DNA of 64,000 nt from Neptunicoccus sediminis (GTDB lineage Bacteria; Pseudomonadota; Alphaproteobacteria; Rhodobacterales; Rhodobacteraceae): contig NZ_MDVX01000018.1 in the NCBI RefSeq assembly GCF_001719615.1, positions 1-64,000 of the forward strand, written 5' to 3'. Positions 1 through 64,000 of the stretch are shown piece after piece. Numbering within the stretch: position 1 is the stretch's first letter; the number at the start of each line of letters is the position of its first letter. The notes under the pieces were generated by a model. It did not search any database. It was given only the letters and a program-made list of their open reading frames with translations, and was not told the DNA's origin. The translations under genes and the position numbers were made by a program.

Positions 1-18
1 TGTCCAGTCTCTCACTTT

Positions 19-32
19 CCCCCCCCCCCCCC
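19..32. repeat. C14 homopolymer
   Basis: Fourteen consecutive C residues lie downstream of the phosphatase gene that ends at 83. Such a tract is prone to length variation by slippage and to sequencing error. No gene is seen in positions 1-82. Confidence 0.8.
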
Positions 33-82
33 ACCAAATATGCGTCGCGGAATCACATTCGTCACAGACTCAATTGTCGGAA

Positions 83-589
83 TTATTCGGAAAGATCAGT
101 CTGCACGCGGCCCGCAGCGGCCCAGTCCCGTTGTTTGCTGTTTTCCACCGCACCGGCCCGCACGGCGCGGATTTTTGTAAGGGCTGCATCTGCCGGTTCC
201 CCCAGTTCCACCATCAGGCGCATGACCATCATACCCGACCGCCCGCGACCGCCAAAACAATGGGACAACACCTTGCCGCCGTTTTGCAACACACGCCGCG
301 CCGCGCGGGAGGCTTCGGGCCAGTTTTCCTCGGTATTGCTTTTGGGTGCGCCGAAATCCGCTATGGGCAGATGTATCCACTGCACGCCAGCCTCTGCCAG
401 ACGGTCTGGCAGATCGTTTGATCCGGCCCGCTCCATTTCGGCGCGGGTGGTCATGGTCAGAACCAGATCTGGATTCCAGCGCAGCAGCGCAATCATATCC
501 GCATCCATCCGGCCCCCGCGTCCGGGAAGCGGGGAAATGCCCAGCGTTCCGCGCGAAAGGGGGATCGGGTATATGGTGAAGTCTGGCAT
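83..589 (-). CDS. Dual-specificity/tyrosine phosphatase family protein
   Basis: A 168-residue cytoplasmic protein carrying the cysteine-phosphatase signature HCX5R: HCFGGRGR with Cys111 and Arg117. A plausible general-acid Asp78 sits in the segment IADFG. This fits small bacterial DSP/PTP enzymes that hydrolyse phospho-Tyr or phospho-Ser/Thr through a cysteinyl-phosphate intermediate; the substrate cannot be told from sequence. There is no signal peptide or membrane segment. It is divergent from dnaX with 53 bp between the two starts. It is conserved-looking and intact, and the family call is much firmer than any specific role. Confidence 0.85.
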   Translation of the reverse strand: MPDFTIYPIPLSRGTLGISPLPGRGGRMDADMIALLRWNPDLVLTMTTRAEMERAGSNDLPDRLAEAGVQWIHLPIADFGAPKSNTEENWPEASRAARRVLQNGGKVLSHCFGGRGRSGMMVMRLMVELGEPADAALTKIRAVRAGAVENSKQRDWAAAGRVQTDLSE

Positions 590-642
590 GATGCTTTAGG
601 GTTTTGTAAGGGATACGAATCTAACGTGGTACAGGGTAGGTT

Positions 643-2424
643 ATGACGCAAGAGGCAAACACAGGCTATCAGGTTCTGGCGCGCAAATATCGTCCCGCCA
701 CCTTTGAAGACCTGATCGGTCAGGATGCGATGGTGCGCACCCTGAAGAACGCTTTTGCAGCGGACCGGATCGCCCATGCCTTTGTTCTGACTGGGATTCG
801 CGGCACTGGCAAAACTACGACAGCACGGATTGTCGCCAAGGGGATGAACTGTATCGGGGCGGACGGGCAGGGCGGGCCGACCACGGACCCTTGCGGTGTT
901 TGCGATATGTGTGTCTCTATTTCCGAGGGGCGTCATGTGGACGTGATGGAAATGGACGCAGCCTCTAATACCGGTGTGGCCAATATCCGCGAGATTATCG
1001 ATTCCGTGCATTACCGCGCAGCATCTGCACGGTTCAAGATTTACATTATCGACGAGGTTCACATGCTGTCCAATGGCGCCTTCAACGCGCTGTTGAAAAC
1101 GCTGGAGGAACCCCCCGAACACGTCAAATTCATCTTTGCCACGACCGAGATTCGCAAAATTCCCGTCACGGTGCTCAGCCGGTGTCAGCGGTTTGATTTG
1201 CGCCGGATCGAACCGGAAGTGATGATCGCCCATCTGCAAAAGATTGCGGAAAAGGAAAACGCACAAGTGGCCGAGGACGCGCTGGCGCTAATTGCGCGGG
1301 CCGCAGAAGGTTCGGTGCGCGATGCCATGTCGCTGCTCGATCAGGCGATTGCCCACGGGGTTGGCGAAACCAGCGCCGATCAGGTGCGTGCCATGTTGGG
1401 GCTGGCGGATCGCGGGCGGGTGCTTGATCTGTTCGACATGATCATGAAGGGCGATGCGGCCGGGGCGTTGAACGAATTGTCGGGACAATATGCCGAGGGC
1501 GCCGATCCGCTGGCAGTGCTGCGGGATCTGGCGGAAGTGACCCATTGGGTTTCCGTCATCAAAATCTCGCCCGAAGCCGCAGACGATCCCACCGTTTCAC
1601 CGGATGAACGGACGCGGGGCAAGACCGCTGCGGAAAGCCTGCCGATGCGGGCGCTGACGCGCATGTGGCAGATGCTTTTGAAGGCATTGGAAGAGGTCTC
1701 GGTCGCGCCGAACGGGATGATGGCGGCTGAAATGGCGATTATCCGGCTGACCCATGTGGCCGAACTGCCAAGCCCCGAAGATCTGGTGCGCCGTTTGCAT
1801 AATTCTCCGCCGCCCCCCCCGATGCCCGGAGGTGGCGCAGGCGGCGGTGCAGGCGCCCCGACACAGGGCGGTAGCATCCCCAATGCAGGCACGATCGGCG
1901 GCGGTCCGGCGTCCGGTGCACCTGTTGCGATGATCGCCGGCGGCGGCGCTATGGCGTCGGGCCAGCCGGAATCCGAACAGGCGCTGGCGCGGTATGTGTG
2001 TTTTGATCAGGTGGTCGATCTAATCCGCGCACGGCGGGATATGAAGCTGCTGGTGGAGGTAGAAAACTATCTGCGACTGGCCAAATACACACCGGGACGG
2101 ATTGAATTCCAGCCCACCGATGATGCGCCGACCGATCTGGCCTCGCGGCTGGCGGCGCGGTTGCAAACATGGACCGGGGTGCGCTGGGGGGTGTCGGTTG
2201 TCTCTGAAGGTGGTGCGGAAACTGTCGCGGAACAAAAGGCCGCCCATCGCAGTGATTTACAAGGCCGCGCCATGCAGCATCCGCTGGTGATGGCGGCGAT
2301 GTCCCGTTTTCCGGGGGCAGAAATCCGCGATATTCGCTCTTTGGAAGAAATCACCGCCGATCCCGAAGAAGAACTCGAAGCGCAAATGCTCGACGATGAC
2401 TGGGACCCGTTCGAGGACGATTGA
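643..2424 (+). CDS. dnaX: DNA polymerase III subunit tau (gamma/tau)
   Basis: A 593-residue clamp-loader ATPase. Domain I has Walker A GIRGTGKTT (51-59), a four-cysteine zinc module (about 69-90), DEVHML of Walker B (about 131) and the sensor region ending in SRCQRF. A Pro/Gly-rich linker at about 388-440 separates domains I-III from the C-terminal tau part, which ends in an acidic tail typical of alphaproteobacteria. In the replisome it loads the beta clamp and tethers polymerase cores. The usual downstream partners ybaB and recR are not present; a convergent nuclease-fold gene follows after 14 bp. A C8 run in the linker may allow a short gamma form (separate entry). Confidence 0.97.
   Translation: MTQEANTGYQVLARKYRPATFEDLIGQDAMVRTLKNAFAADRIAHAFVLTGIRGTGKTTTARIVAKGMNCIGADGQGGPTTDPCGVCDMCVSISEGRHVDVMEMDAASNTGVANIREIIDSVHYRAASARFKIYIIDEVHMLSNGAFNALLKTLEEPPEHVKFIFATTEIRKIPVTVLSRCQRFDLRRIEPEVMIAHLQKIAEKENAQVAEDALALIARAAEGSVRDAMSLLDQAIAHGVGETSADQVRAMLGLADRGRVLDLFDMIMKGDAAGALNELSGQYAEGADPLAVLRDLAEVTHWVSVIKISPEAADDPTVSPDERTRGKTAAESLPMRALTRMWQMLLKALEEVSVAPNGMMAAEMAIIRLTHVAELPSPEDLVRRLHNSPPPPPMPGGGAGGGAGAPTQGGSIPNAGTIGGGPASGAPVAMIAGGGAMASGQPESEQALARYVCFDQVVDLIRARRDMKLLVEVENYLRLAKYTPGRIEFQPTDDAPTDLASRLAARLQTWTGVRWGVSVVSEGGAETVAEQKAAHRSDLQGRAMQHPLVMAAMSRFPGAEIRDIRSLEEITADPEEELEAQMLDDDWDPFEDD
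1813..1874 (+). promoter_or_regulatory. Possible dnaX slip site with out-of-frame stop
   Basis: Eight C residues (1813-1820) fall at codons 391-393, exactly at the start of the Pro/Gly linker. Gaining one base puts translation into a frame that meets TAG at 1872-1874, giving a protein of about 410 residues. Losing one base also leads to an early stop, near 1930. Both products would contain clamp-loader domains I-III only, as gamma does. That slippage really occurs is inference; homopolymer slippage making gamma is known for other dnaX genes such as that of Thermus. Confidence 0.4.
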
Positions 2425-2438
2425 GCCGGCGAAAGGCG

Positions 2439-3416
2439 CTATTGGGACAGCACAGGTTCGATGTAAACCGTGGCTTCCATCGGGAAATGGTCTGATCCCA
2501 CATGCGGACCGCGCCCGAAGGACACCATTTTAACCTTTTCAGTCACGAAAAGCTGGTCGATGGGAAAGCGCAGCAGCGGATGTGTCGCATCAAAGCTGGA
2601 ATAGAACCCGCGCCCCACACGGGGGTCGAGGAAATCGCCCTTTTCCTTGATGTGTTTGGAGGTGCGGGACCAAGCCACATCGTTGAAATCCCCCATGCAA
2701 ATTACCGGAAGGCCGAGTCGGTGGGCGATGGTTGCCGCTTTTAGAAGCTGCGCATCCCGTTCGTCCGTGTCCTCGCCCGGAATAGGGGGTTTGGGGTGCA
2801 GCCCGATATAGCTGAACCGCGCCCCGTTCGGGGCCACCAGCAGGGCAGTTGCCGTGGGGGTGTCATTGCTGCTGAGAAGTCGGAAGGCGAATTCCTCCAC
2901 CACAAGGTTTGTGGCAAAGATCATTCCGTAGTGGGTTTTGTGGGGGTGATATTCCACAGTTTCATACCGGGACAAGGCCTCGGCCAGTGATGCACGCCAG
3001 GTGTCATCCGTTTCCATCAGCAACAGAACCGCGGGCTGCTCTTTTTTGATGTAATCGGCAATCCGGTCGCGGTCTTCGTTTTCTTTCAAAACGTTGATCG
3101 AGGTCACGGTAAAGGTTTCCGCCTCGGGGTGAAGCGGCTCCAGTGCCAGTTCGCTTGGGTAAAGCGAGGTGTAGGGCATGATTTTGGCCGACTGGTAGCC
3201 AAGGATTGCAAGGCTGAGGATGGTGATCCACAAGAAACCGGCCGGACGCAGCCAGAGCGTTGCAAGGCAGCAGACTGCGGCCAATGTTGCAATATGTAAA
3301 CGCGGAAAGTCCCAACCCCTGATCCACCACTCGTTTGACGGGATGAACGGTAGCGCTGTTGTTATGGCGACGGACAGAAAAACCAGCCAGAGCAGCGCCT
3401 TGTAGAGTGTGACCAT
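2439..3416 (-). CDS. Endonuclease/exonuclease/phosphatase family membrane protein
   Basis: A 325-residue protein with about three N-terminal membrane segments (first 75 residues) followed by an EEP-fold catalytic domain. The motifs are SINVLKEN, an acidic METDD (the metal-binding Glu), MGDFNDVAWS (catalytic Asp/Asn) and GSDHFPM (catalytic Asp-His) near the C-terminus. This layout matches membrane-anchored EEP proteins whose domain faces the periplasm; the substrate (nucleic acid or phosphoester lipid) is not determined. The start at 3416 is chosen because AAAGGAAAG lies 7 nt upstream and the hydrophobic segment begins directly after it. A longer frame to 3455 adds 13 unlikely residues. It is convergent with dnaX. 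Confidence 0.82.
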   Translation of the reverse strand: MVTLYKALLWLVFLSVAITTALPFIPSNEWWIRGWDFPRLHIATLAAVCCLATLWLRPAGFLWITILSLAILGYQSAKIMPYTSLYPSELALEPLHPEAETFTVTSINVLKENEDRDRIADYIKKEQPAVLLLMETDDTWRASLAEALSRYETVEYHPHKTHYGMIFATNLVVEEFAFRLLSSNDTPTATALLVAPNGARFSYIGLHPKPPIPGEDTDERDAQLLKAATIAHRLGLPVICMGDFNDVAWSRTSKHIKEKGDFLDPRVGRGFYSSFDATHPLLRFPIDQLFVTEKVKMVSFGRGPHVGSDHFPMEATVYIEPVLSQ

Positions 3417-3540
3417 TAACGAGCTTTCCTTTGTGTTTCGGAACCTTGGCTTCAAAAAGCTAGTGCGCTGGTGCCTTATAGGAAAGAGTTTTGCATGTTC
3501 TTCGTTAAATTACCTGCGTTTTGACGCGTTGCAGCGGTGT

Positions 3541-3566
3541 TTTGAGTATTTTTGGAACATTGAAGC
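3541..3566 (-). repeat. 26-nt 3'-UTR element, copy A
   Basis: On the plus strand it reads TTTGAGTATTT, two variable bases (TT), then GGAACATTGAAGC. It sits 9 nt beyond the stop codon of the minus-strand DMT gene. Two more copies, identical except for the two variable bases, occur at 33377 and 38093 in the same relation to minus-strand stop codons. No stem-loop is evident inside it. Confidence 0.75.
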
Positions 3567-3575
3567 CCTTGGGCG

Positions 3576-4454
3576 TCAGGCCGCGGCGGGCTTGGGGGCA
3601 GGGCGGAGCACTTCGGTGAGCGCGGCGCAGATCACCAGCGCCGATCCGGCCAGTTCAGGCCAGCCGAACGGTTCGGACAAAAAAAACGCGCTGGTGGAGA
3701 TGCCGGAAATGATTTCGCCGGTGAGCAGAAAAGACAATAGTGTCGGGTTTAACCGTCTGGCGGACCAGAGCGTGACAACCAGCACGGGCGCGATGTAAAG
3801 CATGCCACTGGCGAGGGCGAGCAGCATGGGTTCCAACGGATCAGCCGGTGTTGGCAGGCTGTGGCCGGTGCCAAAGGCAAGGATGGCCCCGATCACCATG
3901 CCGCCGGTACATCCGAACAGACCAAGGGTTCGCGCGCCAATGTCCGGACCGGTGAAGATCAGGGCAGAACCAACGGCCCAGCACATCCCTGACAGCAACG
4001 CCAGCAAATCGCCGGCGTTCCAGTGGGACAGGCTGATCTGGCCCCGAAAGATCAGGGTGACGCCGCCTGCCGCAAGCAATAGCGCCAGCCCGTTGATCCA
4101 GCGCAGGCGGCGGCCCATGAACATCCATTCAATGGCAATGGCCCAAGCCGGTGCGAGATAAAACAACAGAACTGCGCGGACCACCGTGGTTTCGGTAATT
4201 GCGGCGGAATAAAGCATCATGGCTCCACCGATCAATGCACCGCTGGCCATGACCCGCAGATCAATGCGGCGGTTTGCGCGGCGGGCGAAGAATAACAGCA
4301 ACAGGACCGGAAGCGCCCCTGCGTTCATGGCTGTGCCAGCCCAAGCCCCGTCCAGTCCGGATGATTCGAGTGCGCGCACCGGAAGCCACCACAGCCCCCA
4401 AAACAGGGCGCAGATGAAGGCGAGCCACACCGGAAGGTAGGAAGTTCTGGTCAT
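3576..4454 (-). CDS. DMT superfamily (EamA) transporter
   Basis: A 292-residue integral membrane protein with about ten hydrophobic segments, in the two-fold EamA repeat pattern of the drug/metabolite transporter superfamily. The first helix carries a FWGLWWLPVRALE-type motif and the second half repeats the family's SGMCWAVGSALIFTG segment. Members export amino acids, metabolites or drugs across the inner membrane; the substrate is unknown here. Its start is separated by 126 bp from the divergent ABC transporter operon. The 26-nt 3' element follows its stop. Confidence 0.85.
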   Translation of the reverse strand: MTRTSYLPVWLAFICALFWGLWWLPVRALESSGLDGAWAGTAMNAGALPVLLLLFFARRANRRIDLRVMASGALIGGAMMLYSAAITETTVVRAVLLFYLAPAWAIAIEWMFMGRRLRWINGLALLLAAGGVTLIFRGQISLSHWNAGDLLALLSGMCWAVGSALIFTGPDIGARTLGLFGCTGGMVIGAILAFGTGHSLPTPADPLEPMLLALASGMLYIAPVLVVTLWSARRLNPTLLSFLLTGEIISGISTSAFFLSEPFGWPELAGSALVICAALTEVLRPAPKPAAA

Positions 4455-4511
4455 TTAATATATGCTTTCGTCAATCGATGGCCGGCGACGACCAATTTTT
4501 GCAATAAAAAC

Positions 4512-4557
4512 TTGTCAGGTGCCGGGCAACTCTATTTATATTGATTCATCAGTCAAT
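4512..4557 (+). promoter_or_regulatory. Promoter with inverted-repeat operator of the ABC importer operon
   Basis: TTGTCA (4512-4517) and TTTATA (4535-4540) are spaced 17 bp apart and resemble -35 and -10 boxes. Overlapping the start region is the inverted repeat ATTGA-8 nt-TCAAT (4540-4557), resembling operators of TetR-type regulators such as BetI of the choline/betaine regulon. A GGGAGAAA ribosome-binding site precedes the ATG at 4581. The identity of the regulator is inference. Confidence 0.45.
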
Positions 4558-4580
4558 AAAAACACAACAGGGAGAAACAC

Positions 4581-5534
4581 ATGAAGAAACTATTGTTGTC
4601 CGCCGTCTCGGTTATGGCACTTTCCGCTGCGGCGCAAGCGGCTGAACTGGGGGCTGTTGACGAGCCGATCAAACTGGCGGTGAATGAATGGACCGGTCAG
4701 CATATTTCGACCCATATGGCGGGGCGGATGCTGGAAGCGGCAGGTTACACCGTAGAATACACCACGGCGGGCTATATGAACATGTGGCAGGCGATGGCCG
4801 ATGGCGAGGTCCATGCTGCGGTTGAAGTCTGGTCGTCCAACGTGTCCGACCAGTTTGCCAAACTGCAAGCCGAGGGCACTGTGACCGAAATTTCCGATCT
4901 GGGTCTGGTGGCACGGGAAGGCTATGCCTATCCAAGCCACGTAGAAGAAATCTGCCCCGGTCTGCCTGCGTGGGAGGCATTGAAGGACTGTGCAGGCAAG
5001 TTTGCCACTGCAGAAACCCTGCCGATGGGCCGTTTGGTGGATTATCCGGCGGATTGGGGCACACCGGGTGCAGATCGTGTGACGGGGCTTGGCTTGCCGT
5101 TCAAGGCGGTTCCGGCAGGGTCCGAAGGTGCGTTGATTGCGGAATTGCGGGCCTCTACCGAAAAGAAATCCCCCTTGTTGATCGTGTTCTGGCAACCCCA
5201 TTGGGCGATGTCGGCTTATGATGTGAAATTTGTTGATCTGCCTGCGGCGGAAGAAGCCTGTTTCACCGATGCGTCATGGGGCGTGAACCCGAATGAAACC
5301 AGTGACTGTGATTTCAGCGCTTCGCGGGTGTTCAAAACGAGCTGGTCTGGCTTTGAAGAGAAATGGCCTGCGGCTTATGAAATCCTAAAGAATTTCAAGC
5401 TGGACACCGAAACTCAGCAACCGCTCATGGGGGCTGTAGATGTGGACGGCAACGCGGTTGAAGAGGTTGTCGCGGAATGGATGGCTGCGAATGAATCCAG
5501 CTGGAAACCCGTTGTAGATGCGGCGATCAACTAA
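4581..5534 (+). CDS. ABC transporter substrate-binding protein, glycine betaine/proline type
   Basis: A 317-residue periplasmic binding protein with a clear Sec signal peptide (residues 1-20, cleavage after AQA). The mature part has the OpuAC/ProX-type pattern: LAVNEWTGQHI near the N-terminus, YMNMWQAMADGEVHAAVEVW, and FWQPHWAMSAYDVKF, where Trp residues form the aromatic cage for quaternary amines. It begins a three-gene importer operon with the ATPase (3-bp gap) and a double permease. Downstream arginine/ornithine/proline catabolic genes suggest proline, proline betaine or a related compound as ligand, but glycine betaine is equally possible. Confidence 0.85.
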   Translation: MKKLLLSAVSVMALSAAAQAAELGAVDEPIKLAVNEWTGQHISTHMAGRMLEAAGYTVEYTTAGYMNMWQAMADGEVHAAVEVWSSNVSDQFAKLQAEGTVTEISDLGLVAREGYAYPSHVEEICPGLPAWEALKDCAGKFATAETLPMGRLVDYPADWGTPGADRVTGLGLPFKAVPAGSEGALIAELRASTEKKSPLLIVFWQPHWAMSAYDVKFVDLPAAEEACFTDASWGVNPNETSDCDFSASRVFKTSWSGFEEKWPAAYEILKNFKLDTETQQPLMGAVDVDGNAVEEVVAEWMAANESSWKPVVDAAIN

Positions 5535-5537
5535 ACC

Positions 5538-6602
5538 ATGACAGGGACAGGCGGGCCGGACACTCCGGCGATTGCGGTGGATGGTCTGTGGCAGGTCTTT
5601 GGCGAGGGTGCCAGACCTGCGCTGTCCGAGCTATTAACACCCGGTGCGGCCACAACGGATGGTGTGGCCCGCCGGTTAAAGGAGCAGGGGTTGATCCCTG
5701 CGGTGCAGGACGCCAGCTTTACGGTGAAAGAGGGCGAGCTGTTTGTGATTATGGGGCTGTCGGGGTCGGGTAAATCCACCCTGATCCGCTGCATGTCCCG
5801 TCTGGTGGAACCGACGGGCGGTAGTGTTCTGATGGCGGGCGAGGATATACTTGCCGCCAGCAAGCGCCGGATGATCGAATTGCGCCGCGAGAAGCTGGGC
5901 ATGGTTTTCCAGCATTTCGGTCTGTTTCCGCACATGAGCGTCATCGACAATGTGGCCTTCCCGATCAAAATGAAGGGGGTTGGCCTGAAGGAACGCCGTG
6001 CGCGGGCGATGGAGGTGATCGAGCTTGTCGGGTTGGGCGGGCGCGAGGATGCCTACCCGCGTGAGCTTTCAGGCGGGCAGCGGCAGCGTGTCGGCATTGC
6101 ACGGTCGCTGGCGGTGAATCCTGACGTGTGGTTTCTGGATGAACCGTTTTCGGCGCTGGACCCGTTGATACGGCGGCAGTTGCAGGACGAGTTTTTGAAT
6201 ATTCAGGCCACATTGCGTAAATCCATCGTGTTTATCACCCATGACATCGGGGAAGCGCTGAAGCTGGCCGACCGGATTGCGATCATGCGGGACGGGGTCA
6301 TTGTGCAGATCGGCACGCCGAGCGAGATCGTTCTCAATCCGGTGGATGATTACGTGGGCGAATTCAGCCGCGACATTCCTAAGGGCCGCCACATGACCCT
6401 TGCCGCACTGATGGAACCTGTGCGGGGCGAGACCGATGCGGGCGGGCCGGAGTTGCGCACTGCAATGACACTTGATGACGCGCTAAGCGCCTGTGCCCTG
6501 ACCTTCCAGCCGATGGCTGTGCGGGACGGGGATGGCAAAGTGGTCGGGGTGCTTCGCCCCGAGGCACTGGCCCGCGCGGTGGGCGAGGCGCATTCCTCAT
6601 GA
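5538..6602 (+). CDS. Betaine/proline ABC transporter ATP-binding protein (ProV-like)
   Basis: A 354-residue ATPase with Walker A GLSGSGKST, signature LSGGQRQRVGIARSLA, Walker B VWFLDEPFSALDP and the H-loop FITHD. It has the roughly 60-residue N-terminal extension before Walker A typical of ProV/OpuAA. The C-terminal 90 residues resemble a single, shortened CBS-like module ending in VVGVLRPEAL; osmosensing relatives usually have two, so CBS-based gating may be reduced. Its stop overlaps the permease start (ATGA) by 4 bp, implying translational coupling. It energises uptake across the inner membrane. Confidence 0.9.
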   Translation: MTGTGGPDTPAIAVDGLWQVFGEGARPALSELLTPGAATTDGVARRLKEQGLIPAVQDASFTVKEGELFVIMGLSGSGKSTLIRCMSRLVEPTGGSVLMAGEDILAASKRRMIELRREKLGMVFQHFGLFPHMSVIDNVAFPIKMKGVGLKERRARAMEVIELVGLGGREDAYPRELSGGQRQRVGIARSLAVNPDVWFLDEPFSALDPLIRRQLQDEFLNIQATLRKSIVFITHDIGEALKLADRIAIMRDGVIVQIGTPSEIVLNPVDDYVGEFSRDIPKGRHMTLAALMEPVRGETDAGGPELRTAMTLDDALSACALTFQPMAVRDGDGKVVGVLRPEALARAVGEAHSS

Positions 6603-8656
6603 CGGCGCGATCACCCCTGAAGGGGGCTTTGGACAGCAAGGGCAAACAGGCGGCGGCGCTGGTGGTGCTTGTGGGGCTGGTTTGTCTGCTGGCGACCCCC
6701 TATGCACCGTGGCTGGTGGCCTGGCCTTCGGTGCTGACGGTTCCGATGTCCGACTGGATTTCCCAAGGGCTCGGCGTGTTTTTCGAGGCTATTAAACCGG
6801 CGATGCGCTGGGTGAGCTGGGTGCTCGGCTTTGGCATGGCGGGGGCCAACTGGCTGCTGGTGTCAACGCCTTGGGTGGTGGTGATCGGCGTCACAACCGC
6901 CATTGGCTGGTATCTTGGCGGTCTTAAAATGGCGGCACTCGGCTTTTTCGGTCTGCTGTTTGTGCTGGCCTCCGGTTACTGGGTCGAAAGCATGAACACA
7001 CTGGCGCTGGTGTTTGTCTCGGTGCCGCTGGCGCTGTTGCTCGGCACGGCGATTGGTATTCTGGCCTATGAGGTCAGCCGCGTGAAAAAGGCGGTTGAGG
7101 CGGTGCTGGACCTGATGCAGACCATCCCGACCTTTGCCTATCTGACACCTTTGCTGTTGTTGTTCGGCTTTGGTCCGGTGGTCGGGCTGATTGCCAGCGC
7201 GATCTATGCGGCCCCCCCTATGGCGCGAAATGTGCTTTTGGGGCTGGAACGGGTGGACTCTGACATCAAGGAAGCGGCTGTCATGTCCGGTGGCACCCGT
7301 GCGCAGCAGTTGTTTCTGGTGGAGTTGCCCAGTGCCATGACGCAGATCATGGTCGGCGTGAACCAGAGCCTGATGGCTGCGCTGTCGATGGTGATCATCG
7401 CCGCCGTTATCGGCGGATTTAACGATATTGGCTGGGAAGTCCTGCTGACCATGCGCAAGGCGCAGTTCGGGCAATCCTTTCTGGCAGGGCTGGTGATTGT
7501 GGTTTTTGCCATCGTGATCGACCGCATGTCCGGTGCCCTCGCGCAGGAGCGTCGCCGCTATTCCACACGGGTGGTCTGGTGGATCATCGTGGCCTCGCTT
7601 GTGGCGGCGATTGCCTTGCGGGACATCCTGCCTGCGGCTGGAACGCTCAGCTATTTTGGCGGTGTTGCGGATACGGTTGATCAGTCTGTCGGGGATTTTA
7701 CCCGCAATTACGGGTCCACGCTCGATACTGTGAAGAACACGGCTATGTTTTATGTGCTGCTGCCGTTGCGGATCGGGCTGGATGATGCGGTTTTGCCCTT
7801 CACTTGGGGGTTCCAGTGGACTTCGGCCATGTCCGCTTGGGTCTATGCGATCGGTGTAGTTGTTGCGGCGGTGCTTGCCTGGCAGGGACGCCTGACGCTG
7901 GGACTGTGCCTGCTGGTGCTGATCGGGGTGATTGAAACCGGTGTTACACAACTGCCGTGGATTTTTGTGCTGGTGGGCGTCGGGGCTTTGGGATGGGTGT
8001 CTTCTGGCTGGCGGTTGTCGGTGCTTTGTGTCGGTCTGTTGGGGTTGATCCTGATTTCCGGCCTTTGGGACCGCGCCTTGCTGTCGCTTTATCTTTCGGG
8101 TGCGGCGGTGTTTACCTGTGCGGTGCTTGGCGGGGCGCTGGGGCTATGGGCCGCGGTAAGCACGACCGCTTGGGCGGTGATCCGTCCGGTCTGTGACATG
8201 TTGCAAACCATCCCACTGTTTGTCTTTCTGATCCCGATGCTGATGTTCTTCCAGATCGGAGAGTTCAGCGCCTTTCTTGCGATCATTGCCTATGCCATCG
8301 TGCCGATGATCCGCTACACACGGCACGGGCTGGTGACAACGCCGGACGACATGATCGAGGCAGCAACCTCAAGCGGGGCGACGGAGTGGCAGATCCTGCG
8401 CGAGGTGCGGGCACCTTACGCGGCACCGACGATCCTGCTCGGGTTGAACCAGACGATCCTTTATGCCTTTGCCATGCTGGTAATTGCGGCCCTGATCGGC
8501 ACCACCGGACTGGGGCAATCCATCTACATTGCGCTTGGCCGCGCGGATGTGGGGCTTGGTATTACTGCAGGGGCGGCGATGGCTATGCTTGCACTGGTGG
8601 CGGACCGGCTGGTGCAGGGGTTTGCCGAAGAACGCCGCAACGCGCTGGGGCTGTAG
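6599..8656 (+). CDS. Betaine/proline ABC transporter permease with two permease domains (ProW-like)
   Basis: A 685-residue, strongly hydrophobic protein with two BPD_transp_1 units in one chain. The first EAA-type loop is near DSDIKEAAVMSGGTRAQQLF (about 220-240). The second is near PDDMIEAATSSGATEWQILRE (about 582-603). Each unit is preceded by a DLMQTIPTFAYL/DMLQTIPLFVFL segment. Ordinary ProW carries one such domain and works as a dimer, so this is an internal duplication or fusion that would supply both halves of the channel. It is the last gene of the importer operon, overlapping the ATPase gene by 4 bp. Confidence 0.88.
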   Translation: MTARSPLKGALDSKGKQAAALVVLVGLVCLLATPYAPWLVAWPSVLTVPMSDWISQGLGVFFEAIKPAMRWVSWVLGFGMAGANWLLVSTPWVVVIGVTTAIGWYLGGLKMAALGFFGLLFVLASGYWVESMNTLALVFVSVPLALLLGTAIGILAYEVSRVKKAVEAVLDLMQTIPTFAYLTPLLLLFGFGPVVGLIASAIYAAPPMARNVLLGLERVDSDIKEAAVMSGGTRAQQLFLVELPSAMTQIMVGVNQSLMAALSMVIIAAVIGGFNDIGWEVLLTMRKAQFGQSFLAGLVIVVFAIVIDRMSGALAQERRRYSTRVVWWIIVASLVAAIALRDILPAAGTLSYFGGVADTVDQSVGDFTRNYGSTLDTVKNTAMFYVLLPLRIGLDDAVLPFTWGFQWTSAMSAWVYAIGVVVAAVLAWQGRLTLGLCLLVLIGVIETGVTQLPWIFVLVGVGALGWVSSGWRLSVLCVGLLGLILISGLWDRALLSLYLSGAAVFTCAVLGGALGLWAAVSTTAWAVIRPVCDMLQTIPLFVFLIPMLMFFQIGEFSAFLAIIAYAIVPMIRYTRHGLVTTPDDMIEAATSSGATEWQILREVRAPYAAPTILLGLNQTILYAFAMLVIAALIGTTGLGQSIYIALGRADVGLGITAGAAMAMLALVADRLVQGFAEERRNALGL

Positions 8657-8985
8657 CCTGCGCGGGCACTGAAATCATCGGGGGGGGGCTTGCGTCCCTC
8701 CCGAACCGCGACCCACAGGCAGGGTGAGGGTCGAAAGTGTTTACTTGGCGGAAATATCCTTTAAGAAGACCACAGGAACAGCGCAGGTGCGTATGGTTCC
8801 CGCCGGGGGATGGCCCTCGAAACATGCGCGATGACGGGATGACACGGGCTACATTGCTAGCTGCTGAAGCCCCCTCTCCAGAACCCCCGCCCGCTGAAGG
8901 GTGGTTAATCGAATAGGATGTTTGCGGCCCTGAGGCAGATCGGGAGAGCGGAGCATCTCTAACATGTTTGAGAAAGGAACACCGG
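8657..8985. other. Intergenic region upstream of arginase, no gene seen
   Basis: A 329-bp gap between the importer operon and arginase. It contains a G9 run (8681-8689) and several GC-rich, possibly paired segments, for example around 8800-8900, suggesting a structured leader. I could not match it to a known riboswitch. Arginase's ribosome-binding site AGAAAGGA lies at 8971-8978. Confidence 0.5.
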
Positions 8986-9942
8986 ATGGATAGCAAAACC
9001 TGTATCTTGATCGGCGCACCTGTAGATTCCGGCAAGCGCCGGCAGGGGTGTCTGATGGGACCGGATGCCTACCGCGTTGCCGGTCTGGCCGATACGCTGA
9101 CGGCGCTTGGTTTTAACGTAGAGGATCGGGGTAATGTGGCGATGGGTCCGGTTGAGCCCGCCAGCAGCGAAAATCCCGAAGTCTTTGCGCTGGGCGAGAC
9201 GATTGCTTGGACCAAATCCCTGAAAACGGCGGCGCGGGATGCGATGGCACAGGGGTTTCCCATATTTATGGGGGGCGATCACAGCCTGTCGCTCGGGACG
9301 GTTTCGGGTGTTGCTTCTTTTGCGAAAGAAAAGGACCGGCCGCAGTTCGTTTTGTGGCTGGACGCCCATAGCGATTACCACTCGCCGCTGACCACCGCAT
9401 CGGGCAACCTGCACGGAACGCCGGTGGGGTATGTCTGCGGGCGGGACGGATTTGTCGGTTTCCCCGAACTCGAAGCGCCGGTGCCGCCGTCGCAGGTCTG
9501 CATGATCGGGCTGCGCTCTGTGGACGGGGCGGAAAAGGCGGAAATGGCCCGTCACGATTTTATCCTGCATGACATGCGGGCGATTGATGAAAACGGTATC
9601 GCGCCGCTGCTGCGGGGGTTCTTGCAACAGGTGGCAGAGCAAAACGGGCTGCTGCATGTCAGTCTTGATGTGGATTTTCTCGACCCCTCTATCGCACCTG
9701 CGGTGGGCACAACCGTGCCGGGTGGTGCGACCTTCCGCGAGGGCCATCTGGTGATGGAGATGCTTTGTGACAGCGGGCTGGTCAGCTCCCTCGATCTGGT
9801 GGAGCTGAACCCGATCCTTGACGAACGCGGCAAGACCGCCACGCTGATGGTGGATCTGGTGGCAAGCCTGATGGGACGGCGTGTCTTTGACCGCCCCACC
9901 GAGAGCTTTTCCGGCCTGAAAACCGGCCCCGGCGTGCATTGA
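8986..9942 (+). CDS. rocF: Arginase (L-arginine to L-ornithine and urea)
   Basis: A 318-residue ureohydrolase. All Mn-binding motifs are visible in order: FMGGDHS, WLDAHSDYHSP and SLDVDFLDPSIAP, followed by DLVELNPILDE. The combination and length fit arginase better than agmatinase. The ATG at 8986 is preceded at 7 nt by AGAAAGGA; an upstream TTG (8968) would add MRKEHR and is less likely. It hydrolyses arginine in the cytoplasm. The next gene, ornithine cyclodeaminase, consumes the ornithine, so the two are very likely co-transcribed. Confidence 0.93.
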   Translation: MDSKTCILIGAPVDSGKRRQGCLMGPDAYRVAGLADTLTALGFNVEDRGNVAMGPVEPASSENPEVFALGETIAWTKSLKTAARDAMAQGFPIFMGGDHSLSLGTVSGVASFAKEKDRPQFVLWLDAHSDYHSPLTTASGNLHGTPVGYVCGRDGFVGFPELEAPVPPSQVCMIGLRSVDGAEKAEMARHDFILHDMRAIDENGIAPLLRGFLQQVAEQNGLLHVSLDVDFLDPSIAPAVGTTVPGGATFREGHLVMEMLCDSGLVSSLDLVELNPILDERGKTATLMVDLVASLMGRRVFDRPTESFSGLKTGPGVH

Positions 9943-9976
9943 CGCGCCCTAAGACAAGATGACTGGAGATATGAAA

Positions 9977-11026
9977 ATGACCAAACTGAACCCTTCAAAG
10001 CTCGCCATGGTGCCCTTTGTCAGCGTTGAAAACATGATGCGGCTGATCCATTACGTCGGGCTGGAAACTATGCTGACGGAAATAGCCGATTATATCGAGG
10101 AAGATTTCAAACGCTGGGAACTGTTCGACAAAACCCCCCGCGTGGCAAGCCATTCTTCCGAAGGGGTGATCGAACTTATGCCCACCTCGGACGGTGAGGT
10201 TTACGGTTTCAAATACGTAAACGGCCACCCCAAGAACACCAAAGAGGGATTGCAGACCGTGACGGCATTCGGCCTTCTGGCAAATGTCGGCAACGGCTAT
10301 CCGGTGCTGCTGTCGGAAATGACAATCCTGACGGCCCTGCGCACGGCAGCGACCAGCGCGATGGTGGCTAAACATCTGGCGCCCAAAGGGGCGAAGACCA
10401 TGGCGATGATCGGGAATGGCGCGCAATCAGAGTTTCAGGCGCTGGCGATGAAAGCCATTGTCGGGGTGGAAAAGCTGCGGATGTATGACATCGACAGCGC
10501 CGCCACAGCCAAAGCGATGAAGAACCTGGAAGGGCAGGGGCTGGAACTGGTGGCCTGTAAGACGCCGGAAGAGGCGATTGAAGGCGCAGAGATCATCACC
10601 ACCTGCACCGCCGACAAGCAATATGCCACGATCCTGACCGACAATATGGTTGGTGCAGGTGTGCACATCAACGCCATTGGCGGCGACTGCCCGGGCAAGA
10701 CGGAACTGCATGCAGACATCCTCAAGCGGTCGGATGTATTTGTCGAATACCCGCCCCAGACACGGGTAGAGGGTGAAATCCAGCAGATGCCGGAAGATTT
10801 CGCCGTGACCGAGATGTGGCAGGTGATCAACGGCACCGCCAAGGGCCGGAGCTCGGACCGTCAGATCACCCTGTTTGACGGTGTCGGCTTTGCGGTCGAG
10901 GATTTCTCTGCCCTGCGTTATGTGCGGGACCGTTTGAAGAATACGATGTTTTATCAGGATCTCGACATGCTGGCCGATCCCGACGATCCGCGCGATTTGT
11001 TCGGAATGGTCCAGCGGGCCGGATAA
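9977..11026 (+). CDS. Ornithine cyclodeaminase
   Basis: A 349-residue NAD-dependent enzyme of the OCD/mu-crystallin family that turns ornithine into proline and ammonia. The family's substrate region TALRTAATSAMVAKHLAP and the nucleotide-binding IGNGAQSEFQ are both present, as is NAIGGDCPGKTELHADIL in the C-terminal half. In-frame ATGs occur at 9959, 9971 and 9977; only 9977 has GGAG at correct spacing (8 nt). The gene follows arginase and faces putA across a shared terminator, completing an arginine to proline to glutamate route. Confidence 0.93.
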   Translation: MTKLNPSKLAMVPFVSVENMMRLIHYVGLETMLTEIADYIEEDFKRWELFDKTPRVASHSSEGVIELMPTSDGEVYGFKYVNGHPKNTKEGLQTVTAFGLLANVGNGYPVLLSEMTILTALRTAATSAMVAKHLAPKGAKTMAMIGNGAQSEFQALAMKAIVGVEKLRMYDIDSAATAKAMKNLEGQGLELVACKTPEEAIEGAEIITTCTADKQYATILTDNMVGAGVHINAIGGDCPGKTELHADILKRSDVFVEYPPQTRVEGEIQQMPEDFAVTEMWQVINGTAKGRSSDRQITLFDGVGFAVEDFSALRYVRDRLKNTMFYQDLDMLADPDDPRDLFGMVQRAG

Positions 11027-11040
11027 CCGGACACAGAAAG

Positions 11041-11065
11041 ATCCCCCTCCGGTAAGGAGGGGGAT
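11041..11065 (-). terminator. Hairpin terminator between ocd and putA
   Basis: A perfect 10-bp stem, ATCCCCCTCC / GGAGGGGGAT, with a 5-nt loop. It lies between convergent genes. Read on the minus strand it is followed by TCTTTCT, a modest U-tract, so it best serves putA, though it may act in both directions. Confidence 0.7.
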
Positions 11066-11104
11066 GCCTGCGGCGCGGATATTTGTCGAAAATGGAAGCG
11101 GAGT

Positions 11105-14100
11105 CTACCCTTCCACCGAGGCAAGCAGGGCGGCGTTGCCGCCTGCGGCTGTGGTGTCGATACAGATGTGGCGTTCCAGCTTGCAACGATCCGCCAGATC
11201 GTCGCCAGTCACCAGCGGGATCAGGCGGCCTGCACGGGCGGCGAGGGCGCGGCGGGCGGCGGTTTGATCTTCGGACGTGGACCACAGGGCGACGAGATCG
11301 AAGCCTTGCAGGGTTTTCAGGGCCTCCGGTGACAGGGTGCCGTCAATTCCGTTCGTAACTTTCGGTGCAACCTCAAGTGCTGCACATCCGTTCTGGCGGG
11401 CGATGCGGGCCTGATCGGCTGCGGCTTGCGCGGTTGGGCCAAGGCACAGGACTGTGCCCCGTCCAAAGACCGAGAGCTGGTTGCTTTCGCCCGTGGGTCC
11501 GGGCAGCAGTTCGGACGACAGGCGCGGGCGGCGGGTTGCATTCATCGTGTCGAGCGCGGATTGCACCGCTGACACCTCTGCCGCTGCACCGTCAGTGGCG
11601 GGCAGGTGGGTTGTTTTGGTCGCCGTGAACCGTTTGACATAATTCGGGCCGCCGGCTTTGGGTCCGGTGCCTGACAGTCCCTCACCGCCGAAGGGTTGGG
11701 AGCCGACAATCGCGCCGATCTGGTTGCGGTTGATATACATATTGCCCACATTCAGACGGGCCGTGACCTGATCAATCCGGTCGTCAATCCGCGAGTGCAT
11801 TCCGAATGTCAGGCCAAAGCCGGTGTCGTTGATGTCATCGACAATGGCGTCGAGCTGGTCAGCGCGGTAGGTGGCCACGTGGATCACGGGGCCAAAGATT
11901 TCCTGTTCCAGATCCTTGATGCCGTTCACCTTTATAACGGTGGGTGCAACAAAGGTGCCAGTGTCGGGCGTACGCAGTTCTTTCAGCACGCGGCCTTCCT
12001 TGCGGGCAGCGGTGATATGGTCGCGAATGCCCTTGGCAGCGCCTTCATTGATCACCGGACCGACGTCTGTGGCGTAACTCCACGGGTTGCCCAGAACCAG
12101 TTCGTCCATCGCCCCGAAGAGCATTTCGAGGAAGGGTTCAGCTACGTCTTCCTGCACATAGAGGACACGGAGGGCCGAACAGCGCTGGCCTGCGGATTGA
12201 AAGCCCGAGGCGATGATGTCGCGCACCGCCTGTTCGGGCAGGGCGGTGCTGTCCACGATCATGGCGTTCAGCCCGCCGGTCTCTGCGATCAGGGGCGCAT
12301 CAGGGCTGGCGTGTTCGGCCAGCGATTTGTTGATGGTTTGCGCGGTCGCGGTAGAGCCGGTAAAACAGGTGCCGTTAATCTGCGGGCTGCCGGTCAGCGC
12401 GGAACCGATGTCGCGGCCGCGACCGGGCAACAGTTGCAGCGCGGACAGGGGCACGCCTGCGCGGTGCAGCAGGGTTACGGCAATAAAAGCGGTCAGGGAC
12501 GTGGGTTCTGCCGGTTTGGCAAGCACTGCGTTTCCGGCGGCTAGGGCGGCTGCGATCTGGCCGGAAAAGATGGCGAGCGGGAAGTTCCAAGGGGAAATGC
12601 AGGTGAAAATGCCACGGGGCTCGGTCGGGGCAAGGCGTTCGGCCTCATCCGCGTAGTAGCGTAGGAAATCCACCGCCTCGCGCAGTTCGGCAATAGCATC
12701 CATCGGGGTTTTGCCCGCCTCGCGGGTCAGAACCGCAAAAAACTCTCCGAAGTTGTCTTCATAGAGGTCGGCAGCTTTGCGCAGGGCTTCGGCCCGCTCA
12801 GAGGCTGGCGCGCTCCAGACCTGCGCCTTGGTGATAGCGGTTTCGGCGTCTTCGCGGCTGGCTTGTAGCACATGGCCCACCGTGTCTTCGGGGCGCGCCG
12901 GATTTGTGACCTCAAGGGATTCCTGTCCCTGCACATCGGCCACCAGCAGCGGTTTACCCTGCCATTGGTGATCCAGAAACGGGGTGCGGGCCGCGTCGAT
13001 TTCCGCCAGATCGTCCAGATCGTGCAAATCCCAGCCACGCGAGTTTTTGCGGGGCGCAAAGATGTCCGTTGGCAGGGCAACCGGACTATGTGGCGTTGTG
13101 GCAAGGGCTGCAAAAGGATCGGCGGCGACTTCCTCTGGCGGGGTGTTCTCGTCGATAATCTGGTTTACAAAGCTGGAGTTCGCACCGTTTTCCAACAGGC
13201 GGCGCACCAGATAGGCCAGCAGGTCCCGATGGGCCCCCACCGGGGCATAGATCCGGCAACGGGTGCCTTCGTTTTGCAGAACGATGTCATGCAGCGCTTC
13301 GCCCATTCCGTGCAGGCGCTGGAATTCAAAGTTTGTCTTGTCCTCGGCCATTTCCAGAATAGCGGCGACGGTGTGGGCGTTGTGGGTGGCGAACTGCGGA
13401 TAGATGCGGTCTGTCATCCCCAGCAGCTTTTTCGCGTTGCAGATATAGGCCACGTCCGTTGCGACCTTGCGGGTAAACACGGGGAATCCGGTTGTGCCTT
13501 CCACTTGGGCCCGTTTGATTTCCGTGTCCCAATAGGCCCCTTTTACCAAACGCACCATAATCTTGCGGTCCAGATCAACGGAAAGCTGGTACAGCCAGTC
13601 AAGCACTGCTGAGCAGCGCTTTCCGAACGCTTGGACCACCACGCCGAACCCGTCCCATCCTGCCAGATCGGGATCGCGCAGCACGGCTTCGATCACGTCG
13701 AGGGACAGCTCCAGACGGTCTGCTTCTTCGGCGTCAAAGTTAAAGCCCATACCGGCCTTGCGCGCCATTCGGGCGAGACGGCGGGTGGAGGCGGTCAACT
13801 CGCGCATGACGCGCTCGCTCTGGCCGACTTCGTAGCGGGGGTGCAGGGCGGAGAGCTTGATCGAGATGCCCGGATTTTCGCGGATGTCATCGGATTTGCA
13901 GTGTTTTGCCAGTTGGGTGATGGCATCGGCGTAGCTGTCGTAAAACTTGTCCGCGTCTTTTGCAGTCAGCGCGGCCTCACCCAGCATGTCATAGGAATAG
14001 GTGAACCCCTTGCGGGCCTTGGCACTGCCGCGAGAGACGGCTTCCTTGATGGTTTGCCCCAAAACGAATTGCGCCCCCAGTTCCCGCATGGCGCGGGAAA

Positions 14101-14575
14101 CTGCGGTGCGGATCACGGGTTCCCCAAGGCGGCGCACGGCGGATTTCAGCGTGGCGGCGATACCGGGTTCTTCGTCGTGGAGCACCTTGCCCGTCAGCAT
14201 CAGCGCCCATGTAGACGCATTCACCAGCGAGGAGGAGGATTTCCCCAGATGGCTGCCCCAGTCCGAGGGGGCGATTTTATCCTCGATCAGCGCATCTACG
14301 GTTTCGGAATCCGGCACCCGCAGCAGGGCTTCGGCCAGACACATCAGCGCGATGCCTTCATCTGTGGACAGACCGTATTCGGCCATGAACACTTCCATCA
14401 TACCCGTGTCACCGCTGCTGCGAATGTCTTTGACCAGCGTGCAGGCGCGATCGGTGGCGGCCTGTTTTAATGCATCCGGAATTGCGCAGTCGGTTTGCAG
14501 GTCTGTCAGAATCCGGTTCTCATCCGCGAGGTGCAGGTCACGGATATTCTGGCGCAATTGGGTAAGAGAGGTCAT
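11105..14575 (-). CDS. putA: Bifunctional proline dehydrogenase / L-glutamate gamma-semialdehyde dehydrogenase
   Basis: A 1156-residue protein that oxidises proline to glutamate in two steps. The FAD-dependent proline dehydrogenase half contains GISIKLSALHPRYE (about 236) and the barrel end GAHRDLLAYLVRRLLENGAN. The aldehyde dehydrogenase half has ISPWNFPLAIFSGQIAAAL, ETGGLNAM with catalytic Glu (about 765) and GQRCSALR with nucleophile Cys (about 796). It lacks the N-terminal ribbon-helix-helix DNA-binding domain of E. coli PutA, so it is not autoregulatory, in agreement with the divergent Lrp-type gene. The C-terminal tail after the ALDH core is present. Confidence 0.97.
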   Translation of the reverse strand: MTSLTQLRQNIRDLHLADENRILTDLQTDCAIPDALKQAATDRACTLVKDIRSSGDTGMMEVFMAEYGLSTDEGIALMCLAEALLRVPDSETVDALIEDKIAPSDWGSHLGKSSSSLVNASTWALMLTGKVLHDEEPGIAATLKSAVRRLGEPVIRTAVSRAMRELGAQFVLGQTIKEAVSRGSAKARKGFTYSYDMLGEAALTAKDADKFYDSYADAITQLAKHCKSDDIRENPGISIKLSALHPRYEVGQSERVMRELTASTRRLARMARKAGMGFNFDAEEADRLELSLDVIEAVLRDPDLAGWDGFGVVVQAFGKRCSAVLDWLYQLSVDLDRKIMVRLVKGAYWDTEIKRAQVEGTTGFPVFTRKVATDVAYICNAKKLLGMTDRIYPQFATHNAHTVAAILEMAEDKTNFEFQRLHGMGEALHDIVLQNEGTRCRIYAPVGAHRDLLAYLVRRLLENGANSSFVNQIIDENTPPEEVAADPFAALATTPHSPVALPTDIFAPRKNSRGWDLHDLDDLAEIDAARTPFLDHQWQGKPLLVADVQGQESLEVTNPARPEDTVGHVLQASREDAETAITKAQVWSAPASERAEALRKAADLYEDNFGEFFAVLTREAGKTPMDAIAELREAVDFLRYYADEAERLAPTEPRGIFTCISPWNFPLAIFSGQIAAALAAGNAVLAKPAEPTSLTAFIAVTLLHRAGVPLSALQLLPGRGRDIGSALTGSPQINGTCFTGSTATAQTINKSLAEHASPDAPLIAETGGLNAMIVDSTALPEQAVRDIIASGFQSAGQRCSALRVLYVQEDVAEPFLEMLFGAMDELVLGNPWSYATDVGPVINEGAAKGIRDHITAARKEGRVLKELRTPDTGTFVAPTVIKVNGIKDLEQEIFGPVIHVATYRADQLDAIVDDINDTGFGLTFGMHSRIDDRIDQVTARLNVGNMYINRNQIGAIVGSQPFGGEGLSGTGPKAGGPNYVKRFTATKTTHLPATDGAAAEVSAVQSALDTMNATRRPRLSSELLPGPTGESNQLSVFGRGTVLCLGPTAQAAADQARIARQNGCAALEVAPKVTNGIDGTLSPEALKTLQGFDLVALWSTSEDQTAARRALAARAGRLIPLVTGDDLADRCKLERHICIDTTAAGGNAALLASVEG

Positions 14576-14707
14576 GGCGTTTCACCTGAAAGAGTTATGC
14601 TGGGGTGATAATACCACGTTTGTTTCGGGCAGATTGCCTAATGTTATTGCCCCTGATCCCGAAATGATCCAAATATAGGCGGTAAATCAGTCCAAAAGGG
14701 TGTCGAG
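14576..14707. promoter_or_regulatory. putA-putR divergent promoter region
   Basis: A 132-bp AT-richer spacer between the divergent starts. It carries candidate promoters in both directions and would be the natural site for the Lrp-type regulator to act on both genes. No single clear operator palindrome stands out. Confidence 0.5.
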
Positions 14708-15181
14708 ATGGCAGTTGATGGGCAAATAGACGGATTTGATCGAAAGATCCTTGCAGCCTTGCACAGGGACGGGCGCATGGCGATCACGGAACTGGCGGCT
14801 TTGGTGGGTTTATCCAAGACGCCCTGTCAGTTGCGGGTCAAGCGGTTGCGTGAAACCGGATACATTCGCGGATTTCGCGCTGTACTGGATCTGGACAAGC
14901 TGGGGCTGGATCACATTGCCTTCGTCGAGGTCACGCTTTCGGACACGCGGGAGGCGGCCTTGCAAGCCTTTAACGCGGCGGTCGGTGCGGTCACAGAGAT
15001 CGAGGAGTGCCACATGATCGCGGGCGCCTTTGATTACCTTTTGAAAGTGCGCACCAGAGACATCAAAAGCTATCGCGCGATTCTGGGCGAGGTGATTTCC
15101 AACCTGCCCCATGTTGCAAACAGTTCAACCCATGTGTCGATGGAATCGGTCAAGGATGCGGGGCAAAACCCGGCGTTTTAA
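14708..15181 (+). CDS. putR: Lrp/AsnC family regulator, PutR-like
   Basis: A 157-residue regulator with an N-terminal winged helix-turn-helix (about 7-65; LAALVGLSKTPCQLRVKRLRETG includes the recognition helix) and a C-terminal RAM effector-binding domain ending in HVSMESVKD. Divergent position beside putA is the arrangement of PutR, which activates putA in response to proline in Agrobacterium and Rhodobacter. That link is from established knowledge of the arrangement; the ligand here is inferred. The start ATG has a GAG-type site upstream. Confidence 0.85.
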   Translation: MAVDGQIDGFDRKILAALHRDGRMAITELAALVGLSKTPCQLRVKRLRETGYIRGFRAVLDLDKLGLDHIAFVEVTLSDTREAALQAFNAAVGAVTEIEECHMIAGAFDYLLKVRTRDIKSYRAILGEVISNLPHVANSSTHVSMESVKDAGQNPAF

Positions 15182-15208
15182 GGGGGAAACCTTTCCCGTT
15201 CGAAATCC

Positions 15209-15270
15209 GCGTCATGGAACTGTTACACAAACGCGGAACAAGTGTCACATAACTGCAATATGAGCGTCAC
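15209..15270 (+). promoter_or_regulatory. Tandem Pho-box array upstream of pstS
   Basis: Six 7-mers recur with an exact 11-bp period, separated by 4-bp spacers. They are GCGTCAT (15209), CTGTTAC (15220), ACGCGGA (15231, degenerate), GTGTCAC (15242), CTGCAAT (15253) and GCGTCAC (15264). The Pho box bound by PhoB is two CTGTCAT-like 7-mers with a 4-bp AT-rich spacer, so this is an extended, probably multi-dimer site. It ends 66 bp before the pstS start. Confidence 0.8.
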
Positions 15271-15336
15271 ATCGGCTGCGTATCACCGCCTCATCCGAGA
15301 CGAATCGGACCGTATGAAAAAATGGGAATGGACCTC

Positions 15337-16371
15337 ATGTTTACAAAAACGCTTTGCGTATCCGCTATTGCTCTGGCCTCTGCTGCTGCTGCGCCTGCTT
15401 TCGCCCGTGATCAAATCAAAATCGTTGGATCATCTACAGTATTTCCCTTCTCCACGACTGTTGCCGAACGCTTTGGCAAATCCACAGAATTTAAAACCCC
15501 CGTTGTAGAGTCCACAGGCTCCGGTGGCGGTCTGAAACTGTTTTGTGCGGGTGTTGGCGATGAAACACCGGACATCACCAATGCGTCCCGCCGGATCAAA
15601 GAATCCGAAGTGCAAATGTGCGCCGATAATGGTGTGACAGATATTGTCGAAGCGAAAATCGGTTATGACGGCATTGTTCTGGCCAACTCCAAAGAGTCCG
15701 CGCAAATGTCGATCTCTCTGGGTGATCTGTTCATGGCGCTGGCCAAGGATGTTCCAGGCGCAGCAGGGGAGACAACTCCGAACCCCTACACAATGTGGAA
15801 TGAAATCAACCCTGATCTGCCAGCGGTGAAGATTGAGGTTCTGGGCCCGCCACCCACTTCCGGCACACGGGACGCCTTTGTTGAACTGGCTATGGAAGGC
15901 GGTTGTAAGACTGTTGATTGGGTCAAGGACCTGAAGAAGTCCGACAAGAACGCCTATAAATCCCTGTGCCACACCATCCGCGAGGACGGGGCCTATGTGG
16001 AAGCTGGCGAGAACGACAACCTGATCGTGCAAAAGCTGCAAGCCAACCCGAATGCCTTTGGTATCTTCGGCTACTCCTTCCTTGAACAGAATGCTGATGC
16101 GGTTCAAGGGTCCATGATTGACGGTATTGCCCCTGAATTTGAACTGATCGCTGAGGGTGACTACCCCGTATCCCGTTCCTTGTACTTCTATGTGAAGAAA
16201 GCCCACGTTGGCGAAGTTGCTGGCATCGAACAGTTTCTTGCAGAGTTCACCTCTGAAGATGCTTGGGGTGAGGAAGGTTATCTGGCGGACAAAGGTCTGA
16301 TCCCGATGACCGAAGCAGAGCGTGAGCAAGGCGCAAAAGCAATCAACGGTCTGATGAACCTGTCGATGTAA
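15337..16371 (+). CDS. pstS: Phosphate ABC transporter substrate-binding protein PstS
   Basis: A 344-residue periplasmic phosphate-binding protein. A Sec signal peptide (about 1-24, ending AAPAFA) is followed by IKIVGSSTVFPFS. The phosphate loops STGSGGGLKLFCAG and TSGTRDAFVE are present. The ATG at 15337 has GGGA 9 nt upstream; in-frame ATGs at 15322 and 15328 lack sites. It heads the pst operon directly behind the Pho-box array, so it should be strongly induced by phosphate starvation through PhoB. Confidence 0.94.
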   Translation: MFTKTLCVSAIALASAAAAPAFARDQIKIVGSSTVFPFSTTVAERFGKSTEFKTPVVESTGSGGGLKLFCAGVGDETPDITNASRRIKESEVQMCADNGVTDIVEAKIGYDGIVLANSKESAQMSISLGDLFMALAKDVPGAAGETTPNPYTMWNEINPDLPAVKIEVLGPPPTSGTRDAFVELAMEGGCKTVDWVKDLKKSDKNAYKSLCHTIREDGAYVEAGENDNLIVQKLQANPNAFGIFGYSFLEQNADAVQGSMIDGIAPEFELIAEGDYPVSRSLYFYVKKAHVGEVAGIEQFLAEFTSEDAWGEEGYLADKGLIPMTEAEREQGAKAINGLMNLSM

Positions 16372-16386
16372 CCGACCTGAACTTTC

Positions 16387-16410
16387 GGGGCGCCTGACAT
16401 CGGGCGCCCC
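16387..16410 (+). other. Hairpin between pstS and pstC
   Basis: Stem GGGGCGCC / GGCGCCCC (8 bp) with an 8-nt loop, without a following U-tract. In pst operons such intercistronic hairpins act as partial terminators or RNA-stabilising ends that raise PstS over the permeases; that role here is inference. Confidence 0.55.
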
Positions 16411-16436
16411 TTAGCCAAGACCAAAGGATATGGCAG

Positions 16437-17396
16437 ATGGCCACTTCTGAAAGCGCGACCATTGATCTGGTTCATTCCCAGCGCAAAAAAGGGTTTGAAC
16501 TGTTTGTGATGGGGGTGTTGATCCTGTGCTCACTGGTGGCAGTTGCTGTCACAGTGGGCATTGTTTTGTCTCTCCTGTTTGAGGCTTTCCGCTTTTTTGA
16601 ACGGATTCCGCTGACGGATTTCCTGTTTGGCACCCAGTGGAGCCCGCAAACCGCCCTGCGTGCCGATCAGGTCGCCGCAGAAGGCGCGTTCGGGGCGGTG
16701 CCGCTGATCACCGGCACGCTGCTGATTTCATTCATTGCCATGTGTGTGGCAACGCCGCTTGGGTTGATGTCCGCGATTTACCTGTCGGAATACGCCAGCA
16801 AGCGCAGCCGTAACCTGATCAAACCCGCGCTGGAAATCCTCGCCGGTATTCCTACGGTGGTTTACGGTTTCTTTGCAGCCCTGACCGTTGCGCCCCTGTT
16901 GCGCGCCGGCGGGGAAAGTGTCGGGCTTAACGTGTCCTCCGAGAGCGCGCTGGCAGCGGGGTTGGTTATGGGAATGATGATCATCCCGCTGATTTCCTCT
17001 CTGTCGGACGATGTGATCAACGCGGTGCCACAGGCGCTGCGGGATGCGTCGCTTGGCATGGGGGCGACCCATTCCGAAACCATTCGCAAAGTCGTGCTGC
17101 CTTCGGCCATTCCGGGAATTGCCGGTTCACTGCTGCTGGCGGCAAGCCGTGCGATCGGAGAAACCATGATCGTTGTGATGGCGGCGGGGCTTGCGGCCAA
17201 TCTGACCGCCAATCCGCTAGAGGCTGTCACCACGATCACCGCACAAATCGTTGCGCTTTTGACCGGCGATCAGGAATTTGACAGCGCCAAAACCCTGTCT
17301 GCCTTTGCCCTTGGTCTGGTGCTCTTTGTTACGACGCTGGTGCTGAATGTCATCGCCCTGCGCATCGTCAGAAAATATCAGGAACAATATGACTGA
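16437..17396 (+). CDS. pstC: Phosphate ABC transporter permease PstC
   Basis: A 319-residue inner-membrane permease with a cytoplasmic N-terminus and six predicted helices. The EAA loop is near ALRDASLGMGATHSETIRKVVLP and the conserved core GIPTVVYGFFA occurs earlier. It forms the phosphate channel with PstA. Its length is compact, close to enterobacterial PstC. The 3' end overlaps pstA by 8 bp. Confidence 0.93.
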   Translation: MATSESATIDLVHSQRKKGFELFVMGVLILCSLVAVAVTVGIVLSLLFEAFRFFERIPLTDFLFGTQWSPQTALRADQVAAEGAFGAVPLITGTLLISFIAMCVATPLGLMSAIYLSEYASKRSRNLIKPALEILAGIPTVVYGFFAALTVAPLLRAGGESVGLNVSSESALAAGLVMGMMIIPLISSLSDDVINAVPQALRDASLGMGATHSETIRKVVLPSAIPGIAGSLLLAASRAIGETMIVVMAAGLAANLTANPLEAVTTITAQIVALLTGDQEFDSAKTLSAFALGLVLFVTTLVLNVIALRIVRKYQEQYD

Positions 17397-18645
17397 TTTC
17401 ATCACTCCTTCCACCCAGTTAAAGAGCCGCAAATCGGCGGAACAGCGGTTCCGGTGGTATGGTCGCGGTGCGATCTTTGTCTCGCTTGCCTTTCTCGTCG
17501 TGATGGTCGGTTCGATCCTTTACAAAGGCTCCGGCGCGTTTACGACCACGGATGTGGCGATCGTCGTGGACCTTGGCCCTGATGCTGTGGACCCTGCCAA
17601 CCCGCAGGACGCACGGTTTGAGAAAATCGTAAAAGACGCGCTGAAAGCCCGCTTTCCCGAGGCCACCAAACGGGCCGACCGGCGCAAACTTTACGGTCTG
17701 GTGTCCAATGATGCAGGATTTGAACTGGAGCGTTTTGTTCTGGCAAATCCGGATGCAATCGGCACACAGGCGCGGGTCTGGTTTCGTGCATCGGATGATT
17801 TTGACATCCTGTTGAAAGGGACTGTGGATCGGGATGTCGATGAATCAGAACGCCGGTTGAGCGATCAGGAAATCGGCTGGATCGACAGGCTGGTTGCGGA
17901 TGGCGATGTGAAGCGCGGCTTCAACTGGTCTTTCTTTACCAACGGCGACAGCCGCGAGCCCGAGCTCGCCGGTATCCTGAGCGCGCTGGTTGGCTCGGCG
18001 TTGACCCTGCTGGTGTGCTTTTGCTTTTCCTTTCCTGTGGGCATTCTCGCTGCGATCTATCTGGAAGAATTTGCGCCGAAGAACAGGTTTTCCGACATTA
18101 TCGAGGTGAATATTAACAACCTTGCGGCGGTGCCTTCGATTGTATTCGGACTGCTGGGGCTTTCGATGTTGCTCAACACCTTTGGCATGCCGCGCTCTTC
18201 GCCGCTGGTGGGGGGGCTGGTGTTGTCCCTGATGACATTGCCGACGATCATTATCGCCGCAAGAGCCAGCCTGCGGGCAGTGCCACCGTCCATCCGCGAA
18301 GCCGCCCTTGGCATGGGGGCGAGTCCGGTGCAGGCCACTTTCCATCACGTCGCACCACTGGCCCTTCCCGGTATCCTGACTGGGACGATTGTGGGCATGG
18401 CGCAGGCGCTGGGGGAAACGGCGCCGCTGCTGATGATCGGTATGGTGGCCTTTATCGTGGATGTGCCCCAATCCATTCTCGAACCGGCCACAGCGCTGCC
18501 GGTGCAGATTTTCCTCTGGGCGGATGCGCCGGAACGGGCCTTCCTTGAAAAAACATCCGCAGCGATCATCGTTTTGCTGCTCTCCCTGATAACAATGAAC
18601 CTGCTTGCAATCGTCTTGCGCCGCCGGTTCGAAAAAAGGTTCTAA
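17389..18645 (+). CDS. pstA: Phosphate ABC transporter permease PstA with periplasmic insertion
   Basis: A 418-residue permease. After the first helix (about 27-50) there is a hydrophilic stretch of about 135 residues, a DUF3333-like extracytoplasmic region, before the remaining helices and the EAA loop [21 protein letters not shown]. Ordinary PstA is near 290 residues, so the extra part accounts for the size. The start at 17389 (ATG after AGGAACAAT) lies inside the end of pstC; a longer frame from 17347 is spurious. It partners PstC and PstB. Confidence 0.93.
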
Positions 18646-18649
18646 GAAT

Positions 18650-19414
18650 ATGTCGAAGACTGCCATTATCTCGGCCAAGGACGTGAACGTCTTTTACGGG
18701 GAAAAACAGGCGCTGGACAAAATCAATCTGGATATCCCCGAAAACAAGGTGACATCCCTGATCGGCCCGTCAGGGTGCGGCAAGTCCACCTTTCTGCGCA
18801 GCATCAACCGGATGAACGATCTGGTGGACATTTGCCGCGTGGAAGGCAGCATCACCATTAAAGGGCAGGATATATACGCGCCCGAAGTGGACGTGGTCGC
18901 GCTGCGGGCCAAAGTGGGGATGGTGTTTCAGAAACCGAATCCGTTCCCGAAATCTATCTACGAAAACGTTGCTTATGGGCCAAAGATACACGGGCTGGCC
19001 AAATCCAAGACGGATATGGACGAGATCGTGGAATGGTCACTGATCAAGGCAGGGCTCTGGAAAGAGGTGAAGGACCGGCTTGACCAGCCGGGCACCGGAC
19101 TGTCGGGGGGGCAGCAGCAACGTCTGTGTATTGCGCGCACCATCGCGGTCAAACCGCAGGTGGTTCTGATGGATGAACCCTGTTCTGCGCTCGACCCGAT
19201 TGCCACGGCGATCATCGAAGAGCTGATCGACGAGTTGCGCAGCAACTTTACCATCGTGATCGTGACCCATTCCATGCAGCAGGCCGCGCGGGTGTCCCAG
19301 CGCACCGCCTTTTTCCACCTTGGAGAACTGGTAGAGAGCGGTTCGACAAAAACGATCTTTACCTCTCCGGAAGATGAACGCACACAGAATTACATTATGG
19401 GCCGGATCGGCTAG
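18650..19414 (+). CDS. pstB: Phosphate ABC transporter ATP-binding protein PstB
   Basis: A 254-residue ATPase: Walker [10 protein letters not shown], the PstB hallmark [11 protein letters not shown], signature [16 protein letters not shown], Walker [14 protein letters not shown] and H-loop [13 protein letters not shown]. The start at 18650 follows the pstA stop by 4 nt and matches the family N-terminus; the frame from 18605 adds 15 residues read from the pstA end. It energises phosphate import and takes part in signalling with PhoU. Confidence 0.96.
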
Positions 19415-19424
19415 GAGCAGAGAC

Positions 19425-20090
19425 ATGGAACACACGCATATTGTAACCCGGTTTGATACCGACCTGAAGAAAATCGAAGCGATGCTGGTGGATATGGCCG
19501 CAAAGGTGGGCGATCAGGTTCTGAACGCTGGCAAGGCACTGGTGGACGGCGATGAAGCGCTGGCCAAAAAGGTTGCCAAGTCGGACAGTGAAATCAACGC
19601 GCTGGAAAACAAGATCGACGACAAGGCGATCCGTTTGATTGCCCTGCGCCAGCCAATGGCCGAAGATTTGCGCAGCGCGATTACCACGCTGAAAATCTCC
19701 TCCTCGCTGGAGCGGATGGGCGATTATGCCAAAACCCTGTCTTACCGCGTGCGGGCGGTGGATGATTTCTCTGCAATGAATGCGGTCCTGCGCACCTTGT
19801 CCGAGACCTCGGGCAAGATCGCGGCGATGCTGGCGATGGTGATGGAAGCCTATGTAGAACGGGATCTGGCCAAAGCCGAAGCCGCCAGTGCGATGGATGA
19901 CGAAATCAACGATCGCACCGACGCGCTGTTCCGCGAATTGCTGACCTACATGATGGAAAATCCGCGCAATATCGAACCCTGCACCCATTTGCTGTTCATT
20001 TCCAAAAACATGGAACGCTCCGGTGATCAGGTTAAAAACATAGCCGAGCAGGTGCACTATCTGGTTACAGGGGAATTGTACGAACAATGA
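19425..20090 (+). CDS. phoU: Phosphate signalling protein PhoU
   Basis: A 221-residue all-helical protein with two PhoU repeats. Each has an E/DxxxD metal-binding type motif, seen near SLERMGDYAKTL in repeat one and NMERSGDQVKNIAEQV in repeat two. PhoU links PstSCAB activity to the PhoR/PhoB pair. The ATG at 19425 has GGAG 8 nt upstream and starts the family-like MEHTHIV. The stop overlaps phoB in an ATGA arrangement. Confidence 0.95.
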   Translation: MEHTHIVTRFDTDLKKIEAMLVDMAAKVGDQVLNAGKALVDGDEALAKKVAKSDSEINALENKIDDKAIRLIALRQPMAEDLRSAITTLKISSSLERMGDYAKTLSYRVRAVDDFSAMNAVLRTLSETSGKIAAMLAMVMEAYVERDLAKAEAASAMDDEINDRTDALFRELLTYMMENPRNIEPCTHLLFISKNMERSGDQVKNIAEQVHYLVTGELYEQ

Positions 20091-20782
20091 GTGGTGGTCC
20101 GAAAATACTGGTTGTTGAGGATGAAGCCTCTCAGCTTGAGATGCTTGTCTATAACCTAAGCGTGGAAGGCTATGAGGTCTTCAAGGCAGAGACCGGCGAA
20201 GAAGGGCTGTTGATCCTCGAGGAACAGTCCATTGACCTGATTGTCTTGGACTGGATGCTGCCCGGAACCTCGGGGCTGGAAGTCTGCCGGCAGGTGAAGC
20301 GGAACAAGGACACCAAGACTATTCCGGTGATCATGCTGACCGCGCGGGGGGAGGAAGACGACAAGATTCGCGGGCTGGATACCGGCGCGGATGATTATGT
20401 GGTTAAACCCTATTCCGTGCGCGAGTTGATGGCGCGGGTGCGCGCCGGATTGCGGCAGGCCACGGGGCAGTTGGGGACCGATTTGCTGGTCTATCAGGGG
20501 CTGAACATGGACCTTGTGCAGCACAAGGTCACGCTGGCCGATGCGGTGATCCCGCTGGGCCCGCTGGAATTCAAACTGTTGCGGGTGTTTATGGAAGCGC
20601 CCGGACGGGTCTGGTCACGGGATCAACTGCTGGATCGTGTTTGGGGCGACAACCTGAACGTGGATACCCGCACCGTAGATGTGCATATCGGACGGCTGCG
20701 CAAGCAACTGGCCAAGGTCAGCGATCTGGACTTTGTGCGCACGGTGCGCGGCTTTGGCTATTCCCTTGATACCACCGCTTGA
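20087..20782 (+). CDS. phoB: Phosphate regulon response regulator PhoB
   Basis: A 231-residue OmpR-family response regulator. The receiver has acidic pocket EDE (11-13), phospho-acceptor Asp55 (IVLDWMLPG) and Lys in VVKPYS. The winged-helix effector domain ends in RTVDVHIGRLRKQL and VRTVRGFGYSL. It is translationally coupled to phoU and should bind the Pho boxes at 15209-15270. No phoR is found beside it, although phoR is commonly linked to phoB. Confidence 0.95.
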   Translation: MSGGPKILVVEDEASQLEMLVYNLSVEGYEVFKAETGEEGLLILEEQSIDLIVLDWMLPGTSGLEVCRQVKRNKDTKTIPVIMLTARGEEDDKIRGLDTGADDYVVKPYSVRELMARVRAGLRQATGQLGTDLLVYQGLNMDLVQHKVTLADAVIPLGPLEFKLLRVFMEAPGRVWSRDQLLDRVWGDNLNVDTRTVDVHIGRLRKQLAKVSDLDFVRTVRGFGYSLDTTA

Positions 20783-20813
20783 GAACGCCACGGTTTACCC
20801 CTAGCTTGCGCAG

Positions 20814-21572
20814 ATGGAATGGCGCGATGAAGGGGTGATCCTGTCCGCACGGCGGCACGGCGAAAGCTCTGTGATACTTGAGGTTCTGACCAAGACCCAC
20901 GGGCGGCACGCTGGCGTGGTGCGCGGTGGTGCGTCCCGCAAGCTGGCCCCTGTATTGCAACCGGGCAACCAGGTAGAGGTCGAATGGCGGGCGCGACTTG
21001 AGGAACATCTCGGCGGTTTTCATGTGGAATTGCTGCATTCCCGCAGTGCCATTATGGGCGACCGCGCCGCGCTGGCGGCCCTTGGTTCGATCTGTGCGCT
21101 GGGCGGGTTTGCGCTGCCAGAGCGTATGGAACTGCCGGAAATATACCAGCGCACCATTGATCTGGTCGATGCTTTGGAAACGGGGCAGGGCTGGCAGGCG
21201 GATTATGCCATCTGGGAACTGAGACTGCTGGAGGAACTGGGCTACGGGCTGGATCTGGGGTCTTGTGCGGCGACAGGTTCGACGCAGGAACTGATCTATG
21301 TTTCGCCCAAAAGCGGGCGGGCGGTAAGCCGCTCCAGCGGTGCGGCCTATGCGGACCGGATGCTGCCCCTGCCGGTATTCCTGCAACTAGAAGGGGCAGA
21401 GGCGGAGTCGCCGGAGATTCTGGATGCGCTCAAAACCACCGGTTATTTTCTGGAGCGCTGGCTGGCACCGGCCCTTGGCAACCGCCCCCTTCCAGAAGCC
21501 CGCGGGCGTCTGGTGCATCTGCTGGCGCGGCGCGCGAAAAAAGACGCAGCAGAGGATAGCGGAACGGGGTAA
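20814..21572 (+). CDS. recO: DNA repair protein RecO
   Basis: A 252-residue recombination mediator. The N-terminal OB fold starts MEWRDEGVILSARRHGESSVILEVLT and the helical C-terminal part carries the LRLLEELGYGLDL segment. Zinc-finger cysteines of some RecO proteins are reduced to a single Cys at GSCAATG. It helps load RecA at gaps in the RecFOR pathway. It follows phoB after 31 bp in the same direction, so read-through from the pst operon is possible. Confidence 0.93.
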   Translation: MEWRDEGVILSARRHGESSVILEVLTKTHGRHAGVVRGGASRKLAPVLQPGNQVEVEWRARLEEHLGGFHVELLHSRSAIMGDRAALAALGSICALGGFALPERMELPEIYQRTIDLVDALETGQGWQADYAIWELRLLEELGYGLDLGSCAATGSTQELIYVSPKSGRAVSRSSGAAYADRMLPLPVFLQLEGAEAESPEILDALKTTGYFLERWLAPALGNRPLPEARGRLVHLLARRAKKDAAEDSGTG

Positions 21573-21585
21573 TCACCCGAAGCGT

Positions 21586-21978
21586 TTATTGCAGGCGGTA
21601 TTCCAACAGGCCGCCGGCGTCATTGGTTAACAACAGCGTGTCGCCCTTGCGCTCGACCATGGTCACTTCGCTGAAGGCTTTGAAATAACGTCCCTCAAGC
21701 TCCATTTCCGGACAGGCCCGCCGCGTGGCTCCAACAGCATTCGTATCAAACCACGGCAGCGGGGCGGTCTGTTCGCCAAAATAGCTGTTACAGGGCGCTT
21801 GCCCTGCAAGTCGGCCTTTTTCGGGGAAGGTCAGGGTGATCGGCACCTCAATCGCTTCTCCGTTCAGGCGCACCAACTGCCATTGGTCTTCAGGCCCGCT
21901 GACACCGGAGATGGTTTCATCCTTCTGGCAGGCAGACAGGGACAAGGCAAAGGCGAGGGAGGCGAGGAGAATTTTCAT
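21586..21978 (-). CDS. META domain lipoprotein
   Basis: A 130-residue protein with a lipoprotein signal peptide ending at a lipobox-type LSAC (Cys17). A META domain follows, with the characteristic GQAPCNSYFG motif (HslJ/META family) and a second conserved Cys (RRACPEME). Such proteins are envelope-located and often stress-linked; the biochemical function is unknown. It is convergent with recO and lies downstream of the mcd terminator on the same strand, so it probably has its own promoter. Confidence 0.8.
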   Translation of the reverse strand: MKILLASLAFALSLSACQKDETISGVSGPEDQWQLVRLNGEAIEVPITLTFPEKGRLAGQAPCNSYFGEQTAPLPWFDTNAVGATRRACPEMELEGRYFKAFSEVTMVERKGDTLLLTNDAGGLLEYRLQ

Positions 21979-21993
21979 GGGGGGTAAGTCTCA

Positions 21994-22023
21994 AAAAAAC
22001 CGCGCTTCAGCAAGCGCGGTTCA
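21994..22023 (-). terminator. Rho-independent terminator of mcd
   Basis: Minus-strand stem AACCGCGCTT / AAGCGCGGTT (10 bp, 4-nt loop) followed by seven T residues; on the plus strand these are the A-run before 22002. It is one of the clearest terminators in the window. Confidence 0.9.
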
Positions 22024-22083
22024 CAAGGACCGGCGGAAATCCGCAGAGGGAGCTTGGCACTCCCGTCTGCGCCGGAATCGGGA

Positions 22084-23742
22084 TCAGTTGCGGCCCACTT
22101 CAAGCAGGCGGCGGGCGATGACTGTCGCCTGAATTTCTGCGGCCCCTTCAAAGATGTTGAGGATGCGGGCGTCACACAGCACGCGGCTGATGGGGTATTC
22201 CAGTGCAAAGCCGTTGCCGCCGTGAATTTGCAGCCCGTTGTCCGCAGCCGCCCATGCCACGCGTGCGCCAAGCAGTTTTGCCATGCCCGCCTCAAGGTCG
22301 CAGCGGCGGTCGTGGTCTTTTTCCCAAGCGGAGTGATAGGTCAACTGCCGTGCGATCATGATCTCGACCGCCATCATGGCGATTTTGGATTGAATGCGCG
22401 GGAAATCCAGCAGTTGTTTGCCAAACTGCTTGCGTTCCTGTGCGTATTGCAGCGCGATTTCCATCGCGTTCTGCGCCACACCAATGGCGCGGGCCGCTGT
22501 CTGGATGCGGGCGGATTCGAAGGTCTGCATAAGCTGTTTGAAGCCTTGACCTTCCGCACCGCCAAGCAGGTTCTCACCCTTCACCTTGAAGTTGTCAAAA
22601 GCCAGTTCGTATTCTTTCATGCCGCGATAGCCCAGCACCTCGATCTCGCCGCCGGTCATGCCTTCGGTGGGGAAGGGCGCGTCATCCGTACCCGGTGTCT
22701 TTTCCGCAAGGAACATGGACAGGCCGGAGTAATTGGTGGTGTCAGGATCGGTGCGCGCGAGCAGGGTCATCACATTGGTGCGCGCGGCGTGGGTGATCCA
22801 TGTCTTGTTGCCGGTGATCGACCAGTCGTCCCCGTCCTTGACCGCGCGGGTGCGCAGGGAGCCGAGGTCAGAGCCGGTGTTAGGCTCGGTAAAGACCGCT
22901 GTTGGCAGTGTCTCGCCGGAGGCAAGCTGGGGCAGCCATTTCTGTTTCTGTTCTTCGGTGCCACCGCCGATAATCAGTTCAGCCGCAATTTCCGAACGGG
23001 TGCCAAGCGAGCCGACCCCGATATAACCCCGCGACAGTTCCTCGGAGACGACCACCATAGAGGCTTTGGACAGGCCAAAGCCGCCGTATTCTTCGGGAAT
23101 GGTCAGGCCGAACACACCCATTTCCGCCAGTTCCTTGATGATCTCCATCGGGATCAATTCATCCTTCAGATGCCATTCATGGGCGTATGGCATCACCTTG
23201 TCGTCGGCAAAGCGGCGGAACTGGTCGCGGATCATTTCCAGTTCTTCGTCAAGTCCGGTGGCGCCAACAGTCGCGGCACCCTCCCGTTCCAGCATCAAAG
23301 TAACCAGACGGGCGCGGGCGGCCTGTGTGTTGCCTTCCTCTGTCAGGGTCTGGACGCTCTCCACCGCCAAAGCCTTCTGGTCCTGTTGCGACAGGCCAAG
23401 ATCCTGAAGCCGGACCACTTCGCCTTGGGACATGGGAATGCCGCCCCAGATCTGCCAGAGATATTCGCCAAAGCCGATTTGCAGCAGCAGCTGTTCCAGC
23501 TCGCTGAATTTGCCGTCCTGTTCCAGTCGCGCGGCCCATTTATGCATCTGCCGCAGGGATTCCAGATAGGTCGCGAACCACGCAAGCCCGTGTGTCGCGA
23601 ACTGGTGTTCCTCAAGCGCTTTGCCGTTCAGACGCCCGTCGATGTTGACTTGCTCGGAAAGTTTCTGACGGGCGCGATCCACCACGTTTTCAACAGCAGG
23701 GATGGCAGCGGCGCAGGTGTTCAGCAGATTGGGCAACAACAT
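22084..23742 (-). CDS. mcd: (2S)-Methylsuccinyl-CoA dehydrogenase
   Basis: A 552-residue FAD enzyme of the acyl-CoA dehydrogenase superfamily. The core (about 170-552) has FGLTIPEEYGGFGLS, TEPNTGSDLGSLRTRA, KTWITHAAR and the C-terminal QIHGGNGFALEYPISRVLCDARI. The N-terminal extension of about 160 residues and the overall size distinguish Mcd from ordinary 380-residue enzymes. In the ethylmalonyl-CoA pathway it oxidises methylsuccinyl-CoA to mesaconyl-CoA, allowing growth on acetyl-CoA-yielding substrates without glyoxylate-bypass lyase. No other pathway gene is in the window. Another long-chain acyl-CoA dehydrogenase role is possible but less likely. Confidence 0.87.
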   Translation of the reverse strand: MLLPNLLNTCAAAIPAVENVVDRARQKLSEQVNIDGRLNGKALEEHQFATHGLAWFATYLESLRQMHKWAARLEQDGKFSELEQLLLQIGFGEYLWQIWGGIPMSQGEVVRLQDLGLSQQDQKALAVESVQTLTEEGNTQAARARLVTLMLEREGAATVGATGLDEELEMIRDQFRRFADDKVMPYAHEWHLKDELIPMEIIKELAEMGVFGLTIPEEYGGFGLSKASMVVVSEELSRGYIGVGSLGTRSEIAAELIIGGGTEEQKQKWLPQLASGETLPTAVFTEPNTGSDLGSLRTRAVKDGDDWSITGNKTWITHAARTNVMTLLARTDPDTTNYSGLSMFLAEKTPGTDDAPFPTEGMTGGEIEVLGYRGMKEYELAFDNFKVKGENLLGGAEGQGFKQLMQTFESARIQTAARAIGVAQNAMEIALQYAQERKQFGKQLLDFPRIQSKIAMMAVEIMIARQLTYHSAWEKDHDRRCDLEAGMAKLLGARVAWAAADNGLQIHGGNGFALEYPISRVLCDARILNIFEGAAEIQATVIARRLLEVGRN

Positions 23743-23889
23743 ATTGGATTCGTCCTTGTGAAGGCTTCAGGTGTTGCCGTCTGAAGTAAGTGGACTGCCG
23801 GAGTGGGTCAATGCTGCAACGCAATAAAAATGCTGTAATGCGGCAAAATGTGTAAGATTGTTGCGGCTCGTGGGTCCAGCGGTCCTGCG

Positions 23890-24804
23890 CTACAGGGCTG
23901 CCCGCAAAAGCTGGGCGGCAACGATCACGACGATTGACCCCGCCGCAAGTTCGAGAACCGGCACCGCCACGCGCAGCACCGGGGCAGAGCGCAAACCTTG
24001 CAGTGTGCTTTCACGCAGACCCACGGCAGCCAGTGCTACAGCGACTGTGACGCTGGCAGTGCCCAATGCCATTGCAAAGGTGCCCATGATGCCAGCGGTC
24101 ACAATTCCCATCCGCCACGTCAGGATCAGCAGGAAGATCGCGCCGGTGCACGGACGCATTGCGATGGCCCCTACCAGCACCAGAAGATCGCGCAGCGAAG
24201 AAACCCGTGCTGCCTCTTCGGGGGTGGGGCCGTGTCGGTGGCCACAATCGGCGCAGACTTCGCCGTGCCCTGTGTGGTCATGGGGCTGAACATGGGCGGC
24301 AATGTGGGGCTGACGGTCACGCCAAAGCCTGCGCAATCCGCGCAAGACCAGCCACGCGCCCACCAGCAGGATCGCGGCATAGCTTGCCGGGGCGAAAAAA
24401 TCCTCTGCCGCCCCGACCAGTTGTTTGCTGCCCCATCCCAGTATCAGAATACCGCAATAGACCAGAACAACCGCCGTAACCGCCTGCGCCAGACTGGACA
24501 CCAGCGCAATTCCGGCAAGCCGGAGCATCGCTACACGCGCGCCCAACCCGTAGCCGCCGATCAGGATTTTGCCATGTCCCGGACCGACCGCATGGAAGAA
24601 CCCGTAGGCAAAGCAGACCCCCATCAGGCCGAGCGTCGCCCCCGGATCTCCCGCACGCAAACCGCGCAGCGCACCAGCCATGGCGTTCTGGAAGTCCCGT
24701 TGCATGGAGGCGGCCCAAACAGCGATGGCGTCAAACCCGCCGCCGATCCACAAAAGAAGCATTGCCGCCGCCGCTCCAACGGCGAAAATCAGGAGGATGC
24801 GCAT
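23890..24804 (-). CDS. NicO-family nickel/cobalt transporter
   Basis: A 304-residue membrane protein with about seven helices. It carries the NicO/RcnA hallmark FFHAVGPGHGKILIGGY in an early helix and a His/Cys-rich loop (about 185-215; HDHTGHGEVCADCGHRHG) that could bind metal. It starts inside the end of the DUF1007 gene (16-bp overlap), so the pair is translationally coupled. Members move Ni or Co, either in or out; pairing with a DUF1007 secreted protein is a recurrent arrangement. The exact metal cannot be told from sequence. Confidence 0.83.
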   Translation of the reverse strand: MRILLIFAVGAAAAMLLLWIGGGFDAIAVWAASMQRDFQNAMAGALRGLRAGDPGATLGLMGVCFAYGFFHAVGPGHGKILIGGYGLGARVAMLRLAGIALVSSLAQAVTAVVLVYCGILILGWGSKQLVGAAEDFFAPASYAAILLVGAWLVLRGLRRLWRDRQPHIAAHVQPHDHTGHGEVCADCGHRHGPTPEEAARVSSLRDLLVLVGAIAMRPCTGAIFLLILTWRMGIVTAGIMGTFAMALGTASVTVAVALAAVGLRESTLQGLRSAPVLRVAVPVLELAAGSIVVIVAAQLLRAAL

Positions 24805-25442
24805 TCTAGAAATACCGTATCTGCAAAGAGTTCACCAACCTCGGGGAAGCTGTCATCCCCGTCATATTGCGCAGAGTTTTCGCCGTAGAGCAGGCTTTCG
24901 ACTGCATCATAGGCTTTGGGTAAATCGGCGGCTGTGATGGCCAGTGAACAGGCGGGGTTGTCGATGACTTCGACCCCGTGATCGAGCGTATAGGCGCTGT
25001 AAAACGTGGGGTCGTAGACTTTGACTATGGTTTCGCCAGCTGACGGTTCGATACGGTTCAGCAGGGGACGGATGTGCCATGTCAGCAGGCGACCGTCCTC
25101 AAGCGCGGCTCCGGGTTCCAGCGGCGGGCCGAGCGCGACCGCGTCATCGTTATGGGTGACATAGAGATCGCCTTCAAAGCCTTCGACCCAATTCGTATCA
25201 AAACCGGCGAGTTTTTCCTGTTCTTCCACAGTGATGGTGCCGTCGCCGTCCTGATCGAGTTCCAGTTCTTCCAATTGGAGGAGGGAGTAAAATTCGTCAT
25301 AGGACCAGAACACACGCAACGCGGCCAGCTTTCCATTGTCGTCAAACAGAAAATGGACACCCGCATCCACATAAACATGGGGATGGGTCACAGCCGGTAA
25401 CGGGGTGAGAGCCAGCAGAGCGGTAAGGGTGAAACGTTTCAT
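24789..25442 (-). CDS. DUF1007 family secreted protein with an EF-hand loop
   Basis: A 217-residue protein with a Sec signal peptide (1-19) then HPHVYVDAGVHFLFDD. The DUF1007 hallmark HPHV lies directly at the mature N-terminus, where it could bind a metal. A canonical EF-hand loop, DQDGDGTITVEE, occurs at about 63-74. It is the first gene of a two-gene operon with the NicO transporter. A periplasmic metal-binding partner for that transporter is a reasonable inference; the family has no firmly established reaction. Confidence 0.82.
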   Translation of the reverse strand: MKRFTLTALLALTPLPAVTHPHVYVDAGVHFLFDDNGKLAALRVFWSYDEFYSLLQLEELELDQDGDGTITVEEQEKLAGFDTNWVEGFEGDLYVTHNDDAVALGPPLEPGAALEDGRLLTWHIRPLLNRIEPSAGETIVKVYDPTFYSAYTLDHGVEVIDNPACSLAITAADLPKAYDAVESLLYGENSAQYDGDDSFPEVGELFADTVFLECASS

Positions 25443-25756
25443 AGCAGAATTTTAGGCAGGCTGTGCGGTACGGGCAAGCGGAGAGTTCAGGACATAGGCG
25501 CAACACCGCTGGTCGTGCGGCGGCGGCGGTGAGGCGTAGATGAGAGGTGCTAGGGCCGGGGCGGAGTCATAGGGCAGGGGCGCTTGATCACCCTGCAAAT
25601 ATGAAGCGTCATAAATGAAGCTTCATAATAGAAGCTTCTTATATGAAGCTTCACAATTAAGGGTTTGTTAAGAAATGCGCCCCCCCGCGCAGGTAAGGGC
25701 TTCGACCGCGGCGGGTGTGTCTTTGTGACGGGCGCTTGACCTGACCGCTACAGCCT
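25443..25756. other. Intergenic region with 14-bp repeat array
   Basis: A 314-bp gap upstream of the DUF1007/NicO operon and downstream of the DUF1294 gene. Apart from the tandem repeat at 25601-25656 I see no gene, tRNA or cobalamin riboswitch hallmark in it. Confidence 0.55.
25601..25656. repeat. Four tandem 14-bp palindromic units
   Basis: The units begin at 25601, 25615, 25629 and 25643: ATGAAGCGTCATAA, ATGAAGCTTCATAA, TAGAAGCTTCTTAT and ATGAAGCTTCACAA. Each is centred on GAAGC(T/G)TC, itself a dyad, in AT-rich surroundings inside GC-rich DNA. The array lies about 160-215 bp upstream of the DUF1007 start. It could be a cooperative operator array or a tandem repeat expanded by slippage. 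Confidence 0.85.
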
Positions 25757-26056
25757 TCAGGACAGCAGCATCTGCCGTGTGGTGGGGATAACCAGCAGTA
25801 CGACCAACAGGATCTGCGCAATCAGGATCAGGTTCAGAACCAGTGCAAACGGCTGTTTGCGGGTCTTGTGGCGCAACGCATATTGCCCCCATTTCGCCCC
25901 AAGCGATCCGCCAAGAATAGCCAGCGCCAACAGTGTATTTTCAGGCACCCGCCAGCCGCGTTTTTCGGCCTGCCGCTTGTCATGTTGAAACAAACCAAAG
26001 GTAATCAGATTGATCACGCCCATATAGGCGCCAAGCAGAAGGAAGAAATTTATCAT
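25757..26056 (-). CDS. DUF1294 family small membrane protein
   Basis: A 99-residue membrane protein with about three helices. The DUF1294 pattern is visible: GVINLITFGLFQHDKRQAEKRGWRVPENTLL then LAILGGSLGAKWGQYALRHKTRKQPF. The function is unknown. The start is placed at ATG 26056; a frame from TTG 26104 would run through the pckA terminator stem and is unlikely. It follows pckA on the same strand but beyond that terminator. Confidence 0.8.
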   Translation of the reverse strand: MINFFLLLGAYMGVINLITFGLFQHDKRQAEKRGWRVPENTLLALAILGGSLGAKWGQYALRHKTRKQPFALVLNLILIAQILLVVLLVIPTTRQMLLS

Positions 26057-26065
26057 GGCATCCGC

Positions 26066-26097
26066 AAGAAAAAATGGCCGGAGCAGAGACTCCGGCC
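26066..26097 (-). terminator. Rho-independent terminator of pckA
   Basis: Minus-strand stem GGCCGGAG / CTCCGGCC (8 bp, 6-nt loop TCTCTG) followed by ATTTTTTCTT. It is placed 25 bp beyond the pckA stop. Confidence 0.9.
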
Positions 26098-26122
26098 AAT
26101 TCAATTAACCGTCAGCGCAGGC

Positions 26123-27727
26123 TTAACCGGCTTTTACTTTTTCCGCCAGCACATCATCGCTCACATAGTCTTCGTATTGGGCGAAGTTGTCGCTGAACAT
26201 CTGCACCAGCTTGGCCGCATTGCGGTCATAGCTTTCCGGATTGTCCCAGGTGCGGCGCGGATCAAGCAGGACATCTGCAACCCCTTCGCAAGAAGTTGGC
26301 ACGTCAAAGCCAAAGTTTTCATCCTTGCGGAATTCCACATCCTTCAGCGTCCCGTCCAAAGCCGCTGTCAGCAAGGTGCGTGTGGCGTGGATCGGCATCC
26401 GCGAGCCGGTGCCATAGGCGCCCCCAGTCCAGCCGGTGTTCACCAGCCAGCAGGTCGCACCGGATTGCGCAATCCGGTCGCGCAGCAAGGCGCCATAGGC
26501 TTCGGGACGGCGCGGCATGAAAGGCGCGCCAAAGCAGGTAGAGAATGTCGGCTGCGGCTCGGTCACGCCCCGTTCGGTGCCAGCCACCTTAGAGGTAAAG
26601 CCAGACAGGAAATGGTACATCGCCTGCGCCGGTGTCAGCCGCGCGATCGGGGGCAGGACACCAAAGGCATCACAGGTCAGCATGATGATGTTGCGCGGCG
26701 TGCCGCCAAGGCCGGTGTCCGAAGCGTTGGAAATATAATGCAGCGGGTAGGCGCACCGCATGTTGGCGGTCAGGCTGTCATCGTCAAAATCCAGCTCTTT
26801 GGTGAACGGATCGTAAACCATGTTCTCGATCACGGTGCCGAACTTCTGCGTGGTCGCATAGATTTCCGGCTCTGCCTCTTGGGACAGGTTGATCGTCTTT
26901 GCATAGCAGCCGCCTTCAAAGTTGAAGGTGCCGTTGTCCGACCAGCCGTGTTCGTCGTCCCCGATCAGCACACGGTTCGGGTCCGCAGACAATGTCGTCT
27001 TGCCGGTGCCCGACAGGCCGAAGAAAACTGCCACATCGTCTGTGTCGTCCTTGGCGTGGTTGGCAGAACAATGCATCGGCATGACACCCTGATCCGGCAG
27101 CAGATAGTTCAGCAGGGAGAAGACGGATTTCTTGTTCTCGCCGGCGTATTCCGTGCCACCGATCAGAATCAGCTTCTTTTCGATAGAGATCGCAATGACC
27201 GTATCGCTGCGACAGCCGTGTTTGGCTGGGTCGGCCTTGAAGGACGGGCAGTTGATCACGGTATATTCCGGAACGAAACTGTCGAGCTCTTCGGGTTCGG
27301 GGCGGCGCAGCATGGTGCGGATAAACAACGAGTGCCAGGCCAGTTCGGTGATCATACGCACGTTGACACGATAGTCGGGGTCGGCGCCGCCGAACAGATC
27401 CTGCACGTAATAGTCCTTGCCCCCCATATGGGCGCGCATATCGGCGTGCAATTGGTCAAAGGCATCTGCAGCCATAGGCGGGTTGTTTTCCCACCAGATA
27501 GTGTCTTTGACCGATGGCTCGTCGACCACGAATTTATCTTTGGGGGAGCGGCCGGTGAATTTGCCGGTGGAGACGAGAATCGTGCCGCCCTGACCCAGCT
27601 CACCTTCGCCTTTTTTGATCGCAATCTCGATCAGCGCAGATTCCCGCAGGTTGTAATGTGCAGTTGCGACGCCGGTAATACCGGTTTTTTCCAGCGTCTG
27701 GGTCGGATTTACGCGACCTGCTTCCAT
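26123..27727 (-). CDS. pckA: Phosphoenolpyruvate carboxykinase (ATP)
   Basis: A 534-residue enzyme converting oxaloacetate and ATP to PEP, the entry to gluconeogenesis. The P-loop [11 protein letters not shown], the metal site GDDEHGW, the oxaloacetate region [13 protein letters not shown] and the ATP-type [12 protein letters not shown] are all present. The start at 27727 is supported by GAGGAG 7 nt upstream; the frame from 27769 adds an unsupported leader. It is divergent from chvI across 343 bp. This arrangement is common in alphaproteobacteria, and ChvI is known to activate pckA in Agrobacterium. Confidence 0.97.
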
Positions 27728-28070
27728 ATTAATGCTCCTCAAAGCGGGCGCGGGTTTCGCGGCCAGCACTTGAATTTAACGATTATGGTCGTTGGGGACC
27801 CATGGTTTTGTGCCGTTCCAGCACCGCGGTTTGTATAGCACCATCGTCTTTGAATGGAAGGCTCGGGGGCGGGCAATACCGCGCAGTTAACGTTAACTTT
27901 GCGAAAAAGTTTTTCTTCGAACGTTAAGAAAGTGTGACTCAAAGGACAAAATTAGCAAAAATTGTGGCGAAAAATAGACCACTTAACCCAAAACCGTTTG
28001 CTTCGTTAACCGAGCATAACCTAAATGAGCGTAATTATAAAAATAATGCAGGCAAGTATCGAGGGCAAAA
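27728..28070. promoter_or_regulatory. pckA-chvI divergent regulatory region
   Basis: A 343-bp gap that is AT-rich over its chvI-proximal 170 bp. It contains a perfect 14-bp palindrome AGTTAACGTTAACT (27885-27898) and further GTTAA(C/G) elements, CGAACGTTAAG (about 27919) and TTCGTTAACCG (about 28003). These are candidates for operators shared by pckA and chvI. No gene is seen. Confidence 0.55.
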
Positions 28071-28775
28071 ATGGCACGAATTGCGTTGGTCGATGACGAC
28101 CGGAATATCCTCACTTCAGTCTCTATGACGCTGGAAGCAGAAGGATACGATGTTTCTACTTATAATGACGGGCTACAGGCGTTGAACGCCTTCACGGACG
28201 AGCTGCCGGACATGGCCGTGCTCGACATAAAAATGCCCAGAATGGACGGTATGGATCTGCTCAGCCGCTTACGGCAGAGAACGGACATGCCTGTGATTTT
28301 CCTGACCTCCAAAGATGACGAGATTGACGAAGTGCTCGGTCTGCGCATGGGCGCTGACGATTACGTGCGCAAACCCTTCTCCCAGCGTCTTCTGGTGGAA
28401 CGGATCCGCGCGATTCTGCGCCGTCAGGAAGCCAAAATTTCCGACGCCGGAAAGACCGACGATGCACCGAATGAAAACCTGATCGAACGGGGCGATCTGA
28501 CGATGGACCCGTTGCGCCATGCGGTGACATGGAAGGGTAAACCGGTCAGTCTGACCGTCACGGAATTCCTTTTGTTGCAGGCACTTGCCAGCCGTCCGGG
28601 GTTTGTCAAAAGCCGCGACCAGTTAATGGATGTGGCCTATGACGATCAGGTTTACGTTGACGACCGTACCATCGACAGCCACATCAAACGCCTGCGTAAA
28701 AAGATGCGTAGTGTTGATGACGACTTCTCGGCAATCGAGACGCTCTACGGTATCGGGTACCGGTACACCGAGTAA
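28071..28775 (+). CDS. chvI: Two-component response regulator ChvI
   Basis: A 234-residue OmpR-family regulator with acidic pocket DDD (8-10), phospho-acceptor Asp52 ([10 protein letters not shown]), Lys in VRKPFS and a C-terminal winged helix ending [16 protein letters not shown]. It pairs with ChvG; in rhizobia the pair senses envelope stress and acid and controls exopolysaccharide, motility and pckA. Its stop and the chvG start share one base (TAATG), so the two are translationally coupled. Confidence 0.95.
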
Positions 28776-30442
28776 TGGCGTTGCTGGCGGACGAACATAT
28801 AACGGAAAAACCGCGCGGGGGCCGGGGATTTTCGTTGGGACGCATAGCAAAAGCTATCGGATTGCGCGGCGGCTCCGGCTTGCTGCGCTCTTTCGGGTTG
28901 GAACATCTGACGCGCGTCCGCACGTCGGCGCTGGCGCGGCGCATTATTACCTTCAACCTGATTGCTTTGTGCATCCTTCTTGTGGGGATGTTGTATCTTA
29001 ACCAGTTCAAAGGCGGTGCGGTTGTTGAAAAACAGACCAGCATGCTGATCGAATCAGAGCTGTATTCCAGCGTGATCGAAGCAAGACTGCTGGATGAACG
29101 CACGCCGAACAGCGCCCTGATCAGCGGTCTGCCGGTATCCGAAGGTTTGATCGCGCGGGTTTATCTTGGTGACAGTGCGCTGGCAGCGCAGGTTGACGGC
29201 GGACCAAGCCCGTTCAAGGCGGGCAGCGGTATTCTGGCGTGGCTGGGCCGCGCGATGGATGTGCTTCCCGGTTTGCGGAACATGGGGGGCGGGAATACCC
29301 GCATGTCCGAGCAGTTCTTCGCGGACGAACTGTCCCGCGCTGCATTGTCCGGTCAGGAACTCATCCGCCGCGCCTCAACCCAGAGCCACGAAACAGTGCT
29401 GGGGGTCGGGCGTCCGATTCTGGTGGACGGAAATGTGGCGGCGGCGATGGTGCTGACCTCGCAGCCGGGCTATCTGGACGGGTTGATCCATACGGAACAA
29501 CAGGCCGTGTTGCGCCTGTTCCTGCTGGCGGTTGTTGTCTCGGTCGTGCTGTCCGTTGTTCTGGCCAATACGATTGCGAATCCGATCCATGATCTGGCGC
29601 GCGCAGCCGAGGCCGGAACCACCCGTGAAGGGCGTCAGGGCGATGCGGCACGGGTGCGAATCCCTGATCTGTCGGGGCGTCCGGATGAAATCGGCCGTCT
29701 CAGCCGTGCCATGCGGGACATGACCTCGGCGTTGTATGACCGGATCGACACCAACGAAGAATTTGCAGCCGATGTTGCCCATGAGATCAAGAATCCTCTG
29801 GCCTCGCTGCGGTCTGCGGTGGAAACCCTGCGGATTGCCCCCGAAGGCGATGGCCGCCAGAGGTTGCTAGATGTGATCGAACATGATGTGCGGCGTCTGG
29901 ACCGTCTGGTCAGCGATATTTCCAATGCCTCCCGTCTGGATGCGGAACTGGTCAAGGAAGAGGAAGAACCCTTCGATCTGACGCTGATGCTCAGCCGGAT
30001 TTCCGATTTCCACAGCCATGAAGCCAATGACAAAGGTGTGGAACTGATCTGGGATGCACCGGCCAAGCCGATCGTCTTTGACGGGATGGAGGCACGACTG
30101 GCGCAGGTCTTTGTGAACCTGATCTCCAACGCTGTGTCCTTCTGCGGCGAAGGCGATGCGGTGCGGGTTTGGGCACGGGAAAAAGACAACCGTGTGTTGG
30201 TCGTGGTGGAAGATACAGGTCCGGGCATCCCCGAAGAGGCCCTGACCAAAGTCTTCACTCGCTTTTATTCCGAACGCCCCGAGAGCGATTACGGCAATAA
30301 CTCCGGTCTGGGGCTTTCGATCTCCAAACAGATCGTCGAAGCCCATAAAGGCGTGATCTGGGCGGAGAACATCCATCCGCAAGATGCTGAAGACGGCGAT
30401 GCCCCGTTGGGGGCCCGCTTTGTGGTCGGCCTGCCGGTCTGA
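28775..30442 (+). CDS. chvG: Sensor histidine kinase ChvG (ExoS-type)
   Basis: A 555-residue membrane kinase. The cytoplasmic N-terminal tail (about 50 residues) is followed by helix 1 (about 54-75), a periplasmic sensor domain and helix 2 (about 245-267). Next come a HAMP linker and the H-box FAADVAHEIKNPLASLRS with phosphorylated His near 336. ATP-binding boxes are NLISNAV, VVVEDTGPGIPEE and SGLGLSISKQIVEAH. It phosphorylates ChvI. It stands inside an operon continuing into hprK and PTS genes, linking envelope sensing to carbon-status signalling. Confidence 0.95.
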   Translation: MALLADEHITEKPRGGRGFSLGRIAKAIGLRGGSGLLRSFGLEHLTRVRTSALARRIITFNLIALCILLVGMLYLNQFKGGAVVEKQTSMLIESELYSSVIEARLLDERTPNSALISGLPVSEGLIARVYLGDSALAAQVDGGPSPFKAGSGILAWLGRAMDVLPGLRNMGGGNTRMSEQFFADELSRAALSGQELIRRASTQSHETVLGVGRPILVDGNVAAAMVLTSQPGYLDGLIHTEQQAVLRLFLLAVVVSVVLSVVLANTIANPIHDLARAAEAGTTREGRQGDAARVRIPDLSGRPDEIGRLSRAMRDMTSALYDRIDTNEEFAADVAHEIKNPLASLRSAVETLRIAPEGDGRQRLLDVIEHDVRRLDRLVSDISNASRLDAELVKEEEEPFDLTLMLSRISDFHSHEANDKGVELIWDAPAKPIVFDGMEARLAQVFVNLISNAVSFCGEGDAVRVWAREKDNRVLVVVEDTGPGIPEEALTKVFTRFYSERPESDYGNNSGLGLSISKQIVEAHKGVIWAENIHPQDAEDGDAPLGARFVVGLPV

Positions 30443-30452
30443 TCCGGCGGCA

Positions 30453-30890
30453 ATGACCGACTTGATTGAAAAAAGCCCTGTCCACGGCACTGCGGTTGCA
30501 GTCAACGGGCAGGGCTTTTTGATTATGGGGCCGTCGGGATCAGGTAAATCCGGTCTCGCGCTGCAAATGATCGCGCTGGGTGCCGATCTGGTTGCGGATG
30601 ATCAGGTGCTTCTGACGCATCGCGCGGGTCAGGTCTGGATGTCCTCACCAGCCCCGCTGCACGGGATGATAGAGGCCCGCGGCATCGGATTGCTGCGCCA
30701 GCCCGCGGTACAAGCGGCCCGCCTGAGCCGTGTTGTCGATCTTTCAGCCGAACCCGAGACGCGAATGCCACACCCCCGAAGTGTTCACGTAATGGGGAGC
30801 AGAATTGACTTGCTAAAGGGGCGCAATATTCCAAATCTGGCATCTATTCTGCTACTCTTGGGACGTGATGGACCAGTCGATGGGCGTTAG
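30453..30890 (+). CDS. hprK: HPr kinase/phosphorylase, short alphaproteobacterial form
   Basis: A 145-residue protein equal to the catalytic C-terminal half of Gram-positive HprK. Walker A GPSGSGKS (26-33), LVADDQVLL and the segment GMIEARGIGLLR are present; the N-terminal regulatory domain of about 130 residues is missing, as usual in alphaproteobacteria. It should phosphorylate HPr on Ser45 (gene at 32244). The start at 30453 follows chvG by 10 nt; the frame from 30384 reads through the chvG end. It is part of an incomplete, regulatory-type PTS. Confidence 0.9.
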   Translation: MTDLIEKSPVHGTAVAVNGQGFLIMGPSGSGKSGLALQMIALGADLVADDQVLLTHRAGQVWMSSPAPLHGMIEARGIGLLRQPAVQAARLSRVVDLSAEPETRMPHPRSVHVMGSRIDLLKGRNIPNLASILLLLGRDGPVDGR

Positions 30891-30922
30891 GCGCACGACG
30901 GTCCGCCGCGCATTGGGCTGTT

Positions 30923-31810
30923 ATGATTGAAAGACCGATCAAGGATGTGAACACGACGGTAGTTCTTGTCACCGGACCGTCCGGCGCCGGCCGCACCACC
31001 GCTATCAACGCCTTTGAAGATCTGGGCTATGAAACCATCCACAACATTCCGCTGGCGCTGTTGCACCGTCTGATCACGGGGCCGTCTGTCGGGCGGCCTA
31101 TGGCGCTCGGGATTGATGTGCGGACTCGGGATTTCTCGGTCAGCGGTGTGTTTGAAATTCAGGAAGCCTTTGCCCAGAGCAGTGAATATGAACCCTCGCT
31201 GCTTTTTCTGGACTGTCAGGCCGACCGTCTGTTGCAGCGCTATTCCGAAACGCGCCGCCGTCATCCGATGGCGCTGGCCGAAACGCCGGCACGCGGTATT
31301 GAGCGGGAAGCTGAACTGCTGGCCCCGTTGCGGGACCGTGCGGATATACTGATCGACACCACGACTTTGACGCCTCACGAGCTGAAAGCGGATATTGGCG
31401 AGTTGTTCGGGGCGGAAAACTCAACCGGTCTGGCCGTTTCGGTCCAGTCGTTTTCTTACAAAAGGGGGGTGCCGCGCGGTGTGGACATGGTCATGGACTG
31501 CCGCTTTTTGCGCAACCCTTACTGGGATGAGTCCTTGCGCGGTAAAACCGGCATGGATGCAGAGGTGCTGACCTATGTGCGCGGGGATGCCCGCTATGAG
31601 CCGTTCTTTTCAAAGCTGAAAGATTTGACCTCACTGCTGTTGCCTGCCTATCGTGACGAAGGAAAAGCGCATTTCAGTATCGGGCTGGGATGCACAGGTG
31701 GACAACACAGGTCTGTGGCTCTGACAGAAGAATTGGCCAAAGCCCTTGCGGCCGACGGTTGGCAGGTGTCTAAGCGGCACCGGGAAATGGAACGGCGCAA
31801 AAACGCCTGA
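30923..31810 (+). CDS. rapZ: RapZ/YvcJ-family nucleotide-binding protein
   Basis: A 295-residue P-loop protein. The loop GPSGAGRTT (18-26) has Arg24 where most relatives have the Walker A Lys. The C-terminal domain carries the RapZ hallmarks MDCRFLRNPYW and GLGCTGGQHRSV. In E. coli RapZ binds the GlmZ sRNA and regulates glucosamine-6-phosphate synthase; in alphaproteobacteria the role is less clear. It lies 32 bp after hprK, between PTS genes, as in many proteobacteria. Confidence 0.9.
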   Translation: MIERPIKDVNTTVVLVTGPSGAGRTTAINAFEDLGYETIHNIPLALLHRLITGPSVGRPMALGIDVRTRDFSVSGVFEIQEAFAQSSEYEPSLLFLDCQADRLLQRYSETRRRHPMALAETPARGIEREAELLAPLRDRADILIDTTTLTPHELKADIGELFGAENSTGLAVSVQSFSYKRGVPRGVDMVMDCRFLRNPYWDESLRGKTGMDAEVLTYVRGDARYEPFFSKLKDLTSLLLPAYRDEGKAHFSIGLGCTGGQHRSVALTEELAKALAADGWQVSKRHREMERRKNA

Positions 31811-31833
31811 AGGTTTGTGAAGGAGTGATCCGG

Positions 31834-32229
31834 TTGATCGGGATCGTGATAGTTGCGCATGGGGGGCTGGCCAAGGAATATCTGGCCGCAGCCGAGCATG
31901 TGTTAGGTAAGCTGGAAAATGTCGAAGCCATTCCAACCGCCGCTGAGGTGGATCGGGACGCCAAGCAAAACGAGATTTGTTTGGCCGCGGACCGTGTGGA
32001 CGAAGGCGACGGCGTGGTTGTGGTGGTGGATATGTTCGGGTCCTCGCCAAGCAACCTTGCCATGAAAGCCTGCTCCGGTTCGGGACGCAGGATCATGTAT
32101 GGCGCCAATCTGCCAATGCTGGTAAAACTCGCCAAATCCCGCCGGTTGCCGCTGGATGTGGCCGTGGAACAGGCGATTACAGCCGGCAAGAAATACATCA
32201 ACGCCAGTAATGGCCTTCAAATCCCTTAA
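31834..32229 (+). CDS. PTS system EIIA component, mannose type
   Basis: A 131-residue EIIA of the Man family with the phospho-accepting His9 in MIGIVIVAHGGLA and the later DMFGSSPSNLAMKAC. No EIIB/C/D is present, so it probably signals rather than transports. The TTG at 31834 is preferred because AGGAG lies 8 nt upstream and the family N-terminus starts there; the GTG at 31825 is part of that ribosome-binding site. It sits between rapZ and the HPr gene. Confidence 0.9.
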   Translation: MIGIVIVAHGGLAKEYLAAAEHVLGKLENVEAIPTAAEVDRDAKQNEICLAADRVDEGDGVVVVVDMFGSSPSNLAMKACSGSGRRIMYGANLPMLVKLAKSRRLPLDVAVEQAITAGKKYINASNGLQIP

Positions 32230-32243
32230 AGAAAAGGTGCTCT

Positions 32244-32510
32244 GTGCGTTTGGATCTCGATATCATTAACGAAAAGGGCCTGCACGCGCGGGCTTCGGCC
32301 AAATTTGTAGAAACGGTGGAAGCCTATGATGCGCAGGCAGTCGTGGCCAAAGACGGCATGGAAGTGGGGGGCGATAGCATTATGGGTTTGATGATGCTCG
32401 CGGCTTCCAAAGGCAGTCAGATTACGATAGAGACCAGCGGAAACCAATCGCAAGAGCTGGCAGAAGCGCTGCGTGAGCTCGTGGGCGACTTCTTTGGCGA
32501 AGGAAAGTGA
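32244..32510 (+). CDS. ptsH: Phosphocarrier protein HPr
   Basis: An 88-residue HPr with the active-site His14 in KGLHARASAKFV and Ser45 in GGDSIMGLMML, the site targeted by HprK. It uses a GTG start 14 bp after the EIIA gene. EI (ptsI/ptsP) is not in the window and must be encoded elsewhere. Together with HprK, EIIA and RapZ it forms the regulatory PTS found in many alphaproteobacteria. Confidence 0.95.
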   Translation: MRLDLDIINEKGLHARASAKFVETVEAYDAQAVVAKDGMEVGGDSIMGLMMLAASKGSQITIETSGNQSQELAEALRELVGDFFGEGK

Positions 32511-33373
32511 TGACTGAAAAGCAAAGTGTGATCCTTGAGGCCACAGGCGGGACCGAACCGTATAAGGCCTCGGAGCTTACTTATGCAGGTTCATTCGATT
32601 CTCCCCTCAAGCGGATATTGATCCAGGTCATCGAGAATCTGACAGGGCGTCTGAAACTGTTGTGGCTGGTGCGCCAGTGGGAGCGGGACGAAAATCGTGA
32701 TCCGGATTTTTGGAAATCGGTTCTGGACCGGCTGGACATCAAACTGACCACGCCGCAGGCGCAGCTCGATTATATCCCGAAGGAAGGTCCGCTGGTTGTG
32801 GTGTCCAACCATCCGCACGGGCTGGTGGACGGGATCGTTATGGCCCATCTTCTGAGCCATGCACGGGACGATTATAAAATCCTCGCGCGTGCCTTTCTGC
32901 GCCATGTGCCACGGATCGACAAATATCTGTTGCCGGTGGCCTTCCCCCATGAACCGGATGCCATCCAGACCAATATCCGCATGCGCAAGGAAGCAATCAG
33001 CCATTTGAAAGAGGGCGGATGTATCGCGCTGTTTCCGGCCGGTACCGTGGCCACCAGCGACACGTGGTTCGGCCCTGTGGTAGATCCCGAATGGATGCCC
33101 TTCACCGCGAAAATGATCCGCCAGTCCGGTGCGCAGGTCTTGCCGGTGTTCTTTCCGGGTGCCAACAGCCGCGCCTATCAGATTGCCAATAAATTGTCGG
33201 TGACGCTGCGCCAGTCGCTTTTGCTGCATGAGATCAAACACGCCATGCACAAGGATCAGGCTGTGGTCGTCGGAGAGCTGATTTCGCCTGAGGATCTGAA
33301 GTCTTTTGAAAAAGACGGCCCCGGTTTGATGAAGTTTCTCAAACAGAAAACCTATGATCTGAAACCGGCCTGA
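32510..33373 (+). CDS. Lysophospholipid/1-acylglycerol-phosphate acyltransferase family protein
   Basis: A 287-residue PlsC-like acyltransferase. The catalytic block reads VVSNHPHGLVDG, an HX5D spacing rather than the common HX4D. Later blocks are ALFPAGTVAT (substrate Glu/Gly motif variant) and QVLPVFFPGAN. There is no clear N-terminal transmembrane helix. ATG 32510 shares a base with the HPr stop (TGATG), so it is coupled to the PTS operon. The acyl acceptor is not known; relatives include membrane-lipid and ornithine-lipid enzymes. Confidence 0.8.
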   Translation: MTEKQSVILEATGGTEPYKASELTYAGSFDSPLKRILIQVIENLTGRLKLLWLVRQWERDENRDPDFWKSVLDRLDIKLTTPQAQLDYIPKEGPLVVVSNHPHGLVDGIVMAHLLSHARDDYKILARAFLRHVPRIDKYLLPVAFPHEPDAIQTNIRMRKEAISHLKEGGCIALFPAGTVATSDTWFGPVVDPEWMPFTAKMIRQSGAQVLPVFFPGANSRAYQIANKLSVTLRQSLLLHEIKHAMHKDQAVVVGELISPEDLKSFEKDGPGLMKFLKQKTYDLKPA

Positions 33374-33376
33374 GGG

Positions 33377-33402
33377 TTTGAGTATTTCCGGAACATTGAA
33401 GC
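33377..33402 (-). repeat. 26-nt 3'-UTR element, copy B
   Basis: TTTGAGTATTT, variable CC, GGAACATTGAAGC on the plus strand. It lies between the convergent acyltransferase stop (3 nt away) and the soxR stop (7 nt away). In minus-strand sense it begins 7 nt after the soxR stop codon, matching the geometry of copies A and C. Confidence 0.75.
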
Positions 33403-33409
33403 CGGTGGT

Positions 33410-33874
33410 TCAGATGTCTTGCGAGCGGTCGCCCAAGAGATAGCGGGGGCCTGTGCCCCGTGTGGCGGCCTTGTCAGCGGGATTATAGAGCGCGCAGGAT
33501 TTCAGGGACAGGCAGCCGCAGCCGATACAGCCGTCCAGCTTGTCCCGCATGGCTTGCAGGGCGGTGATTTTTGCGTCGAGATGGCTTTTGAAATGGGTGC
33601 TGATCTTTGCCCAGTCCCGTTTTGTCGGGGTGCGTCCCTGTGGCAGCCGGTCCAGTTGCTGTTTGATCTGGGCGATGGAAAATCCGAACTGTTGGGCAAT
33701 CAGAATGAACGAGACGCGTCGGATGTCGGCCCGCAGAAAGCGTCTCTGGCCGCCGGAATTGCGATTGGGGAACAGCAAGTCTTGGGATTCGTAGTAGCGC
33801 AATGCGGAAACGGCCACGCCGGTCCGTTCGGATAAGTAACCGATTGATATGGTTTTTTCGACTTTCGGGGGCAT
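33410..33874 (-). CDS. soxR: Redox-sensitive transcriptional activator SoxR
   Basis: A 154-residue MerR-family regulator: N-terminal winged helix (TISIGYLSERTGVAVSALRYYE), dimerisation helix and the [2Fe-2S] cluster motif CX2CXCX5C (Cys116, 119, 121, 127). It is oxidised by superoxide or redox-cycling compounds and then activates transcription from a promoter with an overlong spacer. The start at 33874 gives the family N-terminus MPPKVEKTIS; the frame from 33928 runs through the promoter. It is divergent from a VOC gene whose promoter carries a SoxR box. Confidence 0.95.
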   Translation of the reverse strand: MPPKVEKTISIGYLSERTGVAVSALRYYESQDLLFPNRNSGGQRRFLRADIRRVSFILIAQQFGFSIAQIKQQLDRLPQGRTPTKRDWAKISTHFKSHLDAKITALQAMRDKLDGCIGCGCLSLKSCALYNPADKAATRGTGPRYLLGDRSQDI

Positions 33875-33886
33875 TGAAAAAATTCC

Positions 33887-33917
33887 TTGACCTAAAGTTA
33901 GGTTGAGGTCGTAGCCT
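33887..33917 (+). promoter_or_regulatory. SoxR-controlled promoter of the VOC gene
   Basis: -35 TTGACC (33887-33892) and -10 TAGCCT (33912-33917) are 19 bp apart, the long spacer typical of MerR-family targets. Between them, CCTAAAGTTAGGTTGAGG (33891-33908) matches the E. coli soxS SoxR box at all but three of 18 positions. Confidence 0.85.
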
Positions 33918-33954
33918 AGTGTTGTCAAGCGATCAGATCAAGAAGGAGACTGTT

Positions 33955-34338
33955 ATGGCCGAGGTAAGACTGGAACATGCAAATATTACCGTAAGCGACC
34001 CGGCACGGACCGCGAAGATGCTGGACGATATATTTGGCTGGAAGATCCGATGGGAGGGCGAAGCGATTGATGCGGGACGGTCCATCCATGTGGGCGGGAC
34101 AGACAGCTATCTGGCGCTGTATCACAGTGGCACATCGCAAAATGCCGCCGGTGACAGTTATACGACAGTCGGCGGATTAAACCATCTGGCGGTGGTTGTG
34201 GATGACTTGCAGGCGGTGGATCGCAAGGTCCGCGCCGCCGGGTTCACCCCGGGCGAACACTATGACTACGAACCCGGAGAGCGGTTCTATTTCCACGATC
34301 ACGACGGGATCGAATTTGAAGTGGTCAGTTACCGCTGA
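33955..34338 (+). CDS. VOC family (glyoxalase/bleomycin-resistance fold) protein
   Basis: A 127-residue protein with two beta-alpha-beta-beta-beta units: VRLEHANITVSDPARTAKML at the start, and NHLAVVVDDLQAVDRKV then FYFHDHDGIEFEVVSY at the end. His, His and Glu could ligate a metal. AAGGAGA precedes the ATG at 33955. The SoxR-box promoter argues for a role in detoxifying redox-active compounds or their products; the substrate is unknown. Its last 10 bp overlap the convergent cobN end. Confidence 0.88.
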   Translation: MAEVRLEHANITVSDPARTAKMLDDIFGWKIRWEGEAIDAGRSIHVGGTDSYLALYHSGTSQNAAGDSYTTVGGLNHLAVVVDDLQAVDRKVRAAGFTPGEHYDYEPGERFYFHDHDGIEFEVVSYR

Positions 34339-37300
34339 CCACTTCGCAGTTCCGAACGAAGCTCTTGGAGCGTGGCCTTTGCCGAGTTGGATTTTGGTGT
34401 CCAGAGGCCGCGCTCGATGGCTTCGAGCAGCCTTTCGCAGATTTCGCGCAGGGCCGGGGCATTGTGGTCATTGATGAAATCGCGGGTGTCTTCATCCTCG
34501 ATAAAGGCGGCGTGGACCAGATCGAAATGATGCGATTTCACCGCGCCTGTGGTGGCTGAGAAGGCAAACATGTAATCAACCGTGGCGGCGATCTCAAACG
34601 CCCCTTTGTAGCCGTGGCGTTTCACACCGTCGATCCATTTCGGGTTCACCACGCGGGAGCGCACCACACGGGAGATTTCTTCGTCGAGCGTGCGGATGAC
34701 AGGGCGTTCGGGGCGGGAGTGATCGTTGTGATAGATCGGGCGGTCCTGTCCCTGAAGCGTGGAAATTGCCGCCGCTGCGCCGCCTTCGAACTGGTAGTAA
34801 TCATCGGAATCGAGCAGATCGTGTTCGCGGTTGTCCTGATTCTGCACGATGGCTTCGGTTTGGGAGAGGCGCGTTTTCAACGCTTCCTTGGCGCGGGTGC
34901 CTTCGGTTTTTGCGCCATAGGCATAGCCGCCCCATTCAAGATAGGCTTCACCCAGATCGGCTTTGTCTGCCCAGAGCCTTTCGTCGATCATCGCCTGCAA
35001 GCCTGCGCCATAGGCGCCCGGTTTAGAACCGAAGACGCGGAAGGCGGCTTCCTCGGTGGCCTCGTCGCGCAGGCGGGCGGCGGCGGGGTTCTGATCGGCG
35101 GGTTCGTCCAATGCCATCACCGCGCGAGCTGCGGAATCCACCAGTGCCATTTGCTGCGGGAAGGCATCGCGGAAGAAGCCCGAGACCCGCAGTGTAACAT
35201 CGACGCGGGGACGGCCAAGCACGGATAGCGGCAGGATTTCAAATCCGGTCACGCGGCGGTTTGCGCTGTCCCATTGGGGTTTGACCCCCATCAGCGCCAG
35301 TGCTTGTGCGATGTCGTCGCCACCGGTGCGCATGTTGGCGGTGCCCCATGCGGTGATCAGCAGGGTACGGGGCCAGTCACCAAAGTCTTGCAGGTGGCGT
35401 TCAATCAGCAGGTTGGCGGATTTCCAGCCGAGCTTCCATGCGGTGGGCGTGGGCACGGCGCGGGAATCCACCGAGAAAAAGTTGCGTCCCGTAGGCAGGA
35501 CGTCCATCCGGCCCCGTGTCGGTGCGCCAGAGGGGGCAGGGGCGACGAACCGACCGCTTAGTGCTGTAAGCAGGCCCTCTGTTTCGGCAGGGCCACAGGC
35601 GCGGACGGTGGGGCGGATGTGGGTTTCGATATGGGCAATGACTTTGGCCGTGGTTGGCAGGCCCGTGACATCTGCGCCCGTGATCAGGCGGGTTGCGAGC
35701 AGTTCGATACGTTCCACCGTGTCGCCATTCGTGCGCCACGGGCTGTCATCCAGATCGCTTAACTGTTGCGGGCGCGGGCCGTTCCAAGGCTCGGCCATAG
35801 CGCAGTCCAGCGGATCAAAGCCGAGGGTCAGGTCAGTCGCAATCGCCCGTTGCAGCGACGCATCCCCGCCGGTTCCATCGCCGCGGGGCACGCGGGCCAG
35901 TGCTGCGATCAGGTCGGTTTCCAGCCGGTCGGTGGGGGAGGCGCCGAAAATGTGCAATCCATCGCGAATCTGGGATTCTTTCAGTTCGCACAGGTATTCG
36001 TCCAGTTTGGCGAGGTCGTTTTCCTCATCCCCAGAGGTCATGCCTGCGTCCGTGTCGATGCCGGTGGCCGAAGTCAGGGCCAGAATTTCGCGGCGCAGAT
36101 GGGTCAGGCGGCGGGGATCGACCCCTGCGGCCTCATAGTATTCATCAACGAGGGCTTCAAGATCGCGCAGCGGGCCGTAGGTTTCGGCGCGGGTCAGGGG
36201 CGGTGTCAGATGGTCGATAATAACCGCCTGTGCTCGGCGCTTGGCCTGTGTGCCTTCTCCTGGATCATTGACGATGAACGGGTAGATATGGGGCATCGGG
36301 CCGAGGATCGCCTCTGGCAGACAGGTTTCAGACAGGGCCAGCGCCTTGCCCGGAAGCCATTCAAGGTTGCCGTGTTTGCCCATATGCACGATCGCATCGG
36401 CGCGAAACTGGTTGCGTAGGTAAAAGTAGAAGGCGAGATAGTTATGCGGCGGCACCAGATCGGGGGAGTGGTAGGTATCGGTCGGGTCGATGTTGTAACC
36501 GCGTGCGGGTTGCATGCCCACCACTGCGTTGCCGAAGTGGAAAATCGACAGGGCGAAATGCCCGCAGTCGAGTTCTCCGGCGGTGTAGAACGGGTCGGCT
36601 TCGGGTTTGCCCCAGCGGTCCTCGATTTGTGCCCGCACATCGTAGGGCAGTTGGGCATAGGCGATCTGGTAGTCTGCCATCGACATTTCCACGCCGCCCG
36701 TCCGGTCTGCGCGGTCGGTCAGCCAGTTTGTCGGGCCCGCCATGATCTGCGTCATCAGCGCATCGCTGTCTTCGGGGATGTTGCGGATGGTATAGCCTGC
36801 ACTGTCGAGCGACTTTAGCGCCGCCACTGTGGAGGCAGGAGTGTCGAGGCCGACGCCATTGGCCAGCCGGCCGTCTTTGTTCGGGTAATTCGCAAGGATC
36901 AGGGCAGCGCGGCGGTCCTGTGTCGGGGTGTGGCGCAGGCTGGCCCAGTTTTTCGCCAGTTCGGCCACAAATTCTATCCGGTCCCCGACCGCGCGGTAGG
37001 TGGCAATGGGGCATTCGGTGGCTTCGTCAAAATAGGCTTCGCCCTTGAAGGACACGGCGCGGGAGAGAATGCGACCGTCCACTTCGGGCAGGGCAACGTT
37101 CATGGCGATGTCGCGGGCCGACAGCCCGTTCAGACCGGAGGCCCAGCTTTCTTCGGAAGCGCCCGAAAGGACCACCTGAAACACCGGCGCTGCGTTGGCA
37201 AAAGCTGCGGCAAGCGGGTTGGTCGTCGGTGCGTCACCGGCATGGGGGGAGCCGACCGCGAAAGATGTGCAGTTCAGGATCACCGCAGGCGGTGCGGCGG

Positions 37301-38057
37301 TGAAGAGGGATTCAAGCGTTGCGGTTGAGATCGGGTCTTTCAGCGAAGCCACAAAAACCGGCAAGGGGTTGAGACCGGCCCGCAGCAGGGATTTGGTCAG
37401 GCGGTTGATCGGGTGCAGCCCTGCGCCCTGCACCAGCGCGCGGTAAAAGACGAGCGGAACCACCGGGGCATCCGGTGTCCAGCTTTGCTGTAGGGTTGCG
37501 AGGTCGGCAATGCCTGCACCCGGCCAGTAGATACCAGCCCGCAGCAGGGGTTTGGCGGGGGCGGGTTTTTCGCTGCCCTGTACCATCGCATTGGCGTAGG
37601 AGAGGAAGTTGGCGTTATTCTCGGGGCCGCCTTCGACCATATAGGCCCAGAGGTTTTCCCAATCCTCGCGCGGGACGGTTGAGAGCCGCCAGAGGTCCTC
37701 GTCCGGTTTGTCATCTCCGGGGAGCGCGGCAAAGGGAATGCCCTGCTGCCCGAGGTGTATGGCGTATTGTTCCAGCCCATATTTCCAGTAGCCTGTACCG
37801 CCAAGGCATCGCGCAATGACCAGTCTGGATTTTGTTGCACAGTTTTCGATGTGCAGGTCCACAGACATCGGGTGTTGCAGGTGGGTCAGATTGGCCAGCC
37901 GCAGGGTCGGGGCGTCGGCCAGTTCTGCACGTGCTTCCGACAGGCCGGCCAGTTCGGTATCAGCGGCAGAGATGAACACCACATCGGCCGGGGTCTGGCC
38001 CAGATCTACGGGTTCATTGTCGTCAATCGTGCCGGGCTGGGCGTTCAATAGGTGCAT
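34329..38057 (-). CDS. cobN: Cobaltochelatase subunit CobN
   Basis: A 1242-residue large subunit of aerobic cobaltochelatase, which inserts Co into hydrogenobyrinate a,c-diamide. Typical CobN/ChlH stretches are visible: MGKHGNLEWLPGKALALSE, ARGYNIDPTDTYHSPDLVPPHNYLAFY and the C-terminal WGGYAYGAKTEG followed by EISRVVRSRVVNPKWIDG. CobS and CobT partners are outside the window. It is the last gene of a cobW-GNAT-cobN strand group, with 72 bp between cobN's start and the GNAT stop. Confidence 0.95.
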   Translation of the reverse strand: MHLLNAQPGTIDDNEPVDLGQTPADVVFISAADTELAGLSEARAELADAPTLRLANLTHLQHPMSVDLHIENCATKSRLVIARCLGGTGYWKYGLEQYAIHLGQQGIPFAALPGDDKPDEDLWRLSTVPREDWENLWAYMVEGGPENNANFLSYANAMVQGSEKPAPAKPLLRAGIYWPGAGIADLATLQQSWTPDAPVVPLVFYRALVQGAGLHPINRLTKSLLRAGLNPLPVFVASLKDPISTATLESLFTAAPPAVILNCTSFAVGSPHAGDAPTTNPLAAAFANAAPVFQVVLSGASEESWASGLNGLSARDIAMNVALPEVDGRILSRAVSFKGEAYFDEATECPIATYRAVGDRIEFVAELAKNWASLRHTPTQDRRAALILANYPNKDGRLANGVGLDTPASTVAALKSLDSAGYTIRNIPEDSDALMTQIMAGPTNWLTDRADRTGGVEMSMADYQIAYAQLPYDVRAQIEDRWGKPEADPFYTAGELDCGHFALSIFHFGNAVVGMQPARGYNIDPTDTYHSPDLVPPHNYLAFYFYLRNQFRADAIVHMGKHGNLEWLPGKALALSETCLPEAILGPMPHIYPFIVNDPGEGTQAKRRAQAVIIDHLTPPLTRAETYGPLRDLEALVDEYYEAAGVDPRRLTHLRREILALTSATGIDTDAGMTSGDEENDLAKLDEYLCELKESQIRDGLHIFGASPTDRLETDLIAALARVPRGDGTGGDASLQRAIATDLTLGFDPLDCAMAEPWNGPRPQQLSDLDDSPWRTNGDTVERIELLATRLITGADVTGLPTTAKVIAHIETHIRPTVRACGPAETEGLLTALSGRFVAPAPSGAPTRGRMDVLPTGRNFFSVDSRAVPTPTAWKLGWKSANLLIERHLQDFGDWPRTLLITAWGTANMRTGGDDIAQALALMGVKPQWDSANRRVTGFEILPLSVLGRPRVDVTLRVSGFFRDAFPQQMALVDSAARAVMALDEPADQNPAAARLRDEATEEAAFRVFGSKPGAYGAGLQAMIDERLWADKADLGEAYLEWGGYAYGAKTEGTRAKEALKTRLSQTEAIVQNQDNREHDLLDSDDYYQFEGGAAAAISTLQGQDRPIYHNDHSRPERPVIRTLDEEISRVVRSRVVNPKWIDGVKRHGYKGAFEIAATVDYMFAFSATTGAVKSHHFDLVHAAFIEDEDTRDFINDHNAPALREICERLLEAIERGLWTPKSNSAKATLQELRSELRSGQR

Positions 38058-38092
38058 ATCGGGCAGGGCCTGTGTTTGGCGCGGGGGCCGGA

Positions 38093-38118
38093 TTTGAGTA
38101 TTTGTGGAACATTGAAGC
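38093..38118 (-). repeat. 26-nt 3'-UTR element, copy C
   Basis: TTTGAGTATTT, variable GT, GGAACATTGAAGC on the plus strand. It lies 11 nt after the stop of the minus-strand GNAT gene and before cobN. It has the same orientation and position relative to a stop codon as copies A and B. Confidence 0.75.
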
Positions 38119-38129
38119 GGGAGAGCCGC

Positions 38130-38582
38130 TTAAACTTTGCGTTCCATGAAGAGGCTGGCGGGGTGGTCGGGATAGTCGCCAAAGGGTCCGCAATAGGTAA
38201 ACCCGTGCTTCTGGTAGAGCTTTTGTGCAGCGGTCAGCGTATCCCCCGTTTCAAGCCGGACCAGTGGCAGGTTCTGGCTCCGCGCGATTTTGACCAGTTC
38301 CGAGACGAGCGCATCGGCGGCACCTTTGCCGCGGGCCTCCGGGGTGGTGAACATGGACTTGAGTTCGCCGTAGCCGCCCTTGTTGGCCAGCGCCCCGCAG
38401 CCGATGGTGTCGGTGCCGTCCTTTACCACCAGAAAGGTGATTTGCGGCGTGCAAAGATCGTCGATTTCCAGATAATGGCAGCTCTCGGCGGGGAAGAGTT
38501 CGTTCATTAATGCGTGGCTGGCCTGAAGCAAACGGGTTGCTTCAGGGCTGCGGGGATCGCCTTTTAGAACGGTGAGGCTCAT
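38130..38582 (-). CDS. GNAT family N-acetyltransferase
   Basis: A 150-residue GNAT protein. The acetyl-CoA loop is in ELKSMFTTPEARGKGAADALVSEL (Q/RxxGxG/A type) and the beta-bulge region is ITFLVVKDGTDTIGCGAL. It ends GFTYCGPFGDYPDHPASLFMERK, common in acetyltransferases of the PhnO/YjgM kind acting on small substrates. Its start overlaps cobW by 4 bp (ATGA), so it is translationally coupled within a cobalamin operon. Whether it acts on a corrinoid, the metallochaperone or something unrelated cannot be told. Confidence 0.87.
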   Translation of the reverse strand: MSLTVLKGDPRSPEATRLLQASHALMNELFPAESCHYLEIDDLCTPQITFLVVKDGTDTIGCGALANKGGYGELKSMFTTPEARGKGAADALVSELVKIARSQNLPLVRLETGDTLTAAQKLYQKHGFTYCGPFGDYPDHPASLFMERKV

Positions 38583-39670
38583 GCGTTGAGGGCCGTGGTG
38601 ATGGCCGCCTGATCGAGACCGGATTCACCGATCACCACAAGGCGGGTTGTGCGGGTTTCTTGGGCCGTGAAGGGACGGTCGAAATAGGTGTCCACACGGG
38701 GACCAACCGCCTGAAGGGTCAGGCGCATCGGTTTTCCCGACACTGCAGCAAACCCTTTGAGGCGCAGGATGTCGTGCTGGCGGATCACATCGGCAACCTG
38801 CTTGGCAAAGGCGCTAGGGTCGGTGATTTCGGCCCGCTCAACCACGAAGGATTCAAACTCGTCGTGACCGTGGCTGTGCTCGTGGCTGTGCGCATGATCG
38901 TGGTGGTGATCGTCGTCATGATGGTCGTCTTCATCGTGATGGTGATGGTGGTGGATTTCGTGACGGGCGTCGAGGTCGTCCTCTGCGCCGATCCCCTGAC
39001 CGAGCAACACGTCAACGGGCAGCGCACCCATAGAGGCTTTGACCACCTGCACGCCGTCGCGACTCTCGGATTTCAATTTGGTCACAAGGCTGGCGGATTC
39101 ATCGTCGGACAGCAGGTCGGACTTATTCACAACGATCATATCGGCACAAGCGATCTGGTCTTCGAACAATTCGGACAGCGGGGTTTCGTGATCAAGGTTT
39201 TCATCCATTGCGCGCTGCGCATCCACCGCCGCCACGTTATGGGCGAAACGGCCTTCGGTTACGGCTTTGCCGTCGACTACAGTCACAACACCGTCAACCG
39301 TCACACGTGTGCGGATTTCCGGCCAGTTAAAGGCGCGGACCAGCGGTTGGGGCAGGGCAAGGCCGGAGGTCTCGATCACGATATGATCGGGGGCGTTTTC
39401 ACGCTCCAGCAGCTTTTCCATCGTGGGAATGAAATCATCGGCCACGGTGCAGCAGATACAGCCATTGGACAGTTCCATCACATCGTCTTCGGTGCAGGTT
39501 TCATCGCCGCAGCCTTTGAGGATGTCTCCGTCCACGCCAAGATCGCCAAATTCGTTGATGATCAGCGCGATGCGTTTGCCATTGGCGTTTTGCAGCATGT
39601 GGCGGATGAGGGTTGTTTTGCCTGCGCCCAGAAAACCTGTGACGACTGTGGCGGGGATTTTAGCGGGCAT
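38579..39670 (-). CDS. cobW: CobW family GTP-dependent metallochaperone
   Basis: A 363-residue G3E GTPase. Walker A is GFLGAGKTT (12-20), the metal site CICC occupies residues 71-74 (NGCICCTV), and the guanine motif is NKSD. A long His/Asp-rich stretch (about 235-275) could store or sense metal. A CobW_C domain follows. CobW proteins deliver Co(II) for cobalamin synthesis; the link to cobN in the same operon supports that over Zn-type COG0523 roles. It is divergent from a DUF1636 gene. Confidence 0.93.
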   Translation of the reverse strand: MPAKIPATVVTGFLGAGKTTLIRHMLQNANGKRIALIINEFGDLGVDGDILKGCGDETCTEDDVMELSNGCICCTVADDFIPTMEKLLERENAPDHIVIETSGLALPQPLVRAFNWPEIRTRVTVDGVVTVVDGKAVTEGRFAHNVAAVDAQRAMDENLDHETPLSELFEDQIACADMIVVNKSDLLSDDESASLVTKLKSESRDGVQVVKASMGALPVDVLLGQGIGAEDDLDARHEIHHHHHHDEDDHHDDDHHHDHAHSHEHSHGHDEFESFVVERAEITDPSAFAKQVADVIRQHDILRLKGFAAVSGKPMRLTLQAVGPRVDTYFDRPFTAQETRTTRLVVIGESGLDQAAITTALNA

Positions 39671-39746
39671 GGAATGATCCGTTGTTGTTGGTGAATGGGG
39701 TTTGCGCTATGCGACGTCGGGAACGGGTCTAACGCGGGAGAGTGCT

Positions 39747-40097
39747 GTGCGCCATAGGGTGATTGTTTGCGCCACGTGCCGGAACAAGGGCGAGGCGGAT
39801 TTTGCCGGACCGGAACTGGCCAAAGCGCTGCGGGACAGTTTTGCAGCGGACCCTTTGTTGCAGGATTTTACGGTGGAAACCCATGACTGCCTGTCCGCCT
39901 GTGCCAAACCGAACAGCCTGTCATTCAGGGCAGACGGCAAAGCGGCGTATCTGTTTGCGGGGGTCGATCCCGTGGCGGATCGCAGCGATATTGCGGCTTT
40001 TGCGCGACTGTATGCACAATCTGGCGATGGCTGGATTGAGGATGCGCGGCCCGCAGGCCGGTTGCGGTTCTGTCTGATCGGGCGAATACCGGCGTAG
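39747..40097 (+). CDS. DUF1636 family metal-binding-like protein
   Basis: A 116-residue protein with ferredoxin/thioredoxin-like cysteines: CATCRNKGE near the N-terminus and CLSACAKPNS in the middle, four Cys in all, as in DUF1636. The GTG at 39747 with GGGAGAG 4-5 nt upstream starts the conserved part; a TTG at 39702 would add 15 residues with no site. DUF1636 genes are often in cobalamin clusters, as here beside cobW. The reaction is unknown; a redox or metal-binding function is inferred. Confidence 0.8.
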   Translation: MRHRVIVCATCRNKGEADFAGPELAKALRDSFAADPLLQDFTVETHDCLSACAKPNSLSFRADGKAAYLFAGVDPVADRSDIAAFARLYAQSGDGWIEDARPAGRLRFCLIGRIPA

Positions 40098-40131
40098 GCT
40101 CCACCTGTCGGGGTTGGGCATGTCAGCGGGC

Positions 40132-40614
40132 TCATGGGGCGTTAACTTGCAATTCGACCCGCACGGGTTGGCCGTTGACGTGGATCGGGCTGTGTGAATT
40201 GGCGTTTAGCTCTACGGCAATTACGTGATCCCCCGGTGTCAGATCGTCAAGGTGGAACCAGTTGCCGTAAAGCCGCGCGCGTTTTACGCCGTCCACATAA
40301 ATATGCGCATGGCCGGTGTTGGGGGTATCCGCTGCGTTCACAGCATCCGGCGTGAAGGTGAAGTTCTGCGTTGTCAGTTCCAGATTGAAGCCTGAAACAG
40401 AATCGGGATGCAGCACCGCGCCAAGTGTCGGGGCCGTGCCGTCATCCGCCACGCTAAGAGCCTGCATCGCGCTGTGATCATGCGCTCCGGTCGCGCCGTG
40501 GCCGGTGGCATGGTCGTGCCCGTCCAATGTGATCCCCTGGGACGCCGCCCAGAGGAACCCGATGCCTGTTCCAAAGAACAGGCCAATGACGAGAAAGGCA
40601 ATCGGATTGCGCAT
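40132..40614 (-). CDS. His-rich exported protein of unknown function in the cbt operon
   Basis: A 160-residue protein with an N-terminal signal anchor (about 5-24), then a His-rich linker (about 32-48; HDHATGHGATGAHDHSAM). A C-terminal beta-rich domain has GHAHIYVDGVKRARLYGNWF and ELNANSHSPIHVNGQPV. I do not recognise a named family. It starts 3 nt after the cbtA stop with AAGGAAG upstream, so it is cotranscribed with cbtB-cbtA under the cobalamin riboswitch. A periplasmic cobalt-binding accessory to CbtAB is the simplest inference; a cupredoxin-like metal protein is an alternative. Confidence 0.75.
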   Translation of the reverse strand: MRNPIAFLVIGLFFGTGIGFLWAASQGITLDGHDHATGHGATGAHDHSAMQALSVADDGTAPTLGAVLHPDSVSGFNLELTTQNFTFTPDAVNAADTPNTGHAHIYVDGVKRARLYGNWFHLDDLTPGDHVIAVELNANSHSPIHVNGQPVRVELQVNAP

Positions 40615-40617
40615 GGC

Positions 40618-41295
40618 TCAGGCTTCCTTGTTCCAGAAATAGCCTGCGAGCATGCCAAGGATTGACCAGCTTGCCAAGCCCACGCCAAGCGCACGGGCTG
40701 CGAAATGTGCGGCGATTTCAGGGGGCACAGGACCGGTGAAAACATCCGGTTCGGGGGCGCCGATGATATGAGGCACCGCAAGACAGAGCAGTGCCACCGC
40801 CCAGATTACCGGAGATCTTCCAAAGGCCACCAGCCACAGGCCAAGCGCGCTGAGCGCAACCGTGCCAAACCACCAGACCTGCCGTGCAGCCACATCCGCA
40901 GCAGCGGCACCGGGCAGTTCGGGGGGCAGACCCATCGCAGGGGCCAGTTGAACAGCAACGAAGCCGGCGATGCCCCAGAGAATACCCCTGCGCGGTGTGA
41001 TTTCGTGGCCCTGTTCGCTGGCGAGTGCGATGCCAGCCACCAGCAGGAACGCATAGCCGGTGTAGATCACGGCGGTGAACAGGACGCTCAGCCCGTCGCG
41101 CAGGGGATCAAAGCCCGGCAGTTCCGTATGGGCAGGGGTTCCGGCACCCGATGTGCCGAAATGCTGCATCACGCCGCTTTCAAACAGTTCGGAGTGGAGC
41201 AGGAGGGGTTGGACAAGCAGGAACTGCAACAGGGCAGCGGCGAAAGCAGTGATAAATCCGGCGAAAATCGCCGTGGTCAGAATACGGGTCAGCAT
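40618..41295 (-). CDS. cbtA: Cobalt transporter subunit CbtA
   Basis: A 225-residue membrane protein with about six helices. The first helix is the CbtA-type LTTAIFAGFITAFAAALLQF, and LRDGLSVLFTAVIYTGYAFLLVA and GILWGIAGFVAVQLAPAMGLPPELPG are further family hallmarks. CbtA with CbtB is a predicted, B12-regulated cobalt uptake system. It lies about 200 bp after cbtB and 3 nt before the His-rich gene, all behind the cobalamin riboswitch. Confidence 0.9.
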   Translation of the reverse strand: MLTRILTTAIFAGFITAFAAALLQFLLVQPLLLHSELFESGVMQHFGTSGAGTPAHTELPGFDPLRDGLSVLFTAVIYTGYAFLLVAGIALASEQGHEITPRRGILWGIAGFVAVQLAPAMGLPPELPGAAAADVAARQVWWFGTVALSALGLWLVAFGRSPVIWAVALLCLAVPHIIGAPEPDVFTGPVPPEIAAHFAARALGVGLASWSILGMLAGYFWNKEA

Positions 41296-41469
41296 AATAA
41301 ATCCATAGATGCCACAAGGATCGTCCCGCTCGGGATAATCCGCTTGCAGCTGTTACTGGAATCCGCAGACCGGCAGTACGCGCAGGACCAGAGGTTCACC
41401 GCGACGCATACACCGAAAGCCAGTACGCAATTGCGCGCTGGCTATCCTGTCGGATTGATGTTGTGAGTT

Positions 41470-41487
41470 GCGCCGGTGATCCGGCGC
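41470..41487 (-). other. Hairpin between cbtB and cbtA
   Basis: A perfect palindrome GCGCCGG-TGAT-CCGGCGC just beyond the cbtB stop, without a U-tract. It opens a 200-bp spacer that also holds an imperfect dyad (GCCAG, then CGCAATTGCG, then CTGGC, about 41422-41445). It may be a processing or partial termination site that lets cbtB and cbtA differ in level. Confidence 0.5.
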
Positions 41488-41497
41488 CGCTGCACGC

Positions 41498-41680
41498 TTA
41501 GTGGCAGGGAAAGCCGGTGGCGTGACGCACATCATGGGCGGCATCGTGCAATGTGGTCGCCTGCACATGGCCTGCAATTGCGATCAGCCCTGCGCCGACA
41601 AAGGCGGCAAAGGCGATTGCAAGAATGTTGCTGCCAACGCGGGCTTGGGATTTTACTGCGACTTTTGCTTGAGTATTCAT
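41498..41680 (-). CDS. cbtB: Cobalt transporter subunit CbtB
   Basis: A 60-residue protein with one membrane helix (about 16-38) and the CbtB C-terminal metal motif HDAAHDVRHATGFPCH, whose His and Cys residues probably bind cobalt. The ATG at 41680 has AAGGAG 8 nt upstream; the longer frame to 41716 reads into the riboswitch tail. It is the first gene under the cobalamin riboswitch. Confidence 0.92.
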   Translation of the reverse strand: MNTQAKVAVKSQARVGSNILAIAFAAFVGAGLIAIAGHVQATTLHDAAHDVRHATGFPCH

Positions 41681-41724
41681 ATATTGGTCTCCTTGTGCCG
41701 CCACTCCCGACAGCATGGGTTAAG

Positions 41725-41922
41725 GTCCGGTGCCGGGCTGGTCTCCTGACTCGCGGGTCGTAACGATTGTGCGGCCTTCCCGGAAACACCCAGTGGCTTG
41801 TTTGCACATCGCTCTCCGCACACAGTCGCGGGGGCGGTTGTGGCGTCGGGCCCCGGAGTTCGGTCCGCCCTGTCCACATTCCCAATTAATCCCCGACGCT
41901 TCGCGCCTTAGTGGGGAACCTT
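41725..41922 (-). promoter_or_regulatory. Cobalamin (B12) riboswitch
   Basis: On the minus strand the order of conserved elements is GATTAATTGGGAATG, AAGCCACTGGGTGTTTC, CGGGAAGGC and the B12 box GAGTCAGGAGACC followed by AGCCC. It ends about 45 nt before the cbtB start. High cobalamin should shut off the cbtB-cbtA-His-rich gene operon, probably by hiding the ribosome-binding site, as there is no obvious terminator. Confidence 0.95.
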
Positions 41923-42135
41923 GCCCTTTCTTTTTGACCGCAATCGGGGGGGCAGGTCAAGCTGCTTTGCGACAGGATGGACGAAAGCTGCGGCAGCCCG
42001 CGCCATACCGGTCCCGCATTGGCAATATATTGTGGATAACTTTGACGGGCGGCCCAAATGCAGGGGAAGGCGGTTGACTCGAAAGCCGCCGTTCCAGATT
42101 TTGGCGGTTCATAAAGAATCAACAAGGCTGGCCCG

Positions 42136-45100
42136 TTGCAGTTTTCCAAAATCCGTCTGACCGGCTTCAAAAGCTTCGTGGACCCGACCGAGTTAATCAT
42201 CTCGGACGGGCTGACGGGGGTTGTGGGGCCGAACGGCTGCGGCAAATCCAATCTGCTGGAAGCCTTGCGCTGGGTTATGGGGGAAAACCGTCCGACCGCC
42301 ATGCGGGGCGGTGGCATGGAGGATGTGATCTTTGCGGGTGCGGCCTCCCGTCCGGCGCGTAATTTTGCAGAAGTGATGCTGACGCTCGACAACAAAGAGC
42401 GGCTTGCACCGGCGGCCTTTAATGACGCGGACACGCTGGAGGTGGTGCGCCGGATCACGCGGGATGCGGGATCGGCCTATAAGACCAACGGCAAGGAAGC
42501 CCGTGCGCGGGACGTGCAGATGCTGTTTGCCGATGCCTCTACCGGTGCGCACAGCCCTGCACTGGTACGGCAGGGGCAGATTTCCGAACTGATCAACGCC
42601 AAACCCAAAAGCCGCCGCCGTGTGCTGGAAGAGGCTGCGGGGATTTCCGGACTGTACCAGCGCCGCCACGAGGCAGAACTGAAGCTGAACGGGGCGGAAA
42701 GCAACCTTGCGCGGCTTGACGACGTCATTGAACAACTCGACAGCCAGTTGAACGCGCTGGCACGACAGGCGCGGCAGGCGGCACGGTATCGCGCCATTCT
42801 GGAAGAGCTGCGCCAGTCCGAAGGGCTGCTGCTTTATCGTCGCTGGCGCGAGGCGGACCAGTCGCTTGCCAAGGCAGTGGAACAATTGCAACAGGCGACA
42901 CAGCTTGCAGCGGCAGGGCAGGGCGGTGCGGCCAAGGCTGCGGCGCTGCGCAAGGAACTTGAAGGCAAGGTGCCGCCGTTGCGCGAAGAAGAAACCGTCG
43001 CGGGGGCCATCTTGCAACGGCTGAGCGCAGAGCGGGATGCGCTCGGGGATCAGGAGAGCCGTGCGCGGGCGACGATTGAAACCTTGCAAAACCGGATCGA
43101 ACAGCTTGGCAAGGATATTGACCGCGAAACCGGCCTGAACCGCGATGCGGAAGAAACCATCAAGCGGCTCGACTGGGAGCAGGAGGCCCTGCTTAAAGCG
43201 TCTGAAGGGCAGGAAGAACGGATCGAAACAGCAGCAGCCGAGGCCAAAACCGCTGCGGCTGTGATGCAGGAAAAAGAGGCGGATCTGGACCGGCACACCG
43301 AAGACGTGGCCCGTCTTGCGGCCCGTCACCAGTCTGCCCACCGTCTGTTGCAGGACGTGCGCGGCGCACAGAAAAAACGTGAAGAACAGGCGGAAACCGC
43401 CGCCCAAGCAGTGACCAAGGCCAAAGAGGGTCTGGCACAGGCCGAGGCGCGTTTGTCCGAAGCCAGCAAAACCCATAGCGTGGCACAGGAAGCGGCTTTG
43501 CGGGCTGAAGCACGGTTGGGCGAAATCGAAATCCGCCGCGCCGAGGAACAAGCCCGCGACAGCGATGCCCGCGCCGCCCTGTCCGAAGCTGAAGGGGAGG
43601 CGAATGCCCTGAACGCCGAAGTGGGCGCTTTGGAGCGGGTGATCGCGCGGGACCAGTCGGGCGGTGCGCAATTGCTGGACGAGGTTCGTGCGCGCAAGGG
43701 CTATGAGGCGGCGCTGGGGGCGTCGCTTGCGGATGATCTGAAGGCTCCGGTTGTGGGGCCCGCGGGTGTGTCCGGTTGGGCGCAAATGCCCGATTACGAA
43801 GCTGCCGCCGCGCTGCCGCAAGGGGCAAACCCGCTGGCGGAATACGTGACTGCGCCCGATGTTCTGTCGCGCCGTTTGTCGCAAACCGGCGTTGTCGCGC
43901 GGGAGCAGGGCGCGGCCTTGCAGGGCGCGTTAAAACCGGGCCAGCGGTTGGTGAGCGTCGAGGGCGATCTGTGGCGTTGGGACGGCTACCGTGCGGGTGC
44001 CGATGACGCGCCGACGGCGGCAGCTTTGCGGTTGCAACAGGTCAACAGGCTCGAAGATCTGCGCGAGTCCCATCAGTCTGCCGCGCAAGCTGCTGCCACC
44101 GCGCGGGAGGTATTTGAAACCGCCCATGCCGCGTTGCAAGACACAATTGCCGCCGATCAGGAAGCCCGCCGCGCCCGCAAGGTAGCGGATGAAACCGCCA
44201 ACAGCGCCACCCGCGCCATGAGCCGCGCCGAGGCAGATCGTGATATGCTGTCAGGGCGTGTCGAAACCCTGACCCAGACGCTGGCCCGTTTGCAGGAAGA
44301 AGCCCTGGCCGCGACCACAGCCGTGAAAGAGGCCGAAGCCGCCGTGCGCGAACTTGGCGATCTAGATGCGGCGCGGGAAACGGTTGAGGCATTAAAGGTA
44401 GCGGTTGAGGCGGCGCGGATGACCATGCTGACCAAGCGCAGCATCCACGACGAACAGCGCCGTGACGGCGAGGCGCGGGTCAAGCGCCGTCAGGAGATCA
44501 CACAAGAAGTCAGCGGCTGGCGGCACCGTCTGGAAACCGCAGAGGCCCGTATTGCAGAGCTTGCCAGCCGCAAGGAAACCTCCGAGCAGGAGCTGAAAGA
44601 CGCTACAGCAGCGCCGGACGAAATCCGCGCCAAGCGCGAAGAACTGGGCCGCGAGATCGAAAAGGCGCAGGAGCGGGTAAAGGCCGCGTCTGACGCGCTG
44701 GCGGTGGCGGAAACCAACTTGCGACAGGCCGAACAGGGCGAGCGGGACGCCGAGAGAGCCGCTTCCGAGGCCCGCGAAGCCCGCGCCCGTGCCGATGCCG
44801 TTGCCGACTCAGCCCGCGTTCAGGTGGACACCGCTGCGGATCGTATCCGCGAGGAGTTGGAAATCTCGCCAGAAAGATTGCTGGAACGTTTGCAGGCCGA
44901 TCCCGAAGACATGCCCCCCGTGCAGATGATCGAAAACGATGTGGCCCGCTTGCGCCGCCAGCGGGATTCCCTTGGTGCGGTGAACCTGCGGGCTGAAGAG
45001 GACGCCAAAGAAGTGACCGAAGAGCGGGACACGCTGGTCACGGAAAAGGCCGATCTGGAAGAGGCAATCAAGACCCTGCGCTCTGGCATTGCCAGCCTGA

Positions 45101-45591
45101 ACAGGGAAGGGCGCGAACGGCTTCTGGCTGCCTTTGACGAGGTAAACAGCAATTTCTCCCTGTTGTTCAAACATCTGTTTGGCGGCGGCGATGCCAATCT
45201 CGTTCTTGTCGAAAGCGACGATCCGCTGGAGGCAGGGCTGGAGATCATGTGCCAGCCCCCCGGCAAAAAGCTGAGCACCCTAAGCCTGCTGTCCGGCGGC
45301 GAGCAGACGCTAACCGCGCTGTCCCTGATCTTTGCGGTGTTTCTGGCCAATCCGTCACCGATCTGTGTGCTGGACGAGGTGGACGCGCCGCTGGATGATG
45401 CCAATGTGACGCGCTTTTGTGACCTGCTGGATGAAATGACCCGCCGCACCGATACGCGGTTCCTGATCATCACCCACCACGCCGTCACCATGAGCCGGAT
45501 GGACCGGCTGTTTGGTGTCACAATGGCGGAGCTTGGTGTCAGCCAGTTGGTGAGTGTCGATCTGCAACAGGCTGAACGTCTGGTGGGGTGA
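42136..45591 (+). CDS. smc: Chromosome segregation protein SMC
   Basis: A 1151-residue SMC ATPase. The N-terminal head has Walker A GPNGCGKSN (32-40). Long coiled coils (about 165-500 and 680-1000) flank a hinge at about 515-660. The C-terminal head has signature LSLLSGGEQTLTALSL (about 1050) and Walker B ICVLDEVDAPLDD (about 1076). A TTG start with AAGG 8 nt upstream begins the family-like MQFSKIRLTGFKSF. It compacts and resolves chromosomes with ScpAB, which are not in the window. It is divergent from the cobalamin riboswitch. Confidence 0.97.
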   Translation: MQFSKIRLTGFKSFVDPTELIISDGLTGVVGPNGCGKSNLLEALRWVMGENRPTAMRGGGMEDVIFAGAASRPARNFAEVMLTLDNKERLAPAAFNDADTLEVVRRITRDAGSAYKTNGKEARARDVQMLFADASTGAHSPALVRQGQISELINAKPKSRRRVLEEAAGISGLYQRRHEAELKLNGAESNLARLDDVIEQLDSQLNALARQARQAARYRAILEELRQSEGLLLYRRWREADQSLAKAVEQLQQATQLAAAGQGGAAKAAALRKELEGKVPPLREEETVAGAILQRLSAERDALGDQESRARATIETLQNRIEQLGKDIDRETGLNRDAEETIKRLDWEQEALLKASEGQEERIETAAAEAKTAAAVMQEKEADLDRHTEDVARLAARHQSAHRLLQDVRGAQKKREEQAETAAQAVTKAKEGLAQAEARLSEASKTHSVAQEAALRAEARLGEIEIRRAEEQARDSDARAALSEAEGEANALNAEVGALERVIARDQSGGAQLLDEVRARKGYEAALGASLADDLKAPVVGPAGVSGWAQMPDYEAAAALPQGANPLAEYVTAPDVLSRRLSQTGVVAREQGAALQGALKPGQRLVSVEGDLWRWDGYRAGADDAPTAAALRLQQVNRLEDLRESHQSAAQAAATAREVFETAHAALQDTIAADQEARRARKVADETANSATRAMSRAEADRDMLSGRVETLTQTLARLQEEALAATTAVKEAEAAVRELGDLDAARETVEALKVAVEAARMTMLTKRSIHDEQRRDGEARVKRRQEITQEVSGWRHRLETAEARIAELASRKETSEQELKDATAAPDEIRAKREELGREIEKAQERVKAASDALAVAETNLRQAEQGERDAERAASEAREARARADAVADSARVQVDTAADRIREELEISPERLLERLQADPEDMPPVQMIENDVARLRRQRDSLGAVNLRAEEDAKEVTEERDTLVTEKADLEEAIKTLRSGIASLNREGRERLLAAFDEVNSNFSLLFKHLFGGGDANLVLVESDDPLEAGLEIMCQPPGKKLSTLSLLSGGEQTLTALSLIFAVFLANPSPICVLDEVDAPLDDANVTRFCDLLDEMTRRTDTRFLIITHHAVTMSRMDRLFGVTMAELGVSQLVSVDLQQAERLVG

Positions 45592-45675
45592 CAGGGCGCG
45601 TGTCGTTCTGATCGCCCTTGCAGTGGCCGCAGAGATAGACTCTAATTTGGCCAGCCACCAATACAGGAGCCGGCC

Positions 45676-47091
45676 ATTTTCAGCAGCGTAACCCTTTCGC
45701 AAGCCAAAGCGCAGACATGGGATGTAATCATCGCAGGCTCAAGCTTTGCGGCGATGTTCTTTCTGCGCGGCCTGCCCGAAAACCTGCGGGTTCTGGTGGT
45801 GGAAAAAGGCAGCATCCAGCCCCACGCCGACCAGTTGCAGCAGGGTATCCTTGTGGATGAGGAAATTCCCGTCGATAACCGTTCCGGCTATCGCAAGCAC
45901 TGGAAGGCGCATACGCTGTTCGGGGGCAATTCAAACTGCTGGTGGGCCTGCACGCCGCGATTTCACCCCAATGATTTCCGGCTGAACAGTCTATACGGTG
46001 TCGGGATGGACTGGCCTTTGGGCTATGACGAATTGGAGCCGCTTTACGGCGAAGTGGAACAGCTGATGGAAATCTCCGGCGGGGGATCGGATCATATCCT
46101 GCCCCGCAGCACGGCCTTCCCGTTTCCGCCCCACGCCCCGAGCCGGACAGATATGGCGTTGCAGGCTCATTCGCGCAACTGGTTTGCCCAGCCGAGTGCC
46201 CGTTCAAATGGCGGGCGGCGGGCGCAGTGCTGTGTGAACGGGATTTGCAATCTATGTCCGGTAAATGCGAAATTCTCGGTCCCAAACAGCGTTGATCTGT
46301 TTGCCCGTGAAGGCGTCTTTCTGTTGCTGGACAGTGAGGTTCGGGCCGTTGATCTGGCCGGATCGGTGGCAAAAGGGGTTCTGGTGCGTGATCCGAAAGG
46401 TGCTGAACATCTGTTGAAAGGCGATCTGGTGGCATTGGGGACCAATGCAATCTGGAATGCGGGCATCCTGCTGCGATCGGGTGTGCGATCTGCTGCGCTG
46501 GGCCGGTATCTGCACGAACAGGTTGCGGTGACGGTTTTGCTGGACCTCGGAGCGGGGCAAAGGAACTATTACGGTGGCACGTCGATTACCGGACACGGTT
46601 ACGATCTTTATGACGGGGCGCATAGGTCGGACTACGGCGCGATACTGATGGAGAACCACAACGCCCCCGCTGCGCTACGGGCCGAGCCGGGGCGCTGGAC
46701 AGAACGGATGCTCCTGAAACTGATTGCCGAGGATTTGCCCGTTGCCGACAACCGCGTGGTGTTGCGGGACGGCGAAGTCGTGACAGAATGGGGCGGGCAT
46801 ACAGACTACGGGTTCAAGGCGCTGGATGCGGCGGTAGCGAAACTGCCGGACATCCTGCCGTTTGACATCGAAGGACAGGTCGTCAGCCCGCGACTGATTT
46901 CAGAGGATCATATTCAGGGGACGCACCGGATGGGCGTTAATCCGGCGGACTCGGTGGTTGATCCGGAGTTAAAATGTCACGGCGTGCGCAACCTGCTGGC
47001 GCTCGGGGCGGGGGCCTTCCCGACCGGACCGGCGGCGAACCCGACTCTGACCCTGTCGGCCCTGTCCTTGCGTGCGGGGAGGGCGGTGTGA
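45676..47091 (+). CDS. GMC family FAD-dependent oxidoreductase, probable ATT start
   Basis: A 471-residue flavoprotein if begun at ATT 45676. The FAD-binding segment WDVIIAGSSFAAMFFL lies upstream of the first ATG (45754), so that ATG cannot be the true start. No ATG, GTG or TTG exists in frame between the stop at 45643 and 45754, while AGGAG (45665-45669) is ideally placed for ATT. Later motifs are GGNSNCWWACTPRF, a Cys-rich CCVNGICNLCP, and the C-terminal GTHRMGVNP plus AGAFPTGPAANPTLTLSAL of GMC enzymes. It is coupled (TGATG) to a Tat-signal gene, suggesting a two-subunit dehydrogenase. A sequencing error or missed frameshift is the alternative. Confidence 0.85.
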   Translation: MFSSVTLSQAKAQTWDVIIAGSSFAAMFFLRGLPENLRVLVVEKGSIQPHADQLQQGILVDEEIPVDNRSGYRKHWKAHTLFGGNSNCWWACTPRFHPNDFRLNSLYGVGMDWPLGYDELEPLYGEVEQLMEISGGGSDHILPRSTAFPFPPHAPSRTDMALQAHSRNWFAQPSARSNGGRRAQCCVNGICNLCPVNAKFSVPNSVDLFAREGVFLLLDSEVRAVDLAGSVAKGVLVRDPKGAEHLLKGDLVALGTNAIWNAGILLRSGVRSAALGRYLHEQVAVTVLLDLGAGQRNYYGGTSITGHGYDLYDGAHRSDYGAILMENHNAPAALRAEPGRWTERMLLKLIAEDLPVADNRVVLRDGEVVTEWGGHTDYGFKALDAAVAKLPDILPFDIEGQVVSPRLISEDHIQGTHRMGVNPADSVVDPELKCHGVRNLLALGAGAFPTGPAANPTLTLSALSLRAGRAV

Positions 47092-47519
47092 TGAGTGTCT
47101 CTCGCAGAACCCTTTTGCTGTCCGGTGGGGCTGTCGTCGCTGCCGCAGGGCTTGCAGCTTTCACCTTTCGCCCGCAAGGGTTTGTTGAAATCGGACGCGC
47201 AGCGCTGCGGCGGGTTTACGGGCGAAATCTGCCGTCCGAGGTCGTTGAACCGTTTCTTGCCGAAGCAGATGCATTTTTGCGCAGAGAGACCAAACTGCCT
47301 TCTGCGCAAACGCTCTATTCCATGGATGGGGTCTTTGGCTTGCCCGAAGGCTATGACGGCGCGGACTGGATTGAGGCCTTTATGATCCACCGTTTCGCCA
47401 TGTCGAGCACTGTCATTGCTGCGGGAGAAACAGGCGAGCCGGTGGAGTATACCGGCTTTTTCGACCCTCATGGTGCGCCCTGTTCCAATCAGCTTTCGGC
47501 CTTTAACGCGCCGCTTTAG
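47091..47519 (+). CDS. Twin-arginine signal protein, putative GMC dehydrogenase partner
   Basis: A 142-residue protein beginning MSVSRRTLLLSGGAVVAAAG, a Tat signal with SRRTLL. The mature part is helical-looking with no motif I recognise. It shares one base with the GMC stop, so the two are translated together. Gluconate and sorbitol dehydrogenases pair a GMC flavoprotein with a small Tat-exported subunit. By analogy the GMC subunit could be carried to the periplasm by this partner; that is inference. Its last 4 bp overlap the convergent transglycosylase gene. Confidence 0.75.
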   Translation: MSVSRRTLLLSGGAVVAAAGLAAFTFRPQGFVEIGRAALRRVYGRNLPSEVVEPFLAEADAFLRRETKLPSAQTLYSMDGVFGLPEGYDGADWIEAFMIHRFAMSSTVIAAGETGEPVEYTGFFDPHGAPCSNQLSAFNAPL

Positions 47520-48688
47520 AGCTTTGAGAGCAATCCGGTGGTGGGCCAAGCGTCTGCAGGAAGACCAAGGCGGATTTGTTCCTGACGCACGGCATCGCGG
47601 GTTTTCGCCCCCAGTATTCCGTCTACTTTGCCCACGTCATACCCGCGCGCCTTCAGCTTTTTCTGAAGGGATTTCATCTGGCTATCAGACAGACCCGGCT
47701 CGGGGGAGCCTTCGTCAAAACGCGGTGCGCCGGCAAGGCGGGTCGCGAAATAGGCAGCGGTGGTCACATAGACCAGCGACTGGTTCCATTCGAGATAAAC
47801 CTTAAAGTTCGGCAGGGCCAGAAACGCCGGACCTTTGCGGCCCTGCGGCAGCAACAGAGAGGCTTGCAAGCTGCCGTTTGGCATGGTCACGCCGCGCGCT
47901 TTGACACCTGCGGCGGCCCATTCAGACACGCTGCGGCTGGTGTGCAGGCCGGTCTGCGCCCAATCGAGCGTTTGGGGCACGGTGACTTCGACCAGCCACG
48001 GTTCGTTCGGGCGCCATCCGTGGTGGGAAATCACATTGGCACCGGACATCAGCGCATCCGCGGCGGAGGTTTTCAGAGACACATGCCCGTCACCATCCCC
48101 GTCTACCCCCCGTTCGATTATGTCCTTGGGCAGCATCTGCACCATGCCGATTTCCCCCGCCCAAGCGCCTGTGGTCTTGGCAGGCGAGAAATCTCCCCGT
48201 TCAAACAGGGTCAGGGCTGCGAAAATCTGCGGACGGAACAGTTCGGGGCGGCGGCAGTCGTGACTAAGGGTGAGGAGCGCGTTCAGCGTGTTAAAATCCC
48301 CCTGCACCGCGCCGAAATCGGTCTCCAGCGCCCAGAACGCCAGCATGACAGCCGGATCAACCCCGTAGGTTTTCTGGATGCGGTCAAACACAGAGGCATA
48401 TTTCTGGCGGTTCGCCTTACCTTTGGCCATGCGGTTTGCACTGATGACCCGTTTGGCGAAATCGGTGAAGTCCAGTTTGAACACGCCCTGCGCACGATCC
48501 GCAGAAATCACCTTCTGATCCTGCCGCGCATGGGCCAGAAACTGATCCACCTTGGCGGGATTGTGACCCTTGGCGACGGCTTCTTCTTTGACGCCAGAGA
48601 GAAAACTGCTGAACGAACCGCCACAGGACTGGGCAAAAACAGGGGTGACGAGGGTTGAGATCAGCGCGGTTGCCAAAAGGTATTTCAT
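47516..48688 (-). CDS. Lytic murein transglycosylase (MltB family) with peptidoglycan-binding domain
   Basis: A 390-residue exported enzyme: Sec signal peptide (1-19, ending VFA), a GH103-type catalytic domain with catalytic Glu in AFWALETDFGAVQGDFNTL, and DGDGDGHVSLKTSAADAL. A C-terminal PG_binding_1 domain (about 330-390; LQKKLKARGYDVGKVDGILGAKTRDAV) completes it. It cleaves peptidoglycan to 1,6-anhydromuropeptides in the periplasm. The start at 48688 gives a compact signal peptide; an ATG at 48700 is possible. Confidence 0.92.
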   Translation of the reverse strand: MKYLLATALISTLVTPVFAQSCGGSFSSFLSGVKEEAVAKGHNPAKVDQFLAHARQDQKVISADRAQGVFKLDFTDFAKRVISANRMAKGKANRQKYASVFDRIQKTYGVDPAVMLAFWALETDFGAVQGDFNTLNALLTLSHDCRRPELFRPQIFAALTLFERGDFSPAKTTGAWAGEIGMVQMLPKDIIERGVDGDGDGHVSLKTSAADALMSGANVISHHGWRPNEPWLVEVTVPQTLDWAQTGLHTSRSVSEWAAAGVKARGVTMPNGSLQASLLLPQGRKGPAFLALPNFKVYLEWNQSLVYVTTAAYFATRLAGAPRFDEGSPEPGLSDSQMKSLQKKLKARGYDVGKVDGILGAKTRDAVRQEQIRLGLPADAWPTTGLLSKL

Positions 48689-48896
48689 AAAGCAGTCCAT
48701 CCTGTAACGGGTGAGAATTTGACGCGAAGGAACACAGGCACCCCCCGCAACGCAAGCACAATCGCACTGCGCGGCATCTGTCGGCAAAAGACAGCAAAGC
48801 AGCAGGCAGGGGCATCACTTTGTGCGTTTCAGCCTTGAACTTTCCCTTGCGGCATCCCTAACTGTAATCAAACGAACCAAATCACAGGAGAAGACC

Positions 48897-49550
48897 ATGG
48901 GTTTGCGTATTAACGATGTTGTGCCGAATTTCACCGCCGAGACGGATCAGGGCACGTTCGACTTTCACGACTGGATTGGCGACAGCTGGGCGATCCTCTT
49001 TTCCCACCCGAAAGATTTTACCCCTGTGTGCACCACGGAATTCGGCGCCGTTGCGCAACTGGCCGATGAATGGGAAAAACGCGGCACCAAAGTGATGGGC
49101 GTGTCTGTGGACGGTGTGCCGGACCACAAGAAATGGAAAGTAGACATTGAGAAAGTCTCTGGTGCGAAAGCGGGTTTCCCGATCATCGCGGATGAGGGGC
49201 TGGAGGTGTCCAAAGCCTTTGATATGTTACCAGCCGAAGCCTATCTGCCCGATGGACGCACCCCTGCGGATAGCGCAACCGTGCGTTCTGTTTTTATCAT
49301 CGGACCGGACAAGCAGTTGAAACTGTCGATGACCTACCCGATGACAGTGGGACGCAACTTTGCCGAAATCCTGCGGGCGCTGGATGCGCTGCAAACCACG
49401 GCGAAACACGGGGTTGCAACGGGGGCGAACTGGCAAACCAGCGAAGATGTGATCATTCCGCCGGCCGTTTCAGACGAGGATGCCAAAAAGAAATTTGGCG
49501 AATTTGAAACTGTTCTGCCTTACCTGCGCAAAACCAAACTGCCAGCATAA
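48897..49550 (+). CDS. 1-Cys peroxiredoxin (Prx6 type)
   Basis: A 217-residue peroxidase with the peroxidatic Cys45 in SHPKDFTPVCTTEF and no second catalytic Cys, as in the Prx6 subfamily. The C-terminal extension with VIIPPAVSDEDAKKKF is typical. It reduces H2O2 and organic peroxides. AGGAGA precedes ATG 48897; the frame from 48822 adds an unsupported leader. A hairpin follows the stop. Confidence 0.95.
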   Translation: MGLRINDVVPNFTAETDQGTFDFHDWIGDSWAILFSHPKDFTPVCTTEFGAVAQLADEWEKRGTKVMGVSVDGVPDHKKWKVDIEKVSGAKAGFPIIADEGLEVSKAFDMLPAEAYLPDGRTPADSATVRSVFIIGPDKQLKLSMTYPMTVGRNFAEILRALDALQTTAKHGVATGANWQTSEDVIIPPAVSDEDAKKKFGEFETVLPYLRKTKLPA

Positions 49551-49563
49551 CGCGCGTCATTAT

Positions 49564-49587
49564 GCACGGCGGGTCCACCTGCCGTGC
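49564..49587 (+). terminator. Hairpin downstream of peroxiredoxin
   Basis: GCACGGC (49564-49570) pairs with GCCGTGC (49581-49587), with GGT/ACC pairing inside. It begins 13 nt after the stop. There is no U-tract, so this is a weak or Rho-assisted terminator candidate. Confidence 0.55.
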
Positions 49588-49742
49588 AACGCCTCACGGC
49601 TTTGGCCGTTTACGGGTGGAAAAATCCCAAACCCTGCGGTCATCCCCTGTTTGCGCCCTTTTCAACTGTGGCTTATAGAGACAGTTAACATCTGTGTGAT
49701 CCAGCTGGTTGGCCGGGATCTCTACAGGATAAGGGGGGCTGT

Positions 49743-50786
49743 GTGCGCGAACTCTTCGTCACAAATTTTAATCCGAACTTCACCGGAGTCTCTGCCACGG
49801 CGGCAGGGGTTGTCGGGGTGCAGCAGGAACAGTTCGATCTGGCGCTGGTGGGTGAACCCTTGCCCGGATGTCCTGCGCCGATCAGTCGGAAAGCTGCGAT
49901 AGCCGCCAGCAAGACGCCCCCGAAGGACCGCCCCTTTGCAATCTGGCACGTGCGTCGCAACCCCGAAATGCGGGTGGCGGTTTGGGCGCGGGATGTGTTG
50001 CGCCGCCCGATCCGGATTGTTTTCACCTCGGCGGCACAACGGTTTCATTCCGCCTATCCCCGCTGGCTGATCAACCGGATGGATGCGGTAATCGCAACAA
50101 CACCCGAGGCAGCAAAATTCGTGCCCCATGTGCGGGCAGTGGTGCCCCATGGTGTTGACACAGAACGGTTTTCCCCCGGTTCGGATCGCGGCACGGATTG
50201 GGCTGCGCTTGGCTTTGGCGGCGGGTTCGGGATGGCCACGGTGGGACGTGTGCGGCCGGAAAAGGGGACGGACCTGTTTGTGGAAGCGATGATCCGCATC
50301 CTGCCGGATCACCCTGATGGCGTAGCGCTGGTCGTCGGGCGGGCGGCACGGGAACATCGCGGGTTCGCGCAGGACTTGAAAAAACGCGCTGCGGCTGCCG
50401 GATTGTCCGATCGCATCCTTTTCGTCGGAGAGCTGCCTCCCGAAAAGCTCCCCGCTTTGATGCGCGGAATTTCCCTGCTGGTGGCACTGCCCCGCTATGA
50501 AGGCTACGGAATGACCCCGCTGGAGGCGATGGCCTCGGGCGCGCCCTTTGTGGCGAGCGACACAGGCTATTACCGTTCCTTCAGCGGCGAAGGCGCAGCG
50601 GGTCGTGTGGTGGGGCAGGAAGACGTCGACGGTGCCGTGTTCGAAATAAACCGGCTGCTGTCGAGCCAAGACACGCTGTCCAGCATGTCCCGCACAGCAG
50701 TATCCCGCGCGCGGGAATTTCACAGCATCCAGGGCGAAGCCGACGGAATCGCACAAGTCTATGAGGCATTATGGCAGAACGGATAG
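49743..50786 (+). CDS. Glycosyltransferase family 4 protein
   Basis: A 347-residue GT-B glycosyltransferase. The donor-site region includes GRVRPEKGTDLFVEAM and the C-terminal ALPRYEGYGMTPLEAMASGAPFVAS, with the EX7E-type acidic pair. It resembles LPS-core mannosyltransferases (LpcC-like) in length and sequence style; sugar and acceptor are not proven. It uses a GTG start. It is the first of four overlapping plus-strand glycan genes. Confidence 0.87.
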   Translation: MRELFVTNFNPNFTGVSATAAGVVGVQQEQFDLALVGEPLPGCPAPISRKAAIAASKTPPKDRPFAIWHVRRNPEMRVAVWARDVLRRPIRIVFTSAAQRFHSAYPRWLINRMDAVIATTPEAAKFVPHVRAVVPHGVDTERFSPGSDRGTDWAALGFGGGFGMATVGRVRPEKGTDLFVEAMIRILPDHPDGVALVVGRAAREHRGFAQDLKKRAAAAGLSDRILFVGELPPEKLPALMRGISLLVALPRYEGYGMTPLEAMASGAPFVASDTGYYRSFSGEGAAGRVVGQEDVDGAVFEINRLLSSQDTLSSMSRTAVSRAREFHSIQGEADGIAQVYEALWQNG

Positions 50787-51499
50787 AGACGCTGATCATC
50801 CATCTGGCCCGCGCAACAGGGCGGCGGGGGCAGGTGGACAGGTTGCTTTCGGATACTCCGTATCCTGCACGGGTCATTGATGCGGTGGAGGGCAGCGTTT
50901 TATCCGCTGAGCAGCAAGACCGCGTGCTTGCAGATCACCCCTTGTTCAAGCCCCGCTATCCCTTTCCCCTGAACGCCGGAGAACTCGGGTGTTTTCTCAG
51001 TCACCGGACAGTCTGGCAAATGATCGTAGACCAAGGGTTGTCTGCGGCGCTGGTTCTGGAGGACGATGTGGCGCTTGTTGACGGGTTTGACCGGGCCGCA
51101 ACCTTTGCAGCACAGCATGTAAATACGCTCGGCTATATCCAGTTTCAGGTGCGACCCGTGCCGGAATGTAAAACGGTTGCGCGCGGCGAAAATGTCTCAA
51201 TCGTTCAGCCGAAGGTCACACCACTGCGAACTTCGGCGCAGATGGTCAGCAACGCGGCGGCGGTCAGATTGCTTGCCCTGACAAAGCAGGTGGACCGTCC
51301 TGTGGACACGTTCTTGCAAAGCCATTGGCACACCGGATTGCAACTGGCTTGTGTTGTGCCTTCGGGCGTGGAAGACCGCACGGCACAATCTGGTGGCAGC
51401 ACCATTTCTACCCGTAAGCCGATTGCGGAAAAGATGAAGCGGGAATGGATGCGGGCGCGTTATCGGGCGGCTGTAAAAGGACGTAGTAGAAATGGCTAA
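50771..51499 (+). CDS. Glycosyltransferase family 25 (LPS biosynthesis type)
   Basis: A 242-residue protein with the GT25 pattern: [18 protein letters not shown] at the start, [20 protein letters not shown] and LVLEDDVAL, the acidic metal/nucleotide-sugar motif. GT25 enzymes often add galactose to LPS or lipooligosaccharide. It overlaps the GT4 gene by 16 bp and the next acyltransferase by 8 bp, so the cluster is a tight operon. Confidence 0.85.
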
Positions 51500-52067
51500 C
51501 CCTCTGAGCAGGCTAGTATTTAACCAACGGCACGGCACGCGGATTAAAAGCGGGCGGGTTTCTTTGCGCGCGAAAATCGGCAAGGGTGTCAAGATCCAGC
51601 GGGGCAGTTACCTCGATCGGCACAGCGCAATCGGCGCTTACAGCTATCTGGGCAACAATTGCACGGTTTCGGTGGCTAGGATCGGGCGGTATTGTTCGAT
51701 TGCGGACAGTGTGATCATTGGTCCGGGCGAGCATGATCTTGACGCGGTATCGACCTCTGCGGAGTTTGCCCGCGACGCCTTTGCAGAACTTACAGCCAGC
51801 CCCTGTGAGATCGGCCATGATGTGTGGATCGGAGCGCAATGTGTGATTTTGCGGGGGGTGCGGATCGGGAACGGGGCAGTTATCGGCGCCAATTCTGTGG
51901 TAACAAAGGATGTGGCACCGTTCGAGGTTGTTGCTGGCAGCCCGGCACGGGTTATCAAGAAACGGTTTTCGCAAGACCGTGAGCAAGCCATCGCCGCGAG
52001 CGAATGGTGGAGACTGGACCGTGATGCCGCTGCCGCAGAGATCACGCGGTTGGAGGCAGAGACATGA
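51492..52067 (+). CDS. Hexapeptide-repeat (LbetaH) acyltransferase
   Basis: A 191-residue left-handed beta-helix acetyltransferase with repeated hexapeptides ([24 protein letters not shown], then [31 protein letters not shown]) and the family end [14 protein letters not shown]. The catalytic His lies in GPGEHDLD. It probably O- or N-acetylates a sugar of the same glycan. It overlaps both neighbouring genes by a few bases. Confidence 0.9.
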
Positions 52068-52915
52068 TTTCGACCCGTATTCGCGGCGGGCTGGGCAACC
52101 AGTTGTTCCAGTATTGCGCCGGACGGGCACTGGCGCTGCGTCACGGAGTGGATCTGTCGCTGGACCTGCGGGATTATGACCGCCCCAAAGCCTTTAAGGT
52201 CGGGCTTGACCATTTCAACATCACAACCGTTCCGGCGGAAAACCTGCCCCCATCCAAAGAGGATGGGGCGTTAAAAGTGCTGTCCAAGGTGTTGCGCGGC
52301 GGCGGGATGAAAACCTACCGCGAAGCTTCAATGGGCTATGATGCGGGGTATGAGCATCTGGGCGATAACACCCATCTCAAGGGCTACTGGCAATCGGAAC
52401 GCTACTTTGCGGATTTTGCGGCGCAAATTCGTGAGGATCTGCAGATTGTGACGCCTCCGAATGCCAAGAATACCGAGATGCTGGCGGAAATCTCAGGCTG
52501 TACGGCGGTATCCCTGCATATCCGGCGGGGGGATTACGTCAGCAACGAAAAATATAACGCGGCCCACGGCACCTGCGATCTGAATTATTACGTACGGGCG
52601 GCAGGCTTAGTTGCAGAGCAGGTGGAAGCGCCGGTTATCTATGCGTTTTCGGATGATCCGGCTTGGGTGGCCGAGAATCTGAAACTGCCGTTTGAAGTGC
52701 GCTATGTGGGGCATAACGACGGAGATACAAACTATGAGGATTTGCGGCTTATGGCGGCCTGCAAGCACCACATCATCGCCAATTCCTCGTTTTCATGGTG
52801 GGGGGCGTGGCTGAACCCCGATCCGGTGAAAACAGTTGTCGCGCCAAGCCGCTGGTATGCTGACCCTGACAAGAGCAACCCTGATATTCTACCGGACAGT
52901 TGGTTAACGATCTAG
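52064..52915 (+). CDS. Alpha-1,2-fucosyltransferase-like protein (GT11)
   Basis: A 283-residue GT11 enzyme. It opens with [20 protein letters not shown] and holds the donor motif [12 protein letters not shown] (HxRRxDY) and the later [12 protein letters not shown]. These are hallmarks of bacterial FutC/WbsJ-like enzymes that transfer fucose from GDP-fucose, usually to galactose. It overlaps the acyltransferase by 4 bp. GDP-fucose synthesis genes (gmd, fcl) are not in the window. Confidence 0.92.
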
Positions 52916-52928
52916 ACGCCCCTGACCA

Positions 52929-54017
52929 TCAGCCGCGTTTTTCCTTCATGCGTTTACGAAATCGGGCCATGCGCAGATCGAAACCGGGTGCGAGCGTAGA
53001 AATCCCGCGCCGAACGATCATTTCGGGGAGGCTGCCACGACTGCCCTTTTCCGGCGGCAGCGCACGTTCGGCGTAGATCATCCGCTTCGGTCCGGACGCT
53101 GCGGGTGTGTCCATCCCCTGTTTCGCCAGCCGCGCGAAAAGGCCAATCGTGTTGAAGTCCTCCAGCAAAAGCTGGCGGGTGCTGCGCAAGGTATCGAGCC
53201 TGTCTGACCACAGATCGTCCGCGCGGGCCTGCATCATCCGGTTGATCGCCTCTTCGGGGCGGTCCATGTCCAGCGGCACGATGGCGTCAGCGGGCAGTTC
53301 ATCGGTCACATTGGTGCAGCCGACATAAAACGGCAGCGCCCAGCAGAGTAGCGGATCAGAGAGCTTCTCTGTCCAGCTATACCGCCCCGCGCCGTTTTCG
53401 AGCGCGAGATGATATTTATGGGGGAGAAGCGCGTCCATTTTGTCATCAACAGGTTTGAAACCGCGCCCGTAAAGTTCGATGTGTTCGGGGATTTTGTCTT
53501 TCAACACCTCAATAAACGCGAGACGTTTGCGGTGATATTCGGTGCTGGCCTTGGTGCTGGTGACGATGGAGATTTTGTCATCTTTGGCGGGCGGCTGTAG
53601 CGCTTTGAAGTGGTCATAGCCAAGTGCCCCGTCAAGATTGGCAAAGTCCACTCCGGCGAACCACAACAAGCAGTAATTGTGGTCGAGCCGTTCGGTTTCA
53701 AGCGGCTTTTCCCCCGGTGCGACAACCACGGCAAACTGGTTCAGGAAGGCGGCAGAATAGGGGTGAATTTCCTCCGGCTCTCCGGCAACGAAAAAGGTGC
53801 GGGCGCGGGGGAGGGTGGTTTGCAGTGACCATGACGCTCGGGTGTAGATAATCAGCACATCGGCAGCGGGATCTACTTCTAACCCGAAGGTAAAACGCAC
53901 ACCCTGAAATTCCGGTTGTTTGTCCGGTGTCTGCTTCAGGAACAGGCGCGGGTCTATGTCTGTCAGGATATGGGCGTGTGGGGGCATGATCGCTTTGGCA
54001 TTGGGTGTGATTTCCAT
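52929..54017 (-). CDS. GT10-like (alpha-1,3/4-fucosyltransferase family) glycosyltransferase
   Basis: A 362-residue protein. The C-terminal half carries the GT10 donor-binding pattern KYHLALENGAGRYSWTEKLSD, then LLCWALPFYVGCTNVTDELP, then a stretch IVPLDMD. The N-terminal half is divergent. The start is placed at ATG 54017 (MEITPNAK); an ATG at 54047 and TTG 54053 lie in the pnp terminator T-tract. It is convergent with the GT11 gene, 13 bp apart. Fucose is the usual GT10 donor, but other sugars occur, so specificity is inferred. Confidence 0.8.
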   Translation of the reverse strand: MEITPNAKAIMPPHAHILTDIDPRLFLKQTPDKQPEFQGVRFTFGLEVDPAADVLIIYTRASWSLQTTLPRARTFFVAGEPEEIHPYSAAFLNQFAVVVAPGEKPLETERLDHNYCLLWFAGVDFANLDGALGYDHFKALQPPAKDDKISIVTSTKASTEYHRKRLAFIEVLKDKIPEHIELYGRGFKPVDDKMDALLPHKYHLALENGAGRYSWTEKLSDPLLCWALPFYVGCTNVTDELPADAIVPLDMDRPEEAINRMMQARADDLWSDRLDTLRSTRQLLLEDFNTIGLFARLAKQGMDTPAASGPKRMIYAERALPPEKGSRGSLPEMIVRRGISTLAPGFDLRMARFRKRMKEKRG

Positions 54018-54044
54018 TGTTATAGCGTGGAAAACATGTGCTGA

Positions 54045-54079
54045 CATAAACAAAAGGCCCTGCAGTGTGCAGGGCCTTT
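54045..54079 (-). terminator. Rho-independent terminator of pnp
   Basis: A perfect 12-bp minus-strand stem AAAGGCCCTGCA / TGCAGGGCCTTT with a 3-nt loop, followed by TGTTT. It lies about 47 bp after the pnp stop and directly upstream of the GT10-like gene. Confidence 0.9.
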
Positions 54080-54125
54080 CGCAAATTCCAAACAGGGTGC
54101 CGGAAAGATTCCGGCGTGGCCTGTT

Positions 54126-56249
54126 TTATTCGGCTGCGGCGATTTCTTCGCCGGTTTCCTGATCGACAACTTTCATGGACAGGCGAACCTTGCCACGATC
54201 GTCAAAGCCCATCAGTTTGACCTTTACGGACTGGCCCTCGGAGACAACGTCTTTGGGGTGGCCAACACGCTCGTTTGCCATTTGGGAGACGTGCACAAGG
54301 CCGTCGCGCTTGCCAAAGAAGTTCACGAATGCGCCGAAGTCCATCACCTTCACAACAGTGCCGGTGTAGACGGTGCCTACTTCGGGTTCTGCTGCGATGG
54401 ACATGATCATTTCGCGGGCGGCCTCGATTTGCGCACCGTTGGAAGAAGCGATCTTGATCACACCGTCGTCGTTGATGTCGACTTTTGCGCCGGATGTTTC
54501 GACGATCTCGCGGATCACTTTACCACCGGAACCGATCACTTCGCGGATTTTCTCCGGATTGATGTTGATGGTTTCGATGCGCGGTGCATGCTCGGAGAAA
54601 GCCCCTGTTTCGGACAGGGCTTTGTTCATCTCGTCCAGAATGTGCAGACGGCCGTCTTTGGCCTGTGCCAGCGCTTTTTCCATGATCTCGGTGGTGATAC
54701 CGGCAACCTTGATATCCATTTGCAGGGAGGTAATGCCGTTTTCCGTACCAGCCACTTTGAAGTCCATGTCACCAAGGTGGTCTTCGTCACCAAGGATGTC
54801 TGTCAGAACAGCGTATTTGCCATCGTCTTCAAGGATAAGGCCCATAGCAACACCGGCAACCGGTGCTTTCAGGGGAACGCCTGCGTCCATCATGGACAGG
54901 GAGCCGCCGCAAACAGACGCCATAGAGGAGGAGCCGTTTGATTCAGTGATCTCGGACACAACGCGGATGGTGTATGGGAAATCAGTTGGCGCAGGCAGAA
55001 CAGCCTGAAGGGCGCGCCATGCCAGTTTGCCGTGACCGATTTCACGACGGCCCGGACCCATCATGCGACCACATTCACCGACCGAGTAGGGCGGGAAATT
55101 GTAGTGCAGCATGAAGTTGGAGCGGAACATACCTGTCAGCGCGTCGATCATCTGTTCGTCGTCGCCGGTACCAAGTGTGGTCACAGCCAGCGCCTGTGTT
55201 TCACCGCGGGTGAACAGGGCGGAGCCGTGGGTCCGTGGCAGCAGGCCGGTTTCGCCAACAATCGGACGCACGGTGGACAGGTCACGCCCGTCGATCCGCT
55301 TGCCGGTGTTCACGATGTCGCCGCGCACAACCGAGCTTTCCAGCTTTTTCATGGCGGTGGACAGGTTTGCATCTTCGCGGTCTTCTTCGGACAGACCTTC
55401 GATGATTTTCTCGCGGGCTGCGGAAATCGCGGCTGTGCGTTCCTGTTTGTCCGTGATGGCAAAGGCTGCACGGATGTCGGCTTCACCGATTGCCGTGATC
55501 TTGCCAAGGATGTCGGAGTAATCCGGTGCCTCAAAGTCGAACGGCTCTTTGGCGCATTCTTCGGCCATGTCGATGATCAGGTCGATCACCGGCTGGATGG
55601 AGTCATGTGCGAATTGAACCGCGCCGAGCATTTCAGCTTCGGAAAGCTCGTAAGCTTCGGATTCAACCATCATCACGGCGTCTTTTGTACCGGCCACAAC
55701 CAGATCAAGGCGCTGTTCAGGGTTGTTGCGCAGTTCGTGCATGTCATCCACAGAGGGGTTCAGCACATATTCGCCGTCTACGAAGCCAACGCGGCAGCTG
55801 CCGATTGGACCTCTGAAAGGGGCACCGGACAGTGTCAGCGCAGCAGACGCTGCAATCATTGCCACCATATCGGGATCGTTTTCCAGATCGTGGGACAGAA
55901 CGGTCAGTGTCACCTGTGTTTCGTGTTTGAAGCCCGGAATGAACAGGGGGCGGATCGGACGGTCGATCAGACGCGCTGTCAGGGTTTCTTTTTCGGTCGG
56001 ACGGGCTTCACGTTTGAAAAAGCCGCCCGGAATTTTACCGGCGGCGTAGTATTTTTCCTGATAGTTTACGGTCAGCGGGAAGAAATCCATTCCCGGCTTT
56101 TCTTTTTTGGCGAAAACAACAGCGGCCAGAACAGATGTTTCACCCAAAGTGGCGATAACTGTGCTGTCGGCCTGACGTGCGATCTTGCCTGTTTCGAGGG
56201 TCAGCGTCTCGCCGCCCCATTCAATTGATTTTTTGACTTCGTCAAACAT
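54126..56249 (-). CDS. pnp: Polynucleotide phosphorylase
   Basis: A 707-residue exoribonuclease with two RNase PH domains ([25 protein letters not shown] in the first; [31 protein letters not shown] in the second). A KH domain ([20 protein letters not shown]) and an S1 domain ([28 protein letters not shown]) end the protein. It degrades RNA 3' to 5' with phosphate. Normally it directly follows rpsO; here an MFS gene stands between them on the same strand. Confidence 0.98.
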
Positions 56250-56433
56250 ACTTTTTCCTGTCTAGGCTACCGGGCCTTCCCGCATAGCCTTAGTTGTTTG
56301 GATGCCCCATTGCATCCCGCCCCGTACCATCGTTTGCAGCGGCGGGGCCGTATCACTGCATTTCAGATGGGCTCCCATACAGCAGCTTGACAAAAAAGGA
56401 AAGCAAAAGGGCGTTTCGGGCGGTATTGGTGGA
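56250..56433 (-). promoter_or_regulatory. pnp leader with hairpins
   Basis: A 184-bp region upstream of pnp. On the minus strand it contains GGATGC-6 nt-GCATCC (56300-56317) and a CGGG/CCCG hairpin closer to the start. A GC-rich dyad (CCCGCC / GGCGGG, about 56317-56345) may end MFS transcription. In other bacteria pnp leaders fold into RNase III targets for autoregulation; that is only a parallel here. Confidence 0.45.
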
Positions 56434-57648
56434 TCAGGGCTGCTTTGCCGCTTTGGAGAAGGCAAAGACCAGTGTCGGGGCGAGCACCATCGCCGCCATG
56501 AGTGCAAAGCCGAGCCGGTAGCTCTGCTCTGCGGGCAGGCTGGCTGTTTGCTGGATCACCACGCCGAACAGGGTCTGGAACGTGGGAATCGCTGCGACTG
56601 CGATGATCGTGTAGAGGCTGGTGGCGCGTCCGATCGCGGCGTCAGGCACGACTTGGCGCAGTTGCGCAATGAGCGGAACATAGAACTGCTGGGCAAAGAT
56701 CATCACGAATAACAGGACGTTAGCGGCCCAAAGCGGCATATCCGGTGTCAGGGCAAGGACAGATAGGCTGGCGACCGAGGTCAGAGCCCCTGTCAGGATC
56801 ACACTGTAGCGGGAAAACCGCCCCCAGCGGTCAATGAAACCATAAGCCGTACCAGAGGCCATAGTTGCGCAGAAGAACAGCATCTGGAACAGGCCGGTTT
56901 CTTCCAGCGAGAGGGCGTGAACGGCTTTGTAATAGGGACCACCCCAAAGGCCGGTGATCGCGGTGATCGGCGCCCAGATTACGCAGGACATGATCAGAAC
57001 GGGGCGCACCCTGTCGTCTTTTAACAGGTCGAGGAATCCGGGGGCAGGACCGCTTTGATCCGGTTGATCGACAGGGTCTTTCTTGGTGACAAGAAACACC
57101 GCAGCAGCAAATGCGGCGGTAAAGACGGAGAGGCCGATAAAGACGTTGATCCAGCCGAACCGCGCGATGCCGACCGCCAGCGGATAGGTGGCCAGCAAGC
57201 CGCCAAAGCCGCCGAGTGTCACCATTAATCCGTTCAGGAACCCGAACTGGTTCGCCGGAAAATTCCGCGCCAGCAGCATATACATGCCAACGCCGCCCAC
57301 AGACAGGCCAAGTCCCAGCAGGATGCGGGCGAGGATCAGGGTGGTGAAGCTGGAGGTGAAGGTGCAAGCCAGCGTTCCAAAGGCGAGGATCAGCAGGAAA
57401 AGACTGATGATGCGGCGGGGGCCGACTCGGTCCAGCAGCGAACCGATAAACCCTTGCGCGACGATATTGACGATAAAGATGACGGAAATCACCAGACCAA
57501 GCTGATCCGCCGTCAGCAGGTATTCATCCTGCCAAACCGGAGCAACAATCGCACCCGCAGCGCGGTGGAACTGGCCCATCCCGAACAGGAAAACACAAAT
57601 AGTTATTACGATAAATGATTGTAAAGAAAATCGAAATCTATGGGTCAT
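56434..57648 (-). CDS. MFS transporter
   Basis: A 404-residue membrane protein with 12 predicted helices. The helix 2-3 loop motif is FIGSLLDRVGPRRIISLF and the N-terminal helix starts FIVITICVFLFGMGQFHRAAGA. It belongs to the major facilitator superfamily, with resemblance to nitrate/metabolite porters; the substrate is unknown. ATG 57648 is preferred to TTG 57684, which lies inside the hairpin after rpsO. Its position between rpsO and pnp is unusual. Confidence 0.85.
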   Translation of the reverse strand: MTHRFRFSLQSFIVITICVFLFGMGQFHRAAGAIVAPVWQDEYLLTADQLGLVISVIFIVNIVAQGFIGSLLDRVGPRRIISLFLLILAFGTLACTFTSSFTTLILARILLGLGLSVGGVGMYMLLARNFPANQFGFLNGLMVTLGGFGGLLATYPLAVGIARFGWINVFIGLSVFTAAFAAAVFLVTKKDPVDQPDQSGPAPGFLDLLKDDRVRPVLIMSCVIWAPITAITGLWGGPYYKAVHALSLEETGLFQMLFFCATMASGTAYGFIDRWGRFSRYSVILTGALTSVASLSVLALTPDMPLWAANVLLFVMIFAQQFYVPLIAQLRQVVPDAAIGRATSLYTIIAVAAIPTFQTLFGVVIQQTASLPAEQSYRLGFALMAAMVLAPTLVFAFSKAAKQP

Positions 57649-57670
57649 TTGCGGGACGCTACCCCCAAAC

Positions 57671-57708
57671 GGAATACGCCGCAACGCGATAACACGGTGC
57701 GGCGTTCC
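57671..57708 (-). other. Hairpin between rpsO and the MFS gene
   Basis: ACGCCGCA pairs with TGCGGCGT, extended by GGAA/TTCC past a single bulged base, with a 14-nt loop and no strong U-tract. It lies 23 nt after the rpsO stop and could be a terminator or an RNase processing site like that between rpsO and pnp in E. coli. Confidence 0.55.
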
Positions 57709-57730
57709 CTAACTGTAATAGGCGAGAGCC

Positions 57731-58000
57731 TTAGCGGCGGATGCCCAGACGCTTGATCAGGTCCTGATAGCGTGCTTCGTCTTTCGCTTTGGTGTAGTCC
57801 AGCAGTTTCCGGCGCTGCGCAACCAGTTTCAAAAGACCACGACGGGAATGGTTGTCTTTCTTGTGGGTTTTGAAGTGCTCTGTCAGCGTGGTGATGCGGG
57901 ATGTCAGGATAGCAACCTGTACTTCGGGCGAACCTGTGTCGCCTTCTTTGGTTGCGTAATCTTTCATCAGTTGAGCTTTATGCTCTGGAGTAATCGACAT
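57731..58000 (-). CDS. rpsO: 30S ribosomal protein S15
   Basis: An 89-residue S15 with the complete family sequence pattern, including [36 protein letters not shown] and the end [12 protein letters not shown]. It binds 16S rRNA at the central-domain junction. AAGGAGA lies upstream of the ATG. It is first of the rpsO-MFS-pnp strand group. Confidence 0.98.
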
Positions 58001-58290
58001 CGGGGTCTCCTTCTTAAGGTTAAAGGGTTATGGCACAAGCCGGGATGTCGTCCAGCAGGGCCCGTGGAGGCTCCGCCCGAATGGCGGATGGGGGTCTATA
58101 GGCGGGAATCACCGGAAAGAAAAGGAAAAAGCGTGAAGTCCGCCACATGCGCGTGAAATGGCCGTGTGGTGGTTAATGCGCGTTAACCATAAGTGGTTGA
58201 AATGCTGTATGTTTCTGGAATGTTCTGTTATTTAGTCAACAGGCAGCGCCGTCAGTCCGGCGCCTGTCCGCGCTGTAAGACGGGATTAAT
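58001..58290. promoter_or_regulatory. Intergenic region between rpsO and the RTX gene
   Basis: A 290-bp gap with divergent promoters. It holds an 18-nt near-perfect palindrome, GGTTAATGCGCGTTAACC (58171-58188), a candidate operator. Its TTAA-N6-TTAA spacing is one base short of a classical CtrA site. Confidence 0.45.
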
Positions 58291-59187
58291 ATGATCGAAG
58301 TTCTCATTCTCTCCATGCTGGGTTTGGCGGGTTCCGCGCTGGGCGGGGCCGTTGCCGATGATGATGTCGACAACAGCTTTGACGGGGAGGATCGTGACGA
58401 TCCATTGCCACGGGACACCAGCCTGTTGATGCCTGAGGGCGCGGGCGAACCGGTAGTTGTCGCGCAGGATACTGGCAATGTGGCACCCGCCGATACGTTA
58501 TCCGAAGATGCGCAATACGGTAGTGGCGCAGACGATCTGCTGACAGACTGGCACGGCGATGTTGAGCTTTACGGTGGCGGCGGTGATGACAAGCTGCAAG
58601 GCGGATTTGACGGTGATCGGCTCAGCGTGTTTTACGGTGGTGACGGCGACGACACGATCCGCGATGGCGACAATGCTGCGCTGATCTATGGCGGCGATGG
58701 TGACGACAGGATCACCAGCGGCCACGGACAGTCGGAAATTGACGGCGGTGCGGGGGATGATGTTATCGACGCCGGCATTCAGACCGATACTGTTTACGGC
58801 GGGGCGGGGAACGACAGGCTCGTCTCTGTTGGAAGCGGGGACAGCGACGATCCTGATCTGCTTTATGGCGGCGTAGGGGACGACGATCTTCACGCCTATG
58901 GCACGGCAAAGCTTTATGGCGGGGCGGGGGCTGACAGGTTCACCACATATGCAAACACTTGGGTGGAACACGCCCCTGTAATTGCGGATTTCAACCCCGC
59001 AGTGGATACCCTCTGTGTGGAAATCGACAGTCACGAAGGGATGCAGGAGCTGTCGGATTTTCAGGTGGAGGTTCAGGATTTTGCTGATGGAACAGGGGCT
59101 TCGGTCTTTGTAGACGGATATGAGGTGATGCGCGTTCCGGGCGGGCAGGGAATCCGGCTTGAGGATGTGGAGTTAAAGCTGGTTTAA
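58291..59187 (+). CDS. RTX-type calcium-binding repeat protein
   Basis: A 298-residue acidic protein. A short hydrophobic N-terminus (MIEVLILSMLGLAGSALGGA) is followed by an acidic linker. About seven glycine/aspartate nonapeptide-type repeats (about 88-215; YGGGGDD, YGGDGDD, DGGAGDD, YGGAGND) form a Ca2+-binding beta roll, then comes a C-terminal segment like the ends of serralysin-type RTX proteins. No catalytic domain is visible. Such proteins are secreted by type I systems or stay surface-bound; no secretion genes are nearby. Confidence 0.85.
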   Translation: MIEVLILSMLGLAGSALGGAVADDDVDNSFDGEDRDDPLPRDTSLLMPEGAGEPVVVAQDTGNVAPADTLSEDAQYGSGADDLLTDWHGDVELYGGGGDDKLQGGFDGDRLSVFYGGDGDDTIRDGDNAALIYGGDGDDRITSGHGQSEIDGGAGDDVIDAGIQTDTVYGGAGNDRLVSVGSGDSDDPDLLYGGVGDDDLHAYGTAKLYGGAGADRFTTYANTWVEHAPVIADFNPAVDTLCVEIDSHEGMQELSDFQVEVQDFADGTGASVFVDGYEVMRVPGGQGIRLEDVELKLV

Positions 59188-59288
59188 CAATTGCACGGAT
59201 AGGGTGTGCCGATCCTGCAGGAAATGGATATTTGAACCAAAAAGAGCCGCTTGGTCGTAGTCTTAAGTCCCAGCGCAATTCGGGGTGG

Positions 59289-59978
59289 TTATTTCTGGTT
59301 GAACAAAATGTTGCGTTCGGCGTCTGTATGTGGACGGTTCGGTCGGTTGTCTTTGCCCAGATTGACACCCCGTTGTACGGCTGGCCGTTCCTTGATACGC
59401 GCACGCCAAGCGGCGACGCGGGGATAATCGTCAAGCGGCAGGCCCATAGCCTTGCCGATCAGCACCCAAGGCCAACACATCATATCGGCAATGGAATAAT
59501 CTTCGATGATATAATCCCGTCCGTTGAGGCGGCGTTCAAGCACACCGAGGCAACGCATATACTCACCAGCATAGCGTTTGGCCGCATATCCGTCCCGTTC
59601 GCTTTCCGGCGCATAATTGTGAAAATGGCTGTGCTGCCCGGCCATCGGTCCCTGATTGCCGGTTTGCCAGAACAGCCATTCCAGCGTCTCTTTACGCTGC
59701 AGCGGATCGGTTGAGATAAATTTGCCAGTTTTTTCCGCCAGATACCACAGGATTGCGCCGCTCTCAAACACGGGGATCGGCGCTCCGTTCGTGTCGTGAT
59801 CCACGATAGCGGGCATGCGATTGTTCGGGCTGATCGCCAGAAACTCCGGTTCAAACTGCGCGCCTTTGCCAATTTCCAACAGGCGGGTGGTGTAGGGCAG
59901 TTCCATTTCCTCCAGGCAAATAGAAACCTTCCAACCGTTCGGCGTGGGCCAATAGTAAAAATCGAGCGGGTCTGACAC
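59289..59978 (-). CDS. Glutathione S-transferase, Nu-class (YfcG/YghU-like)
   Basis: A 229-residue GST. The thioredoxin-fold half ends with PAIVDHDTNGAPIPVFESGAILWYLAEKTG (glutathione-binding ES pair). The helical half carries WLFWQTGNQGPMAGQHSHFHNYAPE, a hallmark of YfcG/YghU, which have disulfide reductase activity. It is 4 bp downstream of the TerB-like gene, so the two are an operon. Confidence 0.9.
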   Translation of the reverse strand: MSDPLDFYYWPTPNGWKVSICLEEMELPYTTRLLEIGKGAQFEPEFLAISPNNRMPAIVDHDTNGAPIPVFESGAILWYLAEKTGKFISTDPLQRKETLEWLFWQTGNQGPMAGQHSHFHNYAPESERDGYAAKRYAGEYMRCLGVLERRLNGRDYIIEDYSIADMMCWPWVLIGKAMGLPLDDYPRVAAWRARIKERPAVQRGVNLGKDNRPNRPHTDAERNILFNQK

Positions 59979-59982
59979 CGGA

Positions 59983-60414
59983 TTATTCCGTCAAATGTCT
60001 GGCGCGGGCGCCCCGTTCGATCGCGGCCCCGTGTAGCCGGTCGATGGTCAGCTCGTACCGTGTTTCCTCAAGAAATCGCAGCTCGCTTTCGCCCAACCGT
60101 CCGTCCGAGGCCGCCACATCACAGCAGAGCGCATAGGCCGTCTCGTGGAACTTTTCGGGGATTGCTTCACGTACCATGCCAAACAGCGCGTCCAGACCGT
60201 CTTCTTCTTCCAGCAGGTCAAACACTGTCTGGGCAATGCCGCGAATCCGGTCGGCATCATAGGCGCCAAAGATGGGCAGATGGTTAACGATACGTTCGAT
60301 CGACAGCAATTCCGCGGTGCGGATCAGTTCATCGGATACTGAAGTGGCAATCATCATGGCCACAAGCCCGTCCTGAAGGTTCCAAAGGCTGTCTGTCGGG
60401 TCTGTGCGGGTCAT
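59983..60414 (-). CDS. TerB-like (tellurite resistance B fold) protein
   Basis: A 143-residue all-helical acidic protein. The pattern MMIATSVSDELIRTAELLSIERIVNHLPIF and CCDVAASDGRLGESELRFLEE fits the TerB-like domain, with acidic loops that may bind metal. The family is linked to tellurite and general stress without a firm reaction. It is transcribed with the GST and divergent from lysS. Confidence 0.83.
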   Translation of the reverse strand: MTRTDPTDSLWNLQDGLVAMMIATSVSDELIRTAELLSIERIVNHLPIFGAYDADRIRGIAQTVFDLLEEEDGLDALFGMVREAIPEKFHETAYALCCDVAASDGRLGESELRFLEETRYELTIDRLHGAAIERGARARHLTE

Positions 60415-60515
60415 GCTTTCGCCCTTTAATGGTTAATCCGTCTGATAATATTGACGCAAGCGGGCAGGAGCAATAGGGAGTGGGCTTTGAACCCCTCTAA
60501 AACCGGATGATAAAA

Positions 60516-62162
60516 ATGTCTGACCTTCGCAATCTTGCACTGAGCTCTAAAGCATGGCCCTTCGAGGAAGCCCGCAAGATTTTGAAACGGTACGAAAAGG
60601 CGCCGCCCGAAAAGGGTTATGTGCTGTTTGAGACCGGTTATGGTCCATCCGGCCTGCCGCACATCGGTACCTTCGGGGAAGTGGCGCGGACCACCATGGT
60701 GCGCCGCGCTTTTGAAGTGATGTCTGATATTCCAACCCGCCTGATCTGTTTTTCCGACGATCTGGACGGTATGCGCAAGGTGCCGGGCAACGTACCCAAT
60801 CCTGACAGTTTGGTTGAACATCTCCAGCGTCCGCTGACCTCGGTGCCTGATCCTTTTGGCGAGTATGAAAGTTTTGGCGCCCATAACAACGCGATGCTGA
60901 ACCGTTTTCTGGATACTTTTGGATTTGAGTATGAGTTCATCAGCTCTACCGAATTTTACCGTGACGGTAAATTCGACGAGATCCTGTTGCGTGCGGCGGA
61001 ACGTTATGACGATGTGATGAAGGTGATGCTGAAATCCCTGCGGGAAGAGCGTCAGGAAACCTATTCTATTTTTCTTCCGATCCATCCTGAAACCGGACGT
61101 GTGCTTTATGTGCCGATGAAACATGTGGACGGCAAAAATGGCACGATTACGTTTGACGACGAGGACGGGAACGAGATCACCCTGCCTGTCACCGGCGGTA
61201 ACGTGAAGCTGCAATGGAAACCGGATTTCGGCGCACGCTGGGCGGCGCTCGATGTTGATTTTGAGATGTACGGCAAGGATCATTCCACCAATACGCCGAT
61301 TTATGATCGCATTTGTGAAATTCTGGGCGGCCGCAAGCCGGAGCATTTTACCTATGAACTGTTCCTTGACGAAGAGGGACGGAAGATTTCCAAGACCTCC
61401 GGGAATGGTGTTTCAATCGACGAATGGCTGACTTATGCCTCGTCGGAATCGCTGGCCTATTTCATGTACCTCAAGCCAAAGACAGCCAAGCGGATGCATT
61501 TCGACGTGATTCCCAAAGCGGTGGATGAATACCATCAGCAGTTGCGAGCCTATGAAACGCAGGATGCTGCGGCACGGCTGAACAATCCGGTGTTTCACAT
61601 CCACGGGGCAGATGTTCCGAAAAGCGATATGGTGGTGCCTTTTGCAATGCTGTTGAATCTGGCATCTGTGTCTAGCGCGGAAACCAAGGATGCACTTTGG
61701 GGCTTTATCAATAAATACGCGCCCGACGCGTCCCCCGAGACGAACCCGACCCTTGATGCGGCAGCCGGATTTGCGGTGCGTTATTACCATGATTTCGTGA
61801 AACCAAGCAAAAAGTTCCGCGCGCCGAGCGCACAGGAGCGGGCTGCGCTGGAGGATCTTGCGGCGGCGCTGCGGGACGCGGATGTTGCCAAAGCGATGAT
61901 CGACAAGAAGAACGCTGCGATGGGCAAAGACGAGGGATTGGTCGCGACGCTTGATTACAGCGATGCAGATGATTTGCAGTCGATCGTTTTCGCTGTTGGG
62001 AAAAACCACGGGTTTGAGCCGTTGCGTGACTGGTTCACGGCGATTTATGAAGTGCTGCTCGGGGCGTCGCAAGGGCCGCGTTTCGGCGGGTTTGTGGCAC
62101 TTTACGGCGTGGATGAGACTGTTGCGCTGATCGAGGCCGGACTTGCCGGAGAGTTGGGGTAA
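60516..62162 (+). CDS. lysS: Lysine--tRNA ligase, class I
   Basis: A 548-residue class I aminoacyl-tRNA synthetase: HIGH motif PHIGT (His49), KMSKS motif KISKTSGNG (about 290), and an alpha-helix cage C-terminal domain. Most bacteria use class II LysRS; the class I form is standard in many alphaproteobacteria and archaea. Start 60516 (MSDLRNLAL) has GGA 8 nt upstream; ATG 60507 is less likely. A clear terminator follows. Confidence 0.96.
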
Positions 62163-62194
62163 GAGCAACATTGTCCGGAACGTGCAAGGTATTT

Positions 62195-62225
62195 GGGCGG
62201 TGGACTGCGGTTCATCGCCCTTTTT
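62195..62225 (+). terminator. Rho-independent terminator of lysS
   Basis: Stem GGGCGGTG / CATCGCCC (8 bp with one G-U pair, 10-nt loop) followed by five T residues, 33 bp after the stop. Confidence 0.88.
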
Positions 62226-62289
62226 GCAGGGTTCGTGTAAGTGGCGACTTTTGAAAATTGGATATTTTTAGCCATAAGAAGCTGGTGTG

Positions 62290-62772
62290 CTAGATGAGAT
62301 CGTCCGGCGATAGCTCATAGGCTTTGCCGAAACCGCCGTTAAGCGCGGCGGATGTGATTTCTAAGGTCACAAAGTTGAAATCTGCAAAATCAATGTAGAG
62401 TTTCGATTTCGGATGGCTTTGGAGATACAGACTGCGGATCGCGGCGTATTGTGCGGTGGATTTGTCCAAGAATGTTGCCTGAGCCTGAATGGAAATGCGC
62501 GGATGTGTGAGCGGATCGCCCTTGCTGCCCGGTTCTCCTAGAAGGAGGCCGCAATTGGGATCGTTGCGCAGCGCCTTGGTGTGGGCCGAGAGATCGGAAA
62601 TCAGTGACACGGGGACGCCATCCTTTGTGGTGCCCACCGCCACCCGCGTGACGCTGGGAGTCCGGGATTTCGGGTCTATCACCGCGAGCGCACCGAAATT
62701 TGCGTTCCGGATCAATGACTTTGCCAGAGTAATTGCCTCTGCGTCCGTGGGACGGATCGGGTCTTGGGGCAT
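62290..62772 (-). CDS. Pyridoxamine 5'-phosphate oxidase-fold protein, HugZ-like
   Basis: A 160-residue split beta-barrel protein with ALAVIDPKSRTPSVTRVAVGTTKDGVPV, LISDLSAHTKALRNDPNCGLLLGEP and HPRISIQAQATFL. This is the pattern of the HugZ/PNPOx-like family, which bind FMN or heme. It lacks the C-terminal heme-binding extension of full HugZ heme oxygenases, so heme degradation is unproven. It lies between convergent lysS and the divergent DUF4864 gene. Confidence 0.82.
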   Translation of the reverse strand: MPQDPIRPTDAEAITLAKSLIRNANFGALAVIDPKSRTPSVTRVAVGTTKDGVPVSLISDLSAHTKALRNDPNCGLLLGEPGSKGDPLTHPRISIQAQATFLDKSTAQYAAIRSLYLQSHPKSKLYIDFADFNFVTLEITSAALNGGFGKAYELSPDDLI

Positions 62773-62910
62773 GGTGCGGACCTCATGCTGGATTTTCGGG
62801 AATGGCTCTGACGGCTGTTGTAGTGATGCCGGTTTTCCAACAGGGGATCAAGAGCGGTTTGACCCAGTGCTGCGCCGGACTAGATTTAGAATATTACAGG
62901 GAGGTTTAGA

Positions 62911-63321
62911 ATGCGTATTTTTACCTTTTTTGCGACACTGGCGGCGGTCGGAATTCTGTGGATGGCGCCGGTAAAGGCCCAGAACAGCGATATAGAAGCT
63001 GTGATCGGGGCGCAGATTGACTCATTTCTGAAGGATGATTTTGAAACGGCCTTCACCTTTGCGGCGCCAAATATAAAGCAGATGTTTCGCACAGCGGAGC
63101 GGTTTGGCGTGATGGTCCGGCAGGGGTATCCTATGGTCCATCGTCCTGCAGAAGTGATTTTCAATGAACTTCGGGAAGAAGACGGCGCCCTTCAACAATA
63201 TGTCTCTATTATGGACCGTCAGGGGCAGTATTATATTGCCCGCTATTCTATGGCGCAGGTGGACGGGCGGTGGCAGATTACGGGTGTCAGTATCGAAAAG
63301 TCTCCGGCGGTAGGAGCTTAA
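62911..63321 (+). CDS. DUF4864 family secreted protein
   Basis: A 136-residue protein with a Sec signal peptide (1-23, ending VKA). The mature part has DIEAVIGAQIDSFLKDDFETAFTFAAPNIKQMF and the later YYIARYSMAQVDGRWQITGVSI, the SnoaL/NTF2-like layout of DUF4864. The function is unknown; periplasmic location is expected. GGGAGG precedes the ATG. Confidence 0.82.
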   Translation: MRIFTFFATLAAVGILWMAPVKAQNSDIEAVIGAQIDSFLKDDFETAFTFAAPNIKQMFRTAERFGVMVRQGYPMVHRPAEVIFNELREEDGALQQYVSIMDRQGQYYIARYSMAQVDGRWQITGVSIEKSPAVGA

Positions 63322-63439
63322 AGCGCGGTTAATACCCCGTTAAGGCTGCGTTCGGCGCAGCGACAGTCTGTTCAGTTTTCTTTGATAACTCTCAATCCGA
63401 TTGCGGCCTGCTGATGTGCCGGATTTGAGAGGATTTTTT

Positions 63440-64000
63440 ATGAACAAAGCATTAACTGACGGTCTGCAACTGATGCCGCCTGCGTTCGAATTCGGGCTGG
63501 ATGTCTGGTCACGCGAAGACGGCACACCAGGCTCAGACACCTACGACGGAGCGGCCAACGCTACGCTTATTGCGGCGGATGCGGATTTTGGCGGGTGTCT
63601 CGAACTGCTGAAAACCGACAATGTTCAAAGGCTGCGCTACACCGGCCAGACGCCGATGGAACCCGGATGTTACTGGCAGATTCGGGCGCGTATCAAAGCG
63701 GTGAGTGGTCCGCTGCCTTCTGTCCGCATCGCGGCCTGGGCTGGCAAAAGCGGCGGCGGGCATCTGTCCGGTGTGGTTGAAACCGGACCGTCCAAAGCTC
63801 TGCAAAACTACGGAGAGGTGGTTGAAGTCTCGGCCATCGTCGGTTCGGGTCATCGGGGCGGCGTTGATATGGTTTGGGGGCAGGAGGCCGTCTACGGGCA
63901 TTTCGGCATTGACCTGACCGGTGTGAATGACGGCGTGGTGCGGATTGACGATCTGATCATTGAAGATGTGAGCAGCATCTACACTCGCTCCATGCTCGAC
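63440..64000 (+). CDS. N-terminal part of a large protein, cut by the window end
   Basis: At least 187 residues, open to the last base. It has no signal peptide and starts MNKALTDGLQLMPPAFEFGL after AGAGGA. The visible part, with LRYTGQTPMEPGCYWQIRARIKAV, PSVRIAAWAGKSGGGH and VYGHFGIDLTG, looks like a beta-sandwich of the carbohydrate-binding type. From general memory, similar Rhodobacteraceae N-termini precede right-handed beta-helix domains, but the rest is not visible here. The codon pattern is normal for the window. Confidence 0.7.
   Translation, partial: MNKALTDGLQLMPPAFEFGLDVWSREDGTPGSDTYDGAANATLIAADADFGGCLELLKTDNVQRLRYTGQTPMEPGCYWQIRARIKAVSGPLPSVRIAAWAGKSGGGHLSGVVETGPSKALQNYGEVVEVSAIVGSGHRGGVDMVWGQEAVYGHFGIDLTGVNDGVVRIDDLIIEDVSSIYTRSMLD

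Follow-up and report, generated by a model that had tools for sequence, protein, structure and literature searches.

Several kinds of short bacterial sequence come close to the element that we describe here. Intrinsic terminators need no fixed far half, the Tus-Ter site of about 23 bp is asymmetric and polar, and KOPS are dense around the terminus. KOPS is 8 bp long in E. coli, according to PMC2680272. REP/REPIN sequences with their RAYT partners are extragenic and fall into lineage-specific classes (PMC3686654), and the DNA uptake sequences of Neisseriaceae are present in thousands of copies and differ in dialects (PMC3630211). KOPS and the uptake sequences fit our element in part. The element is real, widespread in its family and strongly constrained. 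As far as we searched it appears to be new to the literature, and no description of it was found among the best-matching titles and abstract openings on Rhodobacteraceae motifs and repeats, REP/RAYT, KOPS, termination and uptake dialects.

The window, by which we mean the whole stretch of 64,000 nucleotides that was analysed, carries three copies of a 26-mer (Table 1). As the first-pass annotation had stated, they are identical at 24 of 24 fixed positions around two free bases; all lie on the plus strand, and the pattern gave 0 matches in 100 dinucleotide shuffles of the window. The genome-wide search proposed in that annotation was run at up to 3 mismatches and returned 47 copies, with 0 for the reversed-pattern control, so that the three copies are not alone. 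The core of the element, GAGTATTT-NNN-GAACATTGAAG, has 51 copies in this genome (G000; 3.86 Mb, 72 contigs) at up to 2 mismatches, and its reversed control again has 0. Forty-one copies match the core GAGTATTTNNNGAACATTGAAG exactly, nine carry one mismatch and one carries two.

Table 1. Copies of the element and adjoining genes in the window.
Feature	Position	Strand	Context
Element copy 1, TTTGAGTATTT-TT-GGAACATTGAAGC	3541–3566	+	minus-strand genes on both sides; EamA transporter stop at 9 nt
Element copy 2, free bases CC	33377–33402	+	convergent gap between acyltransferase gene (+, ends 33373) and soxR (−, ends 33410)
Element copy 3, free bases GT	38093–38118	+	between cobN (−, starts 38057) and GNAT gene (−, stop 38130)
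Possible diverged copy, GGATATTTGTCGAAAATGGAAG	11077–11098	+	convergent gap (ends 11026 +, 11105 −); generalised pattern only; weak
EamA/DMT-type transporter gene	3576–4454	−	stop adjoins copy 1
Acyltransferase gene (PF01553/PF19576)	32510–33373	+	stop 3 nt before copy 2
soxR (TIGR01950, over cut-off)	33410–33874	−	stop adjoins copy 2
GNAT acetyltransferase gene	38130–38582	−	stop adjoins copy 3

The architecture of the core is asymmetric, with 8 bp, a 3-bp spacer and 11 bp forming a 22-mer of 19 fixed bases, within which inspection revealed no inverted repeat. Fifteen core positions (2–8 and 13–20) are invariant across the 51 copies. The spacer shows no constraint at its first two bases, and its third (position 11) reads G in 44 copies; directly outside the core, a C follows in 45 and a T precedes in 38. 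Rfam at the gathering threshold placed no family over the element anywhere in the window, and a short unstructured element could escape such a search. The sole Rfam match in the window is a cobalamin riboswitch (RF00174, 41719–41938, minus strand, 99 bits); cobN also lies in the window.

Genomic context was assigned with our own codon-usage script, which was trained on the window, so single calls can err, the more so in other genomes. The 51 copies of G000 are distributed over tandem gaps (27, of which 17 in gene sense and 10 antisense), convergent gaps (21) and divergent gaps (2), and one further copy is inside a gene. The closed relative G003 has 29 sites (8 convergent, 13 tandem sense, 4 tandem antisense, 2 divergent, 2 inside called genes), a set that was found by a loose pattern and may include a few chance matches. 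For the distant closed genome G301, 54 of 95 copies are in tandem gaps (34 sense, 20 antisense), 25 in convergent gaps, 8 in divergent gaps and 8 inside genes. Copies are found preferentially at gene ends, seldom in divergent gaps, and in either orientation relative to genes. The first-pass annotation had taken the element for a dispersed, constrained sequence tied to gene 3′ ends, and both the 51 core copies and their context agree with this; the preference for 3′ ends that it had raised is present, but both orientations relative to the gene strand occur.

For gene ends on the GAAG side, the distance from the stop to the element is about 10 nt, with medians of 8–14 nt in three genomes (convergent/tandem: 11/10 in G000, 8/14 in G003, 9/12 nt in G301). 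Our gene calls reproduce the minus-strand stops at 9, 7 and 11 nt from copies 1, 2 and 3 that had been annotated. The description of every copy as lying just past a minus-strand stop is correct in these distances; it gives only half the picture, since copy 2 occupies a convergent gap and also follows the plus-strand acyltransferase stop by 3 nt. Sense-only and antisense-only sites both exist (17 and 10 of 51 in G000, 34 and 20 of 95 in G301), and therefore no single RNA strand bears the element everywhere. The orientation to the transcript, which a 3′-UTR RNA signal would keep fixed, is variable.

To follow the sites in sister genomes, loci of Amylibacter cionae and of the metagenome-assembled genome (MAG) P03SST1bin.12 were retrieved by the exact core and then aligned to the G000 sites. 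An exact core stands at the same place in a sister genome at no fewer than 44 of the 51 sites, namely at least 30 in A. cionae and at least 41 in the MAG by our own labelling, with L111 and L112 counted with the MAG. Two of the other seven sites (L015 and L131) have a partner in G003, though no exact sister core among the loci listed. Over 72 aligned orthologous pairs, core positions differ in 0–8% and flanks in 14–44%, where retrieval by the exact core pulls sister-side core divergence toward zero and the G000 side was allowed up to 2 mismatches. The three spacer bases differ in 36, 42 and 14% of these pairs. A neutral 19-base core would rarely survive at so many sites at such distances. Recent transposition is disfavoured, because the sites are orthologous and their core is nearly frozen.

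All three window copies have sister loci that carry the element at the same site, copy 1 with an exact core in two of them. G003 holds the sites of copy 2 (L280) and copy 3 (L262) in another dialect, and the comparison of flanks did not establish a G003 partner for copy 1.

Across the family, a generalised pattern, GRDTATTTNNNVMANRWDGAAG, matches in 126 of 246 genomes, 87 of which have at least 5 copies and 39 fewer than 5. This bears out the tentative mention, in the first-pass annotation, of related sequences in other Rhodobacteraceae. The maximum is 148 copies (G147), and the reversed control has 4 matches in total over the 246 genomes. A zero count means only that this pattern is missing: G033 has 0 matches to it, yet 18 to the core of G000. 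In a class-wide sample of 290 genomes, 31 of the 285 from other families have one or two matches, as compared with one to three matches of the reversed control in 14 of 285, and none of these 285 genomes holds a set of copies. When 72,556 plasmid records were searched with a single spelling from the dialect of one relative, there was 1 full match and another of 19 bases. A phage origin was rejected, the exact core being found in only 2 IMG/VR stretches. In L115, an IMG/VR contig that is possibly host DNA, two facing copies lie 9 bp apart (8379–8431). Strings of the form hairpin-GGATATTT-AAGAAGAAG may also occur in Rhodobacter and Ruegeria.

The spelling differs from genome to genome. G301 has 79 copies of GAGTATTTNNNCCAAGAAGAAG, 13 of GGATATTTNNNGCACAAAGAAG and 3 of GGATATTTNNNGCAAGAGGAAG, and of the 55 matches listed for G143, from a total of 74, just one departs from GAGTATTTNNNCCAAGATGAAG; further genomes show spellings of their own and a varied spacer among the matches listed. 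Near the end of rplQ, 5 of 30 genomes carry a copy no more than 190 nt from the stop; it reads GAACATTGAAG in G000 and G015, GAACAATGAAG in G031, GAACAAAGAAG in G003 and GAACAATGATG in G220. At sites common to both genomes, including those of window copies 2 and 3, G003 has GAACAAAGAAR where G000 has GAACATTGAAG. Comparison of flanks pairs 11 of the 29 G003 sites with G000 sites, these two window copies among them. Both T-to-A changes (TT to AA) are present in 9 of the 11 pairs, one of the nine being paired on its left flank alone; of the remaining two, one has a class change (single flank) and one is of uncertain register. Such concerted change of letters at fixed sites would imply a common trans-acting reader or a homogenising drive. 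Four genomes of the same genus (G009, G013, G017 and G020) lack a copy up to 190 nt from the rplQ stop and gave no match to the G000 core at up to 2 mismatches. The element may be lost or respelled in this part of the genus, and these members are useful for finding the reader.

For the gene ends beside the element we further counted intrinsic terminators, up to 110 nt from the stop. They are scarcer on the GAAG side, where 3 of 29 ends have one in G000, 3 of 12 in G003 and 8 of 43 in G301, than on the sense side, with 20 of 37, 12 of 24 and 24 of 54 ends, where the element's own TATTT may have passed as a T-run. The difference is significant in G000 (p 0.0002) and G301 (p 0.009) and not in G003 (p 0.28). 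Element-free ends have a terminator in 22 of 88, 43 of 130 and 44 of 175 cases, respectively, and the GAAG-side ends do not differ significantly from them (p 0.12, 0.75 and 0.43). The terminator counts therefore do not show replacement, and a role of the element as a substitute terminator was set aside. About half of the sense-side ends already own an intrinsic terminator.

The element resembles intrinsic terminators in that it often lies directly after a terminator hairpin and T-run, or after a GC-rich module; it differs in being a 22-mer with a fixed far half, and many copies have no hairpin before them. In G000 and G003 it often starts within the T-run. In G301, 65 of 95 copies are preceded by a GC-rich stretch ending in CCCCCG, CCTCCGGCGG or similar, often an inverted repeat by eye, and 11 of 95 have a facing copy within 260 nt. 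The part that these genomes share is the 22-mer, and the modules of G301 are separate and variable. On contig C1 of G301 (for example L305–L372), GC-rich modules whose stems vary yet pair by eye (GGGGGCGCTGCCCCC, then CCCCCG) stand directly before the 22-mer.

On the chromosome, the orientation of the element follows replication in this genus. Local GC skew in element orientation is positive at 46 of 51 sites in G000, at 70 of 82 sister sites among those listed, which are not independent of G000, and at 28 of 29 sites in G003; the leading strand was deduced from GC skew, and local skew over 3 kb is partly set by gene direction. For the G000 and sister sites, third-codon skew in element orientation is positive for plus and minus genes alike, and the replication-like component of the skew exceeds random orientation by about 5 and 6.6 sd. 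The G003 contig opens with a gene that we take to be dnaA. Copies at 0.2–1.07 Mb are on the plus strand in 10 of 10 cases, and those from 2.1 Mb on are on the minus strand in 14 of 16. We notice that contig C1 of G003 has 0 copies in about 630 kb around the likely terminus (1.31–1.94 Mb).

Composition alone would place 61–64% of copies on the leading strand in G000, 53–76% in G003 and 56–60% in G301. The observed 90% in G000 and 97% in G003 exceed these values (p 2e-5 and 0.004) and also the 56% share of coding sequence on that strand. In G301, 59 of 95 copies are on the leading strand according to dnaA and sampled skew, with the terminus placed by eye at 2.655 Mb, and this is the level that composition predicts. 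Evidence of a polarity that composition cannot explain is thus confined to this genus; pure base composition is insufficient as its cause in G000 and G003 and sufficient in G301. G301 copies without a GC module are leading in 23 of 30 cases (p 0.03), as against 36 of 65 with one, in a post hoc split; its rule, based on the bases immediately preceding the core, was set after viewing the data and leaves a few copies misplaced. Local skew of 3-kb loci is positive at 13 of 15 sites in G301 and at 12 of 15 distinct ones in G143. The sampled GC skew of G143 contig C1 flips sign many times along 3.9 Mb, as if the contig had often been rearranged.

The bias in G000 and G003, beyond composition and coding share, would suit a chromosome-polarity signal, that is, a one-way leading-strand mark read by a DNA motor or fork-associated factor in the way of KOPS, Chi or Ter. 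Like KOPS, which point from origin to terminus, the element is oriented with the leading strand in this genus (46 of 51 and 28 of 29 by local skew), but with 59 of 95 copies in G301, and 36 of 65 of the GC-module type, it shows no polarity there beyond composition. It also departs from KOPS in its 19 fixed bases, sparse and intergenic sites, dialects and absence near the likely terminus of G003. Tus-Ter, to which it is similar as an asymmetric site of about the same length, was rejected: Tus (PF05472) is in 0 of 12 genomes, with the E. coli control positive, and the sites are spread over the chromosome. On balance we consider a polarity signal rather unlikely. Gene-end placement and occasional facing pairs also resemble those of uptake sequences, and molecular drive might maintain the element as a watermark, possibly in connection with gene transfer within the family. 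Uniformity within a genome and dialects between genera resemble those in PMC3630211, yet the element reaches tens to 148 copies per genome over 246 genomes as compared with the thousands given there. Conservation at single sites and the leading-strand bias of this genus are unexpected for such a watermark, which we hold to be improbable.

An RNA-level element of the 3′-UTR (an sRNA target, an RNA-binding protein site or a processing signal), doubtful to the same degree, would explain why the distance from the stop is so uniform on the antisense side, at about 10 nt; the strict core suits base pairing, and the dialects could track an sRNA. The first-pass annotation had placed the constraint on the 3′-UTR itself, which is consistent with the antisense copies of three genomes but is not the sole account. 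As the only explanation, an RNA signal in minus-strand sense does not hold, as 17 of 51 sites have sense-only and 10 antisense-only neighbours and the strand tracks replication better than transcription in this genus; Rfam at its gathering threshold also gave no family over the element in the window. Least probable, and in our judgement very unlikely, is a non-autonomous mobile repeat of the REP, REPIN or MITE kind. The element is dispersed and intergenic and has lineage-specific classes, in line with the REP systems in PMC3686654, and G301 adds GC-rich modules beside the core and facing pairs (11 of 95). Its core is, however, non-palindromic by inspection, its sites are orthologous and conserved in place, and 30 inspected copies have the short core in common, with flanks seemingly unrelated. 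The cognate Y1 transposase (RAYT/IS200 domain, PF01797) is missing from 15 of 16 element-rich genomes, being found in G305 and in none of G000, G031 and G015, while controls were positive in 5 of 14; a REP/RAYT identity is disfavoured.

Our preferred reading, which we put forward tentatively and at somewhat under an even chance, is that the element is a double-stranded DNA site of a putative sequence-specific factor marking the ends of transcription units. What is observed in its support is the strict core, the free spacer, the gene-end placement both ways, the conservation in place, the concerted dialects and the leading-strand bias of the genus. Because the sites have no RNA strand in common, we favour a reader of DNA. 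A core this strict and asymmetric, broken by a free spacer, suggests a protein that recognises the site in two parts; the placement at gene ends hints at a border that separates transcription units, and the bias of the genus hints that it is important how a site faces the forks. We speculate that the reader is a protein acting on DNA rather than RNA, and that the bound site forms a boundary or roadblock limiting transcription that would cross into the next gene. Help may come from the left of the site, through an intrinsic-terminator T-run (a frequent neighbour in this genus) or a GC-rich module (frequent in G301). The strand bias may reflect a bound complex with one face that forks pass easily. 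Against a roadblock, a polymerase arriving from the GAAG side and stalled at the site edge would, given the footprint of polymerase, have brought its active site only to the vicinity of the stop codon or to a point short of it, because the element starts about 10 nt past the stop on this side.

A bolder form of this DNA-site reading, unlikely as a whole, would have gene ends fitted with one-way gates, from tens to about 150 of them, that a fast-evolving factor of the family reads. Once bound, the gates would restrain transcription, head-on transcription above all, forks would pass from the GAGTATTT side, and factor and sites would change specificity together and so give rise to the dialects.

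Letters that shift together at dozens of fixed sites document how an entire recognition code changes in nature. If a protein reads the sites, it would be a new genome-wide factor of a large bacterial family, one that the dialects open to genetic tests and pull-down. If the element marks gene ends, it would bear on how transcription units are separated in compact genomes and on their relation to replication direction. An autoregulated factor encoded beside the divergent sites listed for G000, G003 and G301 was considered and dropped, as their neighbours, judged from translations by eye, share no regulator. One right-hand neighbour of a G301 divergent site is presumably a regulator of the Lrp type.
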